From contig DS990592.1 of assembly GCA_000155695.1 (NCBI GenBank), forward strand, positions 3,147,973-3,211,972: a DNA stretch of 64,000 bases. The letters run 5' to 3'. Origin of the DNA: Verrucomicrobiia bacterium DG1235 (GTDB lineage Bacteria; Verrucomicrobiota; Verrucomicrobiia; Opitutales; Opitutaceae). A model generated the notes under the pieces. The model was not told the origin of the DNA. It made no database searches and worked only from the letters and a program-made list of their open reading frames with translations. Shown here piece by piece: positions 1-64,000 of this stretch. The first letter of the stretch is position 1, and every line of letters starts with the position of its first letter. The translations under genes and the position numbers were made by a program.

Positions 1-1755
1 GCCACTTGGCATCATCATCCAAATCCCGCCTAGCACCGTCAACGCGCCAAGCGCCGTCGCGACTCTTCGCGTCATCGCCTTGCGAATCGGTGTCGTCCAC
101 CGACCATAAATCCACGCCCCGATCGCCACCACGAGCAAGCCGCCAAGCACGAAGATCAAACCGTCGTTACCCATGTGCGCCCCCAGCAGCCAGATCAGCC
201 AGATACAAGTAGCGAACATCGGGAAAGCCATCACTTGCTTGAAGGTCTCCATCCACGCCCCCGGACGCGGAAGCTTGTTGATCAAGGCCGGATTCGCCGA
301 AAGCACCAAGTACGGCGTCGCCATGCCAAGCGCTAGAAAAGTGAATACGGTCAAGGACTGAAACGCCGACAGCGTGAGAGCGTACCCGAGCGCCTGCCCC
401 ATGAACGGCCCCGTACACGGCGTCGCCACCGCAGTAGCGATCACCCCTGAGAAAAACGATCCCGAAAGCCCCTCGCTTTTAACCTTCCCCTGCAAGCTGA
501 TCGCCGACGTCCCCATCTCGAAAACGCCCGCCATGCTCAGGCCAAACAGAAACATCACCACCAGCATCACCACCACGAATTCAGGCTGCTGCAGCTGGAA
601 GCCCCAGCCCAAACTCTCGCCCGCCGAACGCAGCGCAATCAAAGTCCCCGCCAACACCCAAAACGAAGCCAGTACCCCGAAAGTGAATACAATCCCATGT
701 TTCAAGATCTTCCCCTTGTCCTCGCCGGACTGCTGCACAAAGCCCAATACCTTGATCGAAAGCACCGGAAAAACGCAGGGCATCAAATTCAAAATCATCC
801 CGCCCAAAAACGCGTACAATAGCGCTTCAAAAAAACCGATCTCAAAAGCCCCAACCGCCGCAGTCGTAGCCGAGCCCATCGACGCCAAATCTCCCGCCAC
901 GCTAAACCGTACCGCCTTCGCGCCATCCGCCGCCGCAAAACCGTTCGCCGAGACAAGCAAGCCGCTATAGCCGCCTTCAGTCTCCTCAAAGTAATCCGAC
1001 TTCGGAATAGCGATGCGCAGCAAGTTACCGCTCAAATCAAAGCTCTGCTCCTTCGCCGAATCCGATACCGACTCCTGCTCAATGTAAAAATAAGGATCGC
1101 TCAACTCGACACCCGCGAGCCCATCCCACTCGAGCGTTACGACAAGCGTATCGCCAAGAGACTCGTAAGCGATCTTCCCACCTTCCGCTTCAACCGGAAG
1201 CCCCGTCCGAGTTTCCGCCATCTCCGACGCATACTTCGCCGCAGCCAGCGTCTCGCCCGTCTCCGTCACCGGCAATTCCAAGCTGATCTTAGCATCGCCC
1301 GGAATACACGATTCCTCGCAGACCAGCCACGACGCAGACGCGTTGATCCTCACCGATTGCCCCGTCGCAAGCGACTCCGGAGCTTTGGCTTTCGCCAGCA
1401 GAAAGATTTCGCCTTCGTACCCATACGAAACCAGCGGCGGCGTCGGAATGCGATGCGGCGGCGGAAACTCGAGCTCGCTCACCGCAAAACCTTCCGGCAA
1501 CTCCCACTGCACCTCGGGCACCAAACCCGTATCGCCGGGATTGATCCAGTAGACGTGCCAATGCGGATCCATCTTCAACCGAAGCGCTAGCTCGAATTCC
1601 TGCCCGGGACGGATAGCAGCCACATCCGCCACCAGCTCCGCCTCCACCTCGCCCGTGTCCACCGGACCCAGGCTAAAATCTCCCTGCGCGATCGCCGAAG
1701 CGCTCCAGAAAAGTGCCGCAAGAAGTAAGAGCTTTACTCGATTAAATGGTGTCAT
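1..1755 (-). CDS. DsbD/ScsB-type protein-disulfide reductase (3' end outside window)
   Basis: Membrane electron carrier that passes reducing power from the cytoplasm to periplasmic thiol proteins. 585 codons are read from an ATG at 1753-1755 to the window edge. Residues 1-24 form a signal peptide. The periplasmic N-domain has a CEESC pair (Cys146, Cys150). The membrane domain has MPCVFPVLSIK (Cys327) and TPCTGPFMG (Cys447); the 120-residue spacing fits the redox pair of the DsbD beta domain. Several hydrophobic helices follow. The expected C-terminal thioredoxin domain lies beyond base 1. The longer N-domain and cysteine pair look more like ScsB than E. coli DsbD. No second gene of the pathway is visible. 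Confidence 0.82.
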   Translation of the reverse strand, partial: MTPFNRVKLLLLAALFWSASAIAQGDFSLGPVDTGEVEAELVADVAAIRPGQEFELALRLKMDPHWHVYWINPGDTGLVPEVQWELPEGFAVSELEFPPPHRIPTPPLVSYGYEGEIFLLAKAKAPESLATGQSVRINASASWLVCEESCIPGDAKISLELPVTETGETLAAAKYASEMAETRTGLPVEAEGGKIAYESLGDTLVVTLEWDGLAGVELSDPYFYIEQESVSDSAKEQSFDLSGNLLRIAIPKSDYFEETEGGYSGLLVSANGFAAADGAKAVRFSVAGDLASMGSATTAAVGAFEIGFFEALLYAFLGGMILNLMPCVFPVLSIKVLGFVQQSGEDKGKILKHGIVFTFGVLASFWVLAGTLIALRSAGESLGWGFQLQQPEFVVVMLVVMFLFGLSMAGVFEMGTSAISLQGKVKSEGLSGSFFSGVIATAVATPCTGPFMGQALGYALTLSAFQSLTVFTFLALGMATPYLVLSANPALINKLPRPGAWMETFKQVMAFPMFATCIWLIWLLGAHMGNDGLIFVLGGLLVVAIGAWIYGRWTTPIRKAMTRRVATALGALTVLGGIWMMMPSG

Positions 1756-2080
1756 ATCACAATACATTGAATAATAAGGGCTTAACAATACCGAGCCGGA
1801 ATCCAAAAGTAAATGCTCCTGAAAACGACCAAGCAAGAACGCCGCGTACTATGCATCATAGCCGCCCTCATCCTTCTTGGAATTCTTGGTACAGTCATAC
1901 TGTAGCACAACACACCTCAAAAACGCCCCGCCCCCAATCTCGATTGCGTAACAAGCTGTTTACCTCGTCCATCCTCAGCCCCGGACTCCCCAAACAATTA
2001 ACTGGCCTTGAGATGCAAATTTCGACAAACCAACCCCTTTCCCAAAGCGAGGAAATAGCCTAACCAAAAGCACCGCACCC
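1756..2080. other. Intergenic region between dsbD-like gene and fabV
   Basis: About 325 bases lie between divergent genes, so promoters for both directions should be here. I see no clear -35/-10 pair. The only coding signal is a 30-codon ORF at 1813-1905, described separately. Confidence 0.5.
1813..1905 (+). CDS. Possible 30-residue single-helix membrane peptide
   Basis: An ATG ORF of 30 codons encodes a basic/polar N-terminus (KTTKQERR) followed by one strongly hydrophobic helix (about residues 13-30) ending at the stop. The KQERR-then-helix pattern resembles the N-terminal anchor of ComEA-like proteins, but no helix-hairpin-helix domain follows, so it may be a truncated remnant or a true small membrane protein. 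No clear ribosome-binding site is visible. It lies alone between divergent genes. The hydrophobic run is the only positive evidence. Confidence 0.3.
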   Translation: MLLKTTKQERRVLCIIAALILLGILGTVIL

Positions 2081-3268
2081 ATGATCGTAACACCTAAGAT
2101 TAAAGGCTTTATCTGCATCACCGCGCACCCGACCGGCTGCGCCGCAAACGTCCAAGAGCAGATCGACTACGTCAAGAGCCAGCCAGCCGTAGAGAACGGT
2201 CCCAAGAACGTACTCGTCGTAGGCGCCTCGCAAGGCTACGGACTCGCTTCCCGCATCTCCGCCGCATTCGGCTCCGGAGCCAACACCCTCGGCGTCTTCT
2301 TCGAGCGCCCCTCCGAGCGCGGCCGCTGCGCCTCAGCCGGCTGGTACAACTCCATCGCCTTCGAGAAACAGGCCAAAGCCGCCGGCCTTTACGCCAAATC
2401 CCTCAACGGCGACGCCTTCTCCGACGAGCTAAAAGCCCAAGCCATCGAGCGCATCAAAGCCGACATGGGAGGCAAGATCGACCTCATCGTCTACTCCATC
2501 GGAGCCCCGCGCCGTACCGATCCCAAGACAGGCGAAGTCTACAAATCCGCCATCAAGCCCATCGGAAAGCCCTTCTCCAACAAGTACCTCGACACCGACA
2601 AGAAACTCATCGACGTCGCCACACTCGAGCCGGGCACCGACGAAGAAATCCAAGGCACCGTCAAGGTCATGGGTGGCGAAGACTGGGAGCTCTGGATCGA
2701 CGCACTCTCCGAAGCCGGCGTGCTCGCCGAAGGATTCAAGTCCGTCGCCTACGACTACATCGGCCCGCAGTTCACCTGGCCCATCTACAAAGACGGAGCC
2801 CTCGGCCAAGCTAAGCTCGACGTCCGCCGCGCCAAGGCCGCCATCAACGAAAAGCTCGCCCCCATCGGCGGCAAGGCCTTCGTCTCCGTCAACAAAGCCC
2901 TCGTCACCCAATCCTCCTCCGCCATCCCCGGCGTCAATCTCTACATCACCGTCCTCTACAAGGTGATGAAAGAAAAAGGCACCCACGAAGGCTGCATCGA
3001 GCAAATGTACCGCCTCTTCGCAGACCGCCTCTACAAAGGCGGCGAAGTCCCCACCGACGAGCTCGACCTCATTCGCCTCGACGACTGGGAAATGCGTCCC
3101 GAAATCCAAGATACCATCGCCGAAATCTGGCCCAAGATCGAGACCGACACCATCGACCAGTACACCGACTTCGAAGGCTACCAAAAAGAATTCCTCAAAC
3201 TCTTCGGCTTCGGCGTAGCCGGCGTAGACTACAACGCCGACCAAGACATCGAAATCGACTTCGAATAG
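2081..3268 (+). CDS. fabV: Trans-2-enoyl-ACP/CoA reductase, FabV/TER family
   Basis: Catalyses the NAD(P)H-dependent last step of fatty-acid elongation, reducing trans-2-enoyl-ACP or enoyl-CoA. 395 residues, the usual length for FabV/TER. The N-terminus MIVTPKIKGFICITAHPTGC is family-typical, the nucleotide loop GASQGYGLASR lies near residue 48, and the catalytic Y-x8-K is Tyr236-(KDGALGQA)-Lys245. Transcribed alone with a strong hairpin terminator right after the stop. A second, unrelated MECR-like enoyl reductase is at 61390-62397, so the cell may carry redundant enoyl reductases. FabV enzymes are typically triclosan-tolerant (family knowledge). Confidence 0.95.
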   Translation: MIVTPKIKGFICITAHPTGCAANVQEQIDYVKSQPAVENGPKNVLVVGASQGYGLASRISAAFGSGANTLGVFFERPSERGRCASAGWYNSIAFEKQAKAAGLYAKSLNGDAFSDELKAQAIERIKADMGGKIDLIVYSIGAPRRTDPKTGEVYKSAIKPIGKPFSNKYLDTDKKLIDVATLEPGTDEEIQGTVKVMGGEDWELWIDALSEAGVLAEGFKSVAYDYIGPQFTWPIYKDGALGQAKLDVRRAKAAINEKLAPIGGKAFVSVNKALVTQSSSAIPGVNLYITVLYKVMKEKGTHEGCIEQMYRLFADRLYKGGEVPTDELDLIRLDDWEMRPEIQDTIAEIWPKIETDTIDQYTDFEGYQKEFLKLFGFGVAGVDYNADQDIEIDFE

Positions 3269-3288
3269 ATCCCAAAATCTTTCAAGCA

Positions 3289-3315
3289 ATGGCGGGCGAT
3301 CAGCCCGCCATTTTT
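3289..3315 (+). terminator. Rho-independent terminator of fabV
   Basis: A 9-bp stem ATGGCGGGC / GCCCGCCAT with a GATCA loop is followed by TTTTT, 20 bases after the fabV stop. Confidence 0.88.
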
Positions 3316-3361
3316 CTGCCCACTAATCACACAAATCTTCGCGAATCCTTCTCCGATTTCT

Positions 3362-3393
3362 CATTCGTGGAAATTCGTGCTATTCGTGGGCAA
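3362..3393 (+). repeat. TTCGTG-type dispersed repeat, copy A
   Basis: Three TTCGTG units (ATTCGTGG, ATTCGTGC, ATTCGTGGGCAA) spaced about 10 bases apart, just upstream of dtd. The same arrangement recurs at 32415-32447 between pyrB and pyrC. It is non-coding and lies in the leader of the downstream gene. Confidence 0.7.
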
Positions 3394-3410
3394 CACCTCC
3401 CTCCCAGCCC

Positions 3411-3863
3411 ATGAAAGCCGTCGTCCAACGCGTCACCCAAGCCTCCGTCACCATCGACGGCCAAGTCCATTCCTCCATCGGTACCGGCTCCCTCATCCTG
3501 CTCGGTATCCATAAAGACGACACCCCCGACGACATCACCTGGATCGCCCGCAAGATCGCCAACCTCCGCATCTTCGAAGATCCCGATGGCCGCATGAACC
3601 AATCGCTCGCCGACATAGACGGACAGCTTCTCGTCATATCCCAATTCACCCTCATCGCCTCGAACAAGAAAGGCAACCGCCCCAGCTTCAATGACGCCGC
3701 CCCGCCCGCCAAGGGCAAAGCCAACTACCAAGCCGTCTGTCAAAAGCTGAGCGAACTCACCGGCAAGCCCGTGCAAACCGGCATCTTCGCCGCCGACATG
3801 AAAGTCGACCTCCTCAACGACGGCCCCGTCACCATCCTCCTCGACACCCACCACAAAGAATAG
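3411..3863 (+). CDS. dtd: D-aminoacyl-tRNA deacylase
   Basis: Removes D-amino acids mischarged onto tRNA, a cytoplasmic proofreading enzyme. 150 residues, near the family norm. N-terminus MKAVVQRVTQASVTIDGQ, the SQFTLIA motif in the middle, GNRPSF, and the C-terminal block with a catalytic-loop-like MKVDLLNDGPVT are all present. ATG start; no obvious Shine-Dalgarno, as for most genes here. It follows fabV after a terminator and a TTCGTG repeat, so it is probably transcribed separately. Confidence 0.95.
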   Translation: MKAVVQRVTQASVTIDGQVHSSIGTGSLILLGIHKDDTPDDITWIARKIANLRIFEDPDGRMNQSLADIDGQLLVISQFTLIASNKKGNRPSFNDAAPPAKGKANYQAVCQKLSELTGKPVQTGIFAADMKVDLLNDGPVTILLDTHHKE

Positions 3864-3870
3864 TGATCGA

Positions 3871-3904
3871 ACCATTGTGGGAAGCGACCTTGCGTCGCGA
3901 TTAG
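3871..3904 (+). repeat. REP-like palindrome downstream of dtd
   Basis: GTGGGAAGCGACCTTGCGTCG contains GCGAC/GTCGC arms (3884-3888, 3894-3898) after a GTGGGA head. This architecture is like the GTGGGAGCGGGCTTGCCCGC REP elements of pseudomonads. It directly follows the dtd stop codon. Confidence 0.45.
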
Positions 3905-3912
3905 ACTATCCC

Positions 3913-3960
3913 CTACAACTCCAGCTTCGCCGCCGCTCCGTTCAACAGATAGATGACAGA
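3913..3960 (-). pseudogene. Remnant of a second pgl 3' end
   Basis: Read on the minus strand, 3960-3913 encodes VIYLLNGAAAKLEL and a stop, matching the C-terminal style of the intact pgl product at 5077-5814 (VWLVDEAAAAKLDL and stop). At DNA level 3910-3930 matches 5074-5094 at 20 of 21 bases. Nothing pgl-like continues above 3960, where the sequence turns AT-rich. It is probably a left-over terminus created by duplication or insertion. Confidence 0.5.
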
Positions 3961-4016
3961 ATATTCACGTTTTAAATAAAAAAAACAATCTTACCGCACC
4001 CCTAAACAGCGACCTT

Positions 4017-5024
4017 ATGAACCCCTCAAAAGCCCTTCTATATTATACATTCGTCTCTCTAAGCTTCCTCACTGTCCTAGCGAAACCTGCACTCTCATCA
4101 ACTGACATCGATCAGGAAAAAGACAGACCTACTTACTACACTCCGCTTCACCCAAGCTCATTGTTCATTACATACAAAAATGAAAAATTCCCCGTCATTG
4201 GAGTCAAAGGCAGTAAAGTGCTTATTGATGATGACGGAAAGCAACGCGCCCTAAGCACGACACGTTTCGAAGTTTCAATAGAAAGAGCAACTAGGTTCGC
4301 TGACGGCTACATGGAACTGAGTGAAGCGAAATCAAAGAATCTAAGATACAACACTGAAACAACCGGTGGAGTCCGGCTAGCTGGTGGGCTTCAAAGCGGA
4401 AGTGCCGGAAAATCCTATACCGTAAACTACACTGCAGACAGCGATCTAAAAAACGCTTACATCGCCCTAATTTTAAGCGCAAATATAATAGGCCCTGATA
4501 GACGGTTAAGAGTTGATGAAGTCGTCTTTGTGAAAGAACTCGGCGATATAAAAGCAAACACTGAAGAAAGCGTAAAAGTAGAGCTCAGCAGGCTCCACTG
4601 GCGAGATCTGTCTATGCGCTCAATTACTCCAATATTCATCTCCGACGGAAAAGAAGTTCTCACAAACAACAGCAACCAACCAGCATCATATTTCTACCAG
4701 CAAGCACACCGTAATCACAAAAGTATGCTCGAGAATTACTTTCTAACAAACGAAAGCAGTGATACAAACCCAGTGCTATACTCGAGTTTCGATCCAATCG
4801 TATCCTATCCAGATAGATTAGAAGAATACCCAGACTCTGTAACCGCAATCGTTAGTATTGGCGAAAACGGAAAAATCGAAAGTTTTGAACCTCAAGAAAA
4901 GTTGAGTCACTTTCCGATGGAAGACTTAAACCGGGACCTCAAAGGCTGGTTTTTCCTGCCACGTCTCGAAAAAGGCAACGCCATCAAATCAAAAGCGAAA
5001 GTAGAAATTAAGTTTAGCAAATAA
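4017..5024 (+). CDS. Secreted protein with TonB-like C-terminal domain
   Basis: 335 residues; not assigned to a named family. A signal peptide spans about residues 1-27 (hydrophobic core ending ALSS). The last ~65 residues (DSVTAIVSIGENGKIESF ... LEKGNAIKSKAKVEIKFSK) have the layout of the TonB C-terminal fold (IxENGKI, then FxPxxxxGxxVxxxxxxxIxF), so a periplasmic binding role is plausible, though there is no TonB membrane anchor with a Pro-rich spacer. Codon use is far more A/T-ending than in neighbours. The gene sits between a pgl 3' remnant and the intact pgl, which suggests it was inserted there. Confidence 0.7.
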   Translation: MNPSKALLYYTFVSLSFLTVLAKPALSSTDIDQEKDRPTYYTPLHPSSLFITYKNEKFPVIGVKGSKVLIDDDGKQRALSTTRFEVSIERATRFADGYMELSEAKSKNLRYNTETTGGVRLAGGLQSGSAGKSYTVNYTADSDLKNAYIALILSANIIGPDRRLRVDEVVFVKELGDIKANTEESVKVELSRLHWRDLSMRSITPIFISDGKEVLTNNSNQPASYFYQQAHRNHKSMLENYFLTNESSDTNPVLYSSFDPIVSYPDRLEEYPDSVTAIVSIGENGKIESFEPQEKLSHFPMEDLNRDLKGWFFLPRLEKGNAIKSKAKVEIKFSK

Positions 5025-5073
5025 AGGATACCTACCTCCCTTAATTGCCTCGCCTTGCGAATTCTTCGAAACG

Positions 5074-5094
5074 CCCCTACAAATCCAGCTTCGC
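5074..5094. repeat. Direct repeat flanking the 4017-5024 gene (right copy)
   Basis: The 21 bases covering the pgl stop codon and last codons match 3910-3930 with one mismatch, in direct orientation, so the AT-rich insert lies between two copies of a gene 3' end. That is the layout left by elements that integrate at gene ends, although no integrase is present. Confidence 0.5.
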
Positions 5095-5814
5095 AGCAGC
5101 CGCTTCGTCCACCAGCCAAACTGCCTTGCTGGCAACCGCTTTCAGATTCTGCGACGGCTTGTTCACAGGATCGAAGTCGCCCTGCAGCACCGACTTCAAC
5201 GCATCCGCCTTGCCCGCTCCAAGCGTCATAAGCACCACAAGTCCGCACTTCTCCAGCCCCGCCGGAGTCAGCGTCAAACGCATTCCCTTTCCGGGCACGT
5301 CCACCGCGGCGAAATTCGCATCCACCGGATTACTCACCAACGGGCTGCCGGGAAAAAGCGAAAGCGTATGGCAATCATCGCCCATGCCCACGAAACACAC
5401 ATCGTAAGCCGCGCCCTCGCCAGCAGCTACGTCCCAGCTTTTCGAATACGCCATAACAGCAGCCTCCGGCTCCAGTTCGGTCGGCCAGGGAAATTTCGCG
5501 TCATCGATCACCTCGAGAGGAGCAAGCATCAATCGATCCGCATTGCCGAAATTATTCTCCTCGCTCTCCAGCGATACCATGCGCTCGTCACTCGTCGTCC
5601 AAAGCACGCGGTCCATCACTTCCACAGGCAGACGTTCGCAATCCACGATCCAACGATAGAAATCCTTCGGAGTGGAACCACCCGTCAGTGCCCAGGAGAC
5701 ATGCTCCTTTTCGATTGTCTCGAAATGCTCGAACGCCAGCTCTAGAGCCTCCTGCAACAATTCGTCCTTGGGACCAACCTTCAAAGTACCGTATTCAGTT
5801 TCGTAAGTGTTCAT
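5077..5814 (-). CDS. pgl: 6-phosphogluconolactonase
   Basis: Hydrolyses 6-phosphogluconolactone to 6-phosphogluconate, second step of the oxidative pentose-phosphate pathway. 245 residues of the NagB/DevB type, with the phosphate-binding loop ALTGGSTPKDFY near residue 42, a DERMV motif, and FVGMGDDCHTLSLFPGSP, the family's G-x-G-x-D-x-H-x-A/L-S-L-F-P-G signature. It is the last gene of the minus-strand operon zwf-opcA-pgl, 27 bases after opcA. Cytoplasmic. Confidence 0.94.
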   Translation of the reverse strand: MNTYETEYGTLKVGPKDELLQEALELAFEHFETIEKEHVSWALTGGSTPKDFYRWIVDCERLPVEVMDRVLWTTSDERMVSLESEENNFGNADRLMLAPLEVIDDAKFPWPTELEPEAAVMAYSKSWDVAAGEGAAYDVCFVGMGDDCHTLSLFPGSPLVSNPVDANFAAVDVPGKGMRLTLTPAGLEKCGLVVLMTLGAGKADALKSVLQGDFDPVNKPSQNLKAVASKAVWLVDEAAAAKLDL

Positions 5815-5841
5815 GGAAAAATGCGTTTCAAGCGAATCCGC

Positions 5842-6849
5842 TTAGCTGAAAAAGAGAGCCTCCGCCAATGCCGTTTCCGCATCGAGCAAGCGCACACCTG
5901 TAGTTAAAACTTGGCGACCGTTTCCGAGGTCCCCCTCCACATGAGCTTCACCCTTTTCGATATCGATAGTGAAGGTCACATAGTGTTCGTTATCGTAAAC
6001 GAAACTCATGATCGGTGCCGCATCCTCGCTGCCAGCTTCCATCTGCTCGAAGTGCAGCTTTCCCTTCGCGTCCTCAGGCTTCTCAAAGCACGCCGTCAAG
6101 GCAGACGCCACCCAGCTCAGAAGCGCCCGACCCTCGCTCTTAAAATTCGCGCTGGAGCTAAGCGTCACTTCAGTAAGTCCGTCCACGATCAATTCCTTTG
6201 GAAACGCGCTCAAGAACTGACCAATACTCTGGCGAATCGGAAGCAAGCGCGAAAAGGACAAGTCATGCACCTTCTCAGGCTGCGGCACATCGACCTGATC
6301 AATAAGAAAACACTCCCGAGCTGAATCGAACAGAATGCGCTTCGCCTGCTTGAAGAAGAACTTGTAGTCAGACAACAGCTGAGCGGAACCGAATCGCGTC
6401 GGCCAATAATAAGTCGGCAAATCCGTTTCTAGAAAAACTGAAACCTGATTCTCCAAAAACCGGCGGTCGTTTAGCGTGTATCCAAGAATCAATGCTTCGC
6501 AACAGCTCATCCCGCCAGCGCCTTCGCCAAAAACGCACTCGGAGAAAATCTTGCAGCTCATGTGCGCCTTGGACTCCCACGACTCCGGCTGGGGACAAAT
6601 CACAATCATTCGACAAGGATAGCGATGCGAGAAACTGATCACAGTCTGGAACAACTCCTTCGCCTCCTCCACTGTCGCCTCGAAGCCAATGTGCACGATC
6701 AAGTTCATGCGCGAAGCGCGATACTCGCTGTCCTTGCGTTTTCCGGATTCGTCAACCGGCGACCACATTGCGGTCAACTCCTTCAAGGCATTTCCCAATG
6801 GAACCGAAAGACCGGGCAAGGCTTCGTAAACTGTACTGGTTGCGCTCAT
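5842..6849 (-). CDS. opcA: Glucose-6-phosphate dehydrogenase assembly protein
   Basis: OpcA-family protein, 335 residues, that in cyanobacteria and actinobacteria binds and activates or assembles glucose-6-phosphate dehydrogenase. Family features seen include the Rossmann-like start (RMNLIVHIG ... CRMIVICPQ), CSEALILGY-like SCCEALILGYTL, and LPTYYWP. It lies between zwf (31 bases upstream) and pgl in one operon, which supports the assignment. ATG start at 6849. Identification rests on motif style and context. Confidence 0.85.
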   Translation of the reverse strand: MSATSTVYEALPGLSVPLGNALKELTAMWSPVDESGKRKDSEYRASRMNLIVHIGFEATVEEAKELFQTVISFSHRYPCRMIVICPQPESWESKAHMSCKIFSECVFGEGAGGMSCCEALILGYTLNDRRFLENQVSVFLETDLPTYYWPTRFGSAQLLSDYKFFFKQAKRILFDSARECFLIDQVDVPQPEKVHDLSFSRLLPIRQSIGQFLSAFPKELIVDGLTEVTLSSSANFKSEGRALLSWVASALTACFEKPEDAKGKLHFEQMEAGSEDAAPIMSFVYDNEHYVTFTIDIEKGEAHVEGDLGNGRQVLTTGVRLLDAETALAEALFFS

Positions 6850-6880
6850 AGCTCGTACGTTTTAATTGCGTATTCGCAGA

Positions 6881-8422
6881 CTAAGGACGACGCCACTCAT
6901 GCGCGTTTTGCCAAAGCATGCGATCCGAAGCATTCGGCCCCCAGGAGCCAGAGGCGTAGCTCTCCATCCCACGCTGCCCCTCGCTCTTCCAAAAGTCGTG
7001 CAGCGGCGTAATCAGGTTCCACGACGCTTCTGTCTCGTCACCGCGAATGAAGAGCGTCCCATCTCCAATCATCGCGTCGAGCACGAGTCGCTCGTAGGCT
7101 TCCGGCGTGTTCGATCCAAATGTCGTCGAATAGCGAAAGTGCATCTTAACGGGCTGCGTACGCGTCTGCAGACCTGGGATCTTACCATTGAGCAAGATCG
7201 TCGACCCCTCGTCCGGCTGGATCTGAAAAACCAGAGAATTGTTCGCAAGGTTAAACATCTCGTTCTCGCTAAACAGCGACGATGGTGGTCGCTTAAACTG
7301 TATCGCGATTTCCGTTACGCGACGAGCCATGCGCTTGCCGGAGCGGAGATAGAATGGAACACCTTCCCAACGCCAGTTGTTAATCGCGAGCTTAAGACCG
7401 GCATAAGTCTCCGTTTCGGATTGCGGCGATACGCCCTCTTCGTCCCGATAGCCGATTACCTTCTGACCATCGATGAGCCCTTCAGAATACTGGGCGCGAA
7501 CAACGTCCGAATTATCGTATCCAAGTTTCAATGGCTTTATCGCCTTGAGCAGCTTAACCTTCTCGTCACGAATCGATTCCGCGTCGAGCGACGCTGGGGC
7601 CTCCATCGCCATCAAAGCGAGCAGCTGCATCGTGTGATTCTGGATCATGTCGCGAGTCGCCCCACTCTGCTCATAGTAGCCGCCACGTGTGCCAACTCCT
7701 AGACTCTCCGCCACCGTGATCTGCACGTTGTCCACGTAGTTGCGATTCCAAAGCGGCTCGAAAATCGTATTCGCGAAACGCTGCACCAAAAGATCCTGCA
7801 CCGTCTCCTTGCCGAGGTAGTGGTCGATTCGATACACCTGACGCTCCTGAAAAACCCCTTGGATCACTTGATTCAGCTTGCGAGCTGACTCGAGATCCTT
7901 GCCAAAGGGCTTTTCAATGACGACCTTCGTATGCTTGTCGGACGACTGATACTTCGTAGCCAGGCCGACCTCGCCAAGATTTCGAATGATCGGATCGAAC
8001 ACCGACGGTGGAGTGGATACATAAAAAACGCTCTGCATCTCGCGACCTGCGTCCTTTTCGATCGATCCAATCTTGTCACTCAAGTTCTGAAAAGCCGACA
8101 CCTCGTCGTATCCGCCAGAACAATAAAAAGTGTTCTTCTCGATACGATCCCAGATTTCCTTGTTGAGCGGACGACGAGAGAACTTCGAAATCGACTCGGA
8201 CGCGATGGAACGAAACTCCTCGTCCGGAATTGGCTTACGACCGAAACCAATCAAATAGAAATCAGCCGGCAGCAGGTTATCGACCGCTAGGTTGTAAATC
8301 GCCGGTACGAGCTTACGGGCGCAGAGGTCGCCAGACGCTCCGAAAATCGTAATAATCGTTGGCTGCACACCGCGGTGCTTGCTGAGTCCCTGAAGAAATG
8401 GGTGTCGTGTTTCCTGTGACAT
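6881..8422 (-). CDS. zwf: Glucose-6-phosphate 1-dehydrogenase
   Basis: Oxidises glucose-6-phosphate to 6-phosphogluconolactone with NAD(P)+ reduction. 513 residues, normal length. The nucleotide loop GASGDLCARKL (residues 28-38) has Cys where Thr is usual. The catalytic signature RIDHYLGKE spans about residues 198-206, with the substrate-binding histidine at 201. C-terminal substrate motifs and YERL are present. First gene of zwf-opcA-pgl. ATG start at 8422. A diverged region of about 165 bases separates it from yraN; its promoter should lie there. Confidence 0.97.
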   Translation of the reverse strand: MSQETRHPFLQGLSKHRGVQPTIITIFGASGDLCARKLVPAIYNLAVDNLLPADFYLIGFGRKPIPDEEFRSIASESISKFSRRPLNKEIWDRIEKNTFYCSGGYDEVSAFQNLSDKIGSIEKDAGREMQSVFYVSTPPSVFDPIIRNLGEVGLATKYQSSDKHTKVVIEKPFGKDLESARKLNQVIQGVFQERQVYRIDHYLGKETVQDLLVQRFANTIFEPLWNRNYVDNVQITVAESLGVGTRGGYYEQSGATRDMIQNHTMQLLALMAMEAPASLDAESIRDEKVKLLKAIKPLKLGYDNSDVVRAQYSEGLIDGQKVIGYRDEEGVSPQSETETYAGLKLAINNWRWEGVPFYLRSGKRMARRVTEIAIQFKRPPSSLFSENEMFNLANNSLVFQIQPDEGSTILLNGKIPGLQTRTQPVKMHFRYSTTFGSNTPEAYERLVLDAMIGDGTLFIRGDETEASWNLITPLHDFWKSEGQRGMESYASGSWGPNASDRMLWQNAHEWRRP

Positions 8423-8588
8423 GATGAGTAAAAGCCGTTGGTAAGGATTCGAAGAAATTGACGCTCCCCTGATCTATGTAAAGGGCGGATGATCGGTAAT
8501 TTAGGTCAAAGCACACCTGCTATGAATCTCGCTCCGGCAATACCCGAACGAATTTTATAACGCAACGAAACAAGCGCGACACCTCGTC

Positions 8589-9014
8589 TCAGCCCCCCCG
8601 ATTCGAGGATTTCGAAAACAAAGGCACGTCGTCGAAATGGCGGCTCGCGGTAATCGTTCCTTCGTCATGCTCGATCTCCACCACATCAAAACGAAGCGTG
8701 ATGGGCTTTGGCTTCATCATTCCGAAATAAGAGCGACACACCCGCCTCAATGCCTCCCGCTTACGTCGATCGATCGAATCGTAACCACTCACCAGCGCCC
8801 CCACCTTGCGCGTGCGAACCTCAACAAAAACAACCGCCTTCCCATGTAGGCAAATCAAGTCGATCTCGTCCCGGCCGCTTCGCCAGTTCCTCGCAAGGAT
8901 TTGGTAGCCCTTACGCTTCAACAGCTTCTCAGCCTCCCGCTCGCCTCGTCTCCCAATTGCGGCAGACTCCGGCTCGCTCGCGCGACCGAGCATGCGTTTG
9001 AGAAAAGAAACCAT
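8589..9014 (-). CDS. YraN/UPF0102 family putative endonuclease
   Basis: 141 residues. Holds the family's compact PD-(D/E)xK core: GRRGEREAEKLLKRKGY, then RNWRSGRDEIDLICLHGKAVVFVEVRTRK, with catalytic-looking Asp (EIDLI) and the E-V-R triad in VFVEVRTR. Function in the cell is not established; the fold is that of Holliday-junction-type nucleases. Transcribed toward zwf on the same strand but about 165 bases away. The N-terminal 20 residues are basic and variable. Confidence 0.9.
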   Translation of the reverse strand: MVSFLKRMLGRASEPESAAIGRRGEREAEKLLKRKGYQILARNWRSGRDEIDLICLHGKAVVFVEVRTRKVGALVSGYDSIDRRKREALRRVCRSYFGMMKPKPITLRFDVVEIEHDEGTITASRHFDDVPLFSKSSNRGG

Positions 9015-9219
9015 TGCACGTTACAAGCGTGTTACGCCTAAGTGGTCAAGTGACGAGTCTACCACTAGAGCCCACCCACATCTCTACAGTCGTAAAAATC
9101 CTACCTCAAACAACACACTTGTGCGGCACTTGAAGCGAATCCCTTTCCGAATACAGTCGCCTGACCGCCCGCCCTTCGCAAAATCCAGCCTAAACAAATC
9201 CTCCATACCCAACTCATAC

Positions 9220-11265
9220 GTGACCAAGCTCGCCCTTAGCGCCATCGCATCACTCGCCATCTCGGCAAGTTGCCTGGCCGACGACCTTATCAAACCCTCC
9301 ATCGTCGGAGGACGAGACGCTGCCGACGGAGCCTTTCCCTGGATTGCCGCCCTCGTTAGAGCCGATGGAGCAGGAAACGCGACCGAACGCCAATTCTGCG
9401 GCGGAGCCCTCATCGCTCCAAACTGGATTCTCACCGCCGCCCACTGCATCGACGAACAACCTCCCACCGGCTTCGAAATCATCGTCGGACAAAACGACTT
9501 AGACGATGCCTACACTCCTGTTTTTCCTCGAAGCATCCACACACACCCTTCCTACCATTTCCGCCGACTCGGCCGCGGCTCGGACCTAGCCCTCATCGAG
9601 ATCGACCCTCCCGTCCTAGACTACCCTCCTGTTTCGATCAACAGAGCGCTAGACCGCATCGTCGCAGGAAGAGAAGTCACCGCCCTCGGCTGGGGCCGCA
9701 CTGACTACAATTCCAACGACGACACAAACACGCTCCAACAGGTCGAGCTCACCCTCCGCGATATCGACGAGTATGATGACAATCACCCTGCCTACGACTA
9801 CTTCATTTCCACCGAATTGAACGAAACCGAAAAAGGCATCTATTCCGGCGACAGCGGCGGTCCTCTCCTCATCCAAAGCGAAGACGGCGAGGACTGGCTA
9901 ATCGCTGGCCTCACGAGCAATTCCATCCGAAACGCAGACAACAGCCTCAACGTCCCTTTCTTCACCAACGTGGCCAGCGTCCAAGACTGGATCGATCGCG
10001 TCCTCAGCTCGACTGACACCGTACCCGAAAGCATTCCACTGCTGGAACGCGTGAAACCTGCCAAACATCCGAACGGCCAAAGCTACGCCGGCTACCGCAT
10101 TTGGCCCTTCGCAGGCCAGCGAAAGGAAACCCTCAATCTCAACGCAAACAGCGCCTTCGATTTCCTCCTCTGGTACCCCAACTCCCTCCAAGCTCTAAAC
10201 GACGGATCCTTCCTAATCTTCGACACCCGAAACGAGCTTTCCCAAGCACCCTCTATCGCTGAGCTTAGCATAGAACACTCGAGAAATTATATTGACCCAC
10301 TCTTCACCCTCGCCCCTTTTGAAAACGCCTTCTTCAGCAGAATAAGAGGCAACTCGTCTCGAACAGACCACTACGCTTCCTTCACCTTCGACGGCCTGCT
10401 TCCCAACCAATCCTACCACCTAATCGGAGAATCGTCCTCGCAACTCTATCGTCAAGATCCGGGCAACATCGAACTTACAACAACATACGAAAACCCATTC
10501 CCAGCGTCACCAGATTCCAACTACTGGCTGCACCTGAACCCTACAAGCGCTTCGAAATTTATCACCCTCTTACCCGAAGCTACCCACACCCTTAACTCAA
10601 ACCAAGAAGCCTCAGGAATCCTCAGCTCAAACTCCCATCCCTTCAGATCGCCCAGCACCCGCATCGAGCTCTTCAAAGCAAACAATCTACCAGGCACCAA
10701 CGAGTCGCTCATTACCCTCCTGCCGGAATTCGACGGCGAGCTGATTCTCTACAGCACAAACGACGGACGCGAAATCGCCTACGCAGACCAAGGAGCGGAA
10801 AACGAAACCGACGAACTCATCATCGCCACCGCAGATCTCTATAACTCCATCATCGGCGTGTACAATTTCGACAAGGACGCCACCGGCTCCTTCAAGCTCG
10901 ATCTAGAGCCGCACGTCCCCGCCTCACTCGCATTCGGCGTCGAACAACGCCGCGGCATCACCTCCGCCGACGAGTACTTCACCGATTCGAATGGCAAACG
11001 CATCACCTACGAAAGCCTCACCATCACCAACACTCGCAACTACCCATTCATCACCGTCCGAGTCTACGGATCCTATTTCGATCCCGGCGTCGCTATCTAC
11101 GACGGCGACGGAGAAAGGCTAGAGTTCGAATTCGGAGAACAGCTCCACACAATTACCTTTGCCGCCAAAGCTCGCGAAAGATACACCATTGATGTCCTAA
11201 ACTACGAGGGTCCCTACGTCCAAAACTACGAGATCCTCGTATCCGGATCTCAAACACAGCCCTAA
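9220..11265 (+). CDS. Secreted trypsin-like serine protease with long C-terminal region
   Basis: S1-family peptidase. I choose GTG at 9220 because it starts a proper signal peptide (hydrophobic core ending CLA), whereas the open frame back to 8992 overlaps yraN and lacks secretion features. The mature start IVGGRDAADGAFPWIAAL is the classic activation site, the catalytic His is in LTAAHC, Asp in GSDLALIEID, and Ser in GDSGGP. About 420 residues follow the protease domain, with repeated beta-rich segments (for example FTFDGLLPNQSYHL and YTIDVLNYEGP) similar in style to pre-peptidase C-terminal domains; no named domain is assigned. About 681 residues. Probably extracellular. Confidence 0.87.
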   Translation: MTKLALSAIASLAISASCLADDLIKPSIVGGRDAADGAFPWIAALVRADGAGNATERQFCGGALIAPNWILTAAHCIDEQPPTGFEIIVGQNDLDDAYTPVFPRSIHTHPSYHFRRLGRGSDLALIEIDPPVLDYPPVSINRALDRIVAGREVTALGWGRTDYNSNDDTNTLQQVELTLRDIDEYDDNHPAYDYFISTELNETEKGIYSGDSGGPLLIQSEDGEDWLIAGLTSNSIRNADNSLNVPFFTNVASVQDWIDRVLSSTDTVPESIPLLERVKPAKHPNGQSYAGYRIWPFAGQRKETLNLNANSAFDFLLWYPNSLQALNDGSFLIFDTRNELSQAPSIAELSIEHSRNYIDPLFTLAPFENAFFSRIRGNSSRTDHYASFTFDGLLPNQSYHLIGESSSQLYRQDPGNIELTTTYENPFPASPDSNYWLHLNPTSASKFITLLPEATHTLNSNQEASGILSSNSHPFRSPSTRIELFKANNLPGTNESLITLLPEFDGELILYSTNDGREIAYADQGAENETDELIIATADLYNSIIGVYNFDKDATGSFKLDLEPHVPASLAFGVEQRRGITSADEYFTDSNGKRITYESLTITNTRNYPFITVRVYGSYFDPGVAIYDGDGERLEFEFGEQLHTITFAAKARERYTIDVLNYEGPYVQNYEILVSGSQTQP

Positions 11266-11282
11266 GGACTCGCCCAGCTTCA

Positions 11283-14200
11283 CTACACCTCAGCTACCGC
11301 CGCCCGCTTTTCCAGGTCAAGCGTCACCATGTCCGGATCGTCGTGCTCGCTGTGGAACTTCATGCTCACAACCTTAGAGACGCCCTTCTCCTCCATGGTC
11401 ACGCCGTAGATGGCGCGAGCCGCAGCGATCGTGCGCTTGTTGTGCGTGATGATTATGAACTGCGACTGCTGAGTGAACTGCTTGAGCAAAGTCGTGAATC
11501 GCCCGATGTTCGATTCGTCCAGAGGAGCGTCGAGCTCGTCCAACAAACAGAACGGAGACGGCTTCACCATGTAGATAGCGAAGAGAAGTCCGACCGCAGT
11601 CATGGTCTTCTGACCGCCCGAAAGCAGGCTTACGCCTTTGAGCTTGGTCCCAGGAGGCTGAGCCACGATCTCGATACCGCTCTCCAAAACGTCTTCCGTT
11701 TCGATGAGCTGCAAATCGGCCTTACCACCATGGAAAAGGGTCGAAAAGGTGTGCTTAAAATTCTCGCGGATCTTAACAAACGTATCCGTAAACTGCTCAC
11801 GCGACTTCGTATTGATCTCATCAATCGCCTCGACAAGTTTGTCCCGCGAAGAAACCAAATCGTCGTACTGCCCTTTCAAGAAACCGTGACGCTCACGCAA
11901 TTCGCCATACTCAGCAATCGCGTCCGTATTTACCGTACCCATACCTTGAATACGACGACGGAGATTTTCCACTTCACGCTTTACTGTCGCCCAACTAGTC
12001 TTTTCCAGCTCCTCGCGCTCTTCCGCAGTCGGACCGGTCGGCTTGGAAAGCTGCTCGACTTCCTCCTCTTCAGCAGAAGCATCTTCCTCGACTTCTTCGG
12101 ATTCCTCAGAAACTTCGGCCTCGGGCTCCGCCTCCTCGCTCGACTCTTCAGAACTAGCTTCTTCGCCTTCAACCGCAGCATCCTGCAATCCAATCGGCGG
12201 AGTCACTTCATCTTCTTCTTCATCCTCATCAAGAGTGGGCAAGTTCTCCACTGGCTGACGAGCCTTCCAAAGCTCCCACTGCCAATCGATATCCTTGAGC
12301 TCCACCCCATATTCGCGACTGATCTCCTCCTGGATAAACTCCAAGCGCGAACGCTTCTCCGCGATCTGCACATGCTGATTGCTTAAGCTGCCCTTAAGCT
12401 CGTCCACCCGGATTCGCAATTCGTTCTGCTCCTTTTCGAGAACGCCGATCTTCTCCTCGACTCCTATCAAGGACTCGCGAACCGTGTTTACCAAAATCTT
12501 AGCCTCTTCGAGCTCCGCATCCACAGAACCACTACGCTCGTTCGCCCGAGCAATCTCGCTCTGCAAAGCCTCGGTCTGGTCCTCCCAGCTATCGATGTCG
12601 CGCGTCTTAGACTCGATCAAACGGGTCAACTCGTTGCGACGCTGCTCCATCTCGATCAGTCCTTGCGTCAATACATCGAGCTTCTGCTTCTTCTCCTGCA
12701 GATCGAATTTCGCCTGCGACAAATTCTCGCGCTTCTCGTCACGCTCTTCGCGAATCTCGCCAATACCCGATTCCGTTTCCTCAAGTTGACGGCGGCTGCT
12801 CTCTAGCTTCTCAAGCTCCTGAGCGAGTCGAGCCTTTGCCTCCTCCAGCTTCTCAGTCGAAGCCGCTTGCACTTCCTCAAGACTCATGCGCTCGCGCTCC
12901 AAACGCTCCGCCCGCATTTTCTGCTCCTGCACCAACTTCTGAGCATTTCGCTCTTCGGCCTGCAAAGACGAGAGCTCATGGTTCGCATCCGAAATCTCAT
13001 GACGCTTGCTCTCCACCTGCTCCTCGGCAGCCTCTAGTTCCTTGTTAACCTTTTCCGCTTCCGCTCTAGCAAGCTCGAGAGCCTTCTGCTCCTCATCGAG
13101 TTCCTTCTGCGTCTGCTTCAGCTCGACCTCGCGCTGGAGAATGCTGCTGTTCTTTACCTTCCCCTTGTATCCGCCCGTCACGAGACCACGAGCATCCACA
13201 GTCTCGCCCTTCCTAGACGCAACCTGCAAGAAACGAAAATCCGAGCGACCCTCGTGCCATTTCAAAAACGCCGCTAAGTCGTCAACGACGTAACAGGAAG
13301 CCAAGACCGCGCGAAGCGAATCATGACTACTGTCTTCCTTCAGAGAAACGTAGGCCGACGCAGGCTTTAGCCAATCCGGCAAATCACTGGCCGGCAAGTC
13401 AGCCTTCGGACTGCTCTGCAGCTGCACGCAGGCTCGACCGATCTTCCCTTCCTCAAGCTGCTGGAAAATTTCAATTACCGTGTCGGCATCGCCCACCGCA
13501 ACCGCCTCCACCGCCGCGCCAAGCAAGGCTTCAATCGCAGGCTCGTATCCATCCTTTACCGACAAATCCGTAGCGAGCGGATCAAACGCCCTTCCTTCGA
13601 GCGACCCACGAAGTTTTCCCTTCAGCAAGGCCTTCGCGCCCTCGCCATAACCTTCGAGCTTTTCCTGGAGCTGCTGAAGTAGCTTCACGCGAGCGGTCTT
13701 CTGCGCAACCGCCCTATCCACTTCCTGGATACGAATTTGAGCCGCCTTAAACGCGTCACGCTTTGCGGACACTCCATCGCGAGCTTCTTCGAGATCGGTC
13801 TGCAAACGCGCCTGCAATGTGCGAGTCGCTTCAAGACGCTCCTGAAAGTCGCTCAAGGCCGCGACTGCTTCCGCTTGACCCTCGCCCTGCTCCGCAAGCT
13901 CTTCCTCAAGTCGCATCAAGCGATTTCGGCTCGTGCCGGCCTCGACCTCGATCGCTGACAACGCTTCCCGACAACGCGAGCTCGCGCGCTCGGCATCCAT
14001 CGCCGCCACCCGCAATTGCTGGATCTGCGTCTCGGACACGCGGAGGCGTTCCTCGATCTCCGCCAAATCGCGGTTACGCTCCTGGAAAACCTCGTCCGAA
14101 TTCCCAAGCACATCCAAATGCATCTGCTTGTCGGAATTGTGCTCGTCAAACCGACCGGCGATCTCGCCAAGCTGCGACTCGTACGAAGCAATATCCTGGT

Positions 14201-15164
14201 TCGCCTGCTCGATGCGCTCCGCAAGCGAAACGATCTTAATCTGAGCCATATCGGCAGCATTGCTCGCCTGCTCCTTCATGCTACGCAGATCGAAAACCGA
14301 CTGCTGAGAATCCTGAACCTTCTGGATAAGCGTCTGACGCTCTTCCTTATAAACGATCAGACTGCCCTGCTTATTCTCGAGATCCGTCGCCAGCTCGTCG
14401 ACCTCGTCCTGCAATTCGCTGGAAGACTGATCCACATCCGCCAGCGTCGCGCTCATCGTCTGATACTGGTACGCGCTGTAGCCTACGTCGAGGTGACGAA
14501 GCTTGTGGCTGATCTTCTTGTAGCGAATCGCCTTGGTCGCCTGACGCTTCAAGCTTCCGATCTGACGCCCGATTTCCCCAATCACGTCCGTTACGCGAGC
14601 AAGATTCGCCTCCACGTGAGACAGCTTGTTCAAAGTCTCCTTACGCTGAGCCTTGTACTTGGAAATCCCAGCCGCCTCCTCAAAAACCGCGCGACGCTCC
14701 TCAGGCTTCGAAGAAAGAATCTGGTCAATCTGACCCTGAGCCATGATCGAGTACGACGTCCGGCCGATACCCGTATCCATGAAAAGCCGCTGAATATCCT
14801 TCAGGCGACACGCCTTGCCATTGATGTAGTAGTTGCTCCCGCCATCGCGATGCACCTTACGAGCGATTTCGACCTCATTGAAATCACTGCCCAGCTCCTT
14901 CTCGCAATCCGTCAACGTGATCGCCACCTCGCAAATATTCAGAGGCTTACGCTTATCGGTACCCTCGAAAATCACGTCCTGCATCTTGCCGCCACGCAAA
15001 GCCTTCGCGCTCTGCTCCCCTAGAACCCAACGGATCGAGTCGGCGATATTGCTCTTCCCGCAACCATTCGGCCCCACGACCGCCGTGACGCCACGGTTGA
15101 ATTTCAGGAGAGTGGGATCGGCGAAGCTTTTAAAGCCGTTAACTTTCAGGGCGCTAAGATACAT
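11283..15164 (-). CDS. smc: Chromosome segregation protein SMC
   Basis: Condensin ATPase that compacts and segregates chromosomes with ScpA/ScpB. Start chosen at ATG 15162-15164 (MYLSALKVNGFKSFADP), the family N-terminus; upstream codons back to 15329 are low-complexity and not SMC-like. 1293 residues. Walker A GPNGCGKSN at 31-39, long coiled coil, hinge region about 520-680 (GYEPAIEALLGAAVEAV), C-motif LSGGQKTMT near 1180, and Walker B with LLDELDAPLD near 1211. Unusual feature: an acidic Ser/Glu-rich insert of roughly 60 residues (about 980-1040) in the C-terminal arm close to the head. scpA and scpB are not in the window. Confidence 0.96.
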   Translation of the reverse strand: MYLSALKVNGFKSFADPTLLKFNRGVTAVVGPNGCGKSNIADSIRWVLGEQSAKALRGGKMQDVIFEGTDKRKPLNICEVAITLTDCEKELGSDFNEVEIARKVHRDGGSNYYINGKACRLKDIQRLFMDTGIGRTSYSIMAQGQIDQILSSKPEERRAVFEEAAGISKYKAQRKETLNKLSHVEANLARVTDVIGEIGRQIGSLKRQATKAIRYKKISHKLRHLDVGYSAYQYQTMSATLADVDQSSSELQDEVDELATDLENKQGSLIVYKEERQTLIQKVQDSQQSVFDLRSMKEQASNAADMAQIKIVSLAERIEQANQDIASYESQLGEIAGRFDEHNSDKQMHLDVLGNSDEVFQERNRDLAEIEERLRVSETQIQQLRVAAMDAERASSRCREALSAIEVEAGTSRNRLMRLEEELAEQGEGQAEAVAALSDFQERLEATRTLQARLQTDLEEARDGVSAKRDAFKAAQIRIQEVDRAVAQKTARVKLLQQLQEKLEGYGEGAKALLKGKLRGSLEGRAFDPLATDLSVKDGYEPAIEALLGAAVEAVAVGDADTVIEIFQQLEEGKIGRACVQLQSSPKADLPASDLPDWLKPASAYVSLKEDSSHDSLRAVLASCYVVDDLAAFLKWHEGRSDFRFLQVASRKGETVDARGLVTGGYKGKVKNSSILQREVELKQTQKELDEEQKALELARAEAEKVNKELEAAEEQVESKRHEISDANHELSSLQAEERNAQKLVQEQKMRAERLERERMSLEEVQAASTEKLEEAKARLAQELEKLESSRRQLEETESGIGEIREERDEKRENLSQAKFDLQEKKQKLDVLTQGLIEMEQRRNELTRLIESKTRDIDSWEDQTEALQSEIARANERSGSVDAELEEAKILVNTVRESLIGVEEKIGVLEKEQNELRIRVDELKGSLSNQHVQIAEKRSRLEFIQEEISREYGVELKDIDWQWELWKARQPVENLPTLDEDEEEDEVTPPIGLQDAAVEGEEASSEESSEEAEPEAEVSEESEEVEEDASAEEEEVEQLSKPTGPTAEEREELEKTSWATVKREVENLRRRIQGMGTVNTDAIAEYGELRERHGFLKGQYDDLVSSRDKLVEAIDEINTKSREQFTDTFVKIRENFKHTFSTLFHGGKADLQLIETEDVLESGIEIVAQPPGTKLKGVSLLSGGQKTMTAVGLLFAIYMVKPSPFCLLDELDAPLDESNIGRFTTLLKQFTQQSQFIIITHNKRTIAAARAIYGVTMEEKGVSKVVSMKFHSEHDDPDMVTLDLEKRAAVAEV

Positions 15165-15404
15165 AAAAGGGCGAAATTCAAAGGCGGCCCTCTCAGCTGA
15201 CAATCCCAAACCCCGATTGTGAATAAGTCGCAGAACAAAGCGCGAACAACTTTGCGAACAACTCCCCCCAATAAAAACTCCCCCCAACCAGCAACTTCCC
15301 CCAACTAGCAAGCCCCCCCAAAAAATCATCCCTCGATCAACAACTCCAAAAAATCCGCCCCCCGCAAAAACAACAATGCCCCCAACACACCGCCCCCTCT
15401 ACTC

Positions 15405-15442
15405 GACACGTTTCAAGTACAAGGTTGCCCTATAAACGTGTC
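15405..15442. promoter_or_regulatory. Inverted-repeat operator upstream of the PaaX-like gene
   Basis: Perfect 9-base arms GACACGTTT (15405-15413) and AAACGTGTC (15434-15442) are separated by 20 bases and end 20 bases before the regulator's ATG. The position suits autoregulation by the adjacent protein. The inner part (AAGGTTGCCCT) plus the right arm recurs at 16380-16403. Confidence 0.6.
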
Positions 15443-15462
15443 ACACTAAGGTTCTCTATACA

Positions 15463-16254
15463 ATGAGAGGACCCAAATCACTCGACCTGATGATGATTCT
15501 AGCAGACTTGAGCCTCGAGGGGCTGGAACTCGCCTCTGCTCAGATAGCAAGGATCTGCCAGAACACGTTCGGAGGATCCAATCGCTCCTACATGAACTTG
15601 CTGAGGCGACTGGAAAAAAGCGGCCTGATCACGGTCGAGCCCGAAGACTCCGATGCGAAAACACGTTGGGTCCCCAAGCTTACAAATGCGGGAATTACCT
15701 CCAATTCTCAACCAAGCCCACGGACCGCTTGGGAAGTTGAATGGGACGGAAAATGGAGCCTACTCACCTTCGATCTGCCCACACACGCCGGCAAGGCTCG
15801 CAAACAACTAAGAAAATGGCTCACATCGCTCCGCTTTGGCAAACTGCAAGGGAGTGTTTGGGTCTCGCACCGAAAGCTCTCGGAAATAGAGAACTCGCTC
15901 GAGGAAATCGAGCTGGATCCCGAATCAGTCGTATGCATCGAAGGAAGCTTTTGGAACGCGCCCAATCAGGACCACTACGTTGAAAAGGCCTGGCAGCTCG
16001 ACCGCATGCAAGCCCTCTATGCGGAGTACCTACGTTTCGTGGAACGCGAAACCGGAACCGAAACGTCGTTACTGGATTACCAGAAGTGGAGAACTTGCGA
16101 AAAACAACTATGGTCCGCGGCCGTGGAACTAGATCCGCTTCTCCCCCGAGAGCTATGGCCACAAAAAAGCAGAGGCCCCAACCTCGCCCTCGACGCCGAA
16201 TCGAAGCGCCAACAAGCCCTCGAAAACTGGCTCGAAAACGCCCCTCACTGGTAA
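15463..16254 (+). CDS. PaaX-like transcriptional regulator
   Basis: 263 residues. The N-terminal half is a winged-helix segment (SLDLMMILADLSLEG ... SYMNLLRRLEKSGLI). The central block WDGKWSLLTFDLPTHAGKARKQLRKWLTSLRFGKLQGSVWVSH is the PaaX-type Cas2-like dimerisation domain. PaaX proteins repress aromatic-acid (phenylacetate) catabolic genes in response to CoA thioesters, but no such genes are nearby, so the target is unknown. The short leader contains an inverted repeat that could be its own operator. Convergent with the gene at 16481. ATG start with no clear Shine-Dalgarno. Confidence 0.75.
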   Translation: MRGPKSLDLMMILADLSLEGLELASAQIARICQNTFGGSNRSYMNLLRRLEKSGLITVEPEDSDAKTRWVPKLTNAGITSNSQPSPRTAWEVEWDGKWSLLTFDLPTHAGKARKQLRKWLTSLRFGKLQGSVWVSHRKLSEIENSLEEIELDPESVVCIEGSFWNAPNQDHYVEKAWQLDRMQALYAEYLRFVERETGTETSLLDYQKWRTCEKQLWSAAVELDPLLPRELWPQKSRGPNLALDAESKRQQALENWLENAPHW

Positions 16255-16379
16255 GCCTGCCAGACACCCGCCGCCGGACGGTTACTAATGCACTCAACGG
16301 CTCCGCCAGACAACAACCCCGACAGCCCGCACGCACGCGAATCACCCAGCCAACCACCTTTCGCGTCACGCCTGCAGGG

Positions 16380-16403
16380 CAAGGTTGCCCTTAAACGTGT
16401 CAC
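16380..16403 (+). repeat. Second copy of the PaaX-leader motif
   Basis: CAAGGTTGCCCTTAAACGTGTCAC matches 15420-15444 apart from one missing base and one mismatch. The left GACACGTTT arm is not conserved here, but AGGGCAAGGTTGCCCT forms its own palindrome (16376-16391). It lies 125 bases after the regulator's stop, between convergent genes. Confidence 0.55.
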
Positions 16404-16480
16404 CATTCTAAATCGCACAAAAGCACGAGCCTGCCTTAATGGGACAGGCAACCCCAGCTGGCCACGGCTCCCCCCCTTGC

Positions 16481-17872
16481 TCAAGTCACGACTCGACAGG
16501 GCAACATCGCCGCGTCTTCCATCCCATGAATGATCTTCTTGTCCGGCGGACAAAACGTAGCTAGAGCACCCGCCAATTTCACCGTCTCGCCATCCGTGAA
16601 ATAATAGGGATTCAGTCGCAAGCGCCCCGCCGCCTCATAGACGACCCCATCCTCCCCATACAACGGATGCTTCAGCTGCACCGACTTGCGAAACTCCTGG
16701 ATCACGTGCGGATGCGTAGCCGCCATATCCACTGCCTCCCGAAGGGCCTCGCTCCAGTCTTCGCGTGAAACGTCATTACCGATCACCACGCTGCGCGACC
16801 CCCAGGCCGTCTCGTGAAATCCTGAAATTTTCAATACAAGATTACGCTCCTTCTGACTCGCATCCGCGAGATCCATCCAAGAGTGCAACGCCTTTCCCTG
16901 GGCCACCGGTCCATCGATCACCGCTCCGGGTGGAAGCGGTGCCGGATCCACAACCCAGGACTTAGGTATCAGATTTTTCAATGCCTTGTAAGACTTCTTG
17001 GAAATATTCTCCTTCCAAAATGCCTCTAGCAAATGGTGATGAAAAAGAGCCATCCCCATCTTTTCCTCGAGAAACGGCTTAGCCGGTGGAGTCATCGCCA
17101 CCTCGCCAGCCTCCATCGCCTCGAAAATAAACTCCGCCTCGGGCAGATTCGGCAAATCGAACAACTCGAAAAAGCGATACACTACATCGATTTTCTCCGG
17201 ACTCCCCGCCACATCGAAATAGACCGCCCCTCCCAAAGGAAAGATTTCTCGTACCCATAAACTGTATACGCGATAGCCCCGCAGCTGCAAACGTTCAGCC
17301 AGCCAATCCATCTCTGGCTTATACGTCGCCGACTCTTCGCTCACCGCTAACACGATCACAGGACTATTGTTCCCGGGAGCCATGGCGGCTACGCTCTGGT
17401 AGAACGCCTCCTCCATCGCTCCGCCCGCGCCGAGCACACCCTCCGCGTCCGCATCCTCGTATAAGCGATTCAAATACGCAGTCAGCCCTATTCCGCCGGG
17501 CACCGAATCGAGCTCCGAAAGGGCAAAGCCTTCCTGCGTCACCAGCAAGTCGGGCCGAATCACCGGAGGCAGTGCCCCCTTGCTCGACTTGCTGCGACAA
17601 ATCTCGATCAACTCCTTCGACTTCCCCCTATCCAAATACTCCGCAACCCAAGGCGCGTAGAGCTCCTTGTTACGCAACAACTTCTTCCCCTCGAAAGAAC
17701 GGCGATACAAAAGCTCCAGCGCTTGATAAAACTCCAAGCTCGCCTGCCCGATTTCCTCGAGCTTCGACACGATCTCAGGAGTGAGACGCCAAGCCTCCGG
17801 CGACATTCGCCACGACTTGCCCTCAAATAGCTCCTGTTCGGAAAATGCTGTCTTTAACGCTTCGAGTTCCAT
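16481..17872 (-). CDS. Circularly permuted ATP-grasp-like protein, function unknown
   Basis: 463 residues, no signal peptide, not confidently named. The segment VIRPDLLVTQEGFALSELDS, followed by PGGIG, resembles the acceptor/Mg-binding motif (RPD....G+.+.ElD..PGG) of circularly permuted ATP-grasp enzymes such as glutathionylspermidine-synthetase-like proteins. The later block LVLKISGFHETAWGSRSVVIG and HVIQEF fits the ATP-grasp lysine and adenine-loop region. If right, it would make an amide or peptide bond using ATP; the substrate cannot be told. It is a stand-alone gene, 131 bases downstream of prfB on the same strand. Confidence 0.55.
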   Translation of the reverse strand: MELEALKTAFSEQELFEGKSWRMSPEAWRLTPEIVSKLEEIGQASLEFYQALELLYRRSFEGKKLLRNKELYAPWVAEYLDRGKSKELIEICRSKSSKGALPPVIRPDLLVTQEGFALSELDSVPGGIGLTAYLNRLYEDADAEGVLGAGGAMEEAFYQSVAAMAPGNNSPVIVLAVSEESATYKPEMDWLAERLQLRGYRVYSLWVREIFPLGGAVYFDVAGSPEKIDVVYRFFELFDLPNLPEAEFIFEAMEAGEVAMTPPAKPFLEEKMGMALFHHHLLEAFWKENISKKSYKALKNLIPKSWVVDPAPLPPGAVIDGPVAQGKALHSWMDLADASQKERNLVLKISGFHETAWGSRSVVIGNDVSREDWSEALREAVDMAATHPHVIQEFRKSVQLKHPLYGEDGVVYEAAGRLRLNPYYFTDGETVKLAGALATFCPPDKKIIHGMEDAAMLPCRVVT

Positions 17873-18003
17873 TGCAGTTGATGCTTTGTAAATGAACCGA
17901 TCTGCCGATCAGGTTCGAGAAAAAATCAGTACGAACAGTCCCGCCTCCTGATTGTAACCAAAAGGCACGGACGCCTGCTCAGCAAACAGCTCTCGCCTGA
18001 ACC

Positions 18004-19147
18004 CTAATCCTCGATCTGGATCTCCTTGTTGCGCGAACGCGGCGAACCTGCCCTCAACCAACCGGAAACGAATCGGTCGATATCCCCATCCATCACCGCT
18101 TGAATATTGCCAGTCTCCACGCCCGTGCGTAGGTCCTTCACCATCTGATACGGCTGAAAAACGTAGCTGCGGATCTGATTGCCCCAGCCGATCTCGCCCT
18201 TCTCGCCGTACATCTTCTCCATCGCGCTGCGCTTCTCGTCCTCCATGCGCTCGTAGAGTCGGGCCTTCAACATCTTCATCGCGGCCGATCGGTTCTTGTG
18301 CTGCGAACGATCACTCTGACAAGCCGCCACGATCCCCGTCGGAATATGAGTCAACCTCACCGCCGAGTCCGTCTTATTAACATGCTGCCCACCCTTGCCG
18401 CTGGAACGATAAGTGTCCTCGCGCAAATCCTTGGCCTCGATTTCGATCTCGATGTCGTCCTCGATCTCAGCCACCACGTCGACCGCGCAAAACGACGTAT
18501 GCCGACGCTTCTGAGAGTCAAACGGACTAATGCGCACCAGACGATGTACCCCACGCTCCGCATTCGCGTAGCCAAACGCATTCTCGCCCACGATCCGCAG
18601 CGTCACCTTATCCAGACCTGCCTCTTCGCCGGGCAACATATCAACCACCTCGACCTTGAACCCCCGACGCTCCGCCCAACGCGAATACATCCGGTAAAGC
18701 AACTCAGCCCAGTCGCAACTCTCCGTGCCGCCAGCTCCTGCATTCACGCTCAGCAAGGCATTGCAGCGGTCATGCGGCTTGTTCAAGTAACACTGGATCT
18801 CCAGCTCGTCGAGCTCCTCCTTCAAAGCGACCGCCGCAGCCTGCAGCTCCTCCGCTTCGTCCGAAAGCTCGTCGACGCCCTCCTCATTCAAAAGCTCCTC
18901 CATCGCCCGCGCATCGTCGAGCTTAGCCATGAAGGCCGTCATTCCATTAACCACCCCCTTCGCCAAATTGGCTTGAGCGATCACAGCCTGAGCCGCCTTC
19001 TGATCATTCCAAAACCCTTCAGCGCTCATCTGTGCCTCAAGCTCGCCTATCTCCGTCTTCTTCTTATCGACGTCAAAGATACCTCCATAGGTATCCGGCT
19101 CGCTTTTCAATCTGGTCGTGAAGATCCTTCGTCTCTGGCTTGATCAT
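18004..19147 (-). CDS. prfB: Peptide chain release factor 2, with programmed +1 frameshift
   Basis: Releases nascent protein at UGA and UAA codons. The coding sequence is in two frames. Codons 1-24 run from ATG 19147-19145 ([20 protein letters not shown], then WRYL) to a UGA at 19075-19073; the main frame begins with GAC at 19074-19072 (DVDKKKTEI) and continues 356 residues to 18004. Total about 380 residues. The main frame carries the SPF anticodon-like tripeptide ([10 protein letters not shown]) and the catalytic GGQ ([11 protein letters not shown]). A naive reading in one frame would start at a TTG (19110) and lose the true N-terminus. Confidence 0.95.
19072..19084 (-). promoter_or_regulatory. 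RF2 autoregulatory +1 frameshift site
   Basis: On the coding strand the sequence reads AGG TAT CTT TGA C, matching the canonical bacterial prfB slippery site (a Shine-Dalgarno-like AGG three bases before CTT TGA C). When RF2 is scarce, slow UGA reading lets the ribosome slip forward one base and make full-length RF2. Confidence 0.95.
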
Positions 19148-19208
19148 AAGCCAACCACATTACCCAAGCCCCAATTCCCAAATCAAGCACCCTTTATCAA
19201 CCTAGCCG

Positions 19209-19295
19209 CTTCCAAATTCCAAATTCACCACTCACTACTCACCACTCACACCTCACCACTCGCGCCACTCACTACTCACTACTCACCACTTACCC
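19209..19295 (+). repeat. Heptamer (ACTCACC/ACTCACT) tract upstream of the RibD-C gene
   Basis: Degenerate 7-base units of the type ACTCACT/ACTCACC run almost unbroken from 19224 to 19292, preceded by a TCCAAAT/TCCAAAT pair. It ends 9 bases before the ATG at 19302, so it forms the leader of that gene. No ribosome-binding site is present. Confidence 0.8.
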
Positions 19296-19301
19296 CCTCC
19301 C

Positions 19302-19826
19302 ATGCTCACCCTCATCGCCGCCCAAACCCTCGACGGATTCATCGCCCGCCAAAACCAACCGGGCACCGACTTCTGCAGCGACGCCGACGCCGCCTTCCTC
19401 CGCTCCGCCCTCAAAGACTTCGACTCCCTCGTCATGGGCCGCAAAACCTACGATACGCTCCGCGACCGCATCCAAAACTCGGATACCACCCGCTACCTCC
19501 GCAAAATAGTCACCCGCGACCCCGCATCCCATGCGGCCGACACCAAGCCCGACCTCGTCGAATTCACCTCCGCCCCACCCGATGAAATCCTGGCCGAGCT
19601 CGCCAAACGCGGCCGAAACAAAACCGCCCTGCTCGGCGGCGGCGAAATCTATACCCGCTTCCTCTCCGCCGGTCTCGTCGACGAGCTCTGGATCACCATC
19701 GAGCCCCTCCTCTTCGGAGCCGGAACTCCCCTGCTAAGCCAGCCCCTCGAACTCCAGTTCAAGCTCCACTCCAGCGCCCCCCTCGGAAAAAACGCCCTCC
19801 TCCTAAAGTACCTGCCCCAAAAGTAA
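19302..19826 (+). CDS. RibD C-terminal/DHFR-like reductase
   Basis: 174 residues with the dihydrofolate-reductase-like fold of RibD_C: N-terminal MLTLIAAQTLDGFIAR, the LVMGRKTYDTL motif (as in DHFR MGRKTWES), KIVTRDP, and the C-terminal GGGEIYTRFLSAGLVDELWITIEPLLFGAGTPLL. Stand-alone members reduce pterin- or riboflavin-precursor-like substrates, but the substrate here is unknown. No deaminase domain is attached, so it is not a full RibD. Its leader is a heptamer repeat tract. Confidence 0.85.
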   Translation: MLTLIAAQTLDGFIARQNQPGTDFCSDADAAFLRSALKDFDSLVMGRKTYDTLRDRIQNSDTTRYLRKIVTRDPASHAADTKPDLVEFTSAPPDEILAELAKRGRNKTALLGGGEIYTRFLSAGLVDELWITIEPLLFGAGTPLLSQPLELQFKLHSSAPLGKNALLLKYLPQK

Positions 19827-19869
19827 CGGAGCAAGCGAGCCACCCCGTCCAGCTCCCTTCAGCGACCCA

Positions 19870-20364
19870 CTACTCGTCGCTCAAATTGTTCCTGTGAAAC
19901 TCGTCCGCGAACATCCGCAGCAGACGATCCATCACCTCCGTAATCGCCTCCGGCCGATTCGCCACCCCCATCATCTTACGCTCCCAAGTCGGCAAAGACA
20001 TCGTCACCACCCGATCCTTCGGCCGCTCCAGCTTCGCCATCTCCCTCAGCTCCAGCTTCACCACGTACAAATGGCTCGGTCCCTGAGCGTGGGCGATATC
20101 GATCGAAACCTCCAGATACGGCTGCCCCGGCATCACGTCCAACTCCATCGCCGACAAAAGCCGCACGTCAAACTCCTCCAGCGTAGCCAAAGCATGCGAC
20201 TCCACCTCCTCGTAATTCAGCTCGAAAACCTCCGACTGCACATTCAACGGACGGAGCTCCAACCCCACCCCCTGCAGATTCGTCAACACGCTATCCATGT
20301 AGTCCGAAGCCGCGCAAAAAACCGGGCCAAATACAACCACTGCCAAAATAGGAAAGAATCTCAT
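19870..20364 (-). CDS. Small secreted protein, unknown function
   Basis: 164 residues with a signal peptide (about 1-19, hydrophobic core then CAAS; the Cys could mark a lipoprotein site, but the lipobox VFCAAS is imperfect). The mature part alternates beta-like segments (YLEVSIDIAHAQGPSHLYVVKLEL) and a C-terminal helical stretch. No family is recognised. Convergent with the RibD-C gene and divergent from the helicase gene; about 150 bases to the latter should hold both promoters. Confidence 0.65.
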   Translation of the reverse strand: MRFFPILAVVVFGPVFCAASDYMDSVLTNLQGVGLELRPLNVQSEVFELNYEEVESHALATLEEFDVRLLSAMELDVMPGQPYLEVSIDIAHAQGPSHLYVVKLELREMAKLERPKDRVVTMSLPTWERKMMGVANRPEAITEVMDRLLRMFADEFHRNNLSDE

Positions 20365-20516
20365 AACAAGTAACTTAATCGACGAGACCCCAACCTAGCT
20401 AAAATTATCCCCAAAGCAGCAAAAAACATCCGCACAAAAAACCTCCCGTCCGCCTCTATGATTTTCTGTGGCATTCCCGGGCAAATTCTCCTTCTTCCCA
20501 ATCACCGCCCAACCGC

Positions 20517-23066
20517 ATGCAAATCGACGCCCCCAACCGCCAAGTCACGCTCAGCGTAGGAGAATTCGCATCCTTCACGCCCTACGCTACCCCCGGCTTC
20601 GGCGGCGTCACCGCCATCTGGCGCGCCCAGCTCGGCACCGAGTGGCACCAACGCATCCAAAAAGAATCCGCCGACGCCGGCGAAGGCATGCAAGACGAAG
20701 TCCCCATCACCGGAGCACTCCCCTGGCGCAACTGGACCCTCCAACTCACCGGCCGCATCGACCAGCTCAAAACCACCCAACACCCAGAAACCAACACCCA
20801 GAAACCAAGCGACTCTGCCGCTTTCCACCTACGCGAAATCAAAACCCTCTCCGAACCCCTCCCCCTCGACCGCCACTCCCTCCTCGACCGCTACCCAAGC
20901 TACCCCCTCCAGCTCCTCGCCTACCGCGAACTCCTCCTCCACAACAGTAACCAGCCCAAACCAAATCCCCCTCACCCCTCATCCTTAAACCTTCACAATT
21001 CACAATTCACCCTCGACCTCCTCCTCGTCGAAATCGGCTCCGGCCTCACCCAAACCCTATCCCTCGACCCCAGCTACGATCCCCTCCTCGTCGACCAGCT
21101 AGACACCCTCGTCGACTACCTCGAAGCCCAACAAGAGCGCCTCGCCCGCCTCCGCTCCCTCACCGTCCGTCCCGCCTACGCCGTACCCCGCCCCGGCCAG
21201 GAACATATCCAAGACGATCTCGACCAAGCCTTCGCCCACTCGAAAATCACTCTCCTCGAAGCCCCCACCGGCTACGGAAAAACCGGCGTCGCCTGGGAAT
21301 ACGCCGCCCGCCGCCTCGCCGCCGGCCAATGCGACCGCGTCCTCTACCTCACCTCCAAGTCCACCGGTCAAACCGAAGCCCTCACCCGCCTCCGCGACCT
21401 GCTCGACAATTCCCAATCACCACCCGCCTCGGAGCTTCACTCCTCACCACTCACTCCTCACTCCTCCACCGCGGCCACCTTCTGGCACATCCGCAACAAG
21501 CAAGAGCACTGCATCCACAGCGAATTCCGCTGCTCCCGCCAAACCTGCCCCTACCTCGCCGACCTCCACGAAAAATGGAAACGCGCCGGACTCCAGCGCC
21601 TCTACCTCCTCGCCCACGAAGAGCTCGACCTCGACACCCTCCGCTCCGAAGGCCGCTCCACCGGCATCTGCCCCTACGAAATCATGCGCGCCGGCCTCGC
21701 CCAACGCGACATCTGGATCGGCGACTACAACTACCTCTTCTCCCCCGCCTCCGCCCGCCTCCTCGCAGACCAAGCCAATTTCGACCCCGCCCGCACCTTC
21801 CTCATCATCGACGAAGCCCACAACCTCCCCTCCCGCGTCGCCTCCTCCTACACCTACGAATTCAATATCCACTCCGCCTACGCCGCCATCGACGACCTAG
21901 CAGCCAACAAAGCCCCCGCCCCCCTCCGCGCCCAACTCAAAACCCTCGCCAACCTCCTCCAAGACACCCCCACCACAAACTCGAGAAATCACCACTCACC
22001 ACTCACTACTCACCACTCTTTAGACTTCCGCCACGCCCTTGCCAAAATCTCCGAGCAACTCACCAGCGAGCCGCTCCCCTACGAAGAGCTCCAGCCCGAC
22101 ACCCTCGAGCTCCTCTTCCAAATCGCCTCCGCCCACTCCGGCCAAAGCCGCGACGAGCTCCGCCACCAGCTCTGGTCCCCCGCCCCCGGCACCCTCCGCC
22201 TCGAGTGCATCGACGCCTCCAAACTCATCGCGTCACAACTATCCCAATACAACGGATCCCTCTTCCTCTCCGCCACCCTCACCCCCCTCGACGCCTACCT
22301 CTCCGAAATCGGCCTCTCCGACTCCCAAATCCTCACCAAAGACACAGTTGCCTCCATTCCTAATTCCAATCCCAAGATTCAGCACTCACTACTCACTACT
22401 CACCACTTATCCCCCCCCGCCCCATGGCGCGACACCGCCTACGACGTCGCCATCGACCTCCGCGTCGATACTCGTTTCAAAACCCGTAGTATCCACCTCC
22501 CCACTACGGCCGCCACCATCGCCGCAGCAGCCGAATCCTCCGGCCCCGCCATCGCCTTCTTCCCCAGCTACGCCTACGCCCAGCAAGCCTACGAAGTCCT
22601 CCAATATCATCACCCCCTTATCCGGGCCGCACTTCAGCCCCGCTCCGGCGGCACCCTAGCCGACCGCGCAGTCTACCTCGAAGAAACCCTCGCCTTCCAC
22701 GACGTCCTCATCCTCATCCTCGGCTCCTCCTACGCCGAAGGCGTCGACAGCCTCGGCGGAAAAGCCGGCACCGCCATTATCGTCTCACCCGCCCTCCCCG
22801 AGATGAACTTTATCCAGGAAGCCAAACGCAGCTACCACGACGACCAAGGCAACAACGGCTTCGAACGCGCCTACCTCCAGCCCGGCATCCAAAAAGTCAA
22901 TCAAGCCCTCGGCCGCCTAGTGCGTTCCCCAGAGCACAAAGTCAAAGCCCTCCTCCACTGCCAACGCTTCGCGGACCCCAAAACCAAACGCCTCCTAGAT
23001 CCCCTGTATCAGTCCAAAAACTACATCCACACCCCCGAAGACCTAAACGCCTGGCTCGCCAAATAA
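20517..23066 (+). CDS. RecB-type nuclease fused to XPD/DinG-type helicase
   Basis: 849 residues. The N-terminal domain has PD-(D/E)xK RecB-like residues: Asp82 (GRIDQLK), Glu107 and Lys109 (REIKT), Gln132 and Tyr136 (PLQLLAY). The helicase follows: Walker A EAPTGYGKT from residue 248, four cysteines for an iron-sulfur cluster (332, 339, 344, 385), DEAH at 432-435 (LIIDEAHNLP), and motif VI NQALGRLVRSP near 795. Likely a 5'-3' DNA helicase-nuclease for repair. Five low-complexity inserts made of 7-base repeats are read in frame (near residues 87-97, 160-166, 307-317, 491-501, 622-631), giving peptides like HHSPLTTHHS. They seem to sit in surface loops, since the core motifs are intact. Confidence 0.85.
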   Translation: MQIDAPNRQVTLSVGEFASFTPYATPGFGGVTAIWRAQLGTEWHQRIQKESADAGEGMQDEVPITGALPWRNWTLQLTGRIDQLKTTQHPETNTQKPSDSAAFHLREIKTLSEPLPLDRHSLLDRYPSYPLQLLAYRELLLHNSNQPKPNPPHPSSLNLHNSQFTLDLLLVEIGSGLTQTLSLDPSYDPLLVDQLDTLVDYLEAQQERLARLRSLTVRPAYAVPRPGQEHIQDDLDQAFAHSKITLLEAPTGYGKTGVAWEYAARRLAAGQCDRVLYLTSKSTGQTEALTRLRDLLDNSQSPPASELHSSPLTPHSSTAATFWHIRNKQEHCIHSEFRCSRQTCPYLADLHEKWKRAGLQRLYLLAHEELDLDTLRSEGRSTGICPYEIMRAGLAQRDIWIGDYNYLFSPASARLLADQANFDPARTFLIIDEAHNLPSRVASSYTYEFNIHSAYAAIDDLAANKAPAPLRAQLKTLANLLQDTPTTNSRNHHSPLTTHHSLDFRHALAKISEQLTSEPLPYEELQPDTLELLFQIASAHSGQSRDELRHQLWSPAPGTLRLECIDASKLIASQLSQYNGSLFLSATLTPLDAYLSEIGLSDSQILTKDTVASIPNSNPKIQHSLLTTHHLSPPAPWRDTAYDVAIDLRVDTRFKTRSIHLPTTAATIAAAAESSGPAIAFFPSYAYAQQAYEVLQYHHPLIRAALQPRSGGTLADRAVYLEETLAFHDVLILILGSSYAEGVDSLGGKAGTAIIVSPALPEMNFIQEAKRSYHDDQGNNGFERAYLQPGIQKVNQALGRLVRSPEHKVKALLHCQRFADPKTKRLLDPLYQSKNYIHTPEDLNAWLAK
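20777..20804 (+). repeat. In-gene tandem 14-mer (two 7-base units twice)
   Basis: CCAACACCCAGAAA occurs twice in direct succession inside the nuclease domain, between Asp82 and Glu107, encoding NTQK-type residues. No frameshift results because the 28-base block is embedded in a longer insert that keeps frame. Confidence 0.75.
21436..21468 (+). repeat. In-gene heptamer tract 1 of the helicase
   Basis: TCACTCC / TCACCAC / TCACTCC / TCACTCC units inside the helicase ORF, read as SSPLTPHSS. The unit is of the same family as the intergenic tracts at 19224-19292 and 31323-31353. Confidence 0.75.
21989..22018 (+). repeat. In-gene heptamer tract 2 of the helicase
   Basis: TCACCAC TCACCAC TCACTAC TCACCAC T inside the helicase ORF, read as HHSPLTTHHS. 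It is a near-perfect run of four heptamers. Confidence 0.85.
22366..22410 (+). repeat. In-gene heptamer tract 3 of the helicase
   Basis: AATTCCAATCCCAAGATT followed by CACTCACTACTCACTACTCACCACT, read as HSLLTTHHLS. The compound layout (AATTCC-type then CACTCAC-type) is the same as at 19209-19295. Confidence 0.8.
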
Positions 23067-23334
23067 AAACCCCGTCTACCCCATACCAATAGATCCCGAC
23101 ACCGACGGAAATTGCATAGCGCGATTAATAATCGAACTTGGAGAACAAGGGAAACGGCAAGGCAGCCACTCTAGATTCAGAAATTCCTCAACGAATTCCA
23201 AACAGAGGAAACACTCTTCACCCTCCTAGCCGGAATAACACTGCATGAAGGGTTTTCTCCAACCCGAATGACCGACAAAGACGGCAAAATAGTATTGCGG
23301 CTTTTCCTCAGTCCCCTGCTTACGAAGCAACTTC
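23067..23334. other. Gene-free AT-richer stretch
   Basis: 268 bases between the helicase and the PycTM-like gene. A 30-codon ATG frame at 23268-23360 overlaps the 3' end of the next gene and has no support. No nucleotide-cyclase sequence or other partner gene was found here. Confidence 0.4.
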
Positions 23335-23835
23335 TTAAAACAGCGAATAGCCAAGCATAATGATCAACATAATTATGCTAATGCCAAATCCTTGAATCGA
23401 TCGCTTCACGCAAATAAACTTTTGATCAATAATTATGCTCTCGGCCTGGATCTGCTGACTCAGTTTATCGCAAAGCTCATCTTCGGTCTCACAAACGCTC
23501 ATCAACTTTTTCGAAAACTGATGACGATTCCCAAATTCTCGGGCAGCATCTCGAAAGTAAAACACGTTCTTATCGAACTCTAAATCCAGCTGAGGTTTAA
23601 AACACTTAAAGCAATAATATACCGATATCAGCACCGCCACGATCCATACTGAGGACAAAACGATGAGTATTAAGTCGTTTTGGATAATAGGCCGAATATA
23701 GTCTATACGATCTGCGAACAGACCCAAAATCAGACTATGAAACGAAAAGACCACCCCTGATTTCAACTCGGAAGCCCGAATTAGTTTCTCCAACCGTTCC
23801 AGCTGTTCCCAATAATTATTAGAGTCTTGAGCCAT
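23335..23835 (-). CDS. PycTM-like membrane effector (Pycsar effector family), orphan
   Basis: 166 residues with the layout of PycTM/DUF5706: a short N-terminal helix (WEQLERLEKLIRASELKSGV) running into a first hydrophobic segment (about 29-42), a long second membrane segment (about 50-76), a cytoplasmic middle with VFYFRDAA, then ELCDKLSQQIQAESIIIDQKF and VKRSI, and a final membrane helix to the C-terminus. In Pycsar, such proteins respond to cCMP or cUMP made by an adjacent cyclase during phage infection and disrupt the membrane. No cyclase gene is adjacent on either side. Codon use is clearly A/T-richer than neighbours, suggesting acquisition. The assignment is from pattern, not search. Confidence 0.62.
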   Translation of the reverse strand: MAQDSNNYWEQLERLEKLIRASELKSGVVFSFHSLILGLFADRIDYIRPIIQNDLILIVLSSVWIVAVLISVYYCFKCFKPQLDLEFDKNVFYFRDAAREFGNRHQFSKKLMSVCETEDELCDKLSQQIQAESIIIDQKFICVKRSIQGFGISIIMLIIMLGYSLF

Positions 23836-24039
23836 ATACTATTTTGCCAAAGTTAAACCTCGCCGCCCTCCCTATACAAACGCCCTCGCAAGCCCGCTGT
23901 TCGAAAACTCCGCTACAACACGTTTCTTTACAGAAATTGCTACAGGAACGCTTCCATGCATTCGCGCTCCTGCTCAAGGTGGATCCAAGTCTCGTATGAA
24001 AGAAACGCCCTGAACCATCAAGACCAAAAAGAAAAGCAA

Positions 24040-24098
24040 GCTCTACAACTCTAAATGCCGTACTATAGCTTCGACAACTGTAGAGCCAAAACTACAGT
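24040..24098 (+). promoter_or_regulatory. Leader with two mutually exclusive hairpins upstream of the VIT gene
   Basis: GCTCTACA (24040-24047) pairs with TGTAGAGC (24079-24086). ACTGTAG (24077-24083) pairs with CTACAGT (24092-24098). The arms overlap at 24079-24083, so only one hairpin can form. The second ends six bases before the VIT start codon and could block ribosome entry. ACTGTAG-N8-CTACAGT could instead be a protein operator. Confidence 0.5.
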
Positions 24099-24104
24099 CC
24101 GGCT

Positions 24105-24800
24105 ATGAACGTACCCCACGCGGAAAAACACCGCATCCATCGCTCTGGCTGGTTGCGAGCCGCCGTGCTCGGCGCCAATGACGGCATCGTTTCCACCGCG
24201 AGCCTGATCGTCGGAGTCGCGGCAGCAGGCGCTGAAAAATCCAATATCATCCTCGCCGGAGCCGCGGGACTCGTAGCAGGCGCCATGTCCATGGCGGCAG
24301 GAGAATACGTCTCCGTCAAGTCTCAGGAAGACACCGAAGCCGCCGACCTCAAAATCGAAAAGCAAGCCCTCCTAGACCATTGGGATGAAGAAGTCGAAGA
24401 GCTCGCCGCAATCTACCGAAGCCGCGGACTAAACGACGAGCTAGCAACAGAAGTCGCCGACCAACTCATGAAACACAACCCTCTCGAAGCCCACGCGCGT
24501 GACGAGATCGGCATCACCTCAGAGCTCAGCGCCCAACCCCTCCAAGCCGCGTTTTGGTCAGCGCTCGCATTCTCCGTCGGAGCCGCCGCACCCCTCCTCA
24601 GCGTATCATTCACGCCGCCCGGAGCCCTACTTTGGGTCGTTCCCGTCATCGCCCTTCTCCTCCTAGGATGCCTCGGCGCAGCAGCTGCTCGCGTCGGCGG
24701 GGCGCCCCCTCTTCGTGGCTCCATGCGCGTTTGCTTCTGGGGAATGTTGGCAATGGGACTCACCGCAACAGTGGGAAAGATCTTCGGCATCGCCCTTTAG
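24105..24800 (+). CDS. VIT1/CCC1-family iron/manganese transporter
   Basis: 231 residues, inner membrane. N-terminal HRSGWLRAAVLGANDGIVSTASL is the family signature (first helix with GANDGIVS), followed by AGAAGLVAGAMSMAAGEYVSVKSQ, a cytoplasmic Glu-rich helical metal-binding domain (about 85-140), and three further helices. CCC1/VIT proteins move Fe2+ or Mn2+ out of the cytoplasm in exchange for protons. The 5' leader carries an inverted repeat right before the start, so metal-dependent control is plausible. Single-gene unit. Confidence 0.92.
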   Translation: MNVPHAEKHRIHRSGWLRAAVLGANDGIVSTASLIVGVAAAGAEKSNIILAGAAGLVAGAMSMAAGEYVSVKSQEDTEAADLKIEKQALLDHWDEEVEELAAIYRSRGLNDELATEVADQLMKHNPLEAHARDEIGITSELSAQPLQAAFWSALAFSVGAAAPLLSVSFTPPGALLWVVPVIALLLLGCLGAAAARVGGAPPLRGSMRVCFWGMLAMGLTATVGKIFGIAL

Positions 24801-24865
24801 AAGCTTTTCAAATCGGGGATTCGCACCCACTGTCCCATGCAAAATCGACTCCCCGATAAGCGAAA

Positions 24866-25486
24866 ATGCCTGAAGAATCCCATACCCGCTTCAACGTAAT
24901 CGGTTCCAGCGGCAGCGGCAAATCCACCTTTTCACGCCGCCTCGCCAGACAGCTCGATATCCCCTACGTCGAACTCGACGCTATCTACTGGGGCCCGGAC
25001 TGGACCGAGCCAGACGACCAAACCTACTTCCAAAATCTGGATACAGCACTTTCCGGCGACTCATGGGTGCTCGACGGAAACTACTCCCGCACCACCCACA
25101 TCAAATGGAAACGCGTGCAATCCGTCATCTGGCTCGACCTCTCTTTTACCCGTGCCCTCTACCAAAGCCTCAAACGGACCATACATCGAGCGTGGACCCA
25201 AAAAGAGCTCTGGCCCGGAACCAACAACCGAGAGTCCTTTCGCAAAAGCTTCCTTAGCCGAGACTCCATCATCCTCTGGGCCATCACTAGTCACGCCCCT
25301 CTTCGAAAACGATACCTGAAAACCATCAACGACCCCGCCCACGCTCACATAGACTTCATCCGACTCCGCTCCCACCAAGAGGTCGAAGCCTACCTCTCAT
25401 CGCTCAAACAAATCGCATGCACATCCGCCCCTACCAAGCCACAGATCACGACTCCCTCATCCAACTCTGGAAAGACTGCGAACTGA
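24866..25486 (+). CDS. P-loop kinase-like protein (adenylate-kinase/FlaR-type)
   Basis: 206 residues. Walker A GSSGSGKSTFSRRLA near residues 13-27, then PYVELDAIYWGPDWTEPD and WVLDGNYSR, the pattern of the DNA-topology-modulation/FlaR-like subgroup of adenylate-kinase-like P-loop proteins; VIWLDLSF is Walker-B-like. Substrate unknown. The last ~23 codons overlap the next gene by 70 bases and look like a low-complexity tail, so the true domain ends near residue 180; a slightly different ancestral stop may have been lost. It starts the accessory run of GNAT and cupin genes. Confidence 0.72.
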   Translation: MPEESHTRFNVIGSSGSGKSTFSRRLARQLDIPYVELDAIYWGPDWTEPDDQTYFQNLDTALSGDSWVLDGNYSRTTHIKWKRVQSVIWLDLSFTRALYQSLKRTIHRAWTQKELWPGTNNRESFRKSFLSRDSIILWAITSHAPLRKRYLKTINDPAHAHIDFIRLRSHQEVEAYLSSLKQIACTSAPTKPQITTPSSNSGKTAN

Positions 25487-25854
25487 CAGTGCCGCACAAC
25501 AACCCAGATCGCGACATCCAGCGAAAGCTCGCTGTCACACCCGATTGGCTCCTCGTCGGTTTTCTCGAAAGCCAGCTCATCGCGTCCTGCATGATTGGAT
25601 ACGACGGACACCGCGGCTGGATCAACTACCTCGCCGTCGCCCCAGCCCACCAACGAAAAGGCTACGCCCACCAAATCATGACCCACGCCGAGTCTCTCCT
25701 CAAAGCCGCCGGCTGCCCCAAGCTCAACCTCCAAATTCGCTCCAACAACCAACAAGTCATCGCCTTCTACCAAAAGCTCGGCTACACCGCAGACCCCGTC
25801 ACCAGTTTGGGCAAACGCCTCATCCCCGACAACGAGCCACCACCAAAAAACTAA
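25417..25854 (+). CDS. GNAT-family N-acetyltransferase (YpeA-like)
   Basis: 145 residues. Acetyl-CoA-binding motif A: INYLAVAPAHQRKGYAHQIM (Q-R-x-G-Y/x-A), and motif B ending FYQKLGYTADPV. N-terminal MHIRPYQATDHDSLIQLW is YpeA-like. Overlaps the upstream P-loop gene by 70 bases in another frame, so the two are probably translationally linked. Substrate unknown; possibly a small molecule or protein N-terminus. Confidence 0.88.
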   Translation: MHIRPYQATDHDSLIQLWKDCELTVPHNNPDRDIQRKLAVTPDWLLVGFLESQLIASCMIGYDGHRGWINYLAVAPAHQRKGYAHQIMTHAESLLKAAGCPKLNLQIRSNNQQVIAFYQKLGYTADPVTSLGKRLIPDNEPPPKN

Positions 25855-26053
25855 AACAATTCCATCTCCCTCGCCATCATCGTCCAATCTCTCCACTCAA
25901 AAGCCTAGTCCAACAATATCCAAAAAACCTGTTCGCCAACCGCGACCCTTTTTCCACGCAGCAGAATCCCAATTAAAAACCAAGCACACCCTTCCCCTCA
26001 TTCCACCCGCCTGCCCTTGCCCTGAATCAAAAAAACAACTACACCCCTTTTTC

Positions 26054-26458
26054 ATGATCCGCTACTCCCAAACCCGCGACCTCCCGCCCGACCAAGTCAT
26101 CGCCCTCTACCAGGCCAACGAGTGGTCGTCAGCCAAAGTCCCCGACACCCTTTTGCTCGCCCTCCGCGACTCCCACTCCCTCGTCACCGCATGGCACGGC
26201 GAAACACTCGTCGGCCTCGGAAACGCCATCTCCGACGGACACCTCGTCGTCTACTATCCACACCTGCTCGTCCACCCCGACTTCCAAGGCCAAGGCATCG
26301 GCACCGAACTTCTCAATCGACTTAAAGAAAAATACGCCAGCTTCCACATGCACATGCTCACCGCTGACGGACAAGCTATCAAATTCTACGAGCGACACGG
26401 CTTCAGGCGAGCCGGACAAACACAACCCATGTGGATCTACTCCGGCAACGATCATTAA
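26054..26458 (+). CDS. GNAT-family N-acetyltransferase
   Basis: 134 residues. Compact GNAT: HLLVHPDFQGQGIGTELLNRL is motif A, and KFYERHGFRRAG is motif B. N-terminal helix LPPDQVIALYQANEWSS. A ~200-base non-coding stretch separates it from the preceding GNAT gene. Substrate unknown. It is followed after 20 bases by a cupin gene. Confidence 0.87.
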   Translation: MIRYSQTRDLPPDQVIALYQANEWSSAKVPDTLLLALRDSHSLVTAWHGETLVGLGNAISDGHLVVYYPHLLVHPDFQGQGIGTELLNRLKEKYASFHMHMLTADGQAIKFYERHGFRRAGQTQPMWIYSGNDH

Positions 26459-26478
26459 TCCTCAACCATATCCAACTC

Positions 26479-26853
26479 ATGAATACAGTCGTCAATCTAA
26501 AGGAAAAACTCGCCAAGCTCAACGAACACTGGTCGCCCCGCGTCGTGGGGGAATTCGACGGGAACTACGCAAAAATCGCCAAACTCAAAGGCACCTTCAC
26601 CTGGCACAAGCACGACGACGAGGACGAACTCTTCCTCGTCATCTCCGGCACCCTCGTCATCGAAATCGAAAACCACCCCTCCGTCACCCTCAACGAAGGC
26701 GAGCTCTACATCGTACCTAAAGGCGTCATGCATAACCCCATCGCCGAAAAGGAATGCCACGTCCTCGTCATCGAAAAGAAATCCACCCAACACACCGGTG
26801 ACACAAAGATCGAGAAAACCCGATCCATCGAAGACCAGTTGAAACCAATCTAG
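26479..26853 (+). CDS. Single-domain cupin protein
   Basis: 124 residues from ATG 26479 (MNTVVNLKEKL), chosen because it begins the conserved helix and lies just after the GNAT stop; an open frame to 26431 overlaps that gene. Cupin motif 1 is WHKHDDEDELFLVISG and motif 2 is GELYIVPKGVMHNP. The histidines suggest metal binding. The C-terminus is Lys/Glu-rich and charged. Function unknown; this subgroup resembles small mannose-6-phosphate-isomerase-like cupins. Confidence 0.85.
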   Translation: MNTVVNLKEKLAKLNEHWSPRVVGEFDGNYAKIAKLKGTFTWHKHDDEDELFLVISGTLVIEIENHPSVTLNEGELYIVPKGVMHNPIAEKECHVLVIEKKSTQHTGDTKIEKTRSIEDQLKPI

Positions 26854-26882
26854 CCAACCATCACCAGCTCCCCTGAACCTTC

Positions 26883-26923
26883 CGTCGCAAAGCGACACCT
26901 GATTGGCCGGAGGCCAACCTGAC
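26883..26923. repeat. Two-hairpin REP-like element, copy 1
   Basis: GTCGC-AAA-GCGAC (26884-26896) followed by TTGGCC-GGA-GGCCAA (26903-26917) and CCTGACAA. The same element is at 62928-62967; the outer pair of the first stem differs between copies (G-C here, T-A there), so pairing is kept. It lies 30 bases after the cupin stop. Confidence 0.7.
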
Positions 26924-26955
26924 AACTCCACCTTCCCCCAACTCCCAACACTCCA

Positions 26956-27771
26956 ATGTTACCCCCAATCGCAAACCTCGGCTACCAAACCGACTGCCTC
27001 ATCGCCTCCCTCAACGGCCACGTCGAGCCACGCGAAGGCTACACCCTCGTCCGAACTCCCAATAATCCCACTTTCTATTGGGGAAACTTTCTCCTCTTCG
27101 AAAACGCCCCCGACGAAGCTGCATACGAAAACTGGATACAACTTTTCCACAAAGAATTCGGCAAAGAAATAGGACACCTCACCTTCGGCTGGATCGCCGA
27201 CGAGCCCGGAAACATTTCCGCCTTCCTTAAGAATGGATTCGAAGAGGAGACAAGCGTCATTCTTACTCTCGATACCCTCAAAAAACCTCGCCCCGCCGAC
27301 CTCCCCCACGAAATCCGAAAACTCAAAAGCGACGCCGATTGGAAAGTCGTCGTAGACCTTCAAATCCTCGCCTCCGAAGAACAGGAAACTCCAACCCCAG
27401 GCTATCGAGAATTCAAGGTCCGCCAGTTCGCCAACTACCGCAAAGCCCAAGAAGAGGGGCACGGAGCCTGGTGGGGCCTATTCCATAAGGACCAACTCGT
27501 CTGCGACATGGGCCTCTACTTCGACCAGCAACGAAGCATCGGCCGCTTCCAAAGCGTCGAAACCCACCCCGACTTCAGAGGTCAAGGCCTCTGCTCCAAC
27601 CTCCTCTACCAACTCATCTCCGACGCCAATCGCCAAAACAGTCTCCGCCACCTCGTCATCTGCACCGAAAACGACAGCGCCGGACACCGCGTCTACCAAA
27701 AGCTGGGATTCAAGCTGCACTCCCACATGCGCGGCATTAATCTTCCCCGAAACCTAGACGACCCCACTTAG
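26956..27771 (+). CDS. GNAT-family N-acetyltransferase, two-lobed
   Basis: 271 residues, about twice a minimal GNAT. The N-terminal half (residues 1-125) keeps GNAT-like strands (HLTFGWIADEPGNISAFLKNGF) but no clear acetyl-CoA loop. The C-terminal half has a full motif A (SVETHPDFRGQGLCSNLLYQL) and HRVYQKLGFKLH. It is probably a tandem GNAT in which only the C-lobe is catalytic. Substrate unknown. A REP-like element sits between it and the upstream cupin. Confidence 0.82.
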   Translation: MLPPIANLGYQTDCLIASLNGHVEPREGYTLVRTPNNPTFYWGNFLLFENAPDEAAYENWIQLFHKEFGKEIGHLTFGWIADEPGNISAFLKNGFEEETSVILTLDTLKKPRPADLPHEIRKLKSDADWKVVVDLQILASEEQETPTPGYREFKVRQFANYRKAQEEGHGAWWGLFHKDQLVCDMGLYFDQQRSIGRFQSVETHPDFRGQGLCSNLLYQLISDANRQNSLRHLVICTENDSAGHRVYQKLGFKLHSHMRGINLPRNLDDPT

Positions 27772-27820
27772 CACAGCCCACATTTCAGAGTCAGCCCTCA
27801 TAGGGCGCGACTCAACTCAA

Positions 27821-27853
27821 CCATCGGTGCAAATCAGTGTCCTCAGTGGTTCG
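27821..27853 (+). repeat. ATCAGTG-type dispersed repeat
   Basis: CCATCGGTGCAAATCAGTG followed by TCCTCAGTGGTTCG. A diverged copy is at 45601-45634 (CATCAGCACGCACCAGCGTCCTCAGTGGCTC). Both lie in leaders of downstream genes. Confidence 0.6.
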
Positions 27854-27886
27854 AATCTCCCCAACCCCATCCACTCTCTCCCAACA

Positions 27887-28342
27887 ATGCCAATCGTATT
27901 CAAGAAACCCTTACTATCCGAATCAGACACCCTCAGCGAAATCGCCATCCTCGCAAAAGGCCACTGGGGCTACCCTCAACACCTCCTCGACCTCTGGAGA
28001 GAAAGCCTCCGCATCGAGCCAGAATACATCGAAGCAAACACTCTGCGCGCCATCTGCATGGATCAAAAAATCGTCGGCTTCTTCGCTCTCGTCGAAAAAC
28101 CTAAGCCCACCCTCGACCACCTCTGGCTCCACCCCTCCGTCATCGGCCAAGGTTACGGCAAGCTCGCCATCGCAGAAATCAAACGCCTCGCCCGCGAGCG
28201 CGGCATCACCGAGCTCATCATCATCTCCGACCCAAACGCCGAAGGCTTCTACCTCCATCAAGGAGCCACCCGAATCGGCGAACAACAAAGCATCCCTCAA
28301 AACCGTATGCTCCCGAAACTCCTCCTAAGAACCGAGCCCTGA
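27887..28342 (+). CDS. GNAT-family N-acetyltransferase
   Basis: 151 residues from ATG 27887 (MPIVFKKPLLSESDT), preferred over an ATG at 27827 that lies inside a dispersed repeat. Motif A is HLWLHPSVIGQGYGKLAIAEI; motif B area is DPNAEGFYLHQGATRIGE, as in GNAT proteins acting on small molecules. Part of the cluster of four GNATs. Substrate unknown. Confidence 0.86.
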   Translation: MPIVFKKPLLSESDTLSEIAILAKGHWGYPQHLLDLWRESLRIEPEYIEANTLRAICMDQKIVGFFALVEKPKPTLDHLWLHPSVIGQGYGKLAIAEIKRLARERGITELIIISDPNAEGFYLHQGATRIGEQQSIPQNRMLPKLLLRTEP

Positions 28343-28391
28343 CCATCCCTTCACCTTCCAACTCCAACAAAAAAAGCTAATCCAATAAACC

Positions 28392-28787
28392 ATGAAATTC
28401 GACATCACCTGTATCATCCCCTCCTCCCAAACCGAAGGCCAGCTCGCCGCCTTCGCAGAAAACGTACCCGCAAACGTCGGACCACCCCTCCACGCCCATC
28501 GCTCCCAAATCGAAATCTTCCACGTCATCGAAGGCTCCTTCCTCTTCGTTTGCGACGGACAAGAAACCACCCTCGGCCCAGGCGGCAGCATAGTCATCCC
28601 CGCCAAAGCAGCCCACGCCTTCAAAAACGTCGGCAGCGAAACCGGACGCATCCATTTCGAACTCCTCGCAGCCGGCACCTCCGAAGAATTCTTCAAACGT
28701 CTCGTCGAAGAAGCAGCATCCATAGAAGACATCCCCTCGTTCTTCGCTCAATACGACATCGACCTGCTCGGCCCTCCACTTCCCTAA
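28392..28787 (+). CDS. Cupin-domain protein
   Basis: 131 residues. Motif 1 is PPLHAHRSQIEIFHVIEGSF and motif 2 is GGSIVIPAKAAHAFKNVG, each with metal-ligand histidines (His-x-His, Glu, His). The C-terminal helix EEFFKRLVEEAASI is common in quercetin-dioxygenase-like cupins. Could be an enzyme or a sugar-sensing domain; no activity can be inferred. 50 bases after the GNAT gene in the same orientation. Confidence 0.85.
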   Translation: MKFDITCIIPSSQTEGQLAAFAENVPANVGPPLHAHRSQIEIFHVIEGSFLFVCDGQETTLGPGGSIVIPAKAAHAFKNVGSETGRIHFELLAAGTSEEFFKRLVEEAASIEDIPSFFAQYDIDLLGPPLP

Positions 28788-28853
28788 AGTCGATCGTATC
28801 CATGTTTTAAAGACACCAAGACAACCACCCTCGCCCACCAACCATCAAGCGAC

Positions 28854-29348
28854 ATGAAAATCGTAAACACCAACAACCTCGAAGAGTTCGGCTGGACCTC
28901 CCCATCAGGAAAATTCGCCGGAGCCGGCAAGCAAGTCTCCGAAGCCCTCGGACGCGAAGCCGCCTCCACCGACCTCGACAAACGCCACCCCTTCGACGTC
29001 GAGATTCTCCGCGTCCCGCCCGGTAAGGAGCCGTATCCATACCACTCGCACAGCGCTCAGTGGGAATTCTACCACGTCGTATCCGGTTGCGGAAAAGTAA
29101 GGCACCTAGAAGGCACCGACTCCATCTCCAGCGGCGACGCCTTCCTCTTCAAGCCGGGCGAGCCCCACCAGCTTATCAACGACAGCGAGCAAGACCTCGT
29201 CGTCACCGTCATCGCCGACAACCCCATCGGAGAATCCTGCCACTACCCGGACTCCGGCAAATGGCTCGTCCGCTCCCCTAAGAGCCGCCTCATCCGCTCC
29301 GAAGCCCTCGACTACTACGACGGAGAGGACATCCGACCGGAAACATAG
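28854..29348 (+). CDS. Cupin-domain protein, paralogue of the 60236 gene
   Basis: 164 residues. Motif 1 is YPYHSHSAQWEFYHVVSGCG and motif 2 is GDAFLFKPGEPHQLINDS, followed by VIADNPIGESCHYPDSGKW. This last block, plus LIRSEALDYYDGED at the C-terminus, is shared with the protein at 60236-60715 (VIADNPVSDHAYYPDSKKW, LIRSEPIDYFDGE), so the two are clear paralogues. Metal-binding cupin of unknown activity. Confidence 0.86.
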   Translation: MKIVNTNNLEEFGWTSPSGKFAGAGKQVSEALGREAASTDLDKRHPFDVEILRVPPGKEPYPYHSHSAQWEFYHVVSGCGKVRHLEGTDSISSGDAFLFKPGEPHQLINDSEQDLVVTVIADNPIGESCHYPDSGKWLVRSPKSRLIRSEALDYYDGEDIRPET

Positions 29349-29447
29349 TCCTCAAAAAACCAACTATACTTTAAAAGTGAAATTCGCATAAATCGAACCC
29401 GGCTCAGTTGTCATTTCCCATCGAATTCGTTCATTGACCCAAATCCC

Positions 29448-29601
29448 ATGGGCTTCACTCAAATCGCATACACTAGCTCCGCCACCACGCCTTTCAGCAG
29501 AGAAGAGCTCGTGGAACTCCTCATTCAACGATCCCACACTATTCGAAAACTGCTCGCGAGCCGAGCGCCTCATCACCACCTTCACCGAAGCCATACGCTA
29601 A
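29448..29601 (+). pseudogene. BLUF-domain gene, internally deleted and frameshifted
   Basis: Codons from ATG 29448 give MGFTQIAYTSSATTPFSREE and LVELL, matching the N-terminus of the intact BLUF protein at 30239 (MRLVQIVYASSAATPFSKAE, LLEML). In another frame, 29533-29601 gives DPTLFENCSRAERLITTF plus TEAIR and a stop, matching that protein's C-terminus (DPALLKNDSKVLHLIASF, SRLFR). About 85 central codons, including the flavin-binding core, are missing and the two ends are out of frame. It is a broken former paralogue. Confidence 0.75.
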
Positions 29602-29661
29602 AAACGCAGCCTGCAAAAAGAAGCTTCAGAAACACTAGGCACGAACCTACCCCCCGGCAAA

Positions 29662-30078
29662 ATGCGTCCGATCTCAAAATACTCCCCTAGACTGAAACTC
29701 ATATTCGACATCATCCCAGGCGAATCCAGTGGAGACGACCTCTTCCAAATAAGGAAGCAAGCCAAAGAAAACGGATGGATCACCCCCGACTGCCGTACTC
29801 TCGCAATCGTGACCGGAGAACATACCACCCTAGATACCGCACAAATCGCCGAGCTGCAAAAGCAAGTCAAAGCGGAAATCCCAGAACTCGAAAACACCCT
29901 CACTGCTGTCGTGGCCTGCACGCCGATGGCGACAGCTCTCGTACAACTGTTCGCCCTAGACTGGAACCAACCGAGAAACCTCAACGTCTTCTCAACCCTT
30001 CCCGCAGCCTTCGAATTCCTAAAGCTCAATCCATCCGAAGTCGTTAAAGAGTTTCCCGAATTAGAAAACCTTCCCTGA
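29662..30078 (+). CDS. Hypothetical protein between the BLUF genes, possibly STAS/SpoIIAA-like
   Basis: 138 residues from ATG 29662; the frame is open back to the stop of the BLUF remnant (29601) and the peptide there (QKEASETLGTNLPPGKM) looks protein-like, so a non-ATG start further up is possible. Pattern: CRTLAIVTGEHTTLD in the middle and NLNVFSTLPAAFEFLKL near the end, which resembles SpoIIAA-like/STAS proteins (final strand then ..F.sL.eAl.WL). No firm family. Its position between two BLUF genes suggests a light-signalling partner, an inference from context only. Confidence 0.55.
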   Translation: MRPISKYSPRLKLIFDIIPGESSGDDLFQIRKQAKENGWITPDCRTLAIVTGEHTTLDTAQIAELQKQVKAEIPELENTLTAVVACTPMATALVQLFALDWNQPRNLNVFSTLPAAFEFLKLNPSEVVKEFPELENLP

Positions 30079-30238
30079 AACTCACCCACGCCATTCAAGA
30101 TCCGGCAGCCCTTCGATAACTAATCGCACTATCTACAATAAGAAAGATTGATTTTACATCTAGACCTCTCTTTACTTCTTATTTGTAATAGTCTGGACCG
30201 ATTCAATCGAGCCCGTCCTTGCCACCCACCCTTGCCAA

Positions 30239-30664
30239 ATGAGACTAGTACAGATTGTCTACGCGAGTTCGGCTGCCACCCCGTTCTCTAAAGCCGAGCT
30301 CCTCGAGATGCTGGGCAGAACCCGCGAGCGCAACAACAGAAGAGGCATTACAGGCATCCTGCTCTACAAGGAGGGAAACATCCTCCAAGTCATCGAAGGC
30401 GAAGAACGGACAGCGGACCAGCTCTTCAAAAGAGTTTCCCTCGATCCACGCCACAAAGGCATTATGAAACTCATGCGACGTGAAATCGAGGAAAGAGAGT
30501 TTCCCAACTGGTCCATGGCCTTCCGAGACCTCGGAGACGTCACCCTGCATCAGCAGCCCGGATACAGCGACCACCTGAACTACAACCTCGCAGATCCCGC
30601 TCTCCTCAAAAACGACTCGAAAGTGCTCCACCTCATCGCCTCTTTCTCGCGCCTCTTCCGCTAG
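30239..30664 (+). CDS. BLUF-domain blue-light sensor
   Basis: 141 residues. N-terminal LVQIVYASSAATPFS holds the conserved Tyr (YAS) that hydrogen-bonds with the flavin via Gln. Then RTRERNNRRGITGILLYKEGNILQVIEG (N-x-x-x-GITG-LL and F/LQVIEGE) and RREIEEREFPNWSMAF (R-x-F-x-x-W-x-M) complete the BLUF signature. Single-domain; must signal through a partner. The promoter region contains a near-palindrome (ACAATAAGAA ... TTCTTATTTGT, about 30135-30188). A broken paralogue lies upstream. Confidence 0.93.
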   Translation: MRLVQIVYASSAATPFSKAELLEMLGRTRERNNRRGITGILLYKEGNILQVIEGEERTADQLFKRVSLDPRHKGIMKLMRREIEEREFPNWSMAFRDLGDVTLHQQPGYSDHLNYNLADPALLKNDSKVLHLIASFSRLFR

Positions 30665-30710
30665 CCGCCGCCCGCATCGCGCCCCCTCCTCGCAAACCTA
30701 GATCGCTAAC

Positions 30711-30723
30711 GCGGAATTTCCGC
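30711..30723. repeat. Palindrome between BLUF gene and pyrR
   Basis: GCGGAATTTCCGC is a 13-base palindrome centred on T, 36 bases before the pyrR GTG. It could be an operator or a small structural repeat. Confidence 0.35.
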
Positions 30724-30758
30724 TTTACCCCGTCTCCCGTCTCGATCTAAGTGGCAGC

Positions 30759-31304
30759 GTGCTCGTCAAGAAGACTATTGAATCACAAGAGATAAACGCA
30801 GCTATTGAGCGCCTCGCAGACGCGATCGCCAAAGCCCACCCCGTCGCCGACAACCTCGTGCTCGCCGGCATCGCAAACGGAGGCGTCCCCCTCTGCTCCC
30901 TCCTCGAGTTCGCCCTCGCCAAACGCCTCGGCACCTCCATCCCCAAGGCCATCATCGACATCTCCTTTCACCGCGACGATATCGGACACCACCCCATCAC
31001 CAAAGAAGTCCAGGCCACCCACATGGCCACCGACCCCGAAGACTCCACCATCATCCTCGTCGACGACGTCCTCTTCTCAGGCCGCACCGTACGCGCCGCC
31101 ATCGCCGAAGTCCTCACCATCGGACGTCCCTACCAAGTCGAGCTCGCCGTCCTCGTCGACCGCGGAAACCGCCGCCTCCCCTTCGCCGCCAACTACACCG
31201 GCCTCGTCGAAGAAACCACCCCCGAGCAAAAAGTCGAAGTCACCCTCGACCCCGCCGACCCACAAAACAACCTCATCGAAATCCTCGAACCCCAACAATC
31301 CTAG
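30759..31304 (+). CDS. pyrR: PyrR-type regulator/uracil phosphoribosyltransferase
   Basis: 181 residues from a GTG start. Type I phosphoribosyltransferase: PRPP loop ILVDDVLFSGRTVRAAI, with GIANGGVPL as the first PRPP-contact loop. Such proteins attenuate pyr operons by binding UMP and mRNA, and also convert uracil to UMP. It heads pyrR-pyrB-pyrC. I see no PyrR-binding RNA loop in the short leader, so regulatory activity is unproven here. It ends 55 bases before pyrB. Confidence 0.92.
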   Translation: MLVKKTIESQEINAAIERLADAIAKAHPVADNLVLAGIANGGVPLCSLLEFALAKRLGTSIPKAIIDISFHRDDIGHHPITKEVQATHMATDPEDSTIILVDDVLFSGRTVRAAIAEVLTIGRPYQVELAVLVDRGNRRLPFAANYTGLVEETTPEQKVEVTLDPADPQNNLIEILEPQQS

Positions 31305-31322
31305 CCCTAGTCCCTCTCCCAC

Positions 31323-31353
31323 TTCACCACTCACCACTCACTCCTCACCACTC
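31323..31353 (+). repeat. Heptamer tract in the pyrR-pyrB gap
   Basis: TCACCAC TCACCAC TCACTCC TCACCAC T, ending seven bases before the pyrB GTG start. It occupies most of the 55-base gap. Confidence 0.82.
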
Positions 31354-31359
31354 TCACCC

Positions 31360-32298
31360 GTGCCCTGGAACCGCAAAGACCTCATCACCATCGAAGAACT
31401 CTCCGCCGCAGAGATCAACACCCTCTTCGAAACCGCAGACGCCTTTAAAAAAGTCCTCGGACGCAAGACCGCCAAGACCCCCGCCCTCCGAGGCAAAAAC
31501 GTCGTCAACCTCTTCTTCGAAAACTCCACGCGCACCCGCGTCGCCTTCGAGATGGCAGCCAAGCGCCTCTCCGCAGACGTCACCTCGCTGGACATGAAAA
31601 CCTCCTCAACCGCCAAAGGAGAAACCCTGCGCGACACCGTCGAAAACATCCGCGCCCTCGCGGCAGACATCATCATCATCCGCCACTCCGCCCCAGGCTC
31701 CGCCGGATACATCGCCAAAATTCTCGACATCCCCGTCCTCAACGCCGGAGACGGCGCCCACGAGCACCCCACCCAAGCCCTGCTCGACTGCTTCACCCTC
31801 CGCGAAAAATGGGGCGACCTCCACGGCAGAAAAGTCGCCATCCTCGGAGACATCCTCTACTCCCGCGTCGCCCGCTCAAACATCTGGGCCATGACCAAGC
31901 TCGGCGCCGAAGTCACCCTCGTAGGTCCCTCCACCCTCGTCCCCCACGAATTCGAACGCCTCGGCGTCAAAGTCTCCCACGACCTCAAGTCAGCACTCGC
32001 CGACCAAGACGCCGTCATGCTCCTACGGATACAGCACGAACGCCAAAACGCCTCCGCCTTCCCTTCCCTGAACGAATACACCAGCATGTTCGGCCTCAAC
32101 GCCGACCGCTTCTCATGGCTCAAGAAAGACGCCATCATCATGCACCCCGGCCCCATCAACCGCGGCGTCGAGATCGACTCAGACCTCGCCGACTCCTCCC
32201 AGTCCGTCATCCTCCAACAAGTCACCAACGGCCTCGCCGTCCGCATGGCCGCCCTCTACCTCTGCAACGGAGGCTCCGCCGAAGCCGCCATCGCCTAA
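31360..32298 (+). CDS. pyrB: Aspartate carbamoyltransferase catalytic subunit
   Basis: Makes carbamoyl-aspartate in de novo pyrimidine synthesis. 312 residues from GTG at 31360, chosen because an ORF back to 30805 merely shadows pyrR and the family starts with WNRKDLITIEELS. FFENSTRTRVAFEMAAKRL carries the STRTR carbamoyl-phosphate loop, GAHEHPTQALLDCFTL the HPTQ motif, and MHPGPINRGVEI the C-terminal HPGP. No Shine-Dalgarno; the leader is a heptamer tract. No pyrI regulatory subunit is present. Confidence 0.96.
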   Translation: MPWNRKDLITIEELSAAEINTLFETADAFKKVLGRKTAKTPALRGKNVVNLFFENSTRTRVAFEMAAKRLSADVTSLDMKTSSTAKGETLRDTVENIRALAADIIIIRHSAPGSAGYIAKILDIPVLNAGDGAHEHPTQALLDCFTLREKWGDLHGRKVAILGDILYSRVARSNIWAMTKLGAEVTLVGPSTLVPHEFERLGVKVSHDLKSALADQDAVMLLRIQHERQNASAFPSLNEYTSMFGLNADRFSWLKKDAIIMHPGPINRGVEIDSDLADSSQSVILQQVTNGLAVRMAALYLCNGGSAEAAIA

Positions 32299-32414
32299 CG
32301 AACGGGCGCCGAGCTTGTCACGCGATTCTCCACAACCCGATCCCACCACCCGATCATCTAGACAAAGCCGTCCCAAAAATCCCGATACAAAAATCAACCA
32401 TATCCCAACTCTCA

Positions 32415-32557
32415 CCATTCGTGAAGATTCGTGCCCATTCGTGGGCAAAAAATTCCAAAAGCCATTCGCAAGATCCATCACTCCCCATCTGAGACATCTG
32501 TGGTTAAAAGCTCACAACTAGATCACAAAACATCCACATAATCTGTGGGTAAAAAAA
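32415..32557 (+). repeat. TTCGTG/TCTGTGG dispersed repeats between pyrB and pyrC
   Basis: 32416-32447 repeats the 3362-3393 layout (ATTCGTGAAG ATTCGTGCCC ATTCGTGGGCAA). Further on, ATCTGTGGTTAAAAG (32496-32510) and ATCTGTGGGTAAAAAAA (32541-32557) form a second pair. Together they fill much of the 267-base gap between pyrB and pyrC. Confidence 0.72.
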
Positions 32558-32565
32558 CTTTCCAA

Positions 32566-33864
32566 ATGCCAAGCGTCACCCACATAAAAAACGGTCGCAT
32601 CATCGATCCGAAATCCAACCGCGACGAAATCGGCGATCTCTACCTCGTCGATGGAAAAATAGCGTCAAAGCCCAGTCACGAAATCCTGGATACAGCCACC
32701 ACAGTCGACGCCAGCGGCCTCGTCGTCGCCCCCGGTCTCGTCGACCTCCACGTCCACTTCCGCGTACCCGGCCAAAAGCATAAGGAAACCATCCGCTCCG
32801 GCACCTCCGCCGCAGCCGCCGGCGGCTTCACCTCCGTCGTCTGCATGCCCAACACCTCCCCCGCCGTCGACAACGCCGGCACCGTCCAGCTCATCAAAGA
32901 CATCGCCGCACGCGAAGGCCTCGTAAACATCTTCCCTACCGGAGCCATCACCGTCGGACGAAAAGGCGAAGCCCTCGCCCCCACTGGCTCGCTCTCACGC
33001 ACCGGCATCGTAGCCATCACCGATGGCGGGAAATGCGTGCAAGACACCGGCCTCATGCGCCGCGCCGTCGAATACGCCCACATGTTCGGCATCCCCGTCA
33101 TCGACCACTGCCAGGACTACTCCCTCTCCGGAGACGGAGTCATGAACGAAGGATTCGTATCCACAAAACTAGGACTTCGCGGACTACACAAAGCCGCCGA
33201 AGACACCATCGTCGCCCGAGACGTCATCCTCTCCACCCACACCAAAGCCCACATCCACCTCCAGCACATCTCCTCCAAAACCGCCATCGACATCATCCGC
33301 CGCGCCAAAGCCCGCGGCATCAACATTACCGCCGAAGCTACCCCCCACCATATCGCCCTCACCGACGCCGAAGTCGAAAGTTTCAATACCAACTTCAAGA
33401 TGAACCCGCCGCTGCGCGAAGAAGAAGACCGCATCGCCCTCCTCGACGCCCTCGGAGACGGCACCATCGACTGCATCGCCACCGGACACGCACCGCACAC
33501 CGACTACGAGAAAGATGTCGAATTCGACTACGCCCCCTTCGGCGTCATCGGCCTCGAGACCGCCCTCTCCGTCGCCCTCGGCCAACTCTACCACACCCAG
33601 CGCCTCTCCCTCTCCGGCACCCTATCCCTCCTCACCAGCCGCCCCGCTGATATTCTCAATCTAGACAAAGGCACCCTATCCGAAGGAGCCGACGCCGACC
33701 TCATCCTCTTCGATCCCAACGAAGCCTGGACCCCCACCGAGAAAGGCTTCCACTCCAAATCCGCCAATTCCCCCTGGATCGGCCGCCAGCTCAAAGGCAA
33801 AGTCAAGTCCACCTACGTCGCCGGCCGTCAAGTCTACGACGGCGCCAATATACTCGCCGATTAA
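32566..33864 (+). CDS. pyrC: Dihydroorotase
   Basis: Cyclises carbamoyl-aspartate to dihydroorotate. 432 residues from ATG 32566 (MPSVTHIKNGRIID); an upstream GTG at 32545 lies inside a dispersed repeat. Type I amidohydrolase: metal ligands HVHFR in GLVDLHVHFRVPGQ, TDGGKCV (bridging Asp), PVIDHCQD, LQHIS, and the catalytic Asp region with ATGHAPH. Third gene of pyrR-pyrB-pyrC, but separated from pyrB by 267 bases of repeats. Confidence 0.96.
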   Translation: MPSVTHIKNGRIIDPKSNRDEIGDLYLVDGKIASKPSHEILDTATTVDASGLVVAPGLVDLHVHFRVPGQKHKETIRSGTSAAAAGGFTSVVCMPNTSPAVDNAGTVQLIKDIAAREGLVNIFPTGAITVGRKGEALAPTGSLSRTGIVAITDGGKCVQDTGLMRRAVEYAHMFGIPVIDHCQDYSLSGDGVMNEGFVSTKLGLRGLHKAAEDTIVARDVILSTHTKAHIHLQHISSKTAIDIIRRAKARGINITAEATPHHIALTDAEVESFNTNFKMNPPLREEEDRIALLDALGDGTIDCIATGHAPHTDYEKDVEFDYAPFGVIGLETALSVALGQLYHTQRLSLSGTLSLLTSRPADILNLDKGTLSEGADADLILFDPNEAWTPTEKGFHSKSANSPWIGRQLKGKVKSTYVAGRQVYDGANILAD

Positions 33865-34152
33865 ACACAGATTCCGTAACTTCTGCATCGAGCTCAACGA
33901 ATACTTCAGGATCAACGGATGTCTATCTCGTCGCTTTCAACAACGGATCCGTCAAAAGCGGAGCTACAAATGGCAAAGACGCACTATCCATCGACACCGC
34001 CTAGCTCTACCAAAATTTCGCCCTCGCACCGTCTACAGTAGCCAAAGCCGCGCGCAATAATTTTGGCTCCTTTCTCAGACCTGCCATCATCGGCATGATC
34101 TGCATCCGCCGCATCGCATTACATCAAAAAGACGCTTACCAAAAGTTTCCCC
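33865..34152 (+). other. Gene-free stretch with a possible coding remnant
   Basis: No intact gene. One frame (33867-34004) stays open for 45 codons without a start, reading TDVYLVAFNNGSVKSGAT and GKDALSIDTA before a stop, which looks like a fragment of an exoprotein with a Ser/Thr-rich linker. It may be a decayed gene end or chance. Confidence 0.25.
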
Positions 34153-34178
34153 GAGCCGACTCCTTCCAGAGTCGGCTC
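34153..34178. terminator. Hairpin terminator downstream of the Sel1 gene
   Basis: Perfect 10-bp stem GAGCCGACTC / GAGTCGGCTC with a CTTCCA loop. On the minus strand it follows the 34207 stop codon and is trailed by GGGGAAACTTTTGG, so it best serves the minus-strand gene. Confidence 0.7.
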
Positions 34179-34206
34179 CTTGATCCCTACCAAACCAATT
34201 CGAAAA

Positions 34207-36900
34207 TCACCCCAACACCGCCGGCACTCGAAAACCTTGCGGCTCTTCCTCTTGAGATGGCACTTTCTCTCGGTCTCCTTCAAGCTCGATTCCCAACGCC
34301 CGAACGGCCTTAGCCGCCCGCTCATTGCCCCCATTCGCCAACTCCCTCAGGCTCTCAATAAGAGTATCCTGACCCTCCCGTTCGACAATCCCCTTCGCCA
34401 CTAACTCTCCCATTTTCACGATCGCAGGAGCGTACCCCTTGATAGCAAGATGCTCCAAGCCGTTAATACCCGCCACAATATCAGGCTCCATCCCAACACC
34501 AGCCATCTGGTATCCAGCATACAGATACTTAGCCTTTATTAAACCCGCGTCAGCCGCCACCTTCATCCAAGACACACGCTTTGCCACACTATGCTTCACC
34601 CCTTCACCTTCGGCGTACATACGACTAAGCATAAATGCAGCCTTCGCCAATTTCTCTACTGGCCAGCCCTTTTCCACCCCATCCTTGTATAGCTTTTTGT
34701 ATTCTTTAAAAGCAATAGAAGGTTTTGCTTTCTTTATAAGCTTCCGACGGTGAATTTCTGCAAAACGAAATCGAGCTTCATCATTTCCCAATTTCATCAA
34801 GTATTGAACAACATCATAAGCCTGCTCAGGATCATGTCCCGCCCAGTCCTCATCCAAAAATATATCAGAAACCAACAAACGGACACCGTAGTGAATTAGA
34901 TATGTTTCATTTTGCATATATTGACTAGCCCAACCCAAAGCCTTAGCTTGGCTTTTAGGTACGTCGATGCCCTTAAAATATCGCTCTGACATTTCAAGCA
35001 TCGCACTGTGTTCTCCCAGCTCTGCAGACCTTTCTAGCCAATATACCATTTCGTCCACATCTCTCCACTGAGAGTTCCAACGGTATAGCTCCATCAACCT
35101 TTTGGCTGCCTTCAAATAGCCTAGATCAGCAGACTTCGAATACAAACGAACAGCCTCCTCCATATTCTTTTTACTCCCCAAACCCTTTTCACGCAACACA
35201 GCCAAGTTAAATAGACCTTTTTTACTATCGAGCTCTGCAGCCTTTTCATACATCTCACAGGCTTTAACAAGATCCTTTGGCCTCCCGTTTCCATACTCGT
35301 AAACGACACCCAAATTATTATAGGTCGATGCACTAGCATCACCTGCTTCAACTGCTCTATCATACCAATAAAAACCTTTGTCAGAATCCATCCCCACACC
35401 CAATCCTTCGGAATACATATACCCCAAATAAAAATAACTGTCAGAATACCCGCGATTGGCTGATAAGCTTAAAAAGCGAAGGGCTTCTTTGTAATCTATC
35501 TCTACTCCTTTTCCACTATAATTAAATTTTCCGTACATGTGCTGCGAACGCACGTACTTAAGCTTTGCCTGTCTCAGGTATGCTTTTGACAATTTCGCCA
35601 AGTTGCTTTCTCGAGAAACAAGCCAACCCTTTTCTCTTCGCCGTGTCATTGCATAGGCTGCTCGTACGTCCGTTTTCTCTAATTCCTTAGCTCTTTCGAG
35701 ATCTTCCCGGTCTGAAACGAATCGAGCGCCCTCATCTCCATCCAGAACAAGTTGCGCATAGTACATTCCTGAAGCAGCCGCCTCATCCAGCAACTTTCGA
35801 GACCTCGCATTGTCAACTTCAATACCTAAGCCATTCGCCAGCATAACGGCAAAATTATACCTCGCCATCGACCACCCCTTTTCAGCAGCTTTCTCCATCC
35901 AAGGCAACGCCTTCTCGTAGTCCGGCTCACCTAACAAGCCTGCCGCATAGAGGTAACCAAGCAAATACTGAGCCTCTTTATAATTTGAACTAGAAGCGAT
36001 TGTCAGTAGACTTTCAGCGAGTCTAGGATCAAAAAATTCAGAATCCACATCCATCGAATCTTTTGCCAAAATAATTTGTGACTTAAAAATCGACTCAGTA
36101 AAAGTTTCACTCAGGGAATCCGCAATATCCTCGATATCCTTTTTGATTACATCATCGACTCCCTCCAACAATATCGATTGAAATGATCGACGCACTGAAT
36201 CGAACGCCTGCAAGTCCACCATTTCGAAGTATCTTTTCGAACGCTCAATATCTCTTTCGACCATTTCTCCTCTCGCGTATTCAATCGACAAGTACAATGT
36301 AGCCAAAACATCCCCCCCATTGGAAGATTGGATCATTAGTTCAATCGACTTAGCATTGTCTTTCACAACGCTATAGCCTTCAGCGTACATCATCCCTAGC
36401 AAATAAGATGCTCGGGCTCGTGCCTGGCGCTCTATACCAAAGTCTTGAACAGGAAGATCGAATACCCAATTCCGCTCCGACAAAGGCTCCAACCAGCGTC
36501 TCGCCAGCTTGTAACTCTGAGGCATTCCTTTCCCGAAAAACGCGTTCTCACCATACGCTAACATCGCAATTGGGTACCCCTGCTCAGACGAAATCTTCAG
36601 CCAATGGTTAGCTTTCTTTAAGTTCAGTCGAACACCTGCGCCGCTACGATAAAACTCACCCAAAACATATTGAGACTTCGCATGCCCATCTGCAGCTAGG
36701 CCCTTCAAGCTCCTAACGACACTAGAGTATTTTCCATCTTCCAAAATCGCCATTGCCGCTACAAAGGCCTCTTCAAGCTGCTCGTTCCTCACCTCCTCGC
36801 TCTGTTCAAACGCCTCGTCGTCAAAAGCCTCCTGACCGGAAGCCACAAGCGCTAAACCCAAACTCAACAGAACAATAACGTACGAATTCCACTTAATCAT
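34207..36900 (-). CDS. Sel1/TPR-repeat exported protein
   Basis: 897 residues from ATG 36898-36900 (MIKWNSYVIVLLSLGLALVA, a signal peptide); the frame four codons further up begins with TTG. At least 15 Sel1-type repeats follow, for example AKSQYVLGEFYRSGAGV, YSDSYFYLGYMYSEGLGV and ASTYNNLGVVYEYGNGR, each an A-x3-LG-x-x-Y-x-x-G-x-G-V helix pair. Such proteins are solenoid scaffolds for protein contacts in the envelope. The C-terminal ~30 residues are Glu/Pro-rich. Codon use is markedly more A/T-ending than in neighbours. No partner is identifiable. Confidence 0.9.
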   Translation of the reverse strand: MIKWNSYVIVLLSLGLALVASGQEAFDDEAFEQSEEVRNEQLEEAFVAAMAILEDGKYSSVVRSLKGLAADGHAKSQYVLGEFYRSGAGVRLNLKKANHWLKISSEQGYPIAMLAYGENAFFGKGMPQSYKLARRWLEPLSERNWVFDLPVQDFGIERQARARASYLLGMMYAEGYSVVKDNAKSIELMIQSSNGGDVLATLYLSIEYARGEMVERDIERSKRYFEMVDLQAFDSVRRSFQSILLEGVDDVIKKDIEDIADSLSETFTESIFKSQIILAKDSMDVDSEFFDPRLAESLLTIASSSNYKEAQYLLGYLYAAGLLGEPDYEKALPWMEKAAEKGWSMARYNFAVMLANGLGIEVDNARSRKLLDEAAASGMYYAQLVLDGDEGARFVSDREDLERAKELEKTDVRAAYAMTRRREKGWLVSRESNLAKLSKAYLRQAKLKYVRSQHMYGKFNYSGKGVEIDYKEALRFLSLSANRGYSDSYFYLGYMYSEGLGVGMDSDKGFYWYDRAVEAGDASASTYNNLGVVYEYGNGRPKDLVKACEMYEKAAELDSKKGLFNLAVLREKGLGSKKNMEEAVRLYSKSADLGYLKAAKRLMELYRWNSQWRDVDEMVYWLERSAELGEHSAMLEMSERYFKGIDVPKSQAKALGWASQYMQNETYLIHYGVRLLVSDIFLDEDWAGHDPEQAYDVVQYLMKLGNDEARFRFAEIHRRKLIKKAKPSIAFKEYKKLYKDGVEKGWPVEKLAKAAFMLSRMYAEGEGVKHSVAKRVSWMKVAADAGLIKAKYLYAGYQMAGVGMEPDIVAGINGLEHLAIKGYAPAIVKMGELVAKGIVEREGQDTLIESLRELANGGNERAAKAVRALGIELEGDREKVPSQEEEPQGFRVPAVLG

Positions 36901-37024
36901 GAGTACGTACAAAGCTACAATCTACGCCCCGCTTAGCAAGCGATTAAACGCCAGACAAAACGCCCTCTTCCAAGCAACGAAACCGCGTCGAATCAAACGC
37001 TAGCCGACACATAAGTTACACCCA

Positions 37025-37048
37025 GCTTAAGATTGCGCGCCCTTAAGC
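37025..37048. promoter_or_regulatory. Inverted repeat upstream of the TonB-receptor operon
   Basis: GCTTAAG (37025-37031) and CTTAAGC (37042-37048) are 7-base arms separated by 10 bases, about 100 bases before the receptor ATG. It could be an operator of the phosphate-ester operon; the sequence is not a recognised Pho box. Confidence 0.45.
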
Positions 37049-37145
37049 AAATAGCGTCGACGCCTGCTCTCGAATCAAGTTCTAAGCAGACTGACGGGAA
37101 CGGACAAAAACATTCCGTAACCGTAAATCAACTACAAGAACTACC

Positions 37146-39524
37146 ATGAAAACTTCATACGCGCTTATCGCTTTGCTTCCGCTTTGTACGGCGACTCTTC
37201 ACGCCCAGCAAAACGCTTCAGTATCGGATCCAGACACGATCATCGAATACGATCAAATCACCGTTTTCTCCGAAAACGTCGCCCAAGCGAACACCGTCCT
37301 CCGCAACGACCTCAAGGAGGTCGCAGCTCCGCTCACCAGCGCTCTCGACCACATTGACCGCCTCCCGGGCGTCATCGTCCAGGAGGGCGACGCCTACGGC
37401 GGCGACGACTGGTCCACCACAGTCAGTATCCGCGGTTTCGCTACAACCCGCAGCTCCAGCCAGTTGGGCTACACCATCGACGACCTGCCAAACGGCAACA
37501 CGAACTACGGAGGAGGCGCCAAGCCAAACCGTTTCATCGACTCGGAAAACATCGGACAAGTCACCGTCTCCCAAGGTGCAGGCGATATCGCCTCGGCCTC
37601 CACCACCGCGCTAGGCGGCACCATCCAGTACAGCCTCATCGAGCCGAGCTACAACCAAGGCGGAACCCTCGAGTACTCCACCGGCGACAACAACATGCAG
37701 CGCTATTTCTTCCGCTACAACACAGGCCTCATCGGGGAAGACACTCGCGCCTTCGTCAGCTTCTCAGACTCCTTCCACAACCGCTGGACCGAAGAGGGCG
37801 AAAACGGCATCGCCGACCGTATCCACTCCGACATGCGCCTCATCACCAAATGGGGGAACGTCGAAGTCGACGCCCGCCTCTCCTACGACGACATACACGA
37901 AGACAACTACAACGGCGTCAGCCTTGCCCAGTTCGCCGAAAACCCGAATTGGGATCGCCTCACGGGCGACTGGTCCGGCATGCCAAACCCCGACCAATAC
38001 TTCGTCGAAGGCTGGTCGACCGTTCGCGAAAACTCCCTCCTCGGGGTGAAGTTCACCATCCCGTTCTCGGACGACGCCACCCTCGAGCTTCAGCCTTACT
38101 TCCACAATCAAACCGGCGAAGGACACTGGATTCCTCCCTATCAGCGCCGCGGCTTCCGCTCGGACGGCACGCCTGAAAGCGAAGCGGCATTCGCGGATTT
38201 CGAAACACGCGTCTTCTTTCAAGATGCAGCCGGCAACGACCTGCACATTCCCGTCAACGGACTCGAAGGGGCCCCCGACTCTCTCGTCGATCAGCTAGTC
38301 ATTCCGACCGGCGATGTCTTCGATATAAACAGCTACCCGGAAGCCGTTCGCGCCGGAGCCATTCCAGTCTCCTCCTTCCGCACCTCCCACTACGGAAACG
38401 ACCGCATCGGACTCCGCGGACACTACACGCACTACCTCGAATCCCAAACCATCCAACTGGGCTTCTGGCACGAAAACCAGGAACGCTTCAACGGCCGCGA
38501 CTGGCACCAGATCCTCGATGCCCGTCTCGGCATGCAGTACGACCACCAGCCCTACTGGACCGACTTCGACCAGACATTCGACACAGAAACCACCATGCTC
38601 TACGCCCAGGACACGATCGAGCTCGGGGACAGCGGCGCCAAAGCCCAAGTCGGACTCAAGCAGTACTACGTCGATATTTCTGGATACGACAATATGATCC
38701 AAGAACCCATCGGTTCGCAAAACAGCGACTCCGATATCCTCCCCAGCCTCGGACTCACCTACGAACTGAACGAAGGCGACGACCAAGTCTTCTTCAACTA
38801 CTCGCAAAACTACGCCGCCATCACCGACAACATCCTCCAGCGCGACGCCAGTCCCAACCTCGAGCCGGAGCAAAGCGACAATATCGACCTTGGCTACCGC
38901 TTCAACCGAAACGGACTCAGCTTCTCGAGCTCGCTCTACTTCATCGAGTTCGACAACAAGATCTCCTTCATCCCGCCCTACGACGAGGACGACGGAATCA
39001 ACTACGACATCGGAACCGGAGGCGGCTACGTCAACGTGGGCGGCATCGAATCCAAAGGCCTGGAAATTGCAGCCGACTACACCTTCAATTCAAACCTGTC
39101 CGCATTCGCAACCCTCACGTATAACGATTCCGAATACACGGAAAATGTCCCAGAGACAGGCGTCATCGCTGGCAACGAAGTCGTAGGCGCTCCTAGCGAG
39201 ATCCTATCAGCCAGCCTCTTCTACCGCTCGGACAACGGCTTCTACTCAAGCCTCAGCGCTAAGCATACCGGAGAACGCCAGGGTACGCTCGACAACAGTG
39301 AGCAGATGGACGCCTTCACCCGCGTCGACCTCTCGCTCGGCTACCGCTCCGAAATCAACTCAAACGCCGACGAGCCTAAACACTTCAAGGCCGAGCTTCA
39401 TGTTTACAACCTCTTCGACGCAAGCTACCTTGCTACTCCTGACGGCGATGCCCGCTCCTCAAACGGATACTACTTCATCGGCGCTCCGCGCGCCGTATCC
39501 GCCACAGTAGGCATCGAATTTTAA
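37146..39524 (+). CDS. TonB-dependent outer-membrane receptor
   Basis: 792 residues. Signal peptide 1-20 (ending LHA). A plug domain follows: ITVFSENVAQANTV, then LDHIDRLPGVIVQEGDAYGG and VSIRGFATTRSSSQLGYTID, with ENIGQVTVSQGAGDIA and GGTIQY. The rest is a 22-strand-type barrel with the usual C-terminal strand ending in aromatic F (VSATVGIEF). It is followed after 5 bases by a PhoD-like phosphatase and then a metallophosphoesterase, so a phosphate ester or organophosphate is the likely imported substrate. No tandem CirA/FecA signalling domain is seen. Confidence 0.94.
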   Translation: MKTSYALIALLPLCTATLHAQQNASVSDPDTIIEYDQITVFSENVAQANTVLRNDLKEVAAPLTSALDHIDRLPGVIVQEGDAYGGDDWSTTVSIRGFATTRSSSQLGYTIDDLPNGNTNYGGGAKPNRFIDSENIGQVTVSQGAGDIASASTTALGGTIQYSLIEPSYNQGGTLEYSTGDNNMQRYFFRYNTGLIGEDTRAFVSFSDSFHNRWTEEGENGIADRIHSDMRLITKWGNVEVDARLSYDDIHEDNYNGVSLAQFAENPNWDRLTGDWSGMPNPDQYFVEGWSTVRENSLLGVKFTIPFSDDATLELQPYFHNQTGEGHWIPPYQRRGFRSDGTPESEAAFADFETRVFFQDAAGNDLHIPVNGLEGAPDSLVDQLVIPTGDVFDINSYPEAVRAGAIPVSSFRTSHYGNDRIGLRGHYTHYLESQTIQLGFWHENQERFNGRDWHQILDARLGMQYDHQPYWTDFDQTFDTETTMLYAQDTIELGDSGAKAQVGLKQYYVDISGYDNMIQEPIGSQNSDSDILPSLGLTYELNEGDDQVFFNYSQNYAAITDNILQRDASPNLEPEQSDNIDLGYRFNRNGLSFSSSLYFIEFDNKISFIPPYDEDDGINYDIGTGGGYVNVGGIESKGLEIAADYTFNSNLSAFATLTYNDSEYTENVPETGVIAGNEVVGAPSEILSASLFYRSDNGFYSSLSAKHTGERQGTLDNSEQMDAFTRVDLSLGYRSEINSNADEPKHFKAELHVYNLFDASYLATPDGDARSSNGYYFIGAPRAVSATVGIEF

Positions 39525-39529
39525 GAAAC

Positions 39530-40585
39530 ATGAAACTCCCCGTAATCACTTTCTCGATCCTATGCCTCGCCCCGAGCTTTCTCGGGGCCGAGGCCTTCAC
39601 TTTAGCATTCGGCTCCTGCGCGAAAGAGAGCAAGCAACAGCCCATATGGTCAAGCATCAGAGCCGAGCAGCCAGACGTCTTCGCCATGCTGGGCGACAAT
39701 ATCTACGGCGACACCGAAGACATGTCCGTCCTGCGCAGGAAATACGCCAAACTTGGAAAAGTCCCCGGCTTCGCGTCCCTCCGCAAAGAAACTGAACTCG
39801 TCGCCATCTGGGACGACCACGACTACGGCGAAAACGACGCCGGCAAGGAGTATCCAAAAAAACACGACTCTCGAAAGGCATTCCTCGAATTCTTCCGAGA
39901 GCCAGAAGACTCTCCCCGCTGGAACCAAGAAGGCGGCATCTACACTTCCTACACTTGGGGCGAAACAGGAAAACGCGCCCAGCTCATCCTTCTCGACACC
40001 CGCTGGAATCGCGATCCGCTCCTAAGTGTCTCAAAAACTGAATACGCCCTAAAACGCAATCCAAAGGACATGGGCCCTTACAACCCCACCGCCGACTCCA
40101 GCTCCGTCATGATTGGAGAAGCCCAATGGAAATGGCTCGAGACACAACTCCGCCAACCGGCAGACATCCGCTTCATCGCCTCCGGAATTCAAATCCTCTC
40201 CGAAGGCACGGGCTGGGAAGCCTGGTCAAACTTCCCCCACGAGCGCCAACGCCTCTTCGACCTCATCGAATCAACCCATGCAAACGGAACCGTCCTCCTA
40301 AGCGGCGACACCCATTGGGCGGAATTCAGCAAGGTCAAACTTCCAAGCGGCTACCCACTTTGGGAACTTACCTCCAGCGGACTTACCGAAGAGTGGAAAC
40401 AAGTCAGCCCGAACCTCCACCGCATCGGTCACACCACCTACAAAGCCAACTACGGTCTCATAAAAATCGATTGGAACGCCCCAGCCCCCTACCTTACCCT
40501 ATCTATAAAAAACGAAAACGGCCGTATCCAAATCCAAAACACAATTCTAATATCCGACCTGCAATTCAACTCGCCCGAATCATGA
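39530..40585 (+). CDS. Exported PhoD-like alkaline phosphatase
   Basis: 351 residues with a Sec signal peptide (1-20, ending GAEA). Metallophosphatase motifs: FGSCAKE at the mature start, AMLGDNIYGDTED, AIWDDHDYGENDAG, and the late SGDTHWAEF, as in PhoD-like phosphatases that use Ca/Fe or similar metals. Short for PhoD (no long N-domain), closer to the fungal-PLD-like subgroup. Start 5 bases after the receptor stop; stop overlaps the next start (ATGA). It probably releases phosphate from esters in the periplasm. Confidence 0.9.
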   Translation: MKLPVITFSILCLAPSFLGAEAFTLAFGSCAKESKQQPIWSSIRAEQPDVFAMLGDNIYGDTEDMSVLRRKYAKLGKVPGFASLRKETELVAIWDDHDYGENDAGKEYPKKHDSRKAFLEFFREPEDSPRWNQEGGIYTSYTWGETGKRAQLILLDTRWNRDPLLSVSKTEYALKRNPKDMGPYNPTADSSSVMIGEAQWKWLETQLRQPADIRFIASGIQILSEGTGWEAWSNFPHERQRLFDLIESTHANGTVLLSGDTHWAEFSKVKLPSGYPLWELTSSGLTEEWKQVSPNLHRIGHTTYKANYGLIKIDWNAPAPYLTLSIKNENGRIQIQNTILISDLQFNSPES

Positions 40586-41511
40586 ACCGCCGAAACTTCT
40601 TCCTCGCCACCGCAGCCGCCACCGCCGCAGCCGCCACACCGGCCTTCGCCAAAAAAACGAGCCAGCCCAAACGCTCCCTACGCATCGCCCATCTCACGGA
40701 CATCCACGTCATGCCCGACAAAGATGCTCCGGAGAAAATGGCCCGCGCCATCCAGCACGCCCAAAGCCAAACGGACAAGCCGGACCTCATCCTAAACGGT
40801 GGCGACTGCATTATGGACGCCCTCAAACGCAGCAAGTCCGAAACCAAAGCCCAATGGAGCGAGTGGCACGGCGTCCTCAAAAACGAGCTCGAACTCCCCT
40901 TCTACAGCGCCATCGGCAATCATGACATCTGGGGCTGGGCCCTTCCAAACAGCAAAAAAAACGTAAGCTACGGCAAGCAATGGGCAATGGAAGAGCTCGC
41001 CCTCAAACAACGCTACTACAGCTTCGAGAAAAACAACTGGCAGTTCATCGTCCTAGACAGCTCTCACTTCGAACCGTCCTTTAAAAGCGGATACACCGCC
41101 AAACTAGACGAAGCTCAATTCGCCTGGCTCGCCCAAACCCTTGCGGAGTCCGACCCGAAAAAGCCGATCTGCATCCTGTCCCACATCCCCATCATCAGCT
41201 TCTGCCCCTTCTTCGACGGCGATAACGAAAAGTCTGGAGACTGGCAGGTACCTGGACCATGGATGCACATCGACGCCCGACGCATCAAAGATCTTTTCGC
41301 CCAACACCCAAACGTGAAACTTGCCCTCTCTGGCCACATTCACCTGCGCGACCAAGTTCGCTACCTCGGCATCGACTACCTCTGCAACGGAGCCGTAAGC
41401 GGTGGCTGGTGGGATGGCCCCTACCAGGAATTCCCGTCAGCGTACGTGCTCGTTGACCTCTACGAGGACGGAACCAGCCAGTCTCAATACGTACCGTATC
41501 TGGAAAGCTAA
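40582..41511 (+). CDS. Tat-exported calcineurin-like metallophosphoesterase
   Basis: 309 residues from ATG 40582, chosen because it overlaps the upstream stop by four bases (ATGA) and begins a twin-arginine signal (MNRRNFFLATAAATAAAATP); the open frame extends far upstream but only shadows the phosphatase. Metal-ligand motifs: LTDIHVM (D-x-H), NGGDCIMD (GGD), IGNHDIWGW (GNHD), LSHIPII, and LSGHIHLRD (GHxH). Works in the periplasm with the two preceding gene products. Substrate unknown; a phosphodiester is likely. Confidence 0.92.
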   Translation: MNRRNFFLATAAATAAAATPAFAKKTSQPKRSLRIAHLTDIHVMPDKDAPEKMARAIQHAQSQTDKPDLILNGGDCIMDALKRSKSETKAQWSEWHGVLKNELELPFYSAIGNHDIWGWALPNSKKNVSYGKQWAMEELALKQRYYSFEKNNWQFIVLDSSHFEPSFKSGYTAKLDEAQFAWLAQTLAESDPKKPICILSHIPIISFCPFFDGDNEKSGDWQVPGPWMHIDARRIKDLFAQHPNVKLALSGHIHLRDQVRYLGIDYLCNGAVSGGWWDGPYQEFPSAYVLVDLYEDGTSQSQYVPYLES

Positions 41512-41520
41512 TACGATAGC

Positions 41521-42525
41521 CTAGCGACGCGGCCCCGGCCGCCCGCCCCACTGGCCGCCAGAAGGCGGATTCTGTTGCATAAACTCCATCTGCCTTTGGT
41601 CGCGCTCCCGCTCCGCTAGCTGACGCTCGGCATACGCGGCGAGCTGCTCTTCGCTCAAGGTTCTAGCCGCCGCCGCTATCACCGCTTCGTCACGAGCCGC
41701 CCGTTCGCTAAAGTATACCTCGATATCCTTCTCAGAAACACTGGCCATCTGCGGACCACGCATACCAGAAAGATCCTTAGAAAACTCAAAATCCTCCGCC
41801 ACACCGCGAATCGAGTTCACCAGAGACTCGCTCTGCGACTGCGTAAGTGGCGTATCCGTAAAACTGAGACTCGAAGCCAAAGCCTCAACCTCACCACGAT
41901 ACGGCAAACTGTCCGAATAGTCCTTCAACGCCACCGCATTCTCTTCGCCAAGAAGCTCCTCTATTTCCTCCGCTAGCACGTCACGCTGAAACTTCCGTTC
42001 CTCGTCGATCTTCTCGCGTTCCTCATCGCTCTCCGCACCAAAGCCTTTCATCCGCATTTCCCAGTTCACTACCCCGCGCTCCGCCATCAAAGTGCGCAGC
42101 GTTTCCAAATCATTCGCGCTCAAGTTCAGCGTCTTGAAAAAGTCCGCGTAGCGCGAATCCACGCGCTCCATCTGACGCTCGATCATATCCACCCGCATCT
42201 GCGGATCCTCAAACGCCGCCGCCATGCGCTGCATTCGCTCGCGCCGCCGATCCTGCCAGGAGCTTTCCGTAGCCTGCTCAGCCACCGGTCGCACCGTAGC
42301 CACGGCTCCCGGCTGCGGCTCTAGCCCAGGACTTCGAAGTTTCGCCGGTTCAGACAAGGCCGTCGAATCCACCTCGTCATTCGCCACCACTGTCTCATCC
42401 ACAAACTCCGGAGAAACCATTTCGATTTGCCACGATTTCAGCCGATTCACCTCGACCTGTAAATAGGCCGCGTAAGCGACCGCAGCCATAAGCAGGAGAG
42501 AGAGAGTTACAGTGGAAGTCTTCAT
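41521..42525 (-). CDS. Membrane-anchored or secreted helical protein, unknown
   Basis: 334 residues from ATG 42523-42525 (MKTSTVTLSLLLMAAVAYAA), a signal peptide or anchor; the longer frame to 42801 overlaps uppS. The body is highly charged and helical (DRRRERMQRMAAAFEDPQ; a run of DEEREKIDEERKFQRDV) and the C-terminus is Gln/Gly/Arg-rich (GGQWGGRPGPRR). The layout recalls Spy/CpxP-like periplasmic helical proteins, but the LTxxQ motif is absent. Divergent from uppS with about 136 bases between starts. Convergent with the phosphoesterase; stops are 9 bases apart. Confidence 0.6.
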   Translation of the reverse strand: MKTSTVTLSLLLMAAVAYAAYLQVEVNRLKSWQIEMVSPEFVDETVVANDEVDSTALSEPAKLRSPGLEPQPGAVATVRPVAEQATESSWQDRRRERMQRMAAAFEDPQMRVDMIERQMERVDSRYADFFKTLNLSANDLETLRTLMAERGVVNWEMRMKGFGAESDEEREKIDEERKFQRDVLAEEIEELLGEENAVALKDYSDSLPYRGEVEALASSLSFTDTPLTQSQSESLVNSIRGVAEDFEFSKDLSGMRGPQMASVSEKDIEVYFSERAARDEAVIAAAARTLSEEQLAAYAERQLAERERDQRQMEFMQQNPPSGGQWGGRPGPRR

Positions 42526-42661
42526 GAAGCGATATCTTCTTAAAATACGTATACCTGCAAAATTCAGATGCAAGAACCACGCCTCGAACCAGTCCAATAA
42601 CGCCTTGCCAAAGACCATCCCCCATTCGATCCTCCCCGCCTTACCTACCCAAGCGTACGGA

Positions 42662-43411
42662 ATGAGCGGCGAATCCACACAACACATCGACCCCCAGCAC
42701 ATCGGCATCATCATGGATGGAAACGGCCGCTGGGCAAAACAACGCGGACACTCCCGCCCCCGCGGACACAAGGAAGGCGCCAAGGCCACCCGACGCGCCA
42801 TCGACGCCTGCCAAGAGCTGGGAGTTCGCTACCTCACGCTCTACGCCTTCTCCGCCGAAAACTGGAACCGCCCCGACTTCGAAGTCAAAGCCCTCATGGA
42901 GCTCCTCGAGCTCTTCCTCGCCCGCGAAACCAAGACCCTCATCAAGCGCCGCATACGCCTACACGCCATCGGCCGCATCGAAGAACTCCCCGCCAGCGCC
43001 AACAAAGCACTGCGCAAAGCCATCGACGCCACCGCCGAATTCGACGACTGGCACCTCGTCCTCGCCCTCAACTACTCATCGCGCAACGAAGTCCTCGACG
43101 CCGCCCGCTCCTTCGCCAAATCCGTCGCCGCCGGAGAGATCGACCCCGACAAGACCGACTGGGACGGTTTCGCCCAGCACCTCTACACCGCCGGGCTCCC
43201 CGACCCCGATCTCATCATCCGCACCTCCGGCGAGACCCGCGTCAGTAACTTCCTCCTCATGCAGTCCGCCTACGCCGAATTCTACTTTACCGAAACCCTC
43301 TGGCCAGACTTCGACAAATCCCACCTCGAAAAAGCCATCGCATCCTATCGCAATCGCGAGCGTCGCTTCGGCAAAACCGGCGAACAAATCGCCACTCCCT
43401 CCCAAGCCTAA
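42662..43411 (+). CDS. uppS: Undecaprenyl diphosphate synthase
   Basis: Makes the C55 lipid carrier for peptidoglycan and polysaccharides. 249 residues from ATG 42662 (MSGESTQHIDPQHIGIIMDG); an ATG at 42512 would overlap the divergent gene. IIMDGNGRWAKQRG is the catalytic Asp/FPP-binding loop, LTLYAFSAENWNRP and the C-terminal DLIIRTSGETRVSNFLLMQS are family signatures. First gene of uppS-cdsA-dxr-rseP-ispG. Confidence 0.96.
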   Translation: MSGESTQHIDPQHIGIIMDGNGRWAKQRGHSRPRGHKEGAKATRRAIDACQELGVRYLTLYAFSAENWNRPDFEVKALMELLELFLARETKTLIKRRIRLHAIGRIEELPASANKALRKAIDATAEFDDWHLVLALNYSSRNEVLDAARSFAKSVAAGEIDPDKTDWDGFAQHLYTAGLPDPDLIIRTSGETRVSNFLLMQSAYAEFYFTETLWPDFDKSHLEKAIASYRNRERRFGKTGEQIATPSQA

Positions 43412-43423
43412 GCCCCAAAACCT

Positions 43424-43450
43424 AATTCCTAATTCGTAATATCAAATTAG
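43424..43450 (+). repeat. AATTCCT/AATTCGT heptamer-like tract before cdsA
   Basis: CCTAATTCCTAATTCGTAAT is a two-and-a-half-unit 7-base repeat in the uppS-cdsA gap, resembling the AATTCC-type units that precede the CACTCAC tracts elsewhere. Confidence 0.5.
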
Positions 43451-43464
43451 ACTCCCCCTAATCC

Positions 43465-44298
43465 GTGGCGAAACGCATCTTCAGTACCATCCTTCTCTGG
43501 GCCATCATCGTCGGGTCCGTCACCGTCACCCCAGAAGCCGCCGTCTGGCTCATCGCCATCGTCAGCTTCGGCACCCAGTGGGAACTCTACGGCCTCATGC
43601 AAAAAATGGGCCGACAGCCCTTCAAGACCCTCGGATCCTCCCTCGGCACCTTCATGATCCTCGGCCCCTTCTACGCCGAAAAAGCCCTCAATCACCAAGT
43701 CCCAGGACTCCAGGCCAGCATCATCGCCATCACCATCGTAGCCGTCTGCCTACGCATCCTCGTCCACCGAAAAGTCGAAGACCGTATCGAAACCCTCGGA
43801 GCCACCCTAGTCGGACTCATCTACGTGCCCTTCATGCTCACCTTCATGGCCCGCATGCTCACCATCACCCCGGAAATGAGCGAAGGGCTCATGCTCATCC
43901 TCTGGCTCATCGCCACCGCAAAATTCTGCGACGTCGGAGCCCTCGTCTTCGGCAAAGCCTTCGGCCGCCACAAGATGTCCCCCAACACCTCCCCCGGCAA
44001 AACCTGGGAAGGCGCCATCGGCGGCTGCCTCACCTCCGTCGCCATCGGCTTCGCCTTCGTCCACTTCGCCGGCGACTACTTCCCCGCCTTCTTCAAGCCG
44101 CACTGGGCCGCCCTCTTCGCCCTGCCCATCGCCGCACTCTCCATCGTGTCCGACCTCGTCGAAAGCATGATGAAACGCGCCGCCAAACAAAAAGACTCCG
44201 GCGCCTTCATCCCCGGCATCGGCGGCGCCTTCGACCTGTCCGACTCCCTCATCCTCACCTCACCCACCGCCTTCCTCCTCTTCGGCCTCCTCCAATAA
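43465..44298 (+). CDS. cdsA: Phosphatidate cytidylyltransferase
   Basis: Makes CDP-diacylglycerol for phospholipid synthesis at the inner membrane. 277 residues from GTG 43465. Eight or so hydrophobic helices; SPGKTWEGAIGG and the C-terminal signature SDLVESMMKRAAKQKDSGAF with PGIGGAFDLSDSLILTSP (family S-x-x-ES-x-K-R-x3-KD-x4-PGHGG-x-x-DR-x-D). Here HG and DR positions read IGG and DLSD, small deviations from the consensus. Second gene of the isoprenoid/envelope operon. Confidence 0.93.
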   Translation: MAKRIFSTILLWAIIVGSVTVTPEAAVWLIAIVSFGTQWELYGLMQKMGRQPFKTLGSSLGTFMILGPFYAEKALNHQVPGLQASIIAITIVAVCLRILVHRKVEDRIETLGATLVGLIYVPFMLTFMARMLTITPEMSEGLMLILWLIATAKFCDVGALVFGKAFGRHKMSPNTSPGKTWEGAIGGCLTSVAIGFAFVHFAGDYFPAFFKPHWAALFALPIAALSIVSDLVESMMKRAAKQKDSGAFIPGIGGAFDLSDSLILTSPTAFLLFGLLQ

Positions 44299-44349
44299 GA
44301 ACACAACCCCAATCCCCCTCCCTCGCCCGCTCATCCAGATCGCCCAGAA

Positions 44350-44378
44350 TTCACCCCTCACTCCTCACTACTCACACT
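44350..44378 (+). repeat. Heptamer tract before dxr
   Basis: TCACCCC TCACTCC TCACTAC TCACAC, ending five bases before the dxr ATG. Same unit family and position as the tracts ahead of the RibD-C gene, pyrB and the DciA-like gene. Confidence 0.78.
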
Positions 44379-44383
44379 TTTCG

Positions 44384-45586
44384 ATGAACATCGTTCTCCT
44401 CGGCGCCACCGGATCCATCGGCGAAAGCACCCTCAAAGTCATCCGAAAGCACAGCGACCGACTCAATCTCGTCGCCATAGCCGCCAACCAAAACGTCGAA
44501 AAACTCGCCGAGATCGCCCGCGAGTTCCACGTCCCCCACGTCGGACTCTTCGACGAAACCGCCTACGCCAACGCCAAATCCAGCTCCGCTTTTCCCTCCG
44601 GCACCCAATTTCACTGCGGACTCGAAGGACTCGAAACCCTCGCCGCCCTCCCCGAAGCCGACACCACCCTCGTCGCCGTCGTCGGCACACACGGCCTACA
44701 GCCCGCCCTCCGCGCCCTCGAAGCCGGCAAGACCCTCGCCGTCGCCTCCAAGGAAATCCTCGTCCTCGCCGGCAAATTCATCATGCAGGCCGCCCAAAAG
44801 TCCGGCTCCCTCATCCTCCCCGTCGACTCCGAGCACAACGCCATCTTCCAATGCCTCGACCCAAATCCCGCTGACAACCCATCACCCAATACCCAGAACG
44901 CGTCACCCCTACGAACGAAGTTCGTCGACAAACTCATCCTCACCGCCTCCGGAGGCTCCTTCCGCGACCTGCCCCTCGACCAATTCGACAAAGTCACCCT
45001 CAAGCAAGCCCTCCAACACCCCAACTGGGACATGGGCCCCAAGGTCACCATCGACGCAGCCACCATGGCCAACAAAGGTCTCGAGATGATCGAAGCCCGC
45101 TGGCTCTTCGGCATGCAAGCCGATCAAGTCCAAGCAGTTATCCACCCCCAAAGCATCGTCCACTCCATGGTCCAGTTCATAGACGGCTCCGTGCTCGCCC
45201 AGCTCTGCCCACCGGACATGACCTTCGCCATCCAGCACTGCCTCCTCTTTCCGGATCGCGGTCCCGGAGTCGTCGAACCCCTCGACTTCACCCAAGCCAT
45301 GCAGCTCGACTTCCGAGCTCCCGACCTCCGACGCTACCCCTGCCTCCGGCTCGCCCGCCAAGCCATGGAAGCCTGCGGAATCGCCACCGGAGTCTTCAAC
45401 GCTGCAAACGAAGTCGCCGTCGAAGCGTTTGTCTCAGGAAAGATAAGGTTTGTCGAAATCGCATCGATTATTGAGAAAACCCTCGATTCCATCCACAATG
45501 TAGAACCAAGTTCACTCGAAGAAGTCCTGCACTACGACCAAGTCGCCCGGCGACACGCCACCGACTTCGTCAGTACAACTTCCTAA
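44384..45586 (+). CDS. dxr: 1-deoxy-D-xylulose 5-phosphate reductoisomerase
   Basis: First committed step of the MEP isoprenoid pathway (NADPH). 400 residues. NADPH loop LLGATGSIGESTLKVI, then VASKEILVLAGKF (family ANKE-like), PVDSEHNAIFQCL, LTASGGSFRD, and GMQADQVQAVIHPQSIVHSM. Between FQCL and LILTASGG there is an extra stretch of about 20 residues (NPSPNTQNASPLRT) encoded by CACCCAATACCCAGAA-type repeat DNA at 44878-44905; it lies at a loop before the substrate segment. Heptamer leader. Confidence 0.96.
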   Translation: MNIVLLGATGSIGESTLKVIRKHSDRLNLVAIAANQNVEKLAEIAREFHVPHVGLFDETAYANAKSSSAFPSGTQFHCGLEGLETLAALPEADTTLVAVVGTHGLQPALRALEAGKTLAVASKEILVLAGKFIMQAAQKSGSLILPVDSEHNAIFQCLDPNPADNPSPNTQNASPLRTKFVDKLILTASGGSFRDLPLDQFDKVTLKQALQHPNWDMGPKVTIDAATMANKGLEMIEARWLFGMQADQVQAVIHPQSIVHSMVQFIDGSVLAQLCPPDMTFAIQHCLLFPDRGPGVVEPLDFTQAMQLDFRAPDLRRYPCLRLARQAMEACGIATGVFNAANEVAVEAFVSGKIRFVEIASIIEKTLDSIHNVEPSSLEEVLHYDQVARRHATDFVSTTS

Positions 45587-45600
45587 AAATTTCAAAAAAC

Positions 45601-45634
45601 CATCAGCACGCACCAGCGTCCTCAGTGGCTCAAA
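45601..45634 (+). repeat. ATCAGTG-type dispersed repeat, diverged copy
   Basis: CATCAGCACGCACCAGCGTC then CTCAGTGGCTC, aligned with 27821-27853. It fills the 70-base gap between dxr and rseP. Confidence 0.55.
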
Positions 45635-45656
45635 GAAACACTTTCCTAATCCAAAA

Positions 45657-47123
45657 ATGAATTTTTCCGAAATACTAAACCAAGGCTGGGGCATCCTCAT
45701 GGTCATCCTCTTCTTTGGAGGCTCCATCTTCGTGCACGAACTCGGACACTTCCTCGCCGCCAAATGGCGCGGACTCCACATCGAACGCTTCTCCATCGGA
45801 TTCGGACCGAAAATCATCTCCTGGACACGAGGCGGCGTCGACTACCGCCTCTCATGGCTCCCCCTCGGCGGCTACGTCGCCCTTCCACAGCTCGCTGACA
45901 TGCGCGGCATCGAAGGCGACTCCTCCATCGACACCAAAGCCATGCCCCCCATCTCCTACACCGACAAAGTCGTCGTCGCCGTAGCCGGAGCCGTCTTCAA
46001 TATCATCTTCGCCTTCCTCCTCGCCTCCATCCTCTACTTCACCGGACGCCCCATCTCCGAAGACCGCTCCTCCGTCGAAGTCGGCTTCCTTAGCGACAAC
46101 CTCGCCAACGCCGCCGGCGAACTCGTCCCCGCCCCCGCCAAATCCGCCGGCATGCAGATCGGCGACCATATCCTCTCCATCGACGGCACACCCGTCAAAG
46201 ACTGGGACGACATCCACCAAGGCATCGCACTTAGCTCCGGCAAGACCGACCAAGGCGACCGATCCATCATCTTCGTCGTCGAACGCGACGGCCAAGAACT
46301 CACTCTCCCCGTTCGTCCCATTATTTCCGAAGACATGAAGCTCCGCCAAGTCGGACTTCGCCCAGGCTACACCGTTATCGTCACCGCCCTGTATCCAAAT
46401 TCTCCTGCCATCAATGCAGGCATCAAACCGGGCGACACCCTTGTCTCCCTCGACGGAAACCCCGTCCGCTCCGTCGCCTTCTACACCGACTACCTCAAAG
46501 ACAAAGCCGGACAAGACGTCCCCATCACCTTCGAACACGAAGGCCAGCGCATCTCGTCCACTATCACCCCTGAAGACGTCGTCGTCTGGTCAGACGGACG
46601 CACCGAGACCCTCACCGGTATCGCCGGATTCGATACAAACCGCGGACTCCTCTACCAAACGCCTCTCGAACAAATGAAAGAGGTCGCCATCACCACCTAC
46701 ACAAACCTACGAGCGCTCCTCCATCGAAATTCCGACATCGGCATCTCACACATGTCCGGCCCCGCAGGCATCATTCGCGTAATCTACAGCGCCGCCCAGT
46801 ACGACATGCTCAGCACCCTCTGGATCGTCGTCTTCATCAACGTCAGCCTCGCCTTCTTCAACCTACTCCCCATCCCCGTCCTCGACGGCGGACACATCGT
46901 ATTTGCCACCATCAACAAACTGCGTGGCAAATCCATGAACCCAAACGTCATCGCCTCCCTCCAGGGCAGCTTCATGATCCTGCTCTTCGGCATGATGCTA
47001 TACGTCACCTTCTTCGACATTAGTCGCTGGATTTCGGATACGTCAGAAAGAGCCGAAATACGTGAAACACGCGTAGCCCCAGTCTTCGGGCAAGCTAGCG
47101 ACTCCACAACATCTCCAGAATAA
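45657..47123 (+). CDS. rseP: Site-2 (RIP) metalloprotease
   Basis: Intramembrane zinc protease that cleaves anti-sigma factors and signal-peptide remnants. 488 residues. HELGHFLAAKWRG gives the HExxH in the first membrane helix; GGYVALP is the following loop; two PDZ domains lie in the middle (AGMQIGDHILSIDG and AGIKPGDTLVSLDG); NLLPIPVLDGGHI is the LDG motif in the C-terminal helix. The C-terminus extends about 35 residues past the last helix. Stop overlaps the ispG start by one base (TAATG). Confidence 0.95.
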   Translation: MNFSEILNQGWGILMVILFFGGSIFVHELGHFLAAKWRGLHIERFSIGFGPKIISWTRGGVDYRLSWLPLGGYVALPQLADMRGIEGDSSIDTKAMPPISYTDKVVVAVAGAVFNIIFAFLLASILYFTGRPISEDRSSVEVGFLSDNLANAAGELVPAPAKSAGMQIGDHILSIDGTPVKDWDDIHQGIALSSGKTDQGDRSIIFVVERDGQELTLPVRPIISEDMKLRQVGLRPGYTVIVTALYPNSPAINAGIKPGDTLVSLDGNPVRSVAFYTDYLKDKAGQDVPITFEHEGQRISSTITPEDVVVWSDGRTETLTGIAGFDTNRGLLYQTPLEQMKEVAITTYTNLRALLHRNSDIGISHMSGPAGIIRVIYSAAQYDMLSTLWIVVFINVSLAFFNLLPIPVLDGGHIVFATINKLRGKSMNPNVIASLQGSFMILLFGMMLYVTFFDISRWISDTSERAEIRETRVAPVFGQASDSTTSPE

Positions 47124-49159
47124 TGAGCTCATACTGCGTCTCCCGTTTCGCCACCCAGCGTCGCGTCAGTCGTGAAGTCCTAGTCGGCTCCGTAGGAGTT
47201 GGCGGAGACAATCCCATCCGTATCCAGTCGATGACGACGACGCTCACCCAAGACGTCGTCGCCACCGTCAAACAGTCCATCGCCCTCGCCGAATCTGGCT
47301 GCGAGATCGTCCGCGTCACCGCACCCAACAAGCCCGCCGCTCGCGCCCTCAAAGACATCCGCGCCCAATTTTCAGCCGCCGGATTCTCGCATATTCCCCT
47401 CGTCGCCGACATCCACTTCCTGCCCAACGCCGCCATGGAAGCGGTCGAACACGTCGAAAAAGTCCGCGTTAACCCGGGCAACTACGCCGACAACAAAAAA
47501 TTCGCCGTCCTCGAGTATACGGATTCCGAATACAACGCCGAACTCCAGCGCCTCTACGAATCCTTCTCCCCGCTCGTAAAACGCGCCAAAGAGCTCGGTC
47601 GCTCCCTACGCATCGGCACCAACCACGGCTCCCTCTCGGACCGTATCATGAACCGCTACGGCGACACCCCACTCGGCATGGTAGAGTCCGCCCTCGAGTT
47701 CCTCCGCATCGCCCAGTCCCACGGATTCTACGACATGATCCTCTCCATGAAGGCGAGCAACCCAAAGGTCATGATCGAAGCCTACCGCCTCCTCGTCCAA
47801 CACATGGACAAGGAAGACATGGCTTACCCGCTCCACCTCGGCGTCACCGAAGCGGGCGACGGAGAAGACGGCCGCATCAAGTCCGCCATCGGCATCGGCT
47901 CCCTCCTCATGGACGGCCTCGGCGACACCATTCGCGTCTCCCTCACCGAAGACCCCGTCTACGAAATTCCCGTCGCCCAAGCCATCGCGAACAAGATCAT
48001 GGCTCGCTGGAATATCGACGCGCACATCGAACCGGCCGACGATTCCATCGATCCCTTCCACTTCCAGCGTCGAACCATCTCCGAGATCCAGCTAAGCAAG
48101 CTCGCCAAGCTCGGCCCCAAGGAGCCCCCGACGGTCATCACTCCCGTCACGCATCCAATTTCCGAATACGTCACCATCGCGGCGGAAGCCAAAACATCGC
48201 GCCCATCGTTCGGCGACGCCAAACTGGAAGGACTTCTCGTCAAAGCCGATAAGATAACCGACCTAGAAAAACTCACCGAACTCTGCCAAGCCATCAACGG
48301 CGCAGCAGAATTCGTCGTCGTGGAGCTCAACCCCAAACTACCCCTCGACGAAGTCTCCCTCGCCCTTCCACCAAGCAATCTCCCCCTCGCGGTGCTGCGC
48401 GACTTCGGCGACGAGGACTACAACGACTACAAGCAATTCGTCCACCTCTGCTCCCAATTTCGCATTCGCCCCATCCTCGGCCTCTCGCCCACCGCCAGTG
48501 ACGGCATCCTTTCCGAGCCCACCGCCGACACCATCATCACGATGCACTCCGGCATCACGCCCACCCGCCCCAATCATCGCATCGGCTACTACCGCCAGCT
48601 AGCAGACCGTCTCAAACACTGGAAGAACACCTCCCCAATTTGGATCCGTAACTTAGGCGGCACCGCTACTCCGAAATCGTCGTCCCCCTTCCTCGACAAA
48701 CTCCTCGACGCCTCCATCCTTACCGGCTCCCTACTTTGCGACGGCCTCGGCGACATGGTAAGCATCGAGTCTGAAACAGACCTCGTCCGCTCCACCCGCC
48801 TCACCTACAACGTCCTTCAAGGGGCCGGCTCACGCATCACCAAAACCGAATTCGTCGCCTGCCCCAGCTGTGGCCGCACGCTCTTCGACCTGCAAAGCAC
48901 CACCCAACGCATCCGCGAAAAAACCGGACACCTCAAAGGCGTCAAAATCGCCATCATGGGCTGCATCGTCAACGGCCCCGGAGAAATGGCAGACGCGGAT
49001 TTTGGATACGTCGGCGGAGCCCCCGCTAAAATCAATCTCTACGTCGGAAAAACCTGCGTTAAGTACAACATCCCCCAAGCCGAAGCCGACGAACGCCTCA
49101 TCGATCTCATCCGCGAACACGGCAAATGGGTCGATCCCAAGCCAGTCACTGCCAATTGA
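47123..49159 (+). CDS. ispG: 4-hydroxy-3-methylbut-2-enyl-diphosphate synthase, large type
   Basis: Penultimate MEP-pathway step, an iron-sulfur enzyme. 678 residues, nearly twice the E. coli enzyme; the extra central region (about 250-550) is the inserted TIM-like domain of the plant/Chlamydia/Bacteroidota form. N-terminal GDNPIRIQSMTTTLTQDV and VADIHFLPNAAMEA; C-terminal cluster ligands in CPSCGRTLFDLQ (two Cys) and IMGCIVNGPGEMADAD (third Cys plus catalytic Glu). Last gene of the operon, translationally coupled to rseP. Confidence 0.96.
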   Translation: MSSYCVSRFATQRRVSREVLVGSVGVGGDNPIRIQSMTTTLTQDVVATVKQSIALAESGCEIVRVTAPNKPAARALKDIRAQFSAAGFSHIPLVADIHFLPNAAMEAVEHVEKVRVNPGNYADNKKFAVLEYTDSEYNAELQRLYESFSPLVKRAKELGRSLRIGTNHGSLSDRIMNRYGDTPLGMVESALEFLRIAQSHGFYDMILSMKASNPKVMIEAYRLLVQHMDKEDMAYPLHLGVTEAGDGEDGRIKSAIGIGSLLMDGLGDTIRVSLTEDPVYEIPVAQAIANKIMARWNIDAHIEPADDSIDPFHFQRRTISEIQLSKLAKLGPKEPPTVITPVTHPISEYVTIAAEAKTSRPSFGDAKLEGLLVKADKITDLEKLTELCQAINGAAEFVVVELNPKLPLDEVSLALPPSNLPLAVLRDFGDEDYNDYKQFVHLCSQFRIRPILGLSPTASDGILSEPTADTIITMHSGITPTRPNHRIGYYRQLADRLKHWKNTSPIWIRNLGGTATPKSSSPFLDKLLDASILTGSLLCDGLGDMVSIESETDLVRSTRLTYNVLQGAGSRITKTEFVACPSCGRTLFDLQSTTQRIREKTGHLKGVKIAIMGCIVNGPGEMADADFGYVGGAPAKINLYVGKTCVKYNIPQAEADERLIDLIREHGKWVDPKPVTAN

Positions 49160-49166
49160 AGTATCG

Positions 49167-49841
49167 CTAAAACCGATACATCAAACCAGCGCGAACCACT
49201 GGATACAGCTCGAATTTATCCAACTCTTCATTGAGCTCCCTCTCCTCCACTCGCAAATGGCTCAAGAACTCCGGCTCCTCCGCGATCAGACCCGTCGCCT
49301 CCAAAACCGCGGCAGCTGACCCAGAGTACATCACCCCAGCATTGAAATACGCGCCCCAACCCTGACCTCGAGTTCGTTTCGAAAACCCAAGCCCTAAGTA
49401 CGGTGCGATAGACTCCTCCCATTCCACGTCACCCGTTATCGAGCCCACCAAAGTAGCTGGATAAAGAACCCCGTCCAACTCATAGGTCGTGCCCTCCAGA
49501 GGACGCCCCACTACCTGCACGGCATTATCCGCCAACACCATACCGGCGGACAGATGAAACCTGCCACCGCTTGGGTGCCACTCCAGAACCGCCAGGCTAT
49601 TAGCAAGATCCACACTGCCCGTATAATCAACACCTCCCGTCGTATAGTCAGCGGATTGATCCGCACCGCCCATTGCCATATTGACGACAAACTGGTCGGA
49701 AACCGTTACCCAAAGCGATCCACCAAAACCGGTCGAACCGGCCTCCAGACCCAATGCGACTATTGGATTTTTCTCGTCAACTGACGCCTCAGAAAACGAG
49801 GCCGAAACTATCAGAGCCATTGCGACTGTAGCAAATTTCAT
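49167..49841 (-). CDS. Outer-membrane beta-barrel-like protein
   Basis: 224 residues from ATG 49839-49841 (MKFATVAMALIVSASFSEAS, a signal peptide). The mature part alternates amphipathic strands (GGSLWVTVSDQFVVNMAMGG; YLGLGFSKRTRGQGWGAYFN) and ends in an aromatic (VVRAGLMYRF), the usual barrel signal. Probably a small outer-membrane barrel of unknown function. Convergent with ispG; the stops are 7 bases apart. Confidence 0.7.
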   Translation of the reverse strand: MKFATVAMALIVSASFSEASVDEKNPIVALGLEAGSTGFGGSLWVTVSDQFVVNMAMGGADQSADYTTGGVDYTGSVDLANSLAVLEWHPSGGRFHLSAGMVLADNAVQVVGRPLEGTTYELDGVLYPATLVGSITGDVEWEESIAPYLGLGFSKRTRGQGWGAYFNAGVMYSGSAAAVLEATGLIAEEPEFLSHLRVEERELNEELDKFELYPVVRAGLMYRF

Positions 49842-49978
49842 AAAACAAAGAGATGGATGTTCAGCAGTAGAGGCATTCTTTGCCTCCAATGCGACTACCT
49901 GTTGAAAATTAATGGGACCTAACTAAAATCGAAGAGCAACCCTCCGGTAACTACCAAATCCACTCCCCAGCTACACTT

Positions 49979-50821
49979 ATGCCAACACCCCAAGCCCAAG
50001 CTAAATTCATCGGCGTCGACGGCGGCGGCACCTCCACCAAAGCCATTGCGATCGACCGTACTGGAAAAGAAATTGGGAGCGGCCGGTCAGAAGGCAGCAA
50101 CCCAAACAATATCGGCTTTCCCCAAGCAGCATCCAATATTCTCGAAGCAATTCGCCAGTGCAAAGCGCCGCTCGACTCCCAAACCTCCCTCTGCATCGGC
50201 ATCGCCGGCCTCGCCACCGAAGAGCAAACCCAAAAGCTCCGCGACGCCCTCCTCGCCCAAGAGCCGACCCTCAAGCAAAGCTGCCTTACCTTCACCCACG
50301 ATCTCGAAATCGCCCACTTCGCCGCTTTCCAAGAAAAACCGGGCATGGTCCTCATCGCAGGCACAGGCTCCGCCTGCTACGCAAGAAACTCAAAAGGAGA
50401 AACTTTCCGCGCCAGCGGACGCGATTTCGACTACGAAGATCCAGGAAGTGGATACGCGATCGGAAAACGTGCCAACGAATCGAAACTCCTCCTCGCCGCC
50501 GACTCGCGAAAGGCCATCGCCTCCATCGCTCCTCGCGTCATCGAACTCGCTAGCGAAGGCGACCTAAGAGCACTCGATATTCTTCGCATCGAGGCTGAGA
50601 ATATCGCTAAGCTCGCCCGCGCAGTATACGTCGATTTCTCCAAAACCGAAACCTTCCCCGAACTCGCCCTATCAGGAAGCATCCTGCAGGCCGACACGCT
50701 CTACCGCTACAGCGTTCTCTTCGAGCTCCAATCCGCTCTCCACAATATAAAAGTCATAGAGACGAAAACCGCTCCCGAGCTAGCCGCCGCCCAACTCGCG
50801 AAAAGTACCGCGACCCTTTGA
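49979..50821 (+). CDS. BadF/BcrA-type ATPase, N-acetylglucosamine-kinase-like
   Basis: 280 residues of the ASKHA fold. Phosphate-1 motif KFIGVDGGGTSTKAIAID, SNPNNIGF, IGIAGLATE, then adenosine-side GMVLIAGTGSACYARN and DPGSGYAIGKRA. These fit eukaryote-type GlcNAc kinases and relatives, which phosphorylate amino sugars for recycling. No activating 2-hydroxyacyl-dehydratase partner is near, so the sugar-kinase reading is favoured. Single gene followed by a hairpin terminator. Confidence 0.85.
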   Translation: MPTPQAQAKFIGVDGGGTSTKAIAIDRTGKEIGSGRSEGSNPNNIGFPQAASNILEAIRQCKAPLDSQTSLCIGIAGLATEEQTQKLRDALLAQEPTLKQSCLTFTHDLEIAHFAAFQEKPGMVLIAGTGSACYARNSKGETFRASGRDFDYEDPGSGYAIGKRANESKLLLAADSRKAIASIAPRVIELASEGDLRALDILRIEAENIAKLARAVYVDFSKTETFPELALSGSILQADTLYRYSVLFELQSALHNIKVIETKTAPELAAAQLAKSTATL

Positions 50822-50884
50822 ATCGGCGTCATTGTAACCAATTTCCCTGACATCACCTTGGAACACGGGAATCAAAACACAAAA

Positions 50885-50910
50885 GAGCCGCCTCGTTTCC
50901 GAGACGGCTC
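50885..50910. terminator. Bidirectional hairpin terminator
   Basis: Stem GAGCCGCCTCG / CGAGACGGCTC with TTTC loop between convergent genes. On the minus strand it is followed by TTTTGTGTTTT, so it best serves the zinc peptidase. Confidence 0.75.
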
Positions 50911-50980
50911 CCTCCTCTGTTTCTCTTCCCTCCTGCCACGCGATCTATGTCGCGTAGCAAAAATTTAAATACATTGATCT

Positions 50981-51676
50981 CTAGTCTCTGCGACCGCTGA
51001 GCATCATCAGGAGATAGATCAGATAACCCAATGATGATACAAACGCAGCAACATAGGTCCAGGCTGCAGCATCCAGCGTTTTATTTACCCCTACCAGCTC
51101 ATCCTGGTCCAGGATGCCGAGCGACACGAGTTCCTGCTTCGCCCGACGGCTCGCATCAAACTCCACCGGCAAGGTGATCAGATGAAACGCCGTCATCACG
51201 AGATAACAACCAACACCGATCTTTAAAAACAGACCACCCATCGCCGCGCCGAACAAAAAGAACGGTCCAAACATGATGAAAGGCATGAGGCTCGCCGCGA
51301 TGTTCGTCACCGGAATCATCGCCATACGAGCGTTCAACATGGAATAACCAACCTTGTGCTGCACCGCGTGACCCGCTTCATGAGCCGCCACGCCGAGCGC
51401 CGCAAGGCTAGTGCCATTGTAGTTGTGCTCGCTCAGGGCCAAACGCTTGTTGACCGGGTCGTAGTGGTCAGTCAGCTCGCCACGCACCTGCACGATCTCT
51501 ACATCGTTGATTCCAGCCTTTTGCATGACCGCCATCGCCGCCTCACGACCTGATATGCGGCCCCGCGAAGGAATCTGCACGTACTTGCCGTAGGCAGACT
51601 TGACCTTGTTCTGCGCCCAAAAGGCGAGGATGAACGTCGGCACGATTAAAATGATGAATGGAAGAAGTGAAGCCAT
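50981..51676 (-). CDS. YugP-like membrane zinc metallopeptidase
   Basis: 231 residues. Membrane segment at the N-terminus, then GISDVEIVQVRG-like INDVEIVQVRGELTDHYDP, the catalytic VAAHEAGHAVQHKVGYSML (HEAGH, HExxH type), and three hydrophobic segments toward the C-terminus. Family members are inner-membrane proteases of unclear role, possibly in protein quality control. Monocistronic; a 431-base gap lies upstream. Confidence 0.9.
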   Translation of the reverse strand: MASLLPFIILIVPTFILAFWAQNKVKSAYGKYVQIPSRGRISGREAAMAVMQKAGINDVEIVQVRGELTDHYDPVNKRLALSEHNYNGTSLAALGVAAHEAGHAVQHKVGYSMLNARMAMIPVTNIAASLMPFIMFGPFFLFGAAMGGLFLKIGVGCYLVMTAFHLITLPVEFDASRRAKQELVSLGILDQDELVGVNKTLDAAAWTYVAAFVSSLGYLIYLLMMLSGRRD

Positions 51677-52107
51677 TGAAGTGATTAAGAATTGATGGGT
51701 TCACTGATAGCAACGAGCGTTCCATGTTCCTGAATGCGAGAGCAATATCCTCCCGAACAAACTCTAACCCCTCACAATCAACAAGTTACAAGAACGAAGA
51801 AAATTCCGTCAAAAATTTGCCCGCAAATCAAGCGCGACACCCCGTCGCGCCTTGAGCCACAATTACAGGATCCGATGTCCCCATCATCGGCAGTCAATAG
51901 CCTTCGCTCCGCCACTTCCCCTCTAGGCTCCTCTTGTTGGCTTCTCACACCAGAGCGCGAAACCAGCCTGTCAAACCCTACGTAAAAGAGAAAAATATGC
52001 GTAAAACTCGCAGTCAGTAGCCCATTAAATACCCGCTAGAACTGCGTTTTTTAGCCTAGGAGCCGAATACTCTGTGTATCCACACAAAAACTCTGGCTAC
52101 ACCCCTC
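51677..52107. other. Gene-free region between the peptidase and the giant exoprotein
   Basis: 431 bases without a gene on either strand. It should hold the promoters of two divergent genes. One hairpin, AAGCGCGACACCCCGTCGCG (about 51829-51851), resembles the sequence at 8573-8587 (AAGCGCGACACCTCGTC) and may be a REP-like element. The 3' end contains TGTGTATCCACACA. Confidence 0.5.
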
Positions 52108-55100
52108 ATGACTCCACTCCACCGATTTCTCACTCTCGTCCTCCTCAGCCTATACAGCAGCCTCACCCTCCACGCCGGATCAAACCCGCCACATCCCGAA
52201 GGCCTCCTTCTTCGCGGATTCGAGTCCGAAGCTGCATTCAATCGACGGGGCGACCAAGCAGTCCTGAACGGAGTGCAGACCACAATAAGAATCGACGCCG
52301 CCGGCGAAGTGAGCTCCTCCATCTCCGCAGAGGATATCGCCCCACTCGTCTCCTGGTACCAAAACCGCGATCAATACTACTCCGCCTACGCGGATTTCGG
52401 ACCGGGCATAGGAAGCGCCATCGGCTTCACCGACGATATCTCCTCTGCTGGCAAAACGCTCGACCTGGACGGAAACAAGGCCGGACCGAGTATCTTTCTC
52501 GACGAAACCTATCAGGCAATCCTTACCGTCGCCAAGGCCTACGTCGACGCGGGCGTAGACGCCATCCACTACGATACCGCTTGGGTCGCGCTGGACGCCG
52601 GACCCTTCGACTCCGCTACTATGACCGCCTTCCGCGACTGGCTCAACACCCGCTTTTCGGAAGCAACCCTCCAGAGCTACATCGACCCCTCCTACGACGA
52701 CGGTACGTTCGACTACGGAGTCTTCCTTCGTTCAAAGGGCGTCACCACTTCCAACTACGGCACCGCTACCATCGGAAGCGAAAAACTAGGAGCCACCAAA
52801 CACTGGCGCCTCTGGCACGCCTTTCTTCGATACAAGGAGCGCGAGGTCATCGCCACCTTCGTCGACGCCGTCAACACCTACGCCCAAGCCGAACTAGGCC
52901 GCGAAATCGGTTTCTACTTCAATCGCTACGGCTTCATCGACCGACCGGCCGATCGGTGGTTTCTCGCCGAATACGCCTCGGGCGATCTAGGCGAAACGCA
53001 CTTCAGCGGCCAAACATGGGACTATTCCGACGGCTATAACCTAGAACCAGTATTCCGCGCGGGGCTGAAAACCAACGACAATCGCTTCGAGCCGTGGAAC
53101 AGCCCGCCCGCAGCCAATACCGCCGTCCAAAGTCTCTTCCTCGCCGAAACCATCGCCAACAACGGCGTCGCAACCTGGGAGGACGACTACCCAGCTACCG
53201 CCCCCATCGCGCGACTCGCCCGCCAATACGACTCCCAGCTCGACCACGCTCCAGTCAGCGAAGCCGCCATCTTCTACCCGCTCGCCACCACTCTTCACAC
53301 CGAACCACTCCAAGTCGGTCCTGACCCTGGACTGCTCGGAGGCGATCACTATTGGTATCTCGGTCTTGGATACATTCTTCAAGAACTCGAAATCAACTAC
53401 GACGTCGCCTTCGGAGGAGACGGACTCGGCATGCCAGACACTTTCTCCAGCAGCGACATCAGTAGCTATCCCGTCGTCTTCGTTTCGGAAGCGATCCAAG
53501 TCACTGACAGCCAGTTCACCGCACTCATGGACTACGTAAATGGTGGCGGCACGCTCATCGTCACCGGAACAAACTGCCTTCGATACGACGCGCTCGGAAA
53601 CGACATGTCGAGCACCCGAAGCTACGACAGCAAAACTTGGACTCAACTTCTGGGCTCTGCCGGGAGCACCTCCATCGGTAGCGGTACCCTAAAGGTCGTC
53701 AGCCTCGACGCAATCGGCACCACTGGCTATACCGACCAACCGAGCTCGTCCGCCCTTTCATCAGCCCTCGCCAGCCTTGAAGCGGCTCTCCCCTCCAGCA
53801 TCGAACGCGTCACCACCGGAGCATCAGGAGACGTCCGCGCACTGAGCTACCGCGACACTTCCGACAACTCTCGAGTGTACCACCTCCTCAACTACAGTTT
53901 CAACGGAGCAGGCACTGCCATCTCCTCTCAAAGTAGCTTCACCGTCTCTTTCCCGACTCCACCTTCCTCTCCAGGTTCCAGCGACTACGCGGGCACATCC
54001 GTTGCCACCTATGTCGCATCCGCCGACAGCGCTCCCACAACACTCACCATCACCGATCTCGGCAGCGGCACCTCCCAAGTCACCATTCCTAGCCTCAGCT
54101 ACTGGGGCATCCTGCGTATCGGCTCGGCAATTCCGACTGACGATCATCCAAATGTCGAGCCAATCGCCTACTTCGATTCCCTCTTTAGCTACGAAGTCTT
54201 CGACTCCACCGAATCTCGCTCCCTCACCTACAGCGCATTCGACGACGATGAAATCGACCAACTCCAAATCTACTACTCCAAAAAAGACACCAGCACCGGC
54301 CTCTTCGGAGCGTGGACCGCCGACCAGACAATTGCAGGCACAAGCGCCAACGAAATCGTTGACGCAACAGTTGACTACACCCTCCCCTCGGAAGGACATT
54401 TTCGTCTCCAAATAGTGGCGACAGATAGCGATTCTGCCACAAACAGCCTTCTCGGCAGCAACGCCTACGACACCGAAGTGGGTTACGACACCACAGCCCT
54501 TGACCGTTCCTCACTGGTCGTCACCCCCCTCCACGGAAACGCAAGCGGATCCGTCATCACCTCCCCCGTCACGCCGAGCTTCTCCTTCACCGGCCACGAA
54601 GACAAAGTCTCCGGATTCGGCCAGTACAACTGGAGCTGGAACAACGGGGGCAATACCATCGACGGAGGCGGAAATCCTCTCGAAGAAACCATCACGCTCG
54701 ACGCCATACCCGCAATCGTAGAAGCCGAATACGGCGAGTACAACCTAAGCCTACGCTTTCAAAACGGAGCGAATATCTGGGATGATTCAGAAACTGAATA
54801 CACCCTCATTTACACGCTTCCGCTCACCTACAACGGCAGCGAAACAGACGAAACCGCAACCGCCGGCGACACCGTTTCATTCACCTTAGACTACACAAAC
54901 GTCTACGGAGACGTATCCATCCAATGGTACAAAAACGACGAATCAATGGATGGCCAGACAGAGGGCACGCTCACTCTCTTCAGCGTTGGCGACTCCGACG
55001 CTGCTACCTACCACGCCACCATCGAAAATCCTGCTGGCCAAATCACTTCACCGGATTTCAACCTCACCGTAAATACCACTCTCGAAGTCACTCAACAACC

Positions 55101-57192
55101 AGCCGGCGCCATCATCGACGAGGGCGAATCCTTTTCAGTAACCGTAGAAGCGCGCGGCACCGGCACACTTCAATATCAGTGGATGCTCGAAAACGTCGAC
55201 ATCCCCGGTGCCACCAGCAATACCTATAGCGTCACCAATTCCATCCGAGCTACCCACCACGGCCACTACCGAGCCCGTATCACTGACGACCTTACATCCA
55301 TCACCAGCAACGGAGCCTTCGTTCAAATCAGCAACCAGCCCGGCGGTGGAGGTGGGGGCGGAGAAGGAGGAGGCGACGGCACCCCGAACGCTCCGAGTAA
55401 CCTCTCCGGCACAGACGGCGGATCGGACTCCGTCACCCTCACATGGCAGGACAACTCCTCCAACGAAACTGGCTTTTCGCTCGAGCGCCGCCAGCAAGGC
55501 ACCGATTCGTGGACATCGGTTTCCACCGGTATTTCTGCTAGCGCAACCGAGTTCGTCGATGCCACGAATATCGGAACCGATACCTACGAGTACCGCCTCA
55601 AAGCAAACGGCAGCTCAGGCGACTCAGCCTACTCAAACATCGCCGCAGTCTCGCGCTCTAGCGGCCCCGCGCCACTCGCCGCTCCCACCAGCCTATCTGC
55701 TAGCGACAACACTGCCCACGTTCGCCTAGAGTGGACAGACAACGCGACTTCAGAAACTGGATACACCATCGAACGCAAACTTCAGTCCGATTCGAGCTGG
55801 TCTACCGTAGCAACCATCGGAGCAAACTCCGTCGCTTTCACCGATCCTATCAACATCGAAAGCGAAAGCTACGAATACCGCGTAAAGGCGACCGACGCCA
55901 GCAACAGCTCCGACTACTCAAACATTGCGGCAGTCTCTCGTTCAGGAGGTAGCGGAGAAGGCGGAGGTGAAGAGCCTACGCCTGCAGCTCCAGCCAGCCT
56001 CGCAGCGACTGACGAGTCCACTCAAGTCACCCTCACCTGGGATGATCTCTCCAACAACGAGACGAGTTTCGCACTCGAACGCAAGGAGCAAGGCTCCTCC
56101 ACATGGGTATCGGTTTCCGCTAACATTCCAGCCAACCAAACCGAATTCGTCGATGCTACCGATATTGGAACCACAACATACGAATACCGAATCAAAGCCA
56201 AAGGCAGCTCGGCCGATTCCAACTACTCGAATGTCACCAGCGTCACCCGCGAATCAAGTGGCGGTGGCGGGGAAGAGCCAACACCACCCGTCGCTCCGGC
56301 CAATCTCGTCGCCACCGACGAAGCCACCTTTGTCACCCTCACATGGGATGACCTTTCCGACGATGAATCCGGTTTCTCGATACAGAGAAGAAAACAAGGC
56401 GACCCATCGTGGACACAGCTTGCCACAACCGCCGCTAACGCCACGACCTACCAGGACAACACCGACATCGAGACCGACACCTTCGAATACCGCATCGCCG
56501 CAGACAAGGACGCCATCGCATCCGACTACTCAAACGTCGCCAGCGTCACCCGTGCCGTATCCAGTGAAAACCTAGATCTGCAGGCTATCGTTTCCGACCA
56601 CCAGCATCTGGAACTTGAAATCCAAAATACGAATACAGTTCAGTATCTAGTCGACCTTGTCGCGGCTGAGCTCGAAGCCTCCGCCGAAACACTCTCCGTC
56701 TACCTTGGCGATTCAAAGTTAACTTCCCCGAGCGCGAGCTTGCAGGAAGCCGGCTTTATTGACGGAGATCAATTCACCGTTCTTCGCTCGGACGACACGT
56801 CAGACAGCAACTACGCTACCTGGCAGCTCGCAAACCTTGGTTCCCTCCGCGAAAAACGCCTCCCTTCCCAAGATGCAAACGGCGACGGACTAGCCAACCT
56901 CCTGCACTATGCCTTCGGCAGCTCGCCGAACGATTCCGATCACGAAGCAAATCGAGCAACCATCGAGCCATCCACAAACGGTCTTACAGTCAGCTTCTAC
57001 CGCAACAAAAACGCGGACGATATCTCGATTCAAATAGAGTCTTATGACTCTGAATCCTCGACCTGGGAAACGCTCTCCTCGCTCGCCGATTCGACCAGCG
57101 AGACCGAGCAAGATCACGTTGAACGAGTCACCATCCACCTAGAACTCGCATCCGACGAACAGGCTATGCTCCGATTGAAAATCAGCCTCTAG
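52108..57192 (+). CDS. Giant secreted protein: glycosidase-like head, Ig/FN3 modules, ubiquitin-like module
   Basis: 1694 residues. Signal peptide 1-23. About 24-530: TIM-barrel-like region with a Rossmann-like tail (ISSYPVVFVSEAIQVTDSQF, MDYVNGGGTLIVTG), the layout of GH42-type beta-galactosidases; catalytic residues not assigned. About 690-1075: Ig-like domains (VSIQWYKNDES; LQYQWMLENVDIPG). Four FN3 repeats about 1093-1485 (SVTLTWQDNSSNETGFSLER, with close variants), split by Gly-rich linkers (GGGGGGEGGG). About 1500-1560: a segment with ubiquitin-like pattern. C-terminus SQDANGDGLANLLHYAFGSS is a Verrucomicrobial exoprotein tail. Likely acts on extracellular polysaccharide. Confidence 0.78.
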   Translation: MTPLHRFLTLVLLSLYSSLTLHAGSNPPHPEGLLLRGFESEAAFNRRGDQAVLNGVQTTIRIDAAGEVSSSISAEDIAPLVSWYQNRDQYYSAYADFGPGIGSAIGFTDDISSAGKTLDLDGNKAGPSIFLDETYQAILTVAKAYVDAGVDAIHYDTAWVALDAGPFDSATMTAFRDWLNTRFSEATLQSYIDPSYDDGTFDYGVFLRSKGVTTSNYGTATIGSEKLGATKHWRLWHAFLRYKEREVIATFVDAVNTYAQAELGREIGFYFNRYGFIDRPADRWFLAEYASGDLGETHFSGQTWDYSDGYNLEPVFRAGLKTNDNRFEPWNSPPAANTAVQSLFLAETIANNGVATWEDDYPATAPIARLARQYDSQLDHAPVSEAAIFYPLATTLHTEPLQVGPDPGLLGGDHYWYLGLGYILQELEINYDVAFGGDGLGMPDTFSSSDISSYPVVFVSEAIQVTDSQFTALMDYVNGGGTLIVTGTNCLRYDALGNDMSSTRSYDSKTWTQLLGSAGSTSIGSGTLKVVSLDAIGTTGYTDQPSSSALSSALASLEAALPSSIERVTTGASGDVRALSYRDTSDNSRVYHLLNYSFNGAGTAISSQSSFTVSFPTPPSSPGSSDYAGTSVATYVASADSAPTTLTITDLGSGTSQVTIPSLSYWGILRIGSAIPTDDHPNVEPIAYFDSLFSYEVFDSTESRSLTYSAFDDDEIDQLQIYYSKKDTSTGLFGAWTADQTIAGTSANEIVDATVDYTLPSEGHFRLQIVATDSDSATNSLLGSNAYDTEVGYDTTALDRSSLVVTPLHGNASGSVITSPVTPSFSFTGHEDKVSGFGQYNWSWNNGGNTIDGGGNPLEETITLDAIPAIVEAEYGEYNLSLRFQNGANIWDDSETEYTLIYTLPLTYNGSETDETATAGDTVSFTLDYTNVYGDVSIQWYKNDESMDGQTEGTLTLFSVGDSDAATYHATIENPAGQITSPDFNLTVNTTLEVTQQPAGAIIDEGESFSVTVEARGTGTLQYQWMLENVDIPGATSNTYSVTNSIRATHHGHYRARITDDLTSITSNGAFVQISNQPGGGGGGGEGGGDGTPNAPSNLSGTDGGSDSVTLTWQDNSSNETGFSLERRQQGTDSWTSVSTGISASATEFVDATNIGTDTYEYRLKANGSSGDSAYSNIAAVSRSSGPAPLAAPTSLSASDNTAHVRLEWTDNATSETGYTIERKLQSDSSWSTVATIGANSVAFTDPINIESESYEYRVKATDASNSSDYSNIAAVSRSGGSGEGGGEEPTPAAPASLAATDESTQVTLTWDDLSNNETSFALERKEQGSSTWVSVSANIPANQTEFVDATDIGTTTYEYRIKAKGSSADSNYSNVTSVTRESSGGGGEEPTPPVAPANLVATDEATFVTLTWDDLSDDESGFSIQRRKQGDPSWTQLATTAANATTYQDNTDIETDTFEYRIAADKDAIASDYSNVASVTRAVSSENLDLQAIVSDHQHLELEIQNTNTVQYLVDLVAAELEASAETLSVYLGDSKLTSPSASLQEAGFIDGDQFTVLRSDDTSDSNYATWQLANLGSLREKRLPSQDANGDGLANLLHYAFGSSPNDSDHEANRATIEPSTNGLTVSFYRNKNADDISIQIESYDSESSTWETLSSLADSTSETEQDHVERVTIHLELASDEQAMLRLKISL

Positions 57193-57200
57193 ACAAAAAA

Positions 57201-57233
57201 AGCAGCAGGGCGTACCTACACCCCGCTGCTTTC
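57201..57233. terminator. Bidirectional terminator between the exoprotein and M3 peptidase genes
   Basis: AGCAGCAGGG (57201-57210) pairs with CCCCGCTGCT (57221-57230) with one mismatch. On the plus strand it is followed by TTCT; on the minus strand by a run of seven T (complement of 57194-57200). Confidence 0.8.
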
Positions 57234-57255
57234 TCAAAAACCTCAGCTTGAAACC

Positions 57256-59319
57256 TTAAGCTAGTCCACTACGGACCAACAAGGCCTTCGGATCGGGCTC
57301 GCGACCCATGAAGTCCTTGAACAACTCCATCGGATCCTCCGAATTCCCCTTCGACAAGATGCAATCGCGGAACGCCCGCCCGGTCTCCTCGTTGAAAATT
57401 CCCTCTTTCTCAAAACGCGTAAACGCGTCCGCATCGAGCACCTCCGCCCACTTGTAGGAGTAGTAGCCCGCCGCATAGCCGACCGGACTCGAAAACAAGT
57501 GCCCGAACCGGCGCACGATACTACGCGGAGTCGTCTTAAACTCCGCCACGTATCCAGAAAGTGTTTCACGAATCTTCGCGTCTAGATCTCCGTCTAGATA
57601 GCTCTCGGGATTTACATGCATCTCGAGATCCATTTTCCCAAAGCTAAGCTGACGCATCATCGCCGCCGCGCTCTGAAAATTTCGCGCAGCAACCATCTTT
57701 TCGAACAAGTCCTGAGGAATAGCCTCATCCGTCTCATAATGACGGGCAAACTGATCCAAAGCTTCACGGTTCCAGCACCAGTTTTCCATGATCTGCGAAG
57801 GCAATTCCACAAAGTCCCAAGCCACGTTCACGCCGTTGAGTGACTTGATGTCCACCCGCCCGAGCAGGTGATGCAACAAGTGTCCAAACTCATGGAAAAC
57901 CGTCTCCACTTCATAGTGCAACAACAAGGCTGGCTTGCCGTCTACCGGCTCCGTCATGTTGCCCGTAATCAGGCCGACATGCGGTGTGCGACTTCCGTCT
58001 GGCTGCGGCATTCCCGTATCCAAATAATTCATCCAAGCCCCACCACGCTTCTCCTCGCGCGGGTGCCAATCCGCATAAAAATAGCCAAGCAGCTCCCCGC
58101 CTGCATCGTATAGATCGTAGAGCTTCACATCTGGATGCCAGCTATTTTCCGGACCCTCGTGATTTTGTATCTTCAAACCAAATACACGTTCCGCAATCCG
58201 GAACATTCCATTCAGCACCCCGTCGATCGGGAAATACGGACGCAAAGCCTCGTCATCGAAATCATACTTCGATACGCGCAGCTTCTCCGACCAATAGGCC
58301 ACATCCCACGGCTCCAGCCTCTCCTTCGGCTTCCCCGTCTGCTCCGCTACAAACGCTTCGAGATCCTCGAACTCCTGATCAAACGCCGACTTGGACTTCT
58401 CGTAGAGCTCCTGGGTAAACGCGAGCGCCTGCTCGCCGGATTTCGCCATGCGACGCTGCAAAACCTGGTCGGCAAAATTCGCCTTACCCAACAGTTCCGC
58501 CTTCTCCTGACGCAACTTCAAAATCTCCCGAATCAGTTCGCTGTTATCCCAATCGCCCTTGAGCCCAATCAAAGCCGCCTCTTCAGAAATCGTCCTACGC
58601 AGCTCCGCATCATCCGCATACTTGAGCACTGGCAGAAACGACGGAGCCTGTAGTGTAAATCTCCATACAGGCTTCTCTTCGGTGCCATGCCCCTTGCTTT
58701 TTGCATTCTGAAGAGCCGCCGCCTTCGCCGACTCCGGCAAACCCGCTAGTCGACTCTCATCGTCGATCAGCAGTTCGTACGCATTCGTCGAATCGAGCAC
58801 ATTGTCCGAGTAGCTCTTAGTCTTATCCGCTAGCTCCTTGTTCAAAGCTTCCAAACGCGTCTTCTTATCCTGAGGCAAATCCGCGCCCGCCTGCTTGAAG
58901 TCCGCCATCGTCTCCTCGAAAAGCCGCTTCTGCACACCCGTAAGCTGGGCCGCCGCAGGCTTCTCCGCGAAGCTCTTCAAAGCTCCCCAAAGTTCGGCAT
59001 TAAGCGGGATCCGAGAAGAGTATTCAGTCACCTTCGGCAACATAGCCCGATGCGCCTCGCGCAGCTTATCGCTGTCCTGCACCGAAGTCAGGTGGTCCAC
59101 CCTACCCCAGGCCCTGCCCAAGGTCTGCCCTGCCGCCTCAAGCGCCAAAAACGTGTTCTCAAACGTGGCCTCCTCCGGAGTCACCTTGCAGATCGCGTCG
59201 ATCTCCGCCTGCCCCTCCACGAGGGCCGACTCGATATCCGCCCGGATATGATCTGTCGTAAGGGTCGACCAATCGACCAACTTCGCTGGACTATGAAAAG
59301 GATGTAGCTCAGAACTCAT
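57256..59319 (-). CDS. prlC: M3-family oligopeptidase (oligopeptidase A type)
   Basis: 687 residues, normal for the family. Zinc site ETVFHEFGHLLHHLLG (HExxH) about residues 475-490, with the downstream Glu in NWCWNREALDQFARH, and HVGLITGNM-like segments flanking. Degrades signal peptides and short peptides in the cytoplasm. ATG at 59319. Terminated by the shared hairpin. It is not in an operon. Confidence 0.95.
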   Translation of the reverse strand: MSSELHPFHSPAKLVDWSTLTTDHIRADIESALVEGQAEIDAICKVTPEEATFENTFLALEAAGQTLGRAWGRVDHLTSVQDSDKLREAHRAMLPKVTEYSSRIPLNAELWGALKSFAEKPAAAQLTGVQKRLFEETMADFKQAGADLPQDKKTRLEALNKELADKTKSYSDNVLDSTNAYELLIDDESRLAGLPESAKAAALQNAKSKGHGTEEKPVWRFTLQAPSFLPVLKYADDAELRRTISEEAALIGLKGDWDNSELIREILKLRQEKAELLGKANFADQVLQRRMAKSGEQALAFTQELYEKSKSAFDQEFEDLEAFVAEQTGKPKERLEPWDVAYWSEKLRVSKYDFDDEALRPYFPIDGVLNGMFRIAERVFGLKIQNHEGPENSWHPDVKLYDLYDAGGELLGYFYADWHPREEKRGGAWMNYLDTGMPQPDGSRTPHVGLITGNMTEPVDGKPALLLHYEVETVFHEFGHLLHHLLGRVDIKSLNGVNVAWDFVELPSQIMENWCWNREALDQFARHYETDEAIPQDLFEKMVAARNFQSAAAMMRQLSFGKMDLEMHVNPESYLDGDLDAKIRETLSGYVAEFKTTPRSIVRRFGHLFSSPVGYAAGYYSYKWAEVLDADAFTRFEKEGIFNEETGRAFRDCILSKGNSEDPMELFKDFMGREPDPKALLVRSGLA

Positions 59320-59431
59320 ATTGCCCGCACCCTAGCTCTCCTCTGCATCAACTCAACCGAGAAGCGCGAAAAGAAGGTAGGATCACAGCTGTCAGACAAC
59401 CATCCGACCAGACACCATTCTCCTCAATCCC

Positions 59432-60217
59432 ATGCCTTTCTTAAAACGAATCCACTGTCCGACACCATTAGACAATTCCCGATTTCCGCTCTCGCTACCT
59501 TTCGTTTCCAATCTCTGCGAAAAAGACATCACTTCCGACATCCTCTTCCTAGTCGGTGAAAATGGAAGTGGAAAATCCAGCCTGCTCGAATCCCTGGCCA
59601 TTGCATCCAAGCGTATCAGCGTGGGCGACTCCTCTCTCGACCAAGATCCAACCTTAGCCGAAATACGCCCCCTCGCTCAACAACTCCGTCTTGGGTGGAG
59701 TCGTCGTACAGGCAAAGGTTTTTTCCTCAGGGCCGAGGACTTCTTCAACTTCATCCGACGCAATAAGAAGCTCGAAGAAACTTTCGACGAATACATCGAC
59801 CACTTTAAAGACGACGATCGCGTTCGCGGGTATATGGAAGGCAATAAACGCGCCATCAATGCCCGCTACGGACGCGATCTTAACGACTTCTCCCACGGTG
59901 AAGGATTCCTCGAATTCATCAAATCCCGCATCCACCCCGGCGGCCTCTACCTGATCGACGAACCAGAAGCCGCCCTCTCTCCTCAGCGACAGCTCGCCTT
60001 CGCCTTCTTCATCCGCGAAATGGCCCTACAAAATTGTCAGTTCATCATCGCCACCCATTCCCCGATCATTCTCAGCGTGCCAGACACAGAAATTTGGGAA
60101 TTCGACGAATACGGCCTCCAGCCCACTTCCTATGATCAGCTCGCACACGTAAGCTTTACCAAAAGCTTCCTCGATGCCCCACACCGCTACTGGCAACAGC
60201 TCTCTCAAGAAGGCTAG
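59432..60217 (+). CDS. Stand-alone AAA/ABC-type ATPase
   Basis: 261 residues. Walker A VGENGSGKSSLLESLA (about 41-56), a degenerate signature FSHGEGFLEFI in place of LSGG-Q, Walker B GGLYLIDEPEAALSP, switch His in IIATHSPIIL. This is the pattern of the AAA_21/SMC-like predicted ATPases, as found in OLD-type and toxin-linked proteins, but no nuclease (TOPRIM) domain or partner gene is attached. Followed 18 bases later by a cupin. Function unknown. Confidence 0.82.
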   Translation: MPFLKRIHCPTPLDNSRFPLSLPFVSNLCEKDITSDILFLVGENGSGKSSLLESLAIASKRISVGDSSLDQDPTLAEIRPLAQQLRLGWSRRTGKGFFLRAEDFFNFIRRNKKLEETFDEYIDHFKDDDRVRGYMEGNKRAINARYGRDLNDFSHGEGFLEFIKSRIHPGGLYLIDEPEAALSPQRQLAFAFFIREMALQNCQFIIATHSPIILSVPDTEIWEFDEYGLQPTSYDQLAHVSFTKSFLDAPHRYWQQLSQEG

Positions 60218-60235
60218 TCCCACCCAAATCCAACC

Positions 60236-60715
60236 ATGCAAAAAATCAACTCCGACTCCCTCAAGCCACGCCGCTGGCGCTCCCCAAAACGCAAATACGG
60301 AGCCTCCCTCCAAGAACTCTCCGTCGCCCTCGGCCGCGACGACAAATCCACCGACCTGCTCGCCCGCCATCCCTTCGACGTCTCCATCGTCACCCTCGCG
60401 CCCGGCCAAACCTTTTGCCCCCTCCACGCCCACGACGCTCAGTGGGAGTTCTACCACGTCATCGCCGGCCAAGGCGTCGCGCGTGAAATCGAGAGCGAAA
60501 CCAAAGTCGGCCCCGGCGACGCCTTCCTCTTCAGGCCAGGCGAAGCCCATCAACTCCGCAACGACAGCGACACCGACTTCATCTACTACGTCATCGCCGA
60601 CAATCCAGTCAGCGACCACGCCTACTACCCCGACTCGAAAAAATGGATCGTATCCCAGCCCGAGCAACAACTCATCCGCTCCGAACCCATCGACTACTTC
60701 GACGGCGAAGAATGA
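60236..60715 (+). CDS. Cupin-domain protein, paralogue of the 28854 gene
   Basis: 159 residues. Motif 1 CPLHAHDAQWEFYHVIAGQG, motif 2 GDAFLFRPGEAHQLRNDS, then VIADNPVSDHAYYPDSKKW and LIRSEPIDYFDGEE. Shares these blocks with the 28854-29348 protein over nearly full length. Histidines suggest a metal centre. It is 18 bases after the ATPase gene, and its 3' end overlaps the convergent GNAT gene by 22 bases. Confidence 0.87.
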   Translation: MQKINSDSLKPRRWRSPKRKYGASLQELSVALGRDDKSTDLLARHPFDVSIVTLAPGQTFCPLHAHDAQWEFYHVIAGQGVAREIESETKVGPGDAFLFRPGEAHQLRNDSDTDFIYYVIADNPVSDHAYYPDSKKWIVSQPEQQLIRSEPIDYFDGEE

Positions 60716-61257
60716 GAAGCGGATAGCCGCGCTAAAACCGACTCGGCTCCCGACCAATCCTCAGAGGTCAACGCCCACCGCTCATGGTCCCGCCACTCGC
60801 CGCCTATCTTCAAGTAGCGCGGCGAAAAGCCTTCCTTGCTTAGCCCCAACCGCTCCACCAACCGCACCGAACGCTCGTTGCCAGGCTGGATATTCACCTC
60901 CAGACGGTGAAGCCCGAGACCAATAAACGCCTCGTCAAAAACCAAAGCCAGCCCTCGCGTCATCCGGCCACCGCCACAATACCCCTGCACTCCCCAATAA
61001 CCGACAAACGCGCACTGCAACGCCCCATGCGTGATTTCGCTCAAATTGACGATGCCCGCCATCCGATCGTCCGACTTGCGACACACCAAATACCCCTCGT
61101 GTCTAGAATCTTGGATACGATCCAAATACTCCGCAAAACCCTTCACCGTCACCGTCGGGTACACCCAAGGCCGATGCATCGACACGCTCCCCTTCGCCGC
61201 CTCCACAAACTCTCGACCATCCGACTCCTCCGGCCGTCTCAGATACACCCCATACAT
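60694..61257 (-). CDS. RimJ/RimL-type GNAT acetyltransferase
   Basis: 187 residues from ATG 61255-61257 (MYGVYLRRPEESDGREFV), chosen because a GGCTGGGGG purine-rich site precedes it; an ATG at 61281 is also possible. Motif A FVGYWGVQGYCGGGRMTRGL, then HRLEVNIQPGNERSVRLVE, the N-x-x-S block of RimJ/RimL proteins, and HERWALTSEDW at the end. Likely acetylates a protein N-terminus or a small molecule. Overlaps the convergent cupin by 22 bases. Confidence 0.9.
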   Translation of the reverse strand: MYGVYLRRPEESDGREFVEAAKGSVSMHRPWVYPTVTVKGFAEYLDRIQDSRHEGYLVCRKSDDRMAGIVNLSEITHGALQCAFVGYWGVQGYCGGGRMTRGLALVFDEAFIGLGLHRLEVNIQPGNERSVRLVERLGLSKEGFSPRYLKIGGEWRDHERWALTSEDWSGAESVLARLSASHSSPSK

Positions 61258-61389
61258 TACCCCCAGCCTAGCAGCGAGCATTGGAAACTCAACCGCAGAG
61301 CGAAAAACCGGCTATTTCATATAGCTGTCATTTCTTCACACGATTCGTTGCCTTTAGCGCCAGCCGTGATTCACTAGCGAATCACTAAC

Positions 61390-62397
61390 ATGCAAAAGAC
61401 AACCGCACTCCGTCACTCCGAATACGGCAAACCAGAAGACTGCCTCAAACTCGAGACCATCGAGCTTCCAACACTCGGCCCCGGCCAAGCGCTGCTCAAG
61501 ATCCTCGCCGCGCCCATCAATCCCGCCGACTTCGGCCGCATCGGCGGCACCTACGGCGAGCTCGCTCCCCTGCCCGCCACCGCCGGACTCGAAGGCGTCG
61601 CTGAAATCGTCAAGCTCGCAGACAAAGCCTCTTCATTCCGTGTCGGCCAGCACGTCTTCGTGCCCAGCGCCCTCGGCGCCTGGCAGACCCACGCCGTCGC
61701 CAACTGCAAAGACCTCTACCCCGCCCCGGAGAAACTCCCCATCGAGCAAGCAGCCATGTGCTGGGTAAATCCCGCCACCGCCTGGAAGCTCCTCCACGAC
61801 TTCACTAAACTGCAGGCCGGCGACATCATCGTGCAAAACGCCGCCACCTCCGCCGTAGGTAAACTCGTGATACAGATCGCCAACCACCTCGGCATCAAGA
61901 CCATCAACCTCGTCCGCACCCTCGACTCCGCAGACTCCCTCAAAAAGCTCGGAGCCAGCATCGTCCTCGTCGACAACCGCGACGCCGCCAAAGCAGCCCT
62001 CGTATTCACCAAAGGAAAAAAAGCGAAGCTCGCCTTCAACTCCGTCGGCGGCTCCAGCTCCCTCGGCATGTGCAAGCTCCTCGCGGACGGAGCCTCCCTC
62101 GTCACCTTCGGCGGCATGGACCGCGACCCAGCCCCCTTCCCCACACGCTACCTCATTTTCAACGACATCCGCCTCCGCGGCTTCTGGGTCAGCAAATGGT
62201 ACGCCACCGCCCCTCGCCAAGAGATTCTCACCCTTCACAACGAGATTTTCTCCTTCATGGAAAACGCCAAGATCAAGGTCGACGTCGCCGCCACCTACTC
62301 GCTGGAAGACTGGCCAAAAGCCCTCGAACACTCCTCCACCGCAGGCAAATCCGGAAAAGTCCTCTTCACCCCCGCCGCCGACCAAGGCCCCCACTAA
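61390..62397 (+). CDS. MECR/ETR-like zinc-free medium-chain reductase (2-enoyl thioester reductase)
   Basis: 335 residues of the MDR superfamily. PINPADFGRIGGTYGELAP and GLEGVAEIVKL match MECR/ETR1 enoyl-thioester reductases (PINPADIN-x-I-x-G-x-YG). VNPATAWKLLHDF, then IIVQNAATSAVGKLVIQIA is the nucleotide-binding region with A-x-S/T-AVG in place of GxGxxG, as in that subfamily. Zinc ligands are absent. It may reduce trans-2-enoyl-CoA/ACP in lipid synthesis, parallel to FabV, or be a quinone reductase. Confidence 0.85.
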   Translation: MQKTTALRHSEYGKPEDCLKLETIELPTLGPGQALLKILAAPINPADFGRIGGTYGELAPLPATAGLEGVAEIVKLADKASSFRVGQHVFVPSALGAWQTHAVANCKDLYPAPEKLPIEQAAMCWVNPATAWKLLHDFTKLQAGDIIVQNAATSAVGKLVIQIANHLGIKTINLVRTLDSADSLKKLGASIVLVDNRDAAKAALVFTKGKKAKLAFNSVGGSSSLGMCKLLADGASLVTFGGMDRDPAPFPTRYLIFNDIRLRGFWVSKWYATAPRQEILTLHNEIFSFMENAKIKVDVAATYSLEDWPKALEHSSTAGKSGKVLFTPAADQGPH

Positions 62398-62408
62398 TTC
62401 CCAAACTC

Positions 62409-62432
62409 AGCACTCACCACTCACCACTCCAA
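62409..62432 (+). repeat. Heptamer tract before the DciA-like gene
   Basis: AGCACTCACCACTCACCACT, two to three TCACCAC units, ending about 9 bases before the TTG start of the next gene. Confidence 0.78.
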
Positions 62433-62438
62433 CCACCC

Positions 62439-62822
62439 TTGCCACCCGAACCCTACAAATTCCGCAAAGGCGTAGAGCGACTCATCGCCAACTTCCGCGG
62501 CATCCCTGAAAACTACGAAGGCGAGGCCCCAAAGACGGAGCGCGAAATGTCCGGCGTGCTGGACCGCATCCTCACAAAGTACAAGATTGGCGTTGATTCG
62601 CTCGAAGATCGAATCAACGCCAGCTGGCCGCAAATCGTCGGCAGCGCAAACGCCACCAACTGCAGCCCCTCCCGCATCGAACGCGAACGCACCCTCCTCA
62701 TAGCCGTATCCAATCCGATCATACGCCAGGAACTCGAGTTCAACAAACGCCTCATCCTGCAAAACCTCCACAAGATAAACGGCGGCAAAAAAATCCGCAC
62801 CATCGTCTTCAAATCCGGCTAA
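62439..62822 (+). CDS. DUF721/DciA-like protein
   Basis: 127 residues from TTG 62439 (PPEPYKFRKGVERLIANF); the open frame further upstream runs through the reductase gene and repeats. The core INASWPQIVGSANATNCSPS, then LLIAVSNPIIRQELEFNKRL and a C-terminal IRTIVFKSG match DUF721, whose best-known member DciA loads the replicative helicase DnaB. DUF721 domains are also found in other proteins, so the loader role is inferred. No Shine-Dalgarno; the leader is a heptamer tract. Confidence 0.82.
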   Translation: MPPEPYKFRKGVERLIANFRGIPENYEGEAPKTEREMSGVLDRILTKYKIGVDSLEDRINASWPQIVGSANATNCSPSRIERERTLLIAVSNPIIRQELEFNKRLILQNLHKINGGKKIRTIVFKSG

Positions 62823-62927
62823 TCACAGTAGGGCTGGCGCGCTGGCGGTCGAAGCCTTGGCGGAGTCTGTTGGTCCAGACCGCATTGCAAGATCCAGCGC
62901 CTGACTCCCGCTACCTCAAAAACCCAC

Positions 62928-62967
62928 TTTCGCGAAGCGAAACCTAATTGGCCAAAGGCCAACCTGA
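62928..62967. repeat. Two-hairpin REP-like element, copy 2
   Basis: TTTCGC-GAA-GCGAAA (62928-62942) then TTGGCC-AAA-GGCCAA (62948-62962) and CCTGACAA. Matches 26883-26923; substitutions in the first stem and in the loops preserve base pairing. It lies downstream of the DciA-like gene and upstream of the convergent gene's stop. Confidence 0.72.
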
Positions 62968-62982
62968 CAAATCTCTAGCGCC

Positions 62983-63723
62983 CTACCGGCTCCGCAGCTT
63001 CGACAACAGCCTTAGCAGCTCCACATAGAGCCAGACCAAGGTTACCAGCAGCCCAAACGCCGCATACCACTCCAAGTACTTCGGAGCCCCACGTTCCGCC
63101 CCTTTCTCGATAAAGTCAAAATCCAGCACCAAGTTCAGAGCCGCGATCACGACCACGAACAAGCTGAAGCCGATCCCCACGATTCCGCTCTCATGTATCA
63201 ACGGAATCGATACGCCAAAAAAGCCCAGCACCAAAGACAGCATATAGACGACAAAAATACCGCCCGTCGCCGCCGCTACGCCTAGCTTAAAATTCTCCGT
63301 CGCCTTGATCACGCCCGTCTTGTAGGCGAACAAAAGAGCGAACAATACGCCAAAGGTCAGCAATACCGCCTGAAAGACGATCCCCGGATACATCATCTCG
63401 AAAATCGCCGACAGCACGCCCAGCACGAGTCCTTCCACCACCGCGTAAATCGGCGCCGTAATCGGAGCCGCCGTCTTCTTGAAAACCGTAACCATCGCCA
63501 CGATCAAACCCAAGATGGACCCGCCAATGATCCACGGATAAAGCTCAGCCGGATTCTCCGCCGCGAACGCCTTTTCCCAGGTAAAAATCGCCGCCACCCA
63601 AAGTAGGCAAACAAGGATGCCCGTCTTATTCACCGCGCCATTGATCGTCATCGCCTCGCTGCCAGAGGCCCGATAGCCGACATCAAACGCCTTATCACTC
63701 AAAGCAGGATTGGAAGTTCTCAT
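62983..63723 (-). CDS. Bax inhibitor-1/YccA family membrane protein
   Basis: 246 residues; N-terminal MRTSNPALSDKAF is typical of bacterial BI-1-like proteins. About seven hydrophobic helices follow, and LDFDFIEKGAERGAPKYLEW near the C-terminus is the family's conserved block with acidic residues (DFDFIE) implicated in cation leakage. In E. coli the relatives YccA and YbhL modulate FtsH and membrane stress. ATG at 63723. Convergent with the DciA-like gene. Confidence 0.9.
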   Translation of the reverse strand: MRTSNPALSDKAFDVGYRASGSEAMTINGAVNKTGILVCLLWVAAIFTWEKAFAAENPAELYPWIIGGSILGLIVAMVTVFKKTAAPITAPIYAVVEGLVLGVLSAIFEMMYPGIVFQAVLLTFGVLFALLFAYKTGVIKATENFKLGVAAATGGIFVVYMLSLVLGFFGVSIPLIHESGIVGIGFSLFVVVIAALNLVLDFDFIEKGAERGAPKYLEWYAAFGLLVTLVWLYVELLRLLSKLRSR

Positions 63724-63807
63724 ATCCCCGAATCATGAGACTCGACCTCATCTTGCCAAGCACCATCAGTAGCGCCGCACATATGTCCGCAATTCTGAAG
63801 TAAAAAA

Positions 63808-63831
63808 AAGACGGACCTTCCGGTCCGTCTT
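63808..63831. terminator. Rho-independent terminator
   Basis: Perfect 10-bp stem AAGACGGACC / GGTCCGTCTT with a TTCC loop, flanked by A8 on one side. The minus-strand reading ends in TTTTTTTT, so it terminates the fumarase-like gene. Confidence 0.9.
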
Positions 63832-63861
63832 TCAAAATTCAGGAAGAGCTTATCGCTCGCG

Positions 63862-64000
63862 CTACTTCGAGCACTTCACGTTCTGCTCTCGGATCAGCTT
63901 GAAGAAGTCGTTGCCCTTGTCGTCGACCAGGATAAACGCGGGGAAATCCTCAACCTCGATCTTCCAGATCGCTTCCATACCGAGCTCCTCGTACTCCACG
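63862..64000 (-). CDS. Class I fumarate hydratase, C-terminal end (start outside window)
   Basis: The last 46 codons read [18 protein letters not shown], then [15 protein letters not shown] and a short tail with a stop at 63862. This matches the C-terminal block of iron-sulfur class I fumarases/FumA-type enzymes (ELGMEA(I/V)W...DFPAF+++DDKGNDFF). It would interconvert fumarate and malate. Only the end is visible. Confidence 0.75.

Follow-up and report, generated by a model that had tools for sequence, protein, structure and literature searches.

The chromosome of Pelagicoccus, a marine bacterium of the Verrucomicrobiota, carries well over a hundred short tracts of degenerate heptanucleotide repeats, and the orientation of these tracts nearly always follows the direction of replication and is not determined by genes. 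In 1.85 Mb examined on the main contig, 135 of 135 runs of at least two units agree with the replichore. These runs belong to five unit families (81 TCACYMC, 15 AATTCNT, 21 TTCAYMC, 16 CCCA[AG]NA, and 2 TCATNGC), some of them share one interrupted tract, and four sit in one tandem repeat. Heptamer tandem repeats as such were already known; the new element is the near-absolute replichore polarity. A literature search for heptamer repeats in connection with the leading strand returned no paper.

Heptamer Runs in the Window

The window, a 64,000-nucleotide stretch of this genome, contains all seven TCACYMC tracts named in the original prediction to within a few bases, all on the plus strand (Table 1). 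The related units noticed near 20777, 20997, and 43424 are also present, as repeats of CCAACACCCAGAAA, TTCACAA, and CCTAATT. A search of the window with TCACYMCTCACYMC, allowing up to two mismatches, gave 35 matches, 35 of 35 on the plus strand, where 9.6 were expected and the maximum among 100 shuffles was 17. The gene starting at ATG 19302 is RibD_C/DHFR-like, and the tract in front of it is preceded on the 5' side by TTCCAAA (x2.4). The gene 5' of the tract at 31319 encodes a phosphoribosyltransferase (pyrR-like). Relatives of the DinG-like helicase have, as judged by eye, other heptamer-like runs in some of the equivalent loops. Rfam models produced no match in the window at the gathering threshold, and a known RNA family was rejected as the identity of the tracts.

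Table 1. Heptamer tracts and the helicase gene in the window (window coordinates)
Feature	Position	Strand	Setting
TCACYMC tract, 9.7 units with interruptions	19225..19294	+	ends 7 bases 5' of ATG 19302
DEAD_2/Helicase_C_2 (DinG-like) gene; loops hold five heptamer tracts	20517..23066	+	
CCAACACCCAGAAA x2.3 (two related heptamers)	20777..20808	+	variable loop of DinG-like helicase gene
TTCACAA x2.7	20992..21010	+	second variable loop, same gene
TCACYMC tract, units TCACTCC and TCACCAC	21437..21466	+	third loop, same gene
TCACCAC/TCACTAC tract	21989..22018	+	fourth loop, same gene
TCACTAC/TCACCAC tract, preceded by CCTAATTCC-like sequence	22382..22408	+	fifth loop, same gene
TCACYMC tract	31319..31353	+	6 bases before GTG start of aspartate/ornithine carbamoyltransferase gene
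CCTAATT x2.9	43421..43440	+	between undecaprenyl diphosphate synthase and CTP_transf_1 genes
TCACYMC tract	44351..44378	+	ends 5 bases before ATG 44384, DXP reductoisomerase
ACTCACC tract	62405..62429	+	before probable start TTG 62439, DciA-family gene

Excess of Period 7

The doublet TCACYMC-TCACYMC has 351 matches in the Pelagicoccus genome and at most six in any of 94 relatives. An evenly spaced chromosome sample (60 regions, 1.2 Mb) contains 35 approximate period-7 tracts, compared with 1, 8, 0, 9, and 2 tracts at periods 5, 6, 8, 9, and 10. With an order-5 Markov null we obtained 1.25 period-7 tracts per 1.2 Mb (four simulations) and 0.25 TCACYMC doublets (eight simulations), versus 35 and 26 observed. 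The tracts are genuine and far more frequent than chance: window shuffles and Markov null both lie far below the observed numbers, and a match to shuffled sequence, the outcome against which the original prediction had been set, did not occur. Single TCACYMC units outside runs number 557 and 112 on the two strands, against 604 and 113 under the null; since lone units fit the Markov null, a single-site motif was rejected.

Together with degenerate units and mostly intergenic positions with one side close to a coding sequence (CDS, see below), the excess of period 7 over other periods places these heptamers in the class called heptameric SSRs or STRRs, which are degenerate tandem repeats of seven nucleotides. 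The original prediction had suspected a likeness to cyanobacterial heptamers and a strand-dependent origin; the strand rule turned out stricter than supposed.

Orientation and Replichores

Tract orientation reverses at two points of the chromosome, at about 0.80 and 3.78 Mb, where GC skew also reverses. On contig C6, the origin probably lies at about 3.78 Mb and the terminus at about 0.80 Mb. The strand of the ribosomal L2 gene is that expected with an origin at 3.78 Mb, dnaA (1.996 Mb) is near neither skew switch and was of no help in placing the origin, and 16S rRNA, sought as a check on the origin, had no match in the assembly. Among the matches listed for contig C6, 79 of 79 14-mer places and 90 of 90 25-mer places are consistent with the polarity; the sole discordant place seen, among 86 C6 places listed, is an inverted pair (C6:1534015-/1534053+). 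Same-genus loci returned from seven genomes gave 18 distinct tracts, all 18 on the locally C-rich strand. The equal use of strands that had been named as the contrary outcome was not encountered in the 135 runs. The proposal of a strand-dependent origin was partly supported: a strict strand rule exists. It goes with replication, as orientation flips at the GC-skew switch points, and not with the gene.

The main rival to a replication-based reading is that base composition by itself gives rise to the polarity: slippage would not be strand-specific, very strong GC and AT skew would leave slippable G-poor seeds almost solely on the C-rich strand, and tracts of opposite orientation would never start or would decay. 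The seeds are indeed already 5:1 polar, and tract number climbs with local |GC skew| (Spearman 0.55, p 6e-6). In a phylum search, 32 tracts from 30 returned loci (including L219 and L220, whose genome falls outside the genomes listed) were split into 21 with and 11 against local skew, and all five at |skew| of at least 0.14 followed it. Composition would, however, have to account for tracts that are more polar than their seeds, as single TCACYMC units in the sample are divided 557:112 between C- and G-strand and runs of at least two units 26:0 (81:0 over all regions fetched). It would also have to account for the distribution of runs over the sampled regions. The 29 of 60 regions with |skew| of at least 0.2 contain 26 TCACYMC runs and 34 period-7 tracts of any unit; the 31 regions of lower skew contain none and one, despite 221 C-strand single units, and the number of single units per region rises less than twofold with skew. 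Moreover, the dominance of a few units is not predicted by local composition (0.25 doublets per 1.2 Mb in the null). We regard composition alone as a serious contender that is nonetheless probably not the answer.

Strict orientation relative to replication would also suit oriented signals on the chromosome, for example KOPS/AIMS or Chi. KOPS and AIMS are oriented and become denser toward the terminus, whereas the 35 sampled tracts tend to thin out in that direction (17, 10, 5, and 3 per quarter from origin to terminus; Spearman -0.25, p 0.05). With five unit sequences instead of one, and a main unit nearly absent from relatives (at most six matches), such a role is hardly conceivable, and oriented segregation signals were rejected for want of a rise in density toward the terminus.

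Tract Ends and Coding Sequences

Genes were called by a purpose-written codon-model script instead of standard gene-finding software; the starts it assigned to pyrB, cdsA, and dxr match alignments with most relatives. Among 106 tracts, 76 are intergenic, one is at an edge, 26 lie in head-on CDS, and three in co-directional CDS, all three at the 3' tail. The anchoring to genes is one-sided: the 3' tract end is within 15 nt of a CDS in 53 of 82 cases, where the null gives 17.9 on average, and the 5' end in 13 of 82. Of the 54 cases next to a head-on gene, 31 have the tract end no more than 15 bases from the called start; of the 28 next to a co-directional gene, to which the tract is antisense, 22 are within 15 bases of the stop or overlap it. 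The original prediction that tracts run with the adjacent gene therefore holds in the window but not genome-wide, and a primary gene-strand rule was rejected, since stops of co-directional genes are abutted too, with the same chromosomal polarity. The G-rich reading of TCACTAC contains TGA and TAG, which gives a stop in every frame and makes this unit impossible inside co-directional genes. Within genes, the apparent gene-strand rule is largely a consequence of coding.

Ends near start codons could also be expected of 5'-leader signals that act in translation or on the transcript, bound by protein or ribosome, as proposed for TAACTGA in Beggiatoaceae. Such signals would suit genes with little or no Shine-Dalgarno excess, and we found this sequence in 5.8% of 328 head-on genes (4.8% shuffled) and 14.7% of 292 co-directional genes (12.0% shuffled). 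Because tracts also abut co-directional stops in antisense and occur inside coding sequences, orthologous leaders are often tract-free, and single units do not exceed the Markov null, we consider a leader signal very unlikely. With hardly any excess in either gene class, a Shine-Dalgarno constraint was likewise rejected as the source of the start-side asymmetry.

Tract Edges and Relatives

The tracts have a common 5' edge, with A at -2 in 74% and C at -4 in 63%, and the first unit is TCACCAC in 50 of 87; the 3' edges have little in common beyond T then C/T. Adjacent units resemble each other (142 versus a permuted mean of 122 and a maximum of 141 in 1000 permutations). Between species the tracts turn over: the commonest units differ, units at equivalent loci differ, and orthologous leaders are often without tracts. 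By eye, the spacers that separate genes with 71-96% protein identity seemed too dissimilar to tell insertion from replacement. Five of ten distinct loci inspected in the Verrucomicrobiota genomes G265 and G356 contain inverted pairs.

That the 5' edge is common and one unit dominates (81 of 135 runs) is more in keeping with copying from locus to locus than with independent slippage. A module of 25-40 bases (CCCAAT plus TCACCAC and TCACTAC repeats), pasted as single-stranded DNA into lagging-strand gaps, would account for the orientation, the shared edge and first unit, and the species-specific units, including those that differ at an equivalent locus. Such copying is nevertheless improbable, as no carrier was found and the 3' edges are alike in little beyond T then C/T. 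RVT_1 (PF00078) has no match in the Pelagicoccus genome (96.5% complete) and is present in five of eight genus members; templating by a reverse transcriptase (DRT/retron-like), as one form of the templated mechanism suggested earlier, is unsupported and was rejected. Y1 transposase has two matches, versus one to eight in tract-poor relatives. REP elements moved by a Y1 (RAYT) transposase have a palindromic unit and a linked transposase; without a Y1 expansion, and with one inverted pair among the 86 C6 places listed, they were rejected as well.

How One-Sided Tracts May Arise

The best explanation, to which we assign a probability of about 0.45, is lagging-strand-specific heptamer slippage or template switching that is confined by coding constraint. 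Repeats would hardly ever form or survive except with their C-rich, G-poor unit on the lagging strand, and the polarity would be due to the replication process itself. While the lagging strand is synthesized or Okazaki fragments are repaired, the nascent strand, which is C-rich, may slip or switch template in 7-base steps on the G-rich template, starting preferentially at a CCCAAT-TCACCAC-like seed and growing 5' to 3' along the lagging strand, that is, toward the origin. Tracts would be retained only where coding permits: those next to a head-on gene could extend to its start codon, those next to a co-directional gene could reach the stop or run just into it, and those within head-on genes would occupy loops of the protein. 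Counted in favor of this explanation are the replichore polarity and its joint reversal with skew, the strand of the L2 gene, the higher polarity of tracts than of seeds, the concentration of runs in skewed regions, the prominence of period 7, the likeness of adjacent units, the common 5' edge, the 18 same-genus tracts, and the lack of a reverse transcriptase match.

Several points speak against lagging-strand slippage or switching. Given the very strong strand bias of this DNA, G-poor repeats would favor one strand without any special mechanism, and with 0.25 C-strand and 0 G-strand doublets per 1.2 Mb the strand ratio of the Markov null is too sparse to measure. The lack of strand preference in Xanthomonas and the inverted pairs in G265 and G356 imply that heptamer growth is not inherently confined to the lagging strand, and Pelagicoccus has its own inverted pair. 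A bolder proposal, which we hold to be rather unlikely, is that an active process coupled to replication writes degenerate heptamers on the nascent lagging strand only, from a CCCAAT-like start to the coding boundary.

Relation to Other Heptamer Repeats

According to one report (PMC4692102), GGGAATC heptamers of Xanthomonas form degenerate, mostly intergenic tandem arrays that are 2 to 26 units long, with the 5' neighboring ORF at 28 nt and the downstream ORF at 160 nt; the strands are about equal, without leading/lagging preference, and inverted pairs occur. The same report describes GGGGA(T/C)T repeats in Nostoc and cites the STRR heptamers of cyanobacteria (Calothrix) as short tandemly repeated heptanucleotides. 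We read the ORF distances as one-sided anchoring like that in Pelagicoccus, and the Calothrix STRRs are likewise short heptanucleotide tandems. Pelagicoccus differs from Xanthomonas in its near-absolute polarity and several coexisting unit families, and its main unit is without the GGG run of the Xanthomonas and Nostoc units. We know of no replichore polarity in cyanobacterial STRRs.

TAACTGA direct repeats occur in Beggiatoaceae, Cyanobacteria, and Bacteroidetes, include related split units, and often end just 5' of start codons that lack a ribosome binding site, with some arrays reversed within ORFs (PMC4679880). There, orientation is analyzed by gene; eight Microcystis sets are co-oriented on the chromosome, and genome-wide validity is posed as a question. 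That system has one unit, whereas Pelagicoccus has many and an orientation rule for each replichore. TAACTGA is absent among our 106 listed tracts (families TCACYMC, AATTCNT, TTCAYMC, CCCARNA, and TCATNGC). Mrazek et al. 2007, as cited in PMC4679880, found heptanucleotides to be the commonest class of long SSRs in most genomes studied and proposed slippage over the polymerase-contacting stretch; unlike for Pelagicoccus, the cited passage gives no replication orientation rule.

More than 100 runs of several units that obey replication direction tie either the origin or the survival of heptamers to a single strand of the fork, and suggest that heptamers are made or kept on just one of the two copied strands. 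To our knowledge, heptamer repeats in distant bacteria have no accepted origin. Pelagicoccus provides a clean system, with many tracts, strong skew, sharp switches, and relatives that have other units at equivalent sites. Placement at start codons, formerly read as translational control, also occurs at the stops of oppositely facing genes. If true, lagging-strand writing would explain the one-sided CDS anchoring of heptamers in distant phyla, and their origin would become testable.

Heptamer Tracts in the Window and Genome

The seven tracts of the main unit, TCACYMC, and the three related runs reported in the original prediction are all present in the sequence. Two-unit matches (2 mismatches) number 35 in the window, all on the plus strand, against an expectation of 9.6 and a maximum of 17 in 100 shuffles. 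The window corresponds to positions 3,147,973-3,211,972 of the main contig, C6. In the whole genome (5.78 Mb in six contigs, of which C6 makes up 5.51 Mb), the exact two-unit pattern has 172 forward and 179 reverse matches with overlaps counted, compared to 22 and 43 for a reversed-pattern control. Each of 94 relatives, seven of the same genus, contains at most 6 matches in this search, which covered the TCACYMC unit alone; other units do occur in relatives.

Coordinates of individual features in the window, on C6 and in a relative
Feature	Coordinates	Description
17-base tandem repeat	window 15259-15321	CAACTCCCCCCAACTAG, 3.8 copies; a large ORF on the minus strand (11283-15329) has it at its 5' end
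DinG-like gene	window 20517-23066 (+)	
Long spacer	window 32299-32565	motifs such as TTCGTGGGCAAAAAA and CTGTGGTTAAAA; comparable short motifs in relatives' spacers (L152, L155)
DciA-family gene	window 62439-62822	replicative helicase loader family; heptamer tract in leader
Inverted pair	C6:1534015-1534080	mixed heptamer arms of CATCATT, CATCCCT and CATACTT types; sole discordant place among the matches listed
dnaA	C6:1996249-1996734	
Tandem repeat (L111)	C6:2738272-2738769	~159 bp unit with TCACTCC TCACTCC TCACCAC, four copies
DinG-like coding loops, distant Pelagicoccus MAG	L034:4001-6592, L153	inverted heptamer-like arms, frame open (by eye); the contigs of the two loci share a length (68,681) and are probably one

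Polarity Follows the Replichore

Sixty evenly sampled 20 kb stretches of C6 (L035-L094) show that GC skew is very strong on both replichores and that AT skew has the opposite sign. GC skew turns negative at 0.76-0.84 Mb and positive at 3.74-3.82 Mb; its absolute value ranges between 0.02 and 0.37 and is at least 0.2 in 29 of the 60 stretches. Since the leading strand is usually rich in G and T, we placed the origin at 3.78 Mb and assigned the C- and A-rich strand as the lagging strand. With this origin the gene for ribosomal protein L2 (2.69 Mb, minus strand) is co-directional; dnaA (1.996 Mb) is distant from both switch points, and no 16S gene was found in the assembly.

Among the matches listed, all 79 two-unit 14-mers on C6 are on the minus strand below 0.46 Mb or on the plus strand at 1.07-2.81 Mb. 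Likewise, all 90 listed matches of a 25-mer are minus below 0.46 Mb, plus at 1.07-3.65 Mb, or minus at 4.07-4.55 Mb; these include all 75 forward matches, and the further 69 are all reverse and, judging from list order, would lie past 4.55 Mb. On C6, all 135 runs of at least two units, drawn from five families (81 TCACYMC, 15 AATTCNT, 21 TTCAYMC, 16 CCCA[AG]NA, and 2 TCATNGC), have the orientation expected for the replichore in which their coordinate falls. They are not independent births, as some are pieces of a single interrupted tract and four come from the copies of the L111 tandem repeat. This count covers 101 regions (1.85 Mb, of which 20 kb twice), including the 60 evenly sampled ones and 40 others, of which 29 were picked for holding tracts and the final eleven were chosen blind. 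The unplaced contigs add eight runs, and the six TCACYMC ones are on the locally C-rich strand. A broader skeleton, CABNMYY in four copies, agrees at 85 of 86 C6 places among the matches listed, the exception being one arm of an inverted pair (1,534,015/1,534,053). For this skeleton the reversed control is not low here (75/67 vs 112/148), perhaps because tracts fit the skeleton in another register. The anatomy and polarity of the tracts are matters of direct observation.

Composition versus Tract Polarity

Strong skew could by itself set this polarity by providing seeds mainly on one strand, an explanation nearly as probable as the one we favor. In the even sample, 557 single TCACYMC units are on the C-rich strand and 112 on the G-rich one. 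An order-5 Markov null, built from sequence in which the tracts were masked, gives 604 and 113; single units are therefore not enriched. Runs of at least two units number 26 on the C-rich strand and 0 on the other, where the same null gives 0.25 and 0. Tandem runs of period 7 lean to C on the C-rich strand by 39:0 (one tie), as against 24:4 for period 6 (7 ties) and 20:3 for period 9 (5 ties). Tracts also favor strongly skewed DNA: the 31 regions with skew below 0.2 contain no TCACYMC runs and the 29 above contain 26, whereas the number of single units per region does not even double across the same split; for period-7 tracts of any unit the numbers are 1 and 34. Because tracts are more polar than seeds, and nearly absent from weakly skewed DNA that does hold seeds, we prefer slippage or template switching specific to the lagging strand and consider composition a somewhat less likely account.

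Going by quarters from origin to terminus, tracts tend to become sparser (17, 10, 5, and 3; Spearman -0.25, p 0.05), with skew dropping likewise and the length of the unplaced part assumed. Skew, GC content (also correlated, 0.51), gene content, and DNA age may all be confounded in these comparisons.

Position Relative to Genes

Among 106 approximate period-7 tracts, 76 are intergenic, 26 lie in genes coded on the C-rich strand (head-on, given an origin at 3.78 Mb), 3 at the tail of co-directional genes (final few percent), and 1 at a region edge; head-on and co-directional genes cover 39% and 45% of bases in the even sample. For the main unit this bias is explained by stop codons, since the reverse complement of TCACTAC contains TGA and TAG, and, 7 not being a multiple of 3, a stop falls in every frame. 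Stop codons do not account for the same bias in CCCA[AG]NA tracts, which by our tally lie 8 times inside head-on and 0 times inside co-directional genes, yet are open both ways.

For 82 tracts outside genes, the 3' end on the C-rich strand is within 15 bases of, or overlaps, the next CDS in 53 cases (random placement: mean 17.9, maximum 28 over 2000 trials), and the 5' end in 13. Within this distance are head-on gene starts (31/54) and co-directional gene stops (22/28) on the 3' side, and head-on gene stops (12/53) and co-directional gene starts (1/29) on the 5' side. The gene caller tends to put boundaries at tract edges, because no unit offers a start codon on one strand and the units contain stops on the opposite one; the called starts of pyrB, cdsA, and dxr, beside window tracts, match those of most relatives. 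The Shine-Dalgarno excess is small for head-on (5.8% vs 4.8% shuffled) and co-directional genes (14.7% vs 12.0%).

The 87 TCACYMC runs share a 5' flank resembling CCCAAT (A at -2, 74%; T at -1, 55%; C at -4 and -6, 63%), although some flanks belong to interrupted tracts themselves. TCACCAC is the first unit in 50 of these runs, TCACTAC makes up 114 of 191 inner units, and like units cluster (142 like neighbors vs 122; largest value 141 in 1000 permutations). Dispersal by copying of a module between loci would be the best account of the shared edge and the unit dominance; as no carrier enzyme stands out, we consider it unlikely.

Turnover among Relatives

All four relatives found for the DinG-like gene are named Pelagicoccus. 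Five tracts fall in loops of its protein, and the length of these loops differs between five Pelagicoccus proteins; by eye, three relatives (L032, L033, L034) carry other heptamer-like runs in their loops. Upstream of pyrB, inspection by eye of seven same-genus genomes identified one TCACCAC tract, one remnant, two other heptamers (TTCATCC, TTCACTC), and three without any. In 25 loci from seven same-genus genomes, every one of the 18 distinct tracts has its C-unit on the locally C-rich strand, including one where the skew is only 0.018.

Across the phylum the CABNMYY skeleton occurs in 132 of 387 genomes, in a search that favors its own skeleton and with a reversed control that is equal or higher in many of them; several genomes are far above this control (G265: 303/278 vs 0/1). 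In 30 loci from this search, 21 of 32 tracts follow the local skew (3 kb) and 11 oppose it, and all five at an absolute skew of at least 0.14 follow it. In G265 and a second Verrucomicrobiota genome, G356, 5 of 10 distinct loci contain inverted pairs; the arms are separated by 10-17 bases, and the skew there is weak. From these observations, polarity seems to go with strong skew. Both genomes are rich in heptamer tracts (L221-L250), and in their inverted pairs a CAGCATT arm often stands opposite a CATAATT arm, so that the hairpin would have two mismatches per seven bases.

Comparison with Known Heptamers and Proposed Origin

PMC4679880 describes TAACTGA repeats adjoining start codons, cites heptanucleotides as the commonest long-repeat class in most genomes studied, together with an idea of polymerase contact, and asks whether the common chromosomal orientation of eight Microcystis sets extends genome-wide. 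According to PMC4692102, Xanthomonas GGGAATC repeats lie 28 nt from the 5' ORF and 160 nt from the downstream one, and inverted pairs occur. Beyond these two papers, no report linking heptamers to the replication strand was found in titles and listings, with most subscription journals outside coverage. PMC4692102 reports that the Xanthomonas repeats have no leading/lagging preference; the Pelagicoccus tracts, in contrast, are polar by replichore. We favor, with a probability of roughly 45%, a model in which slippage or template switching specific to the lagging strand would make the tracts, each growth step being inferred, and coding constraint would set their edges.
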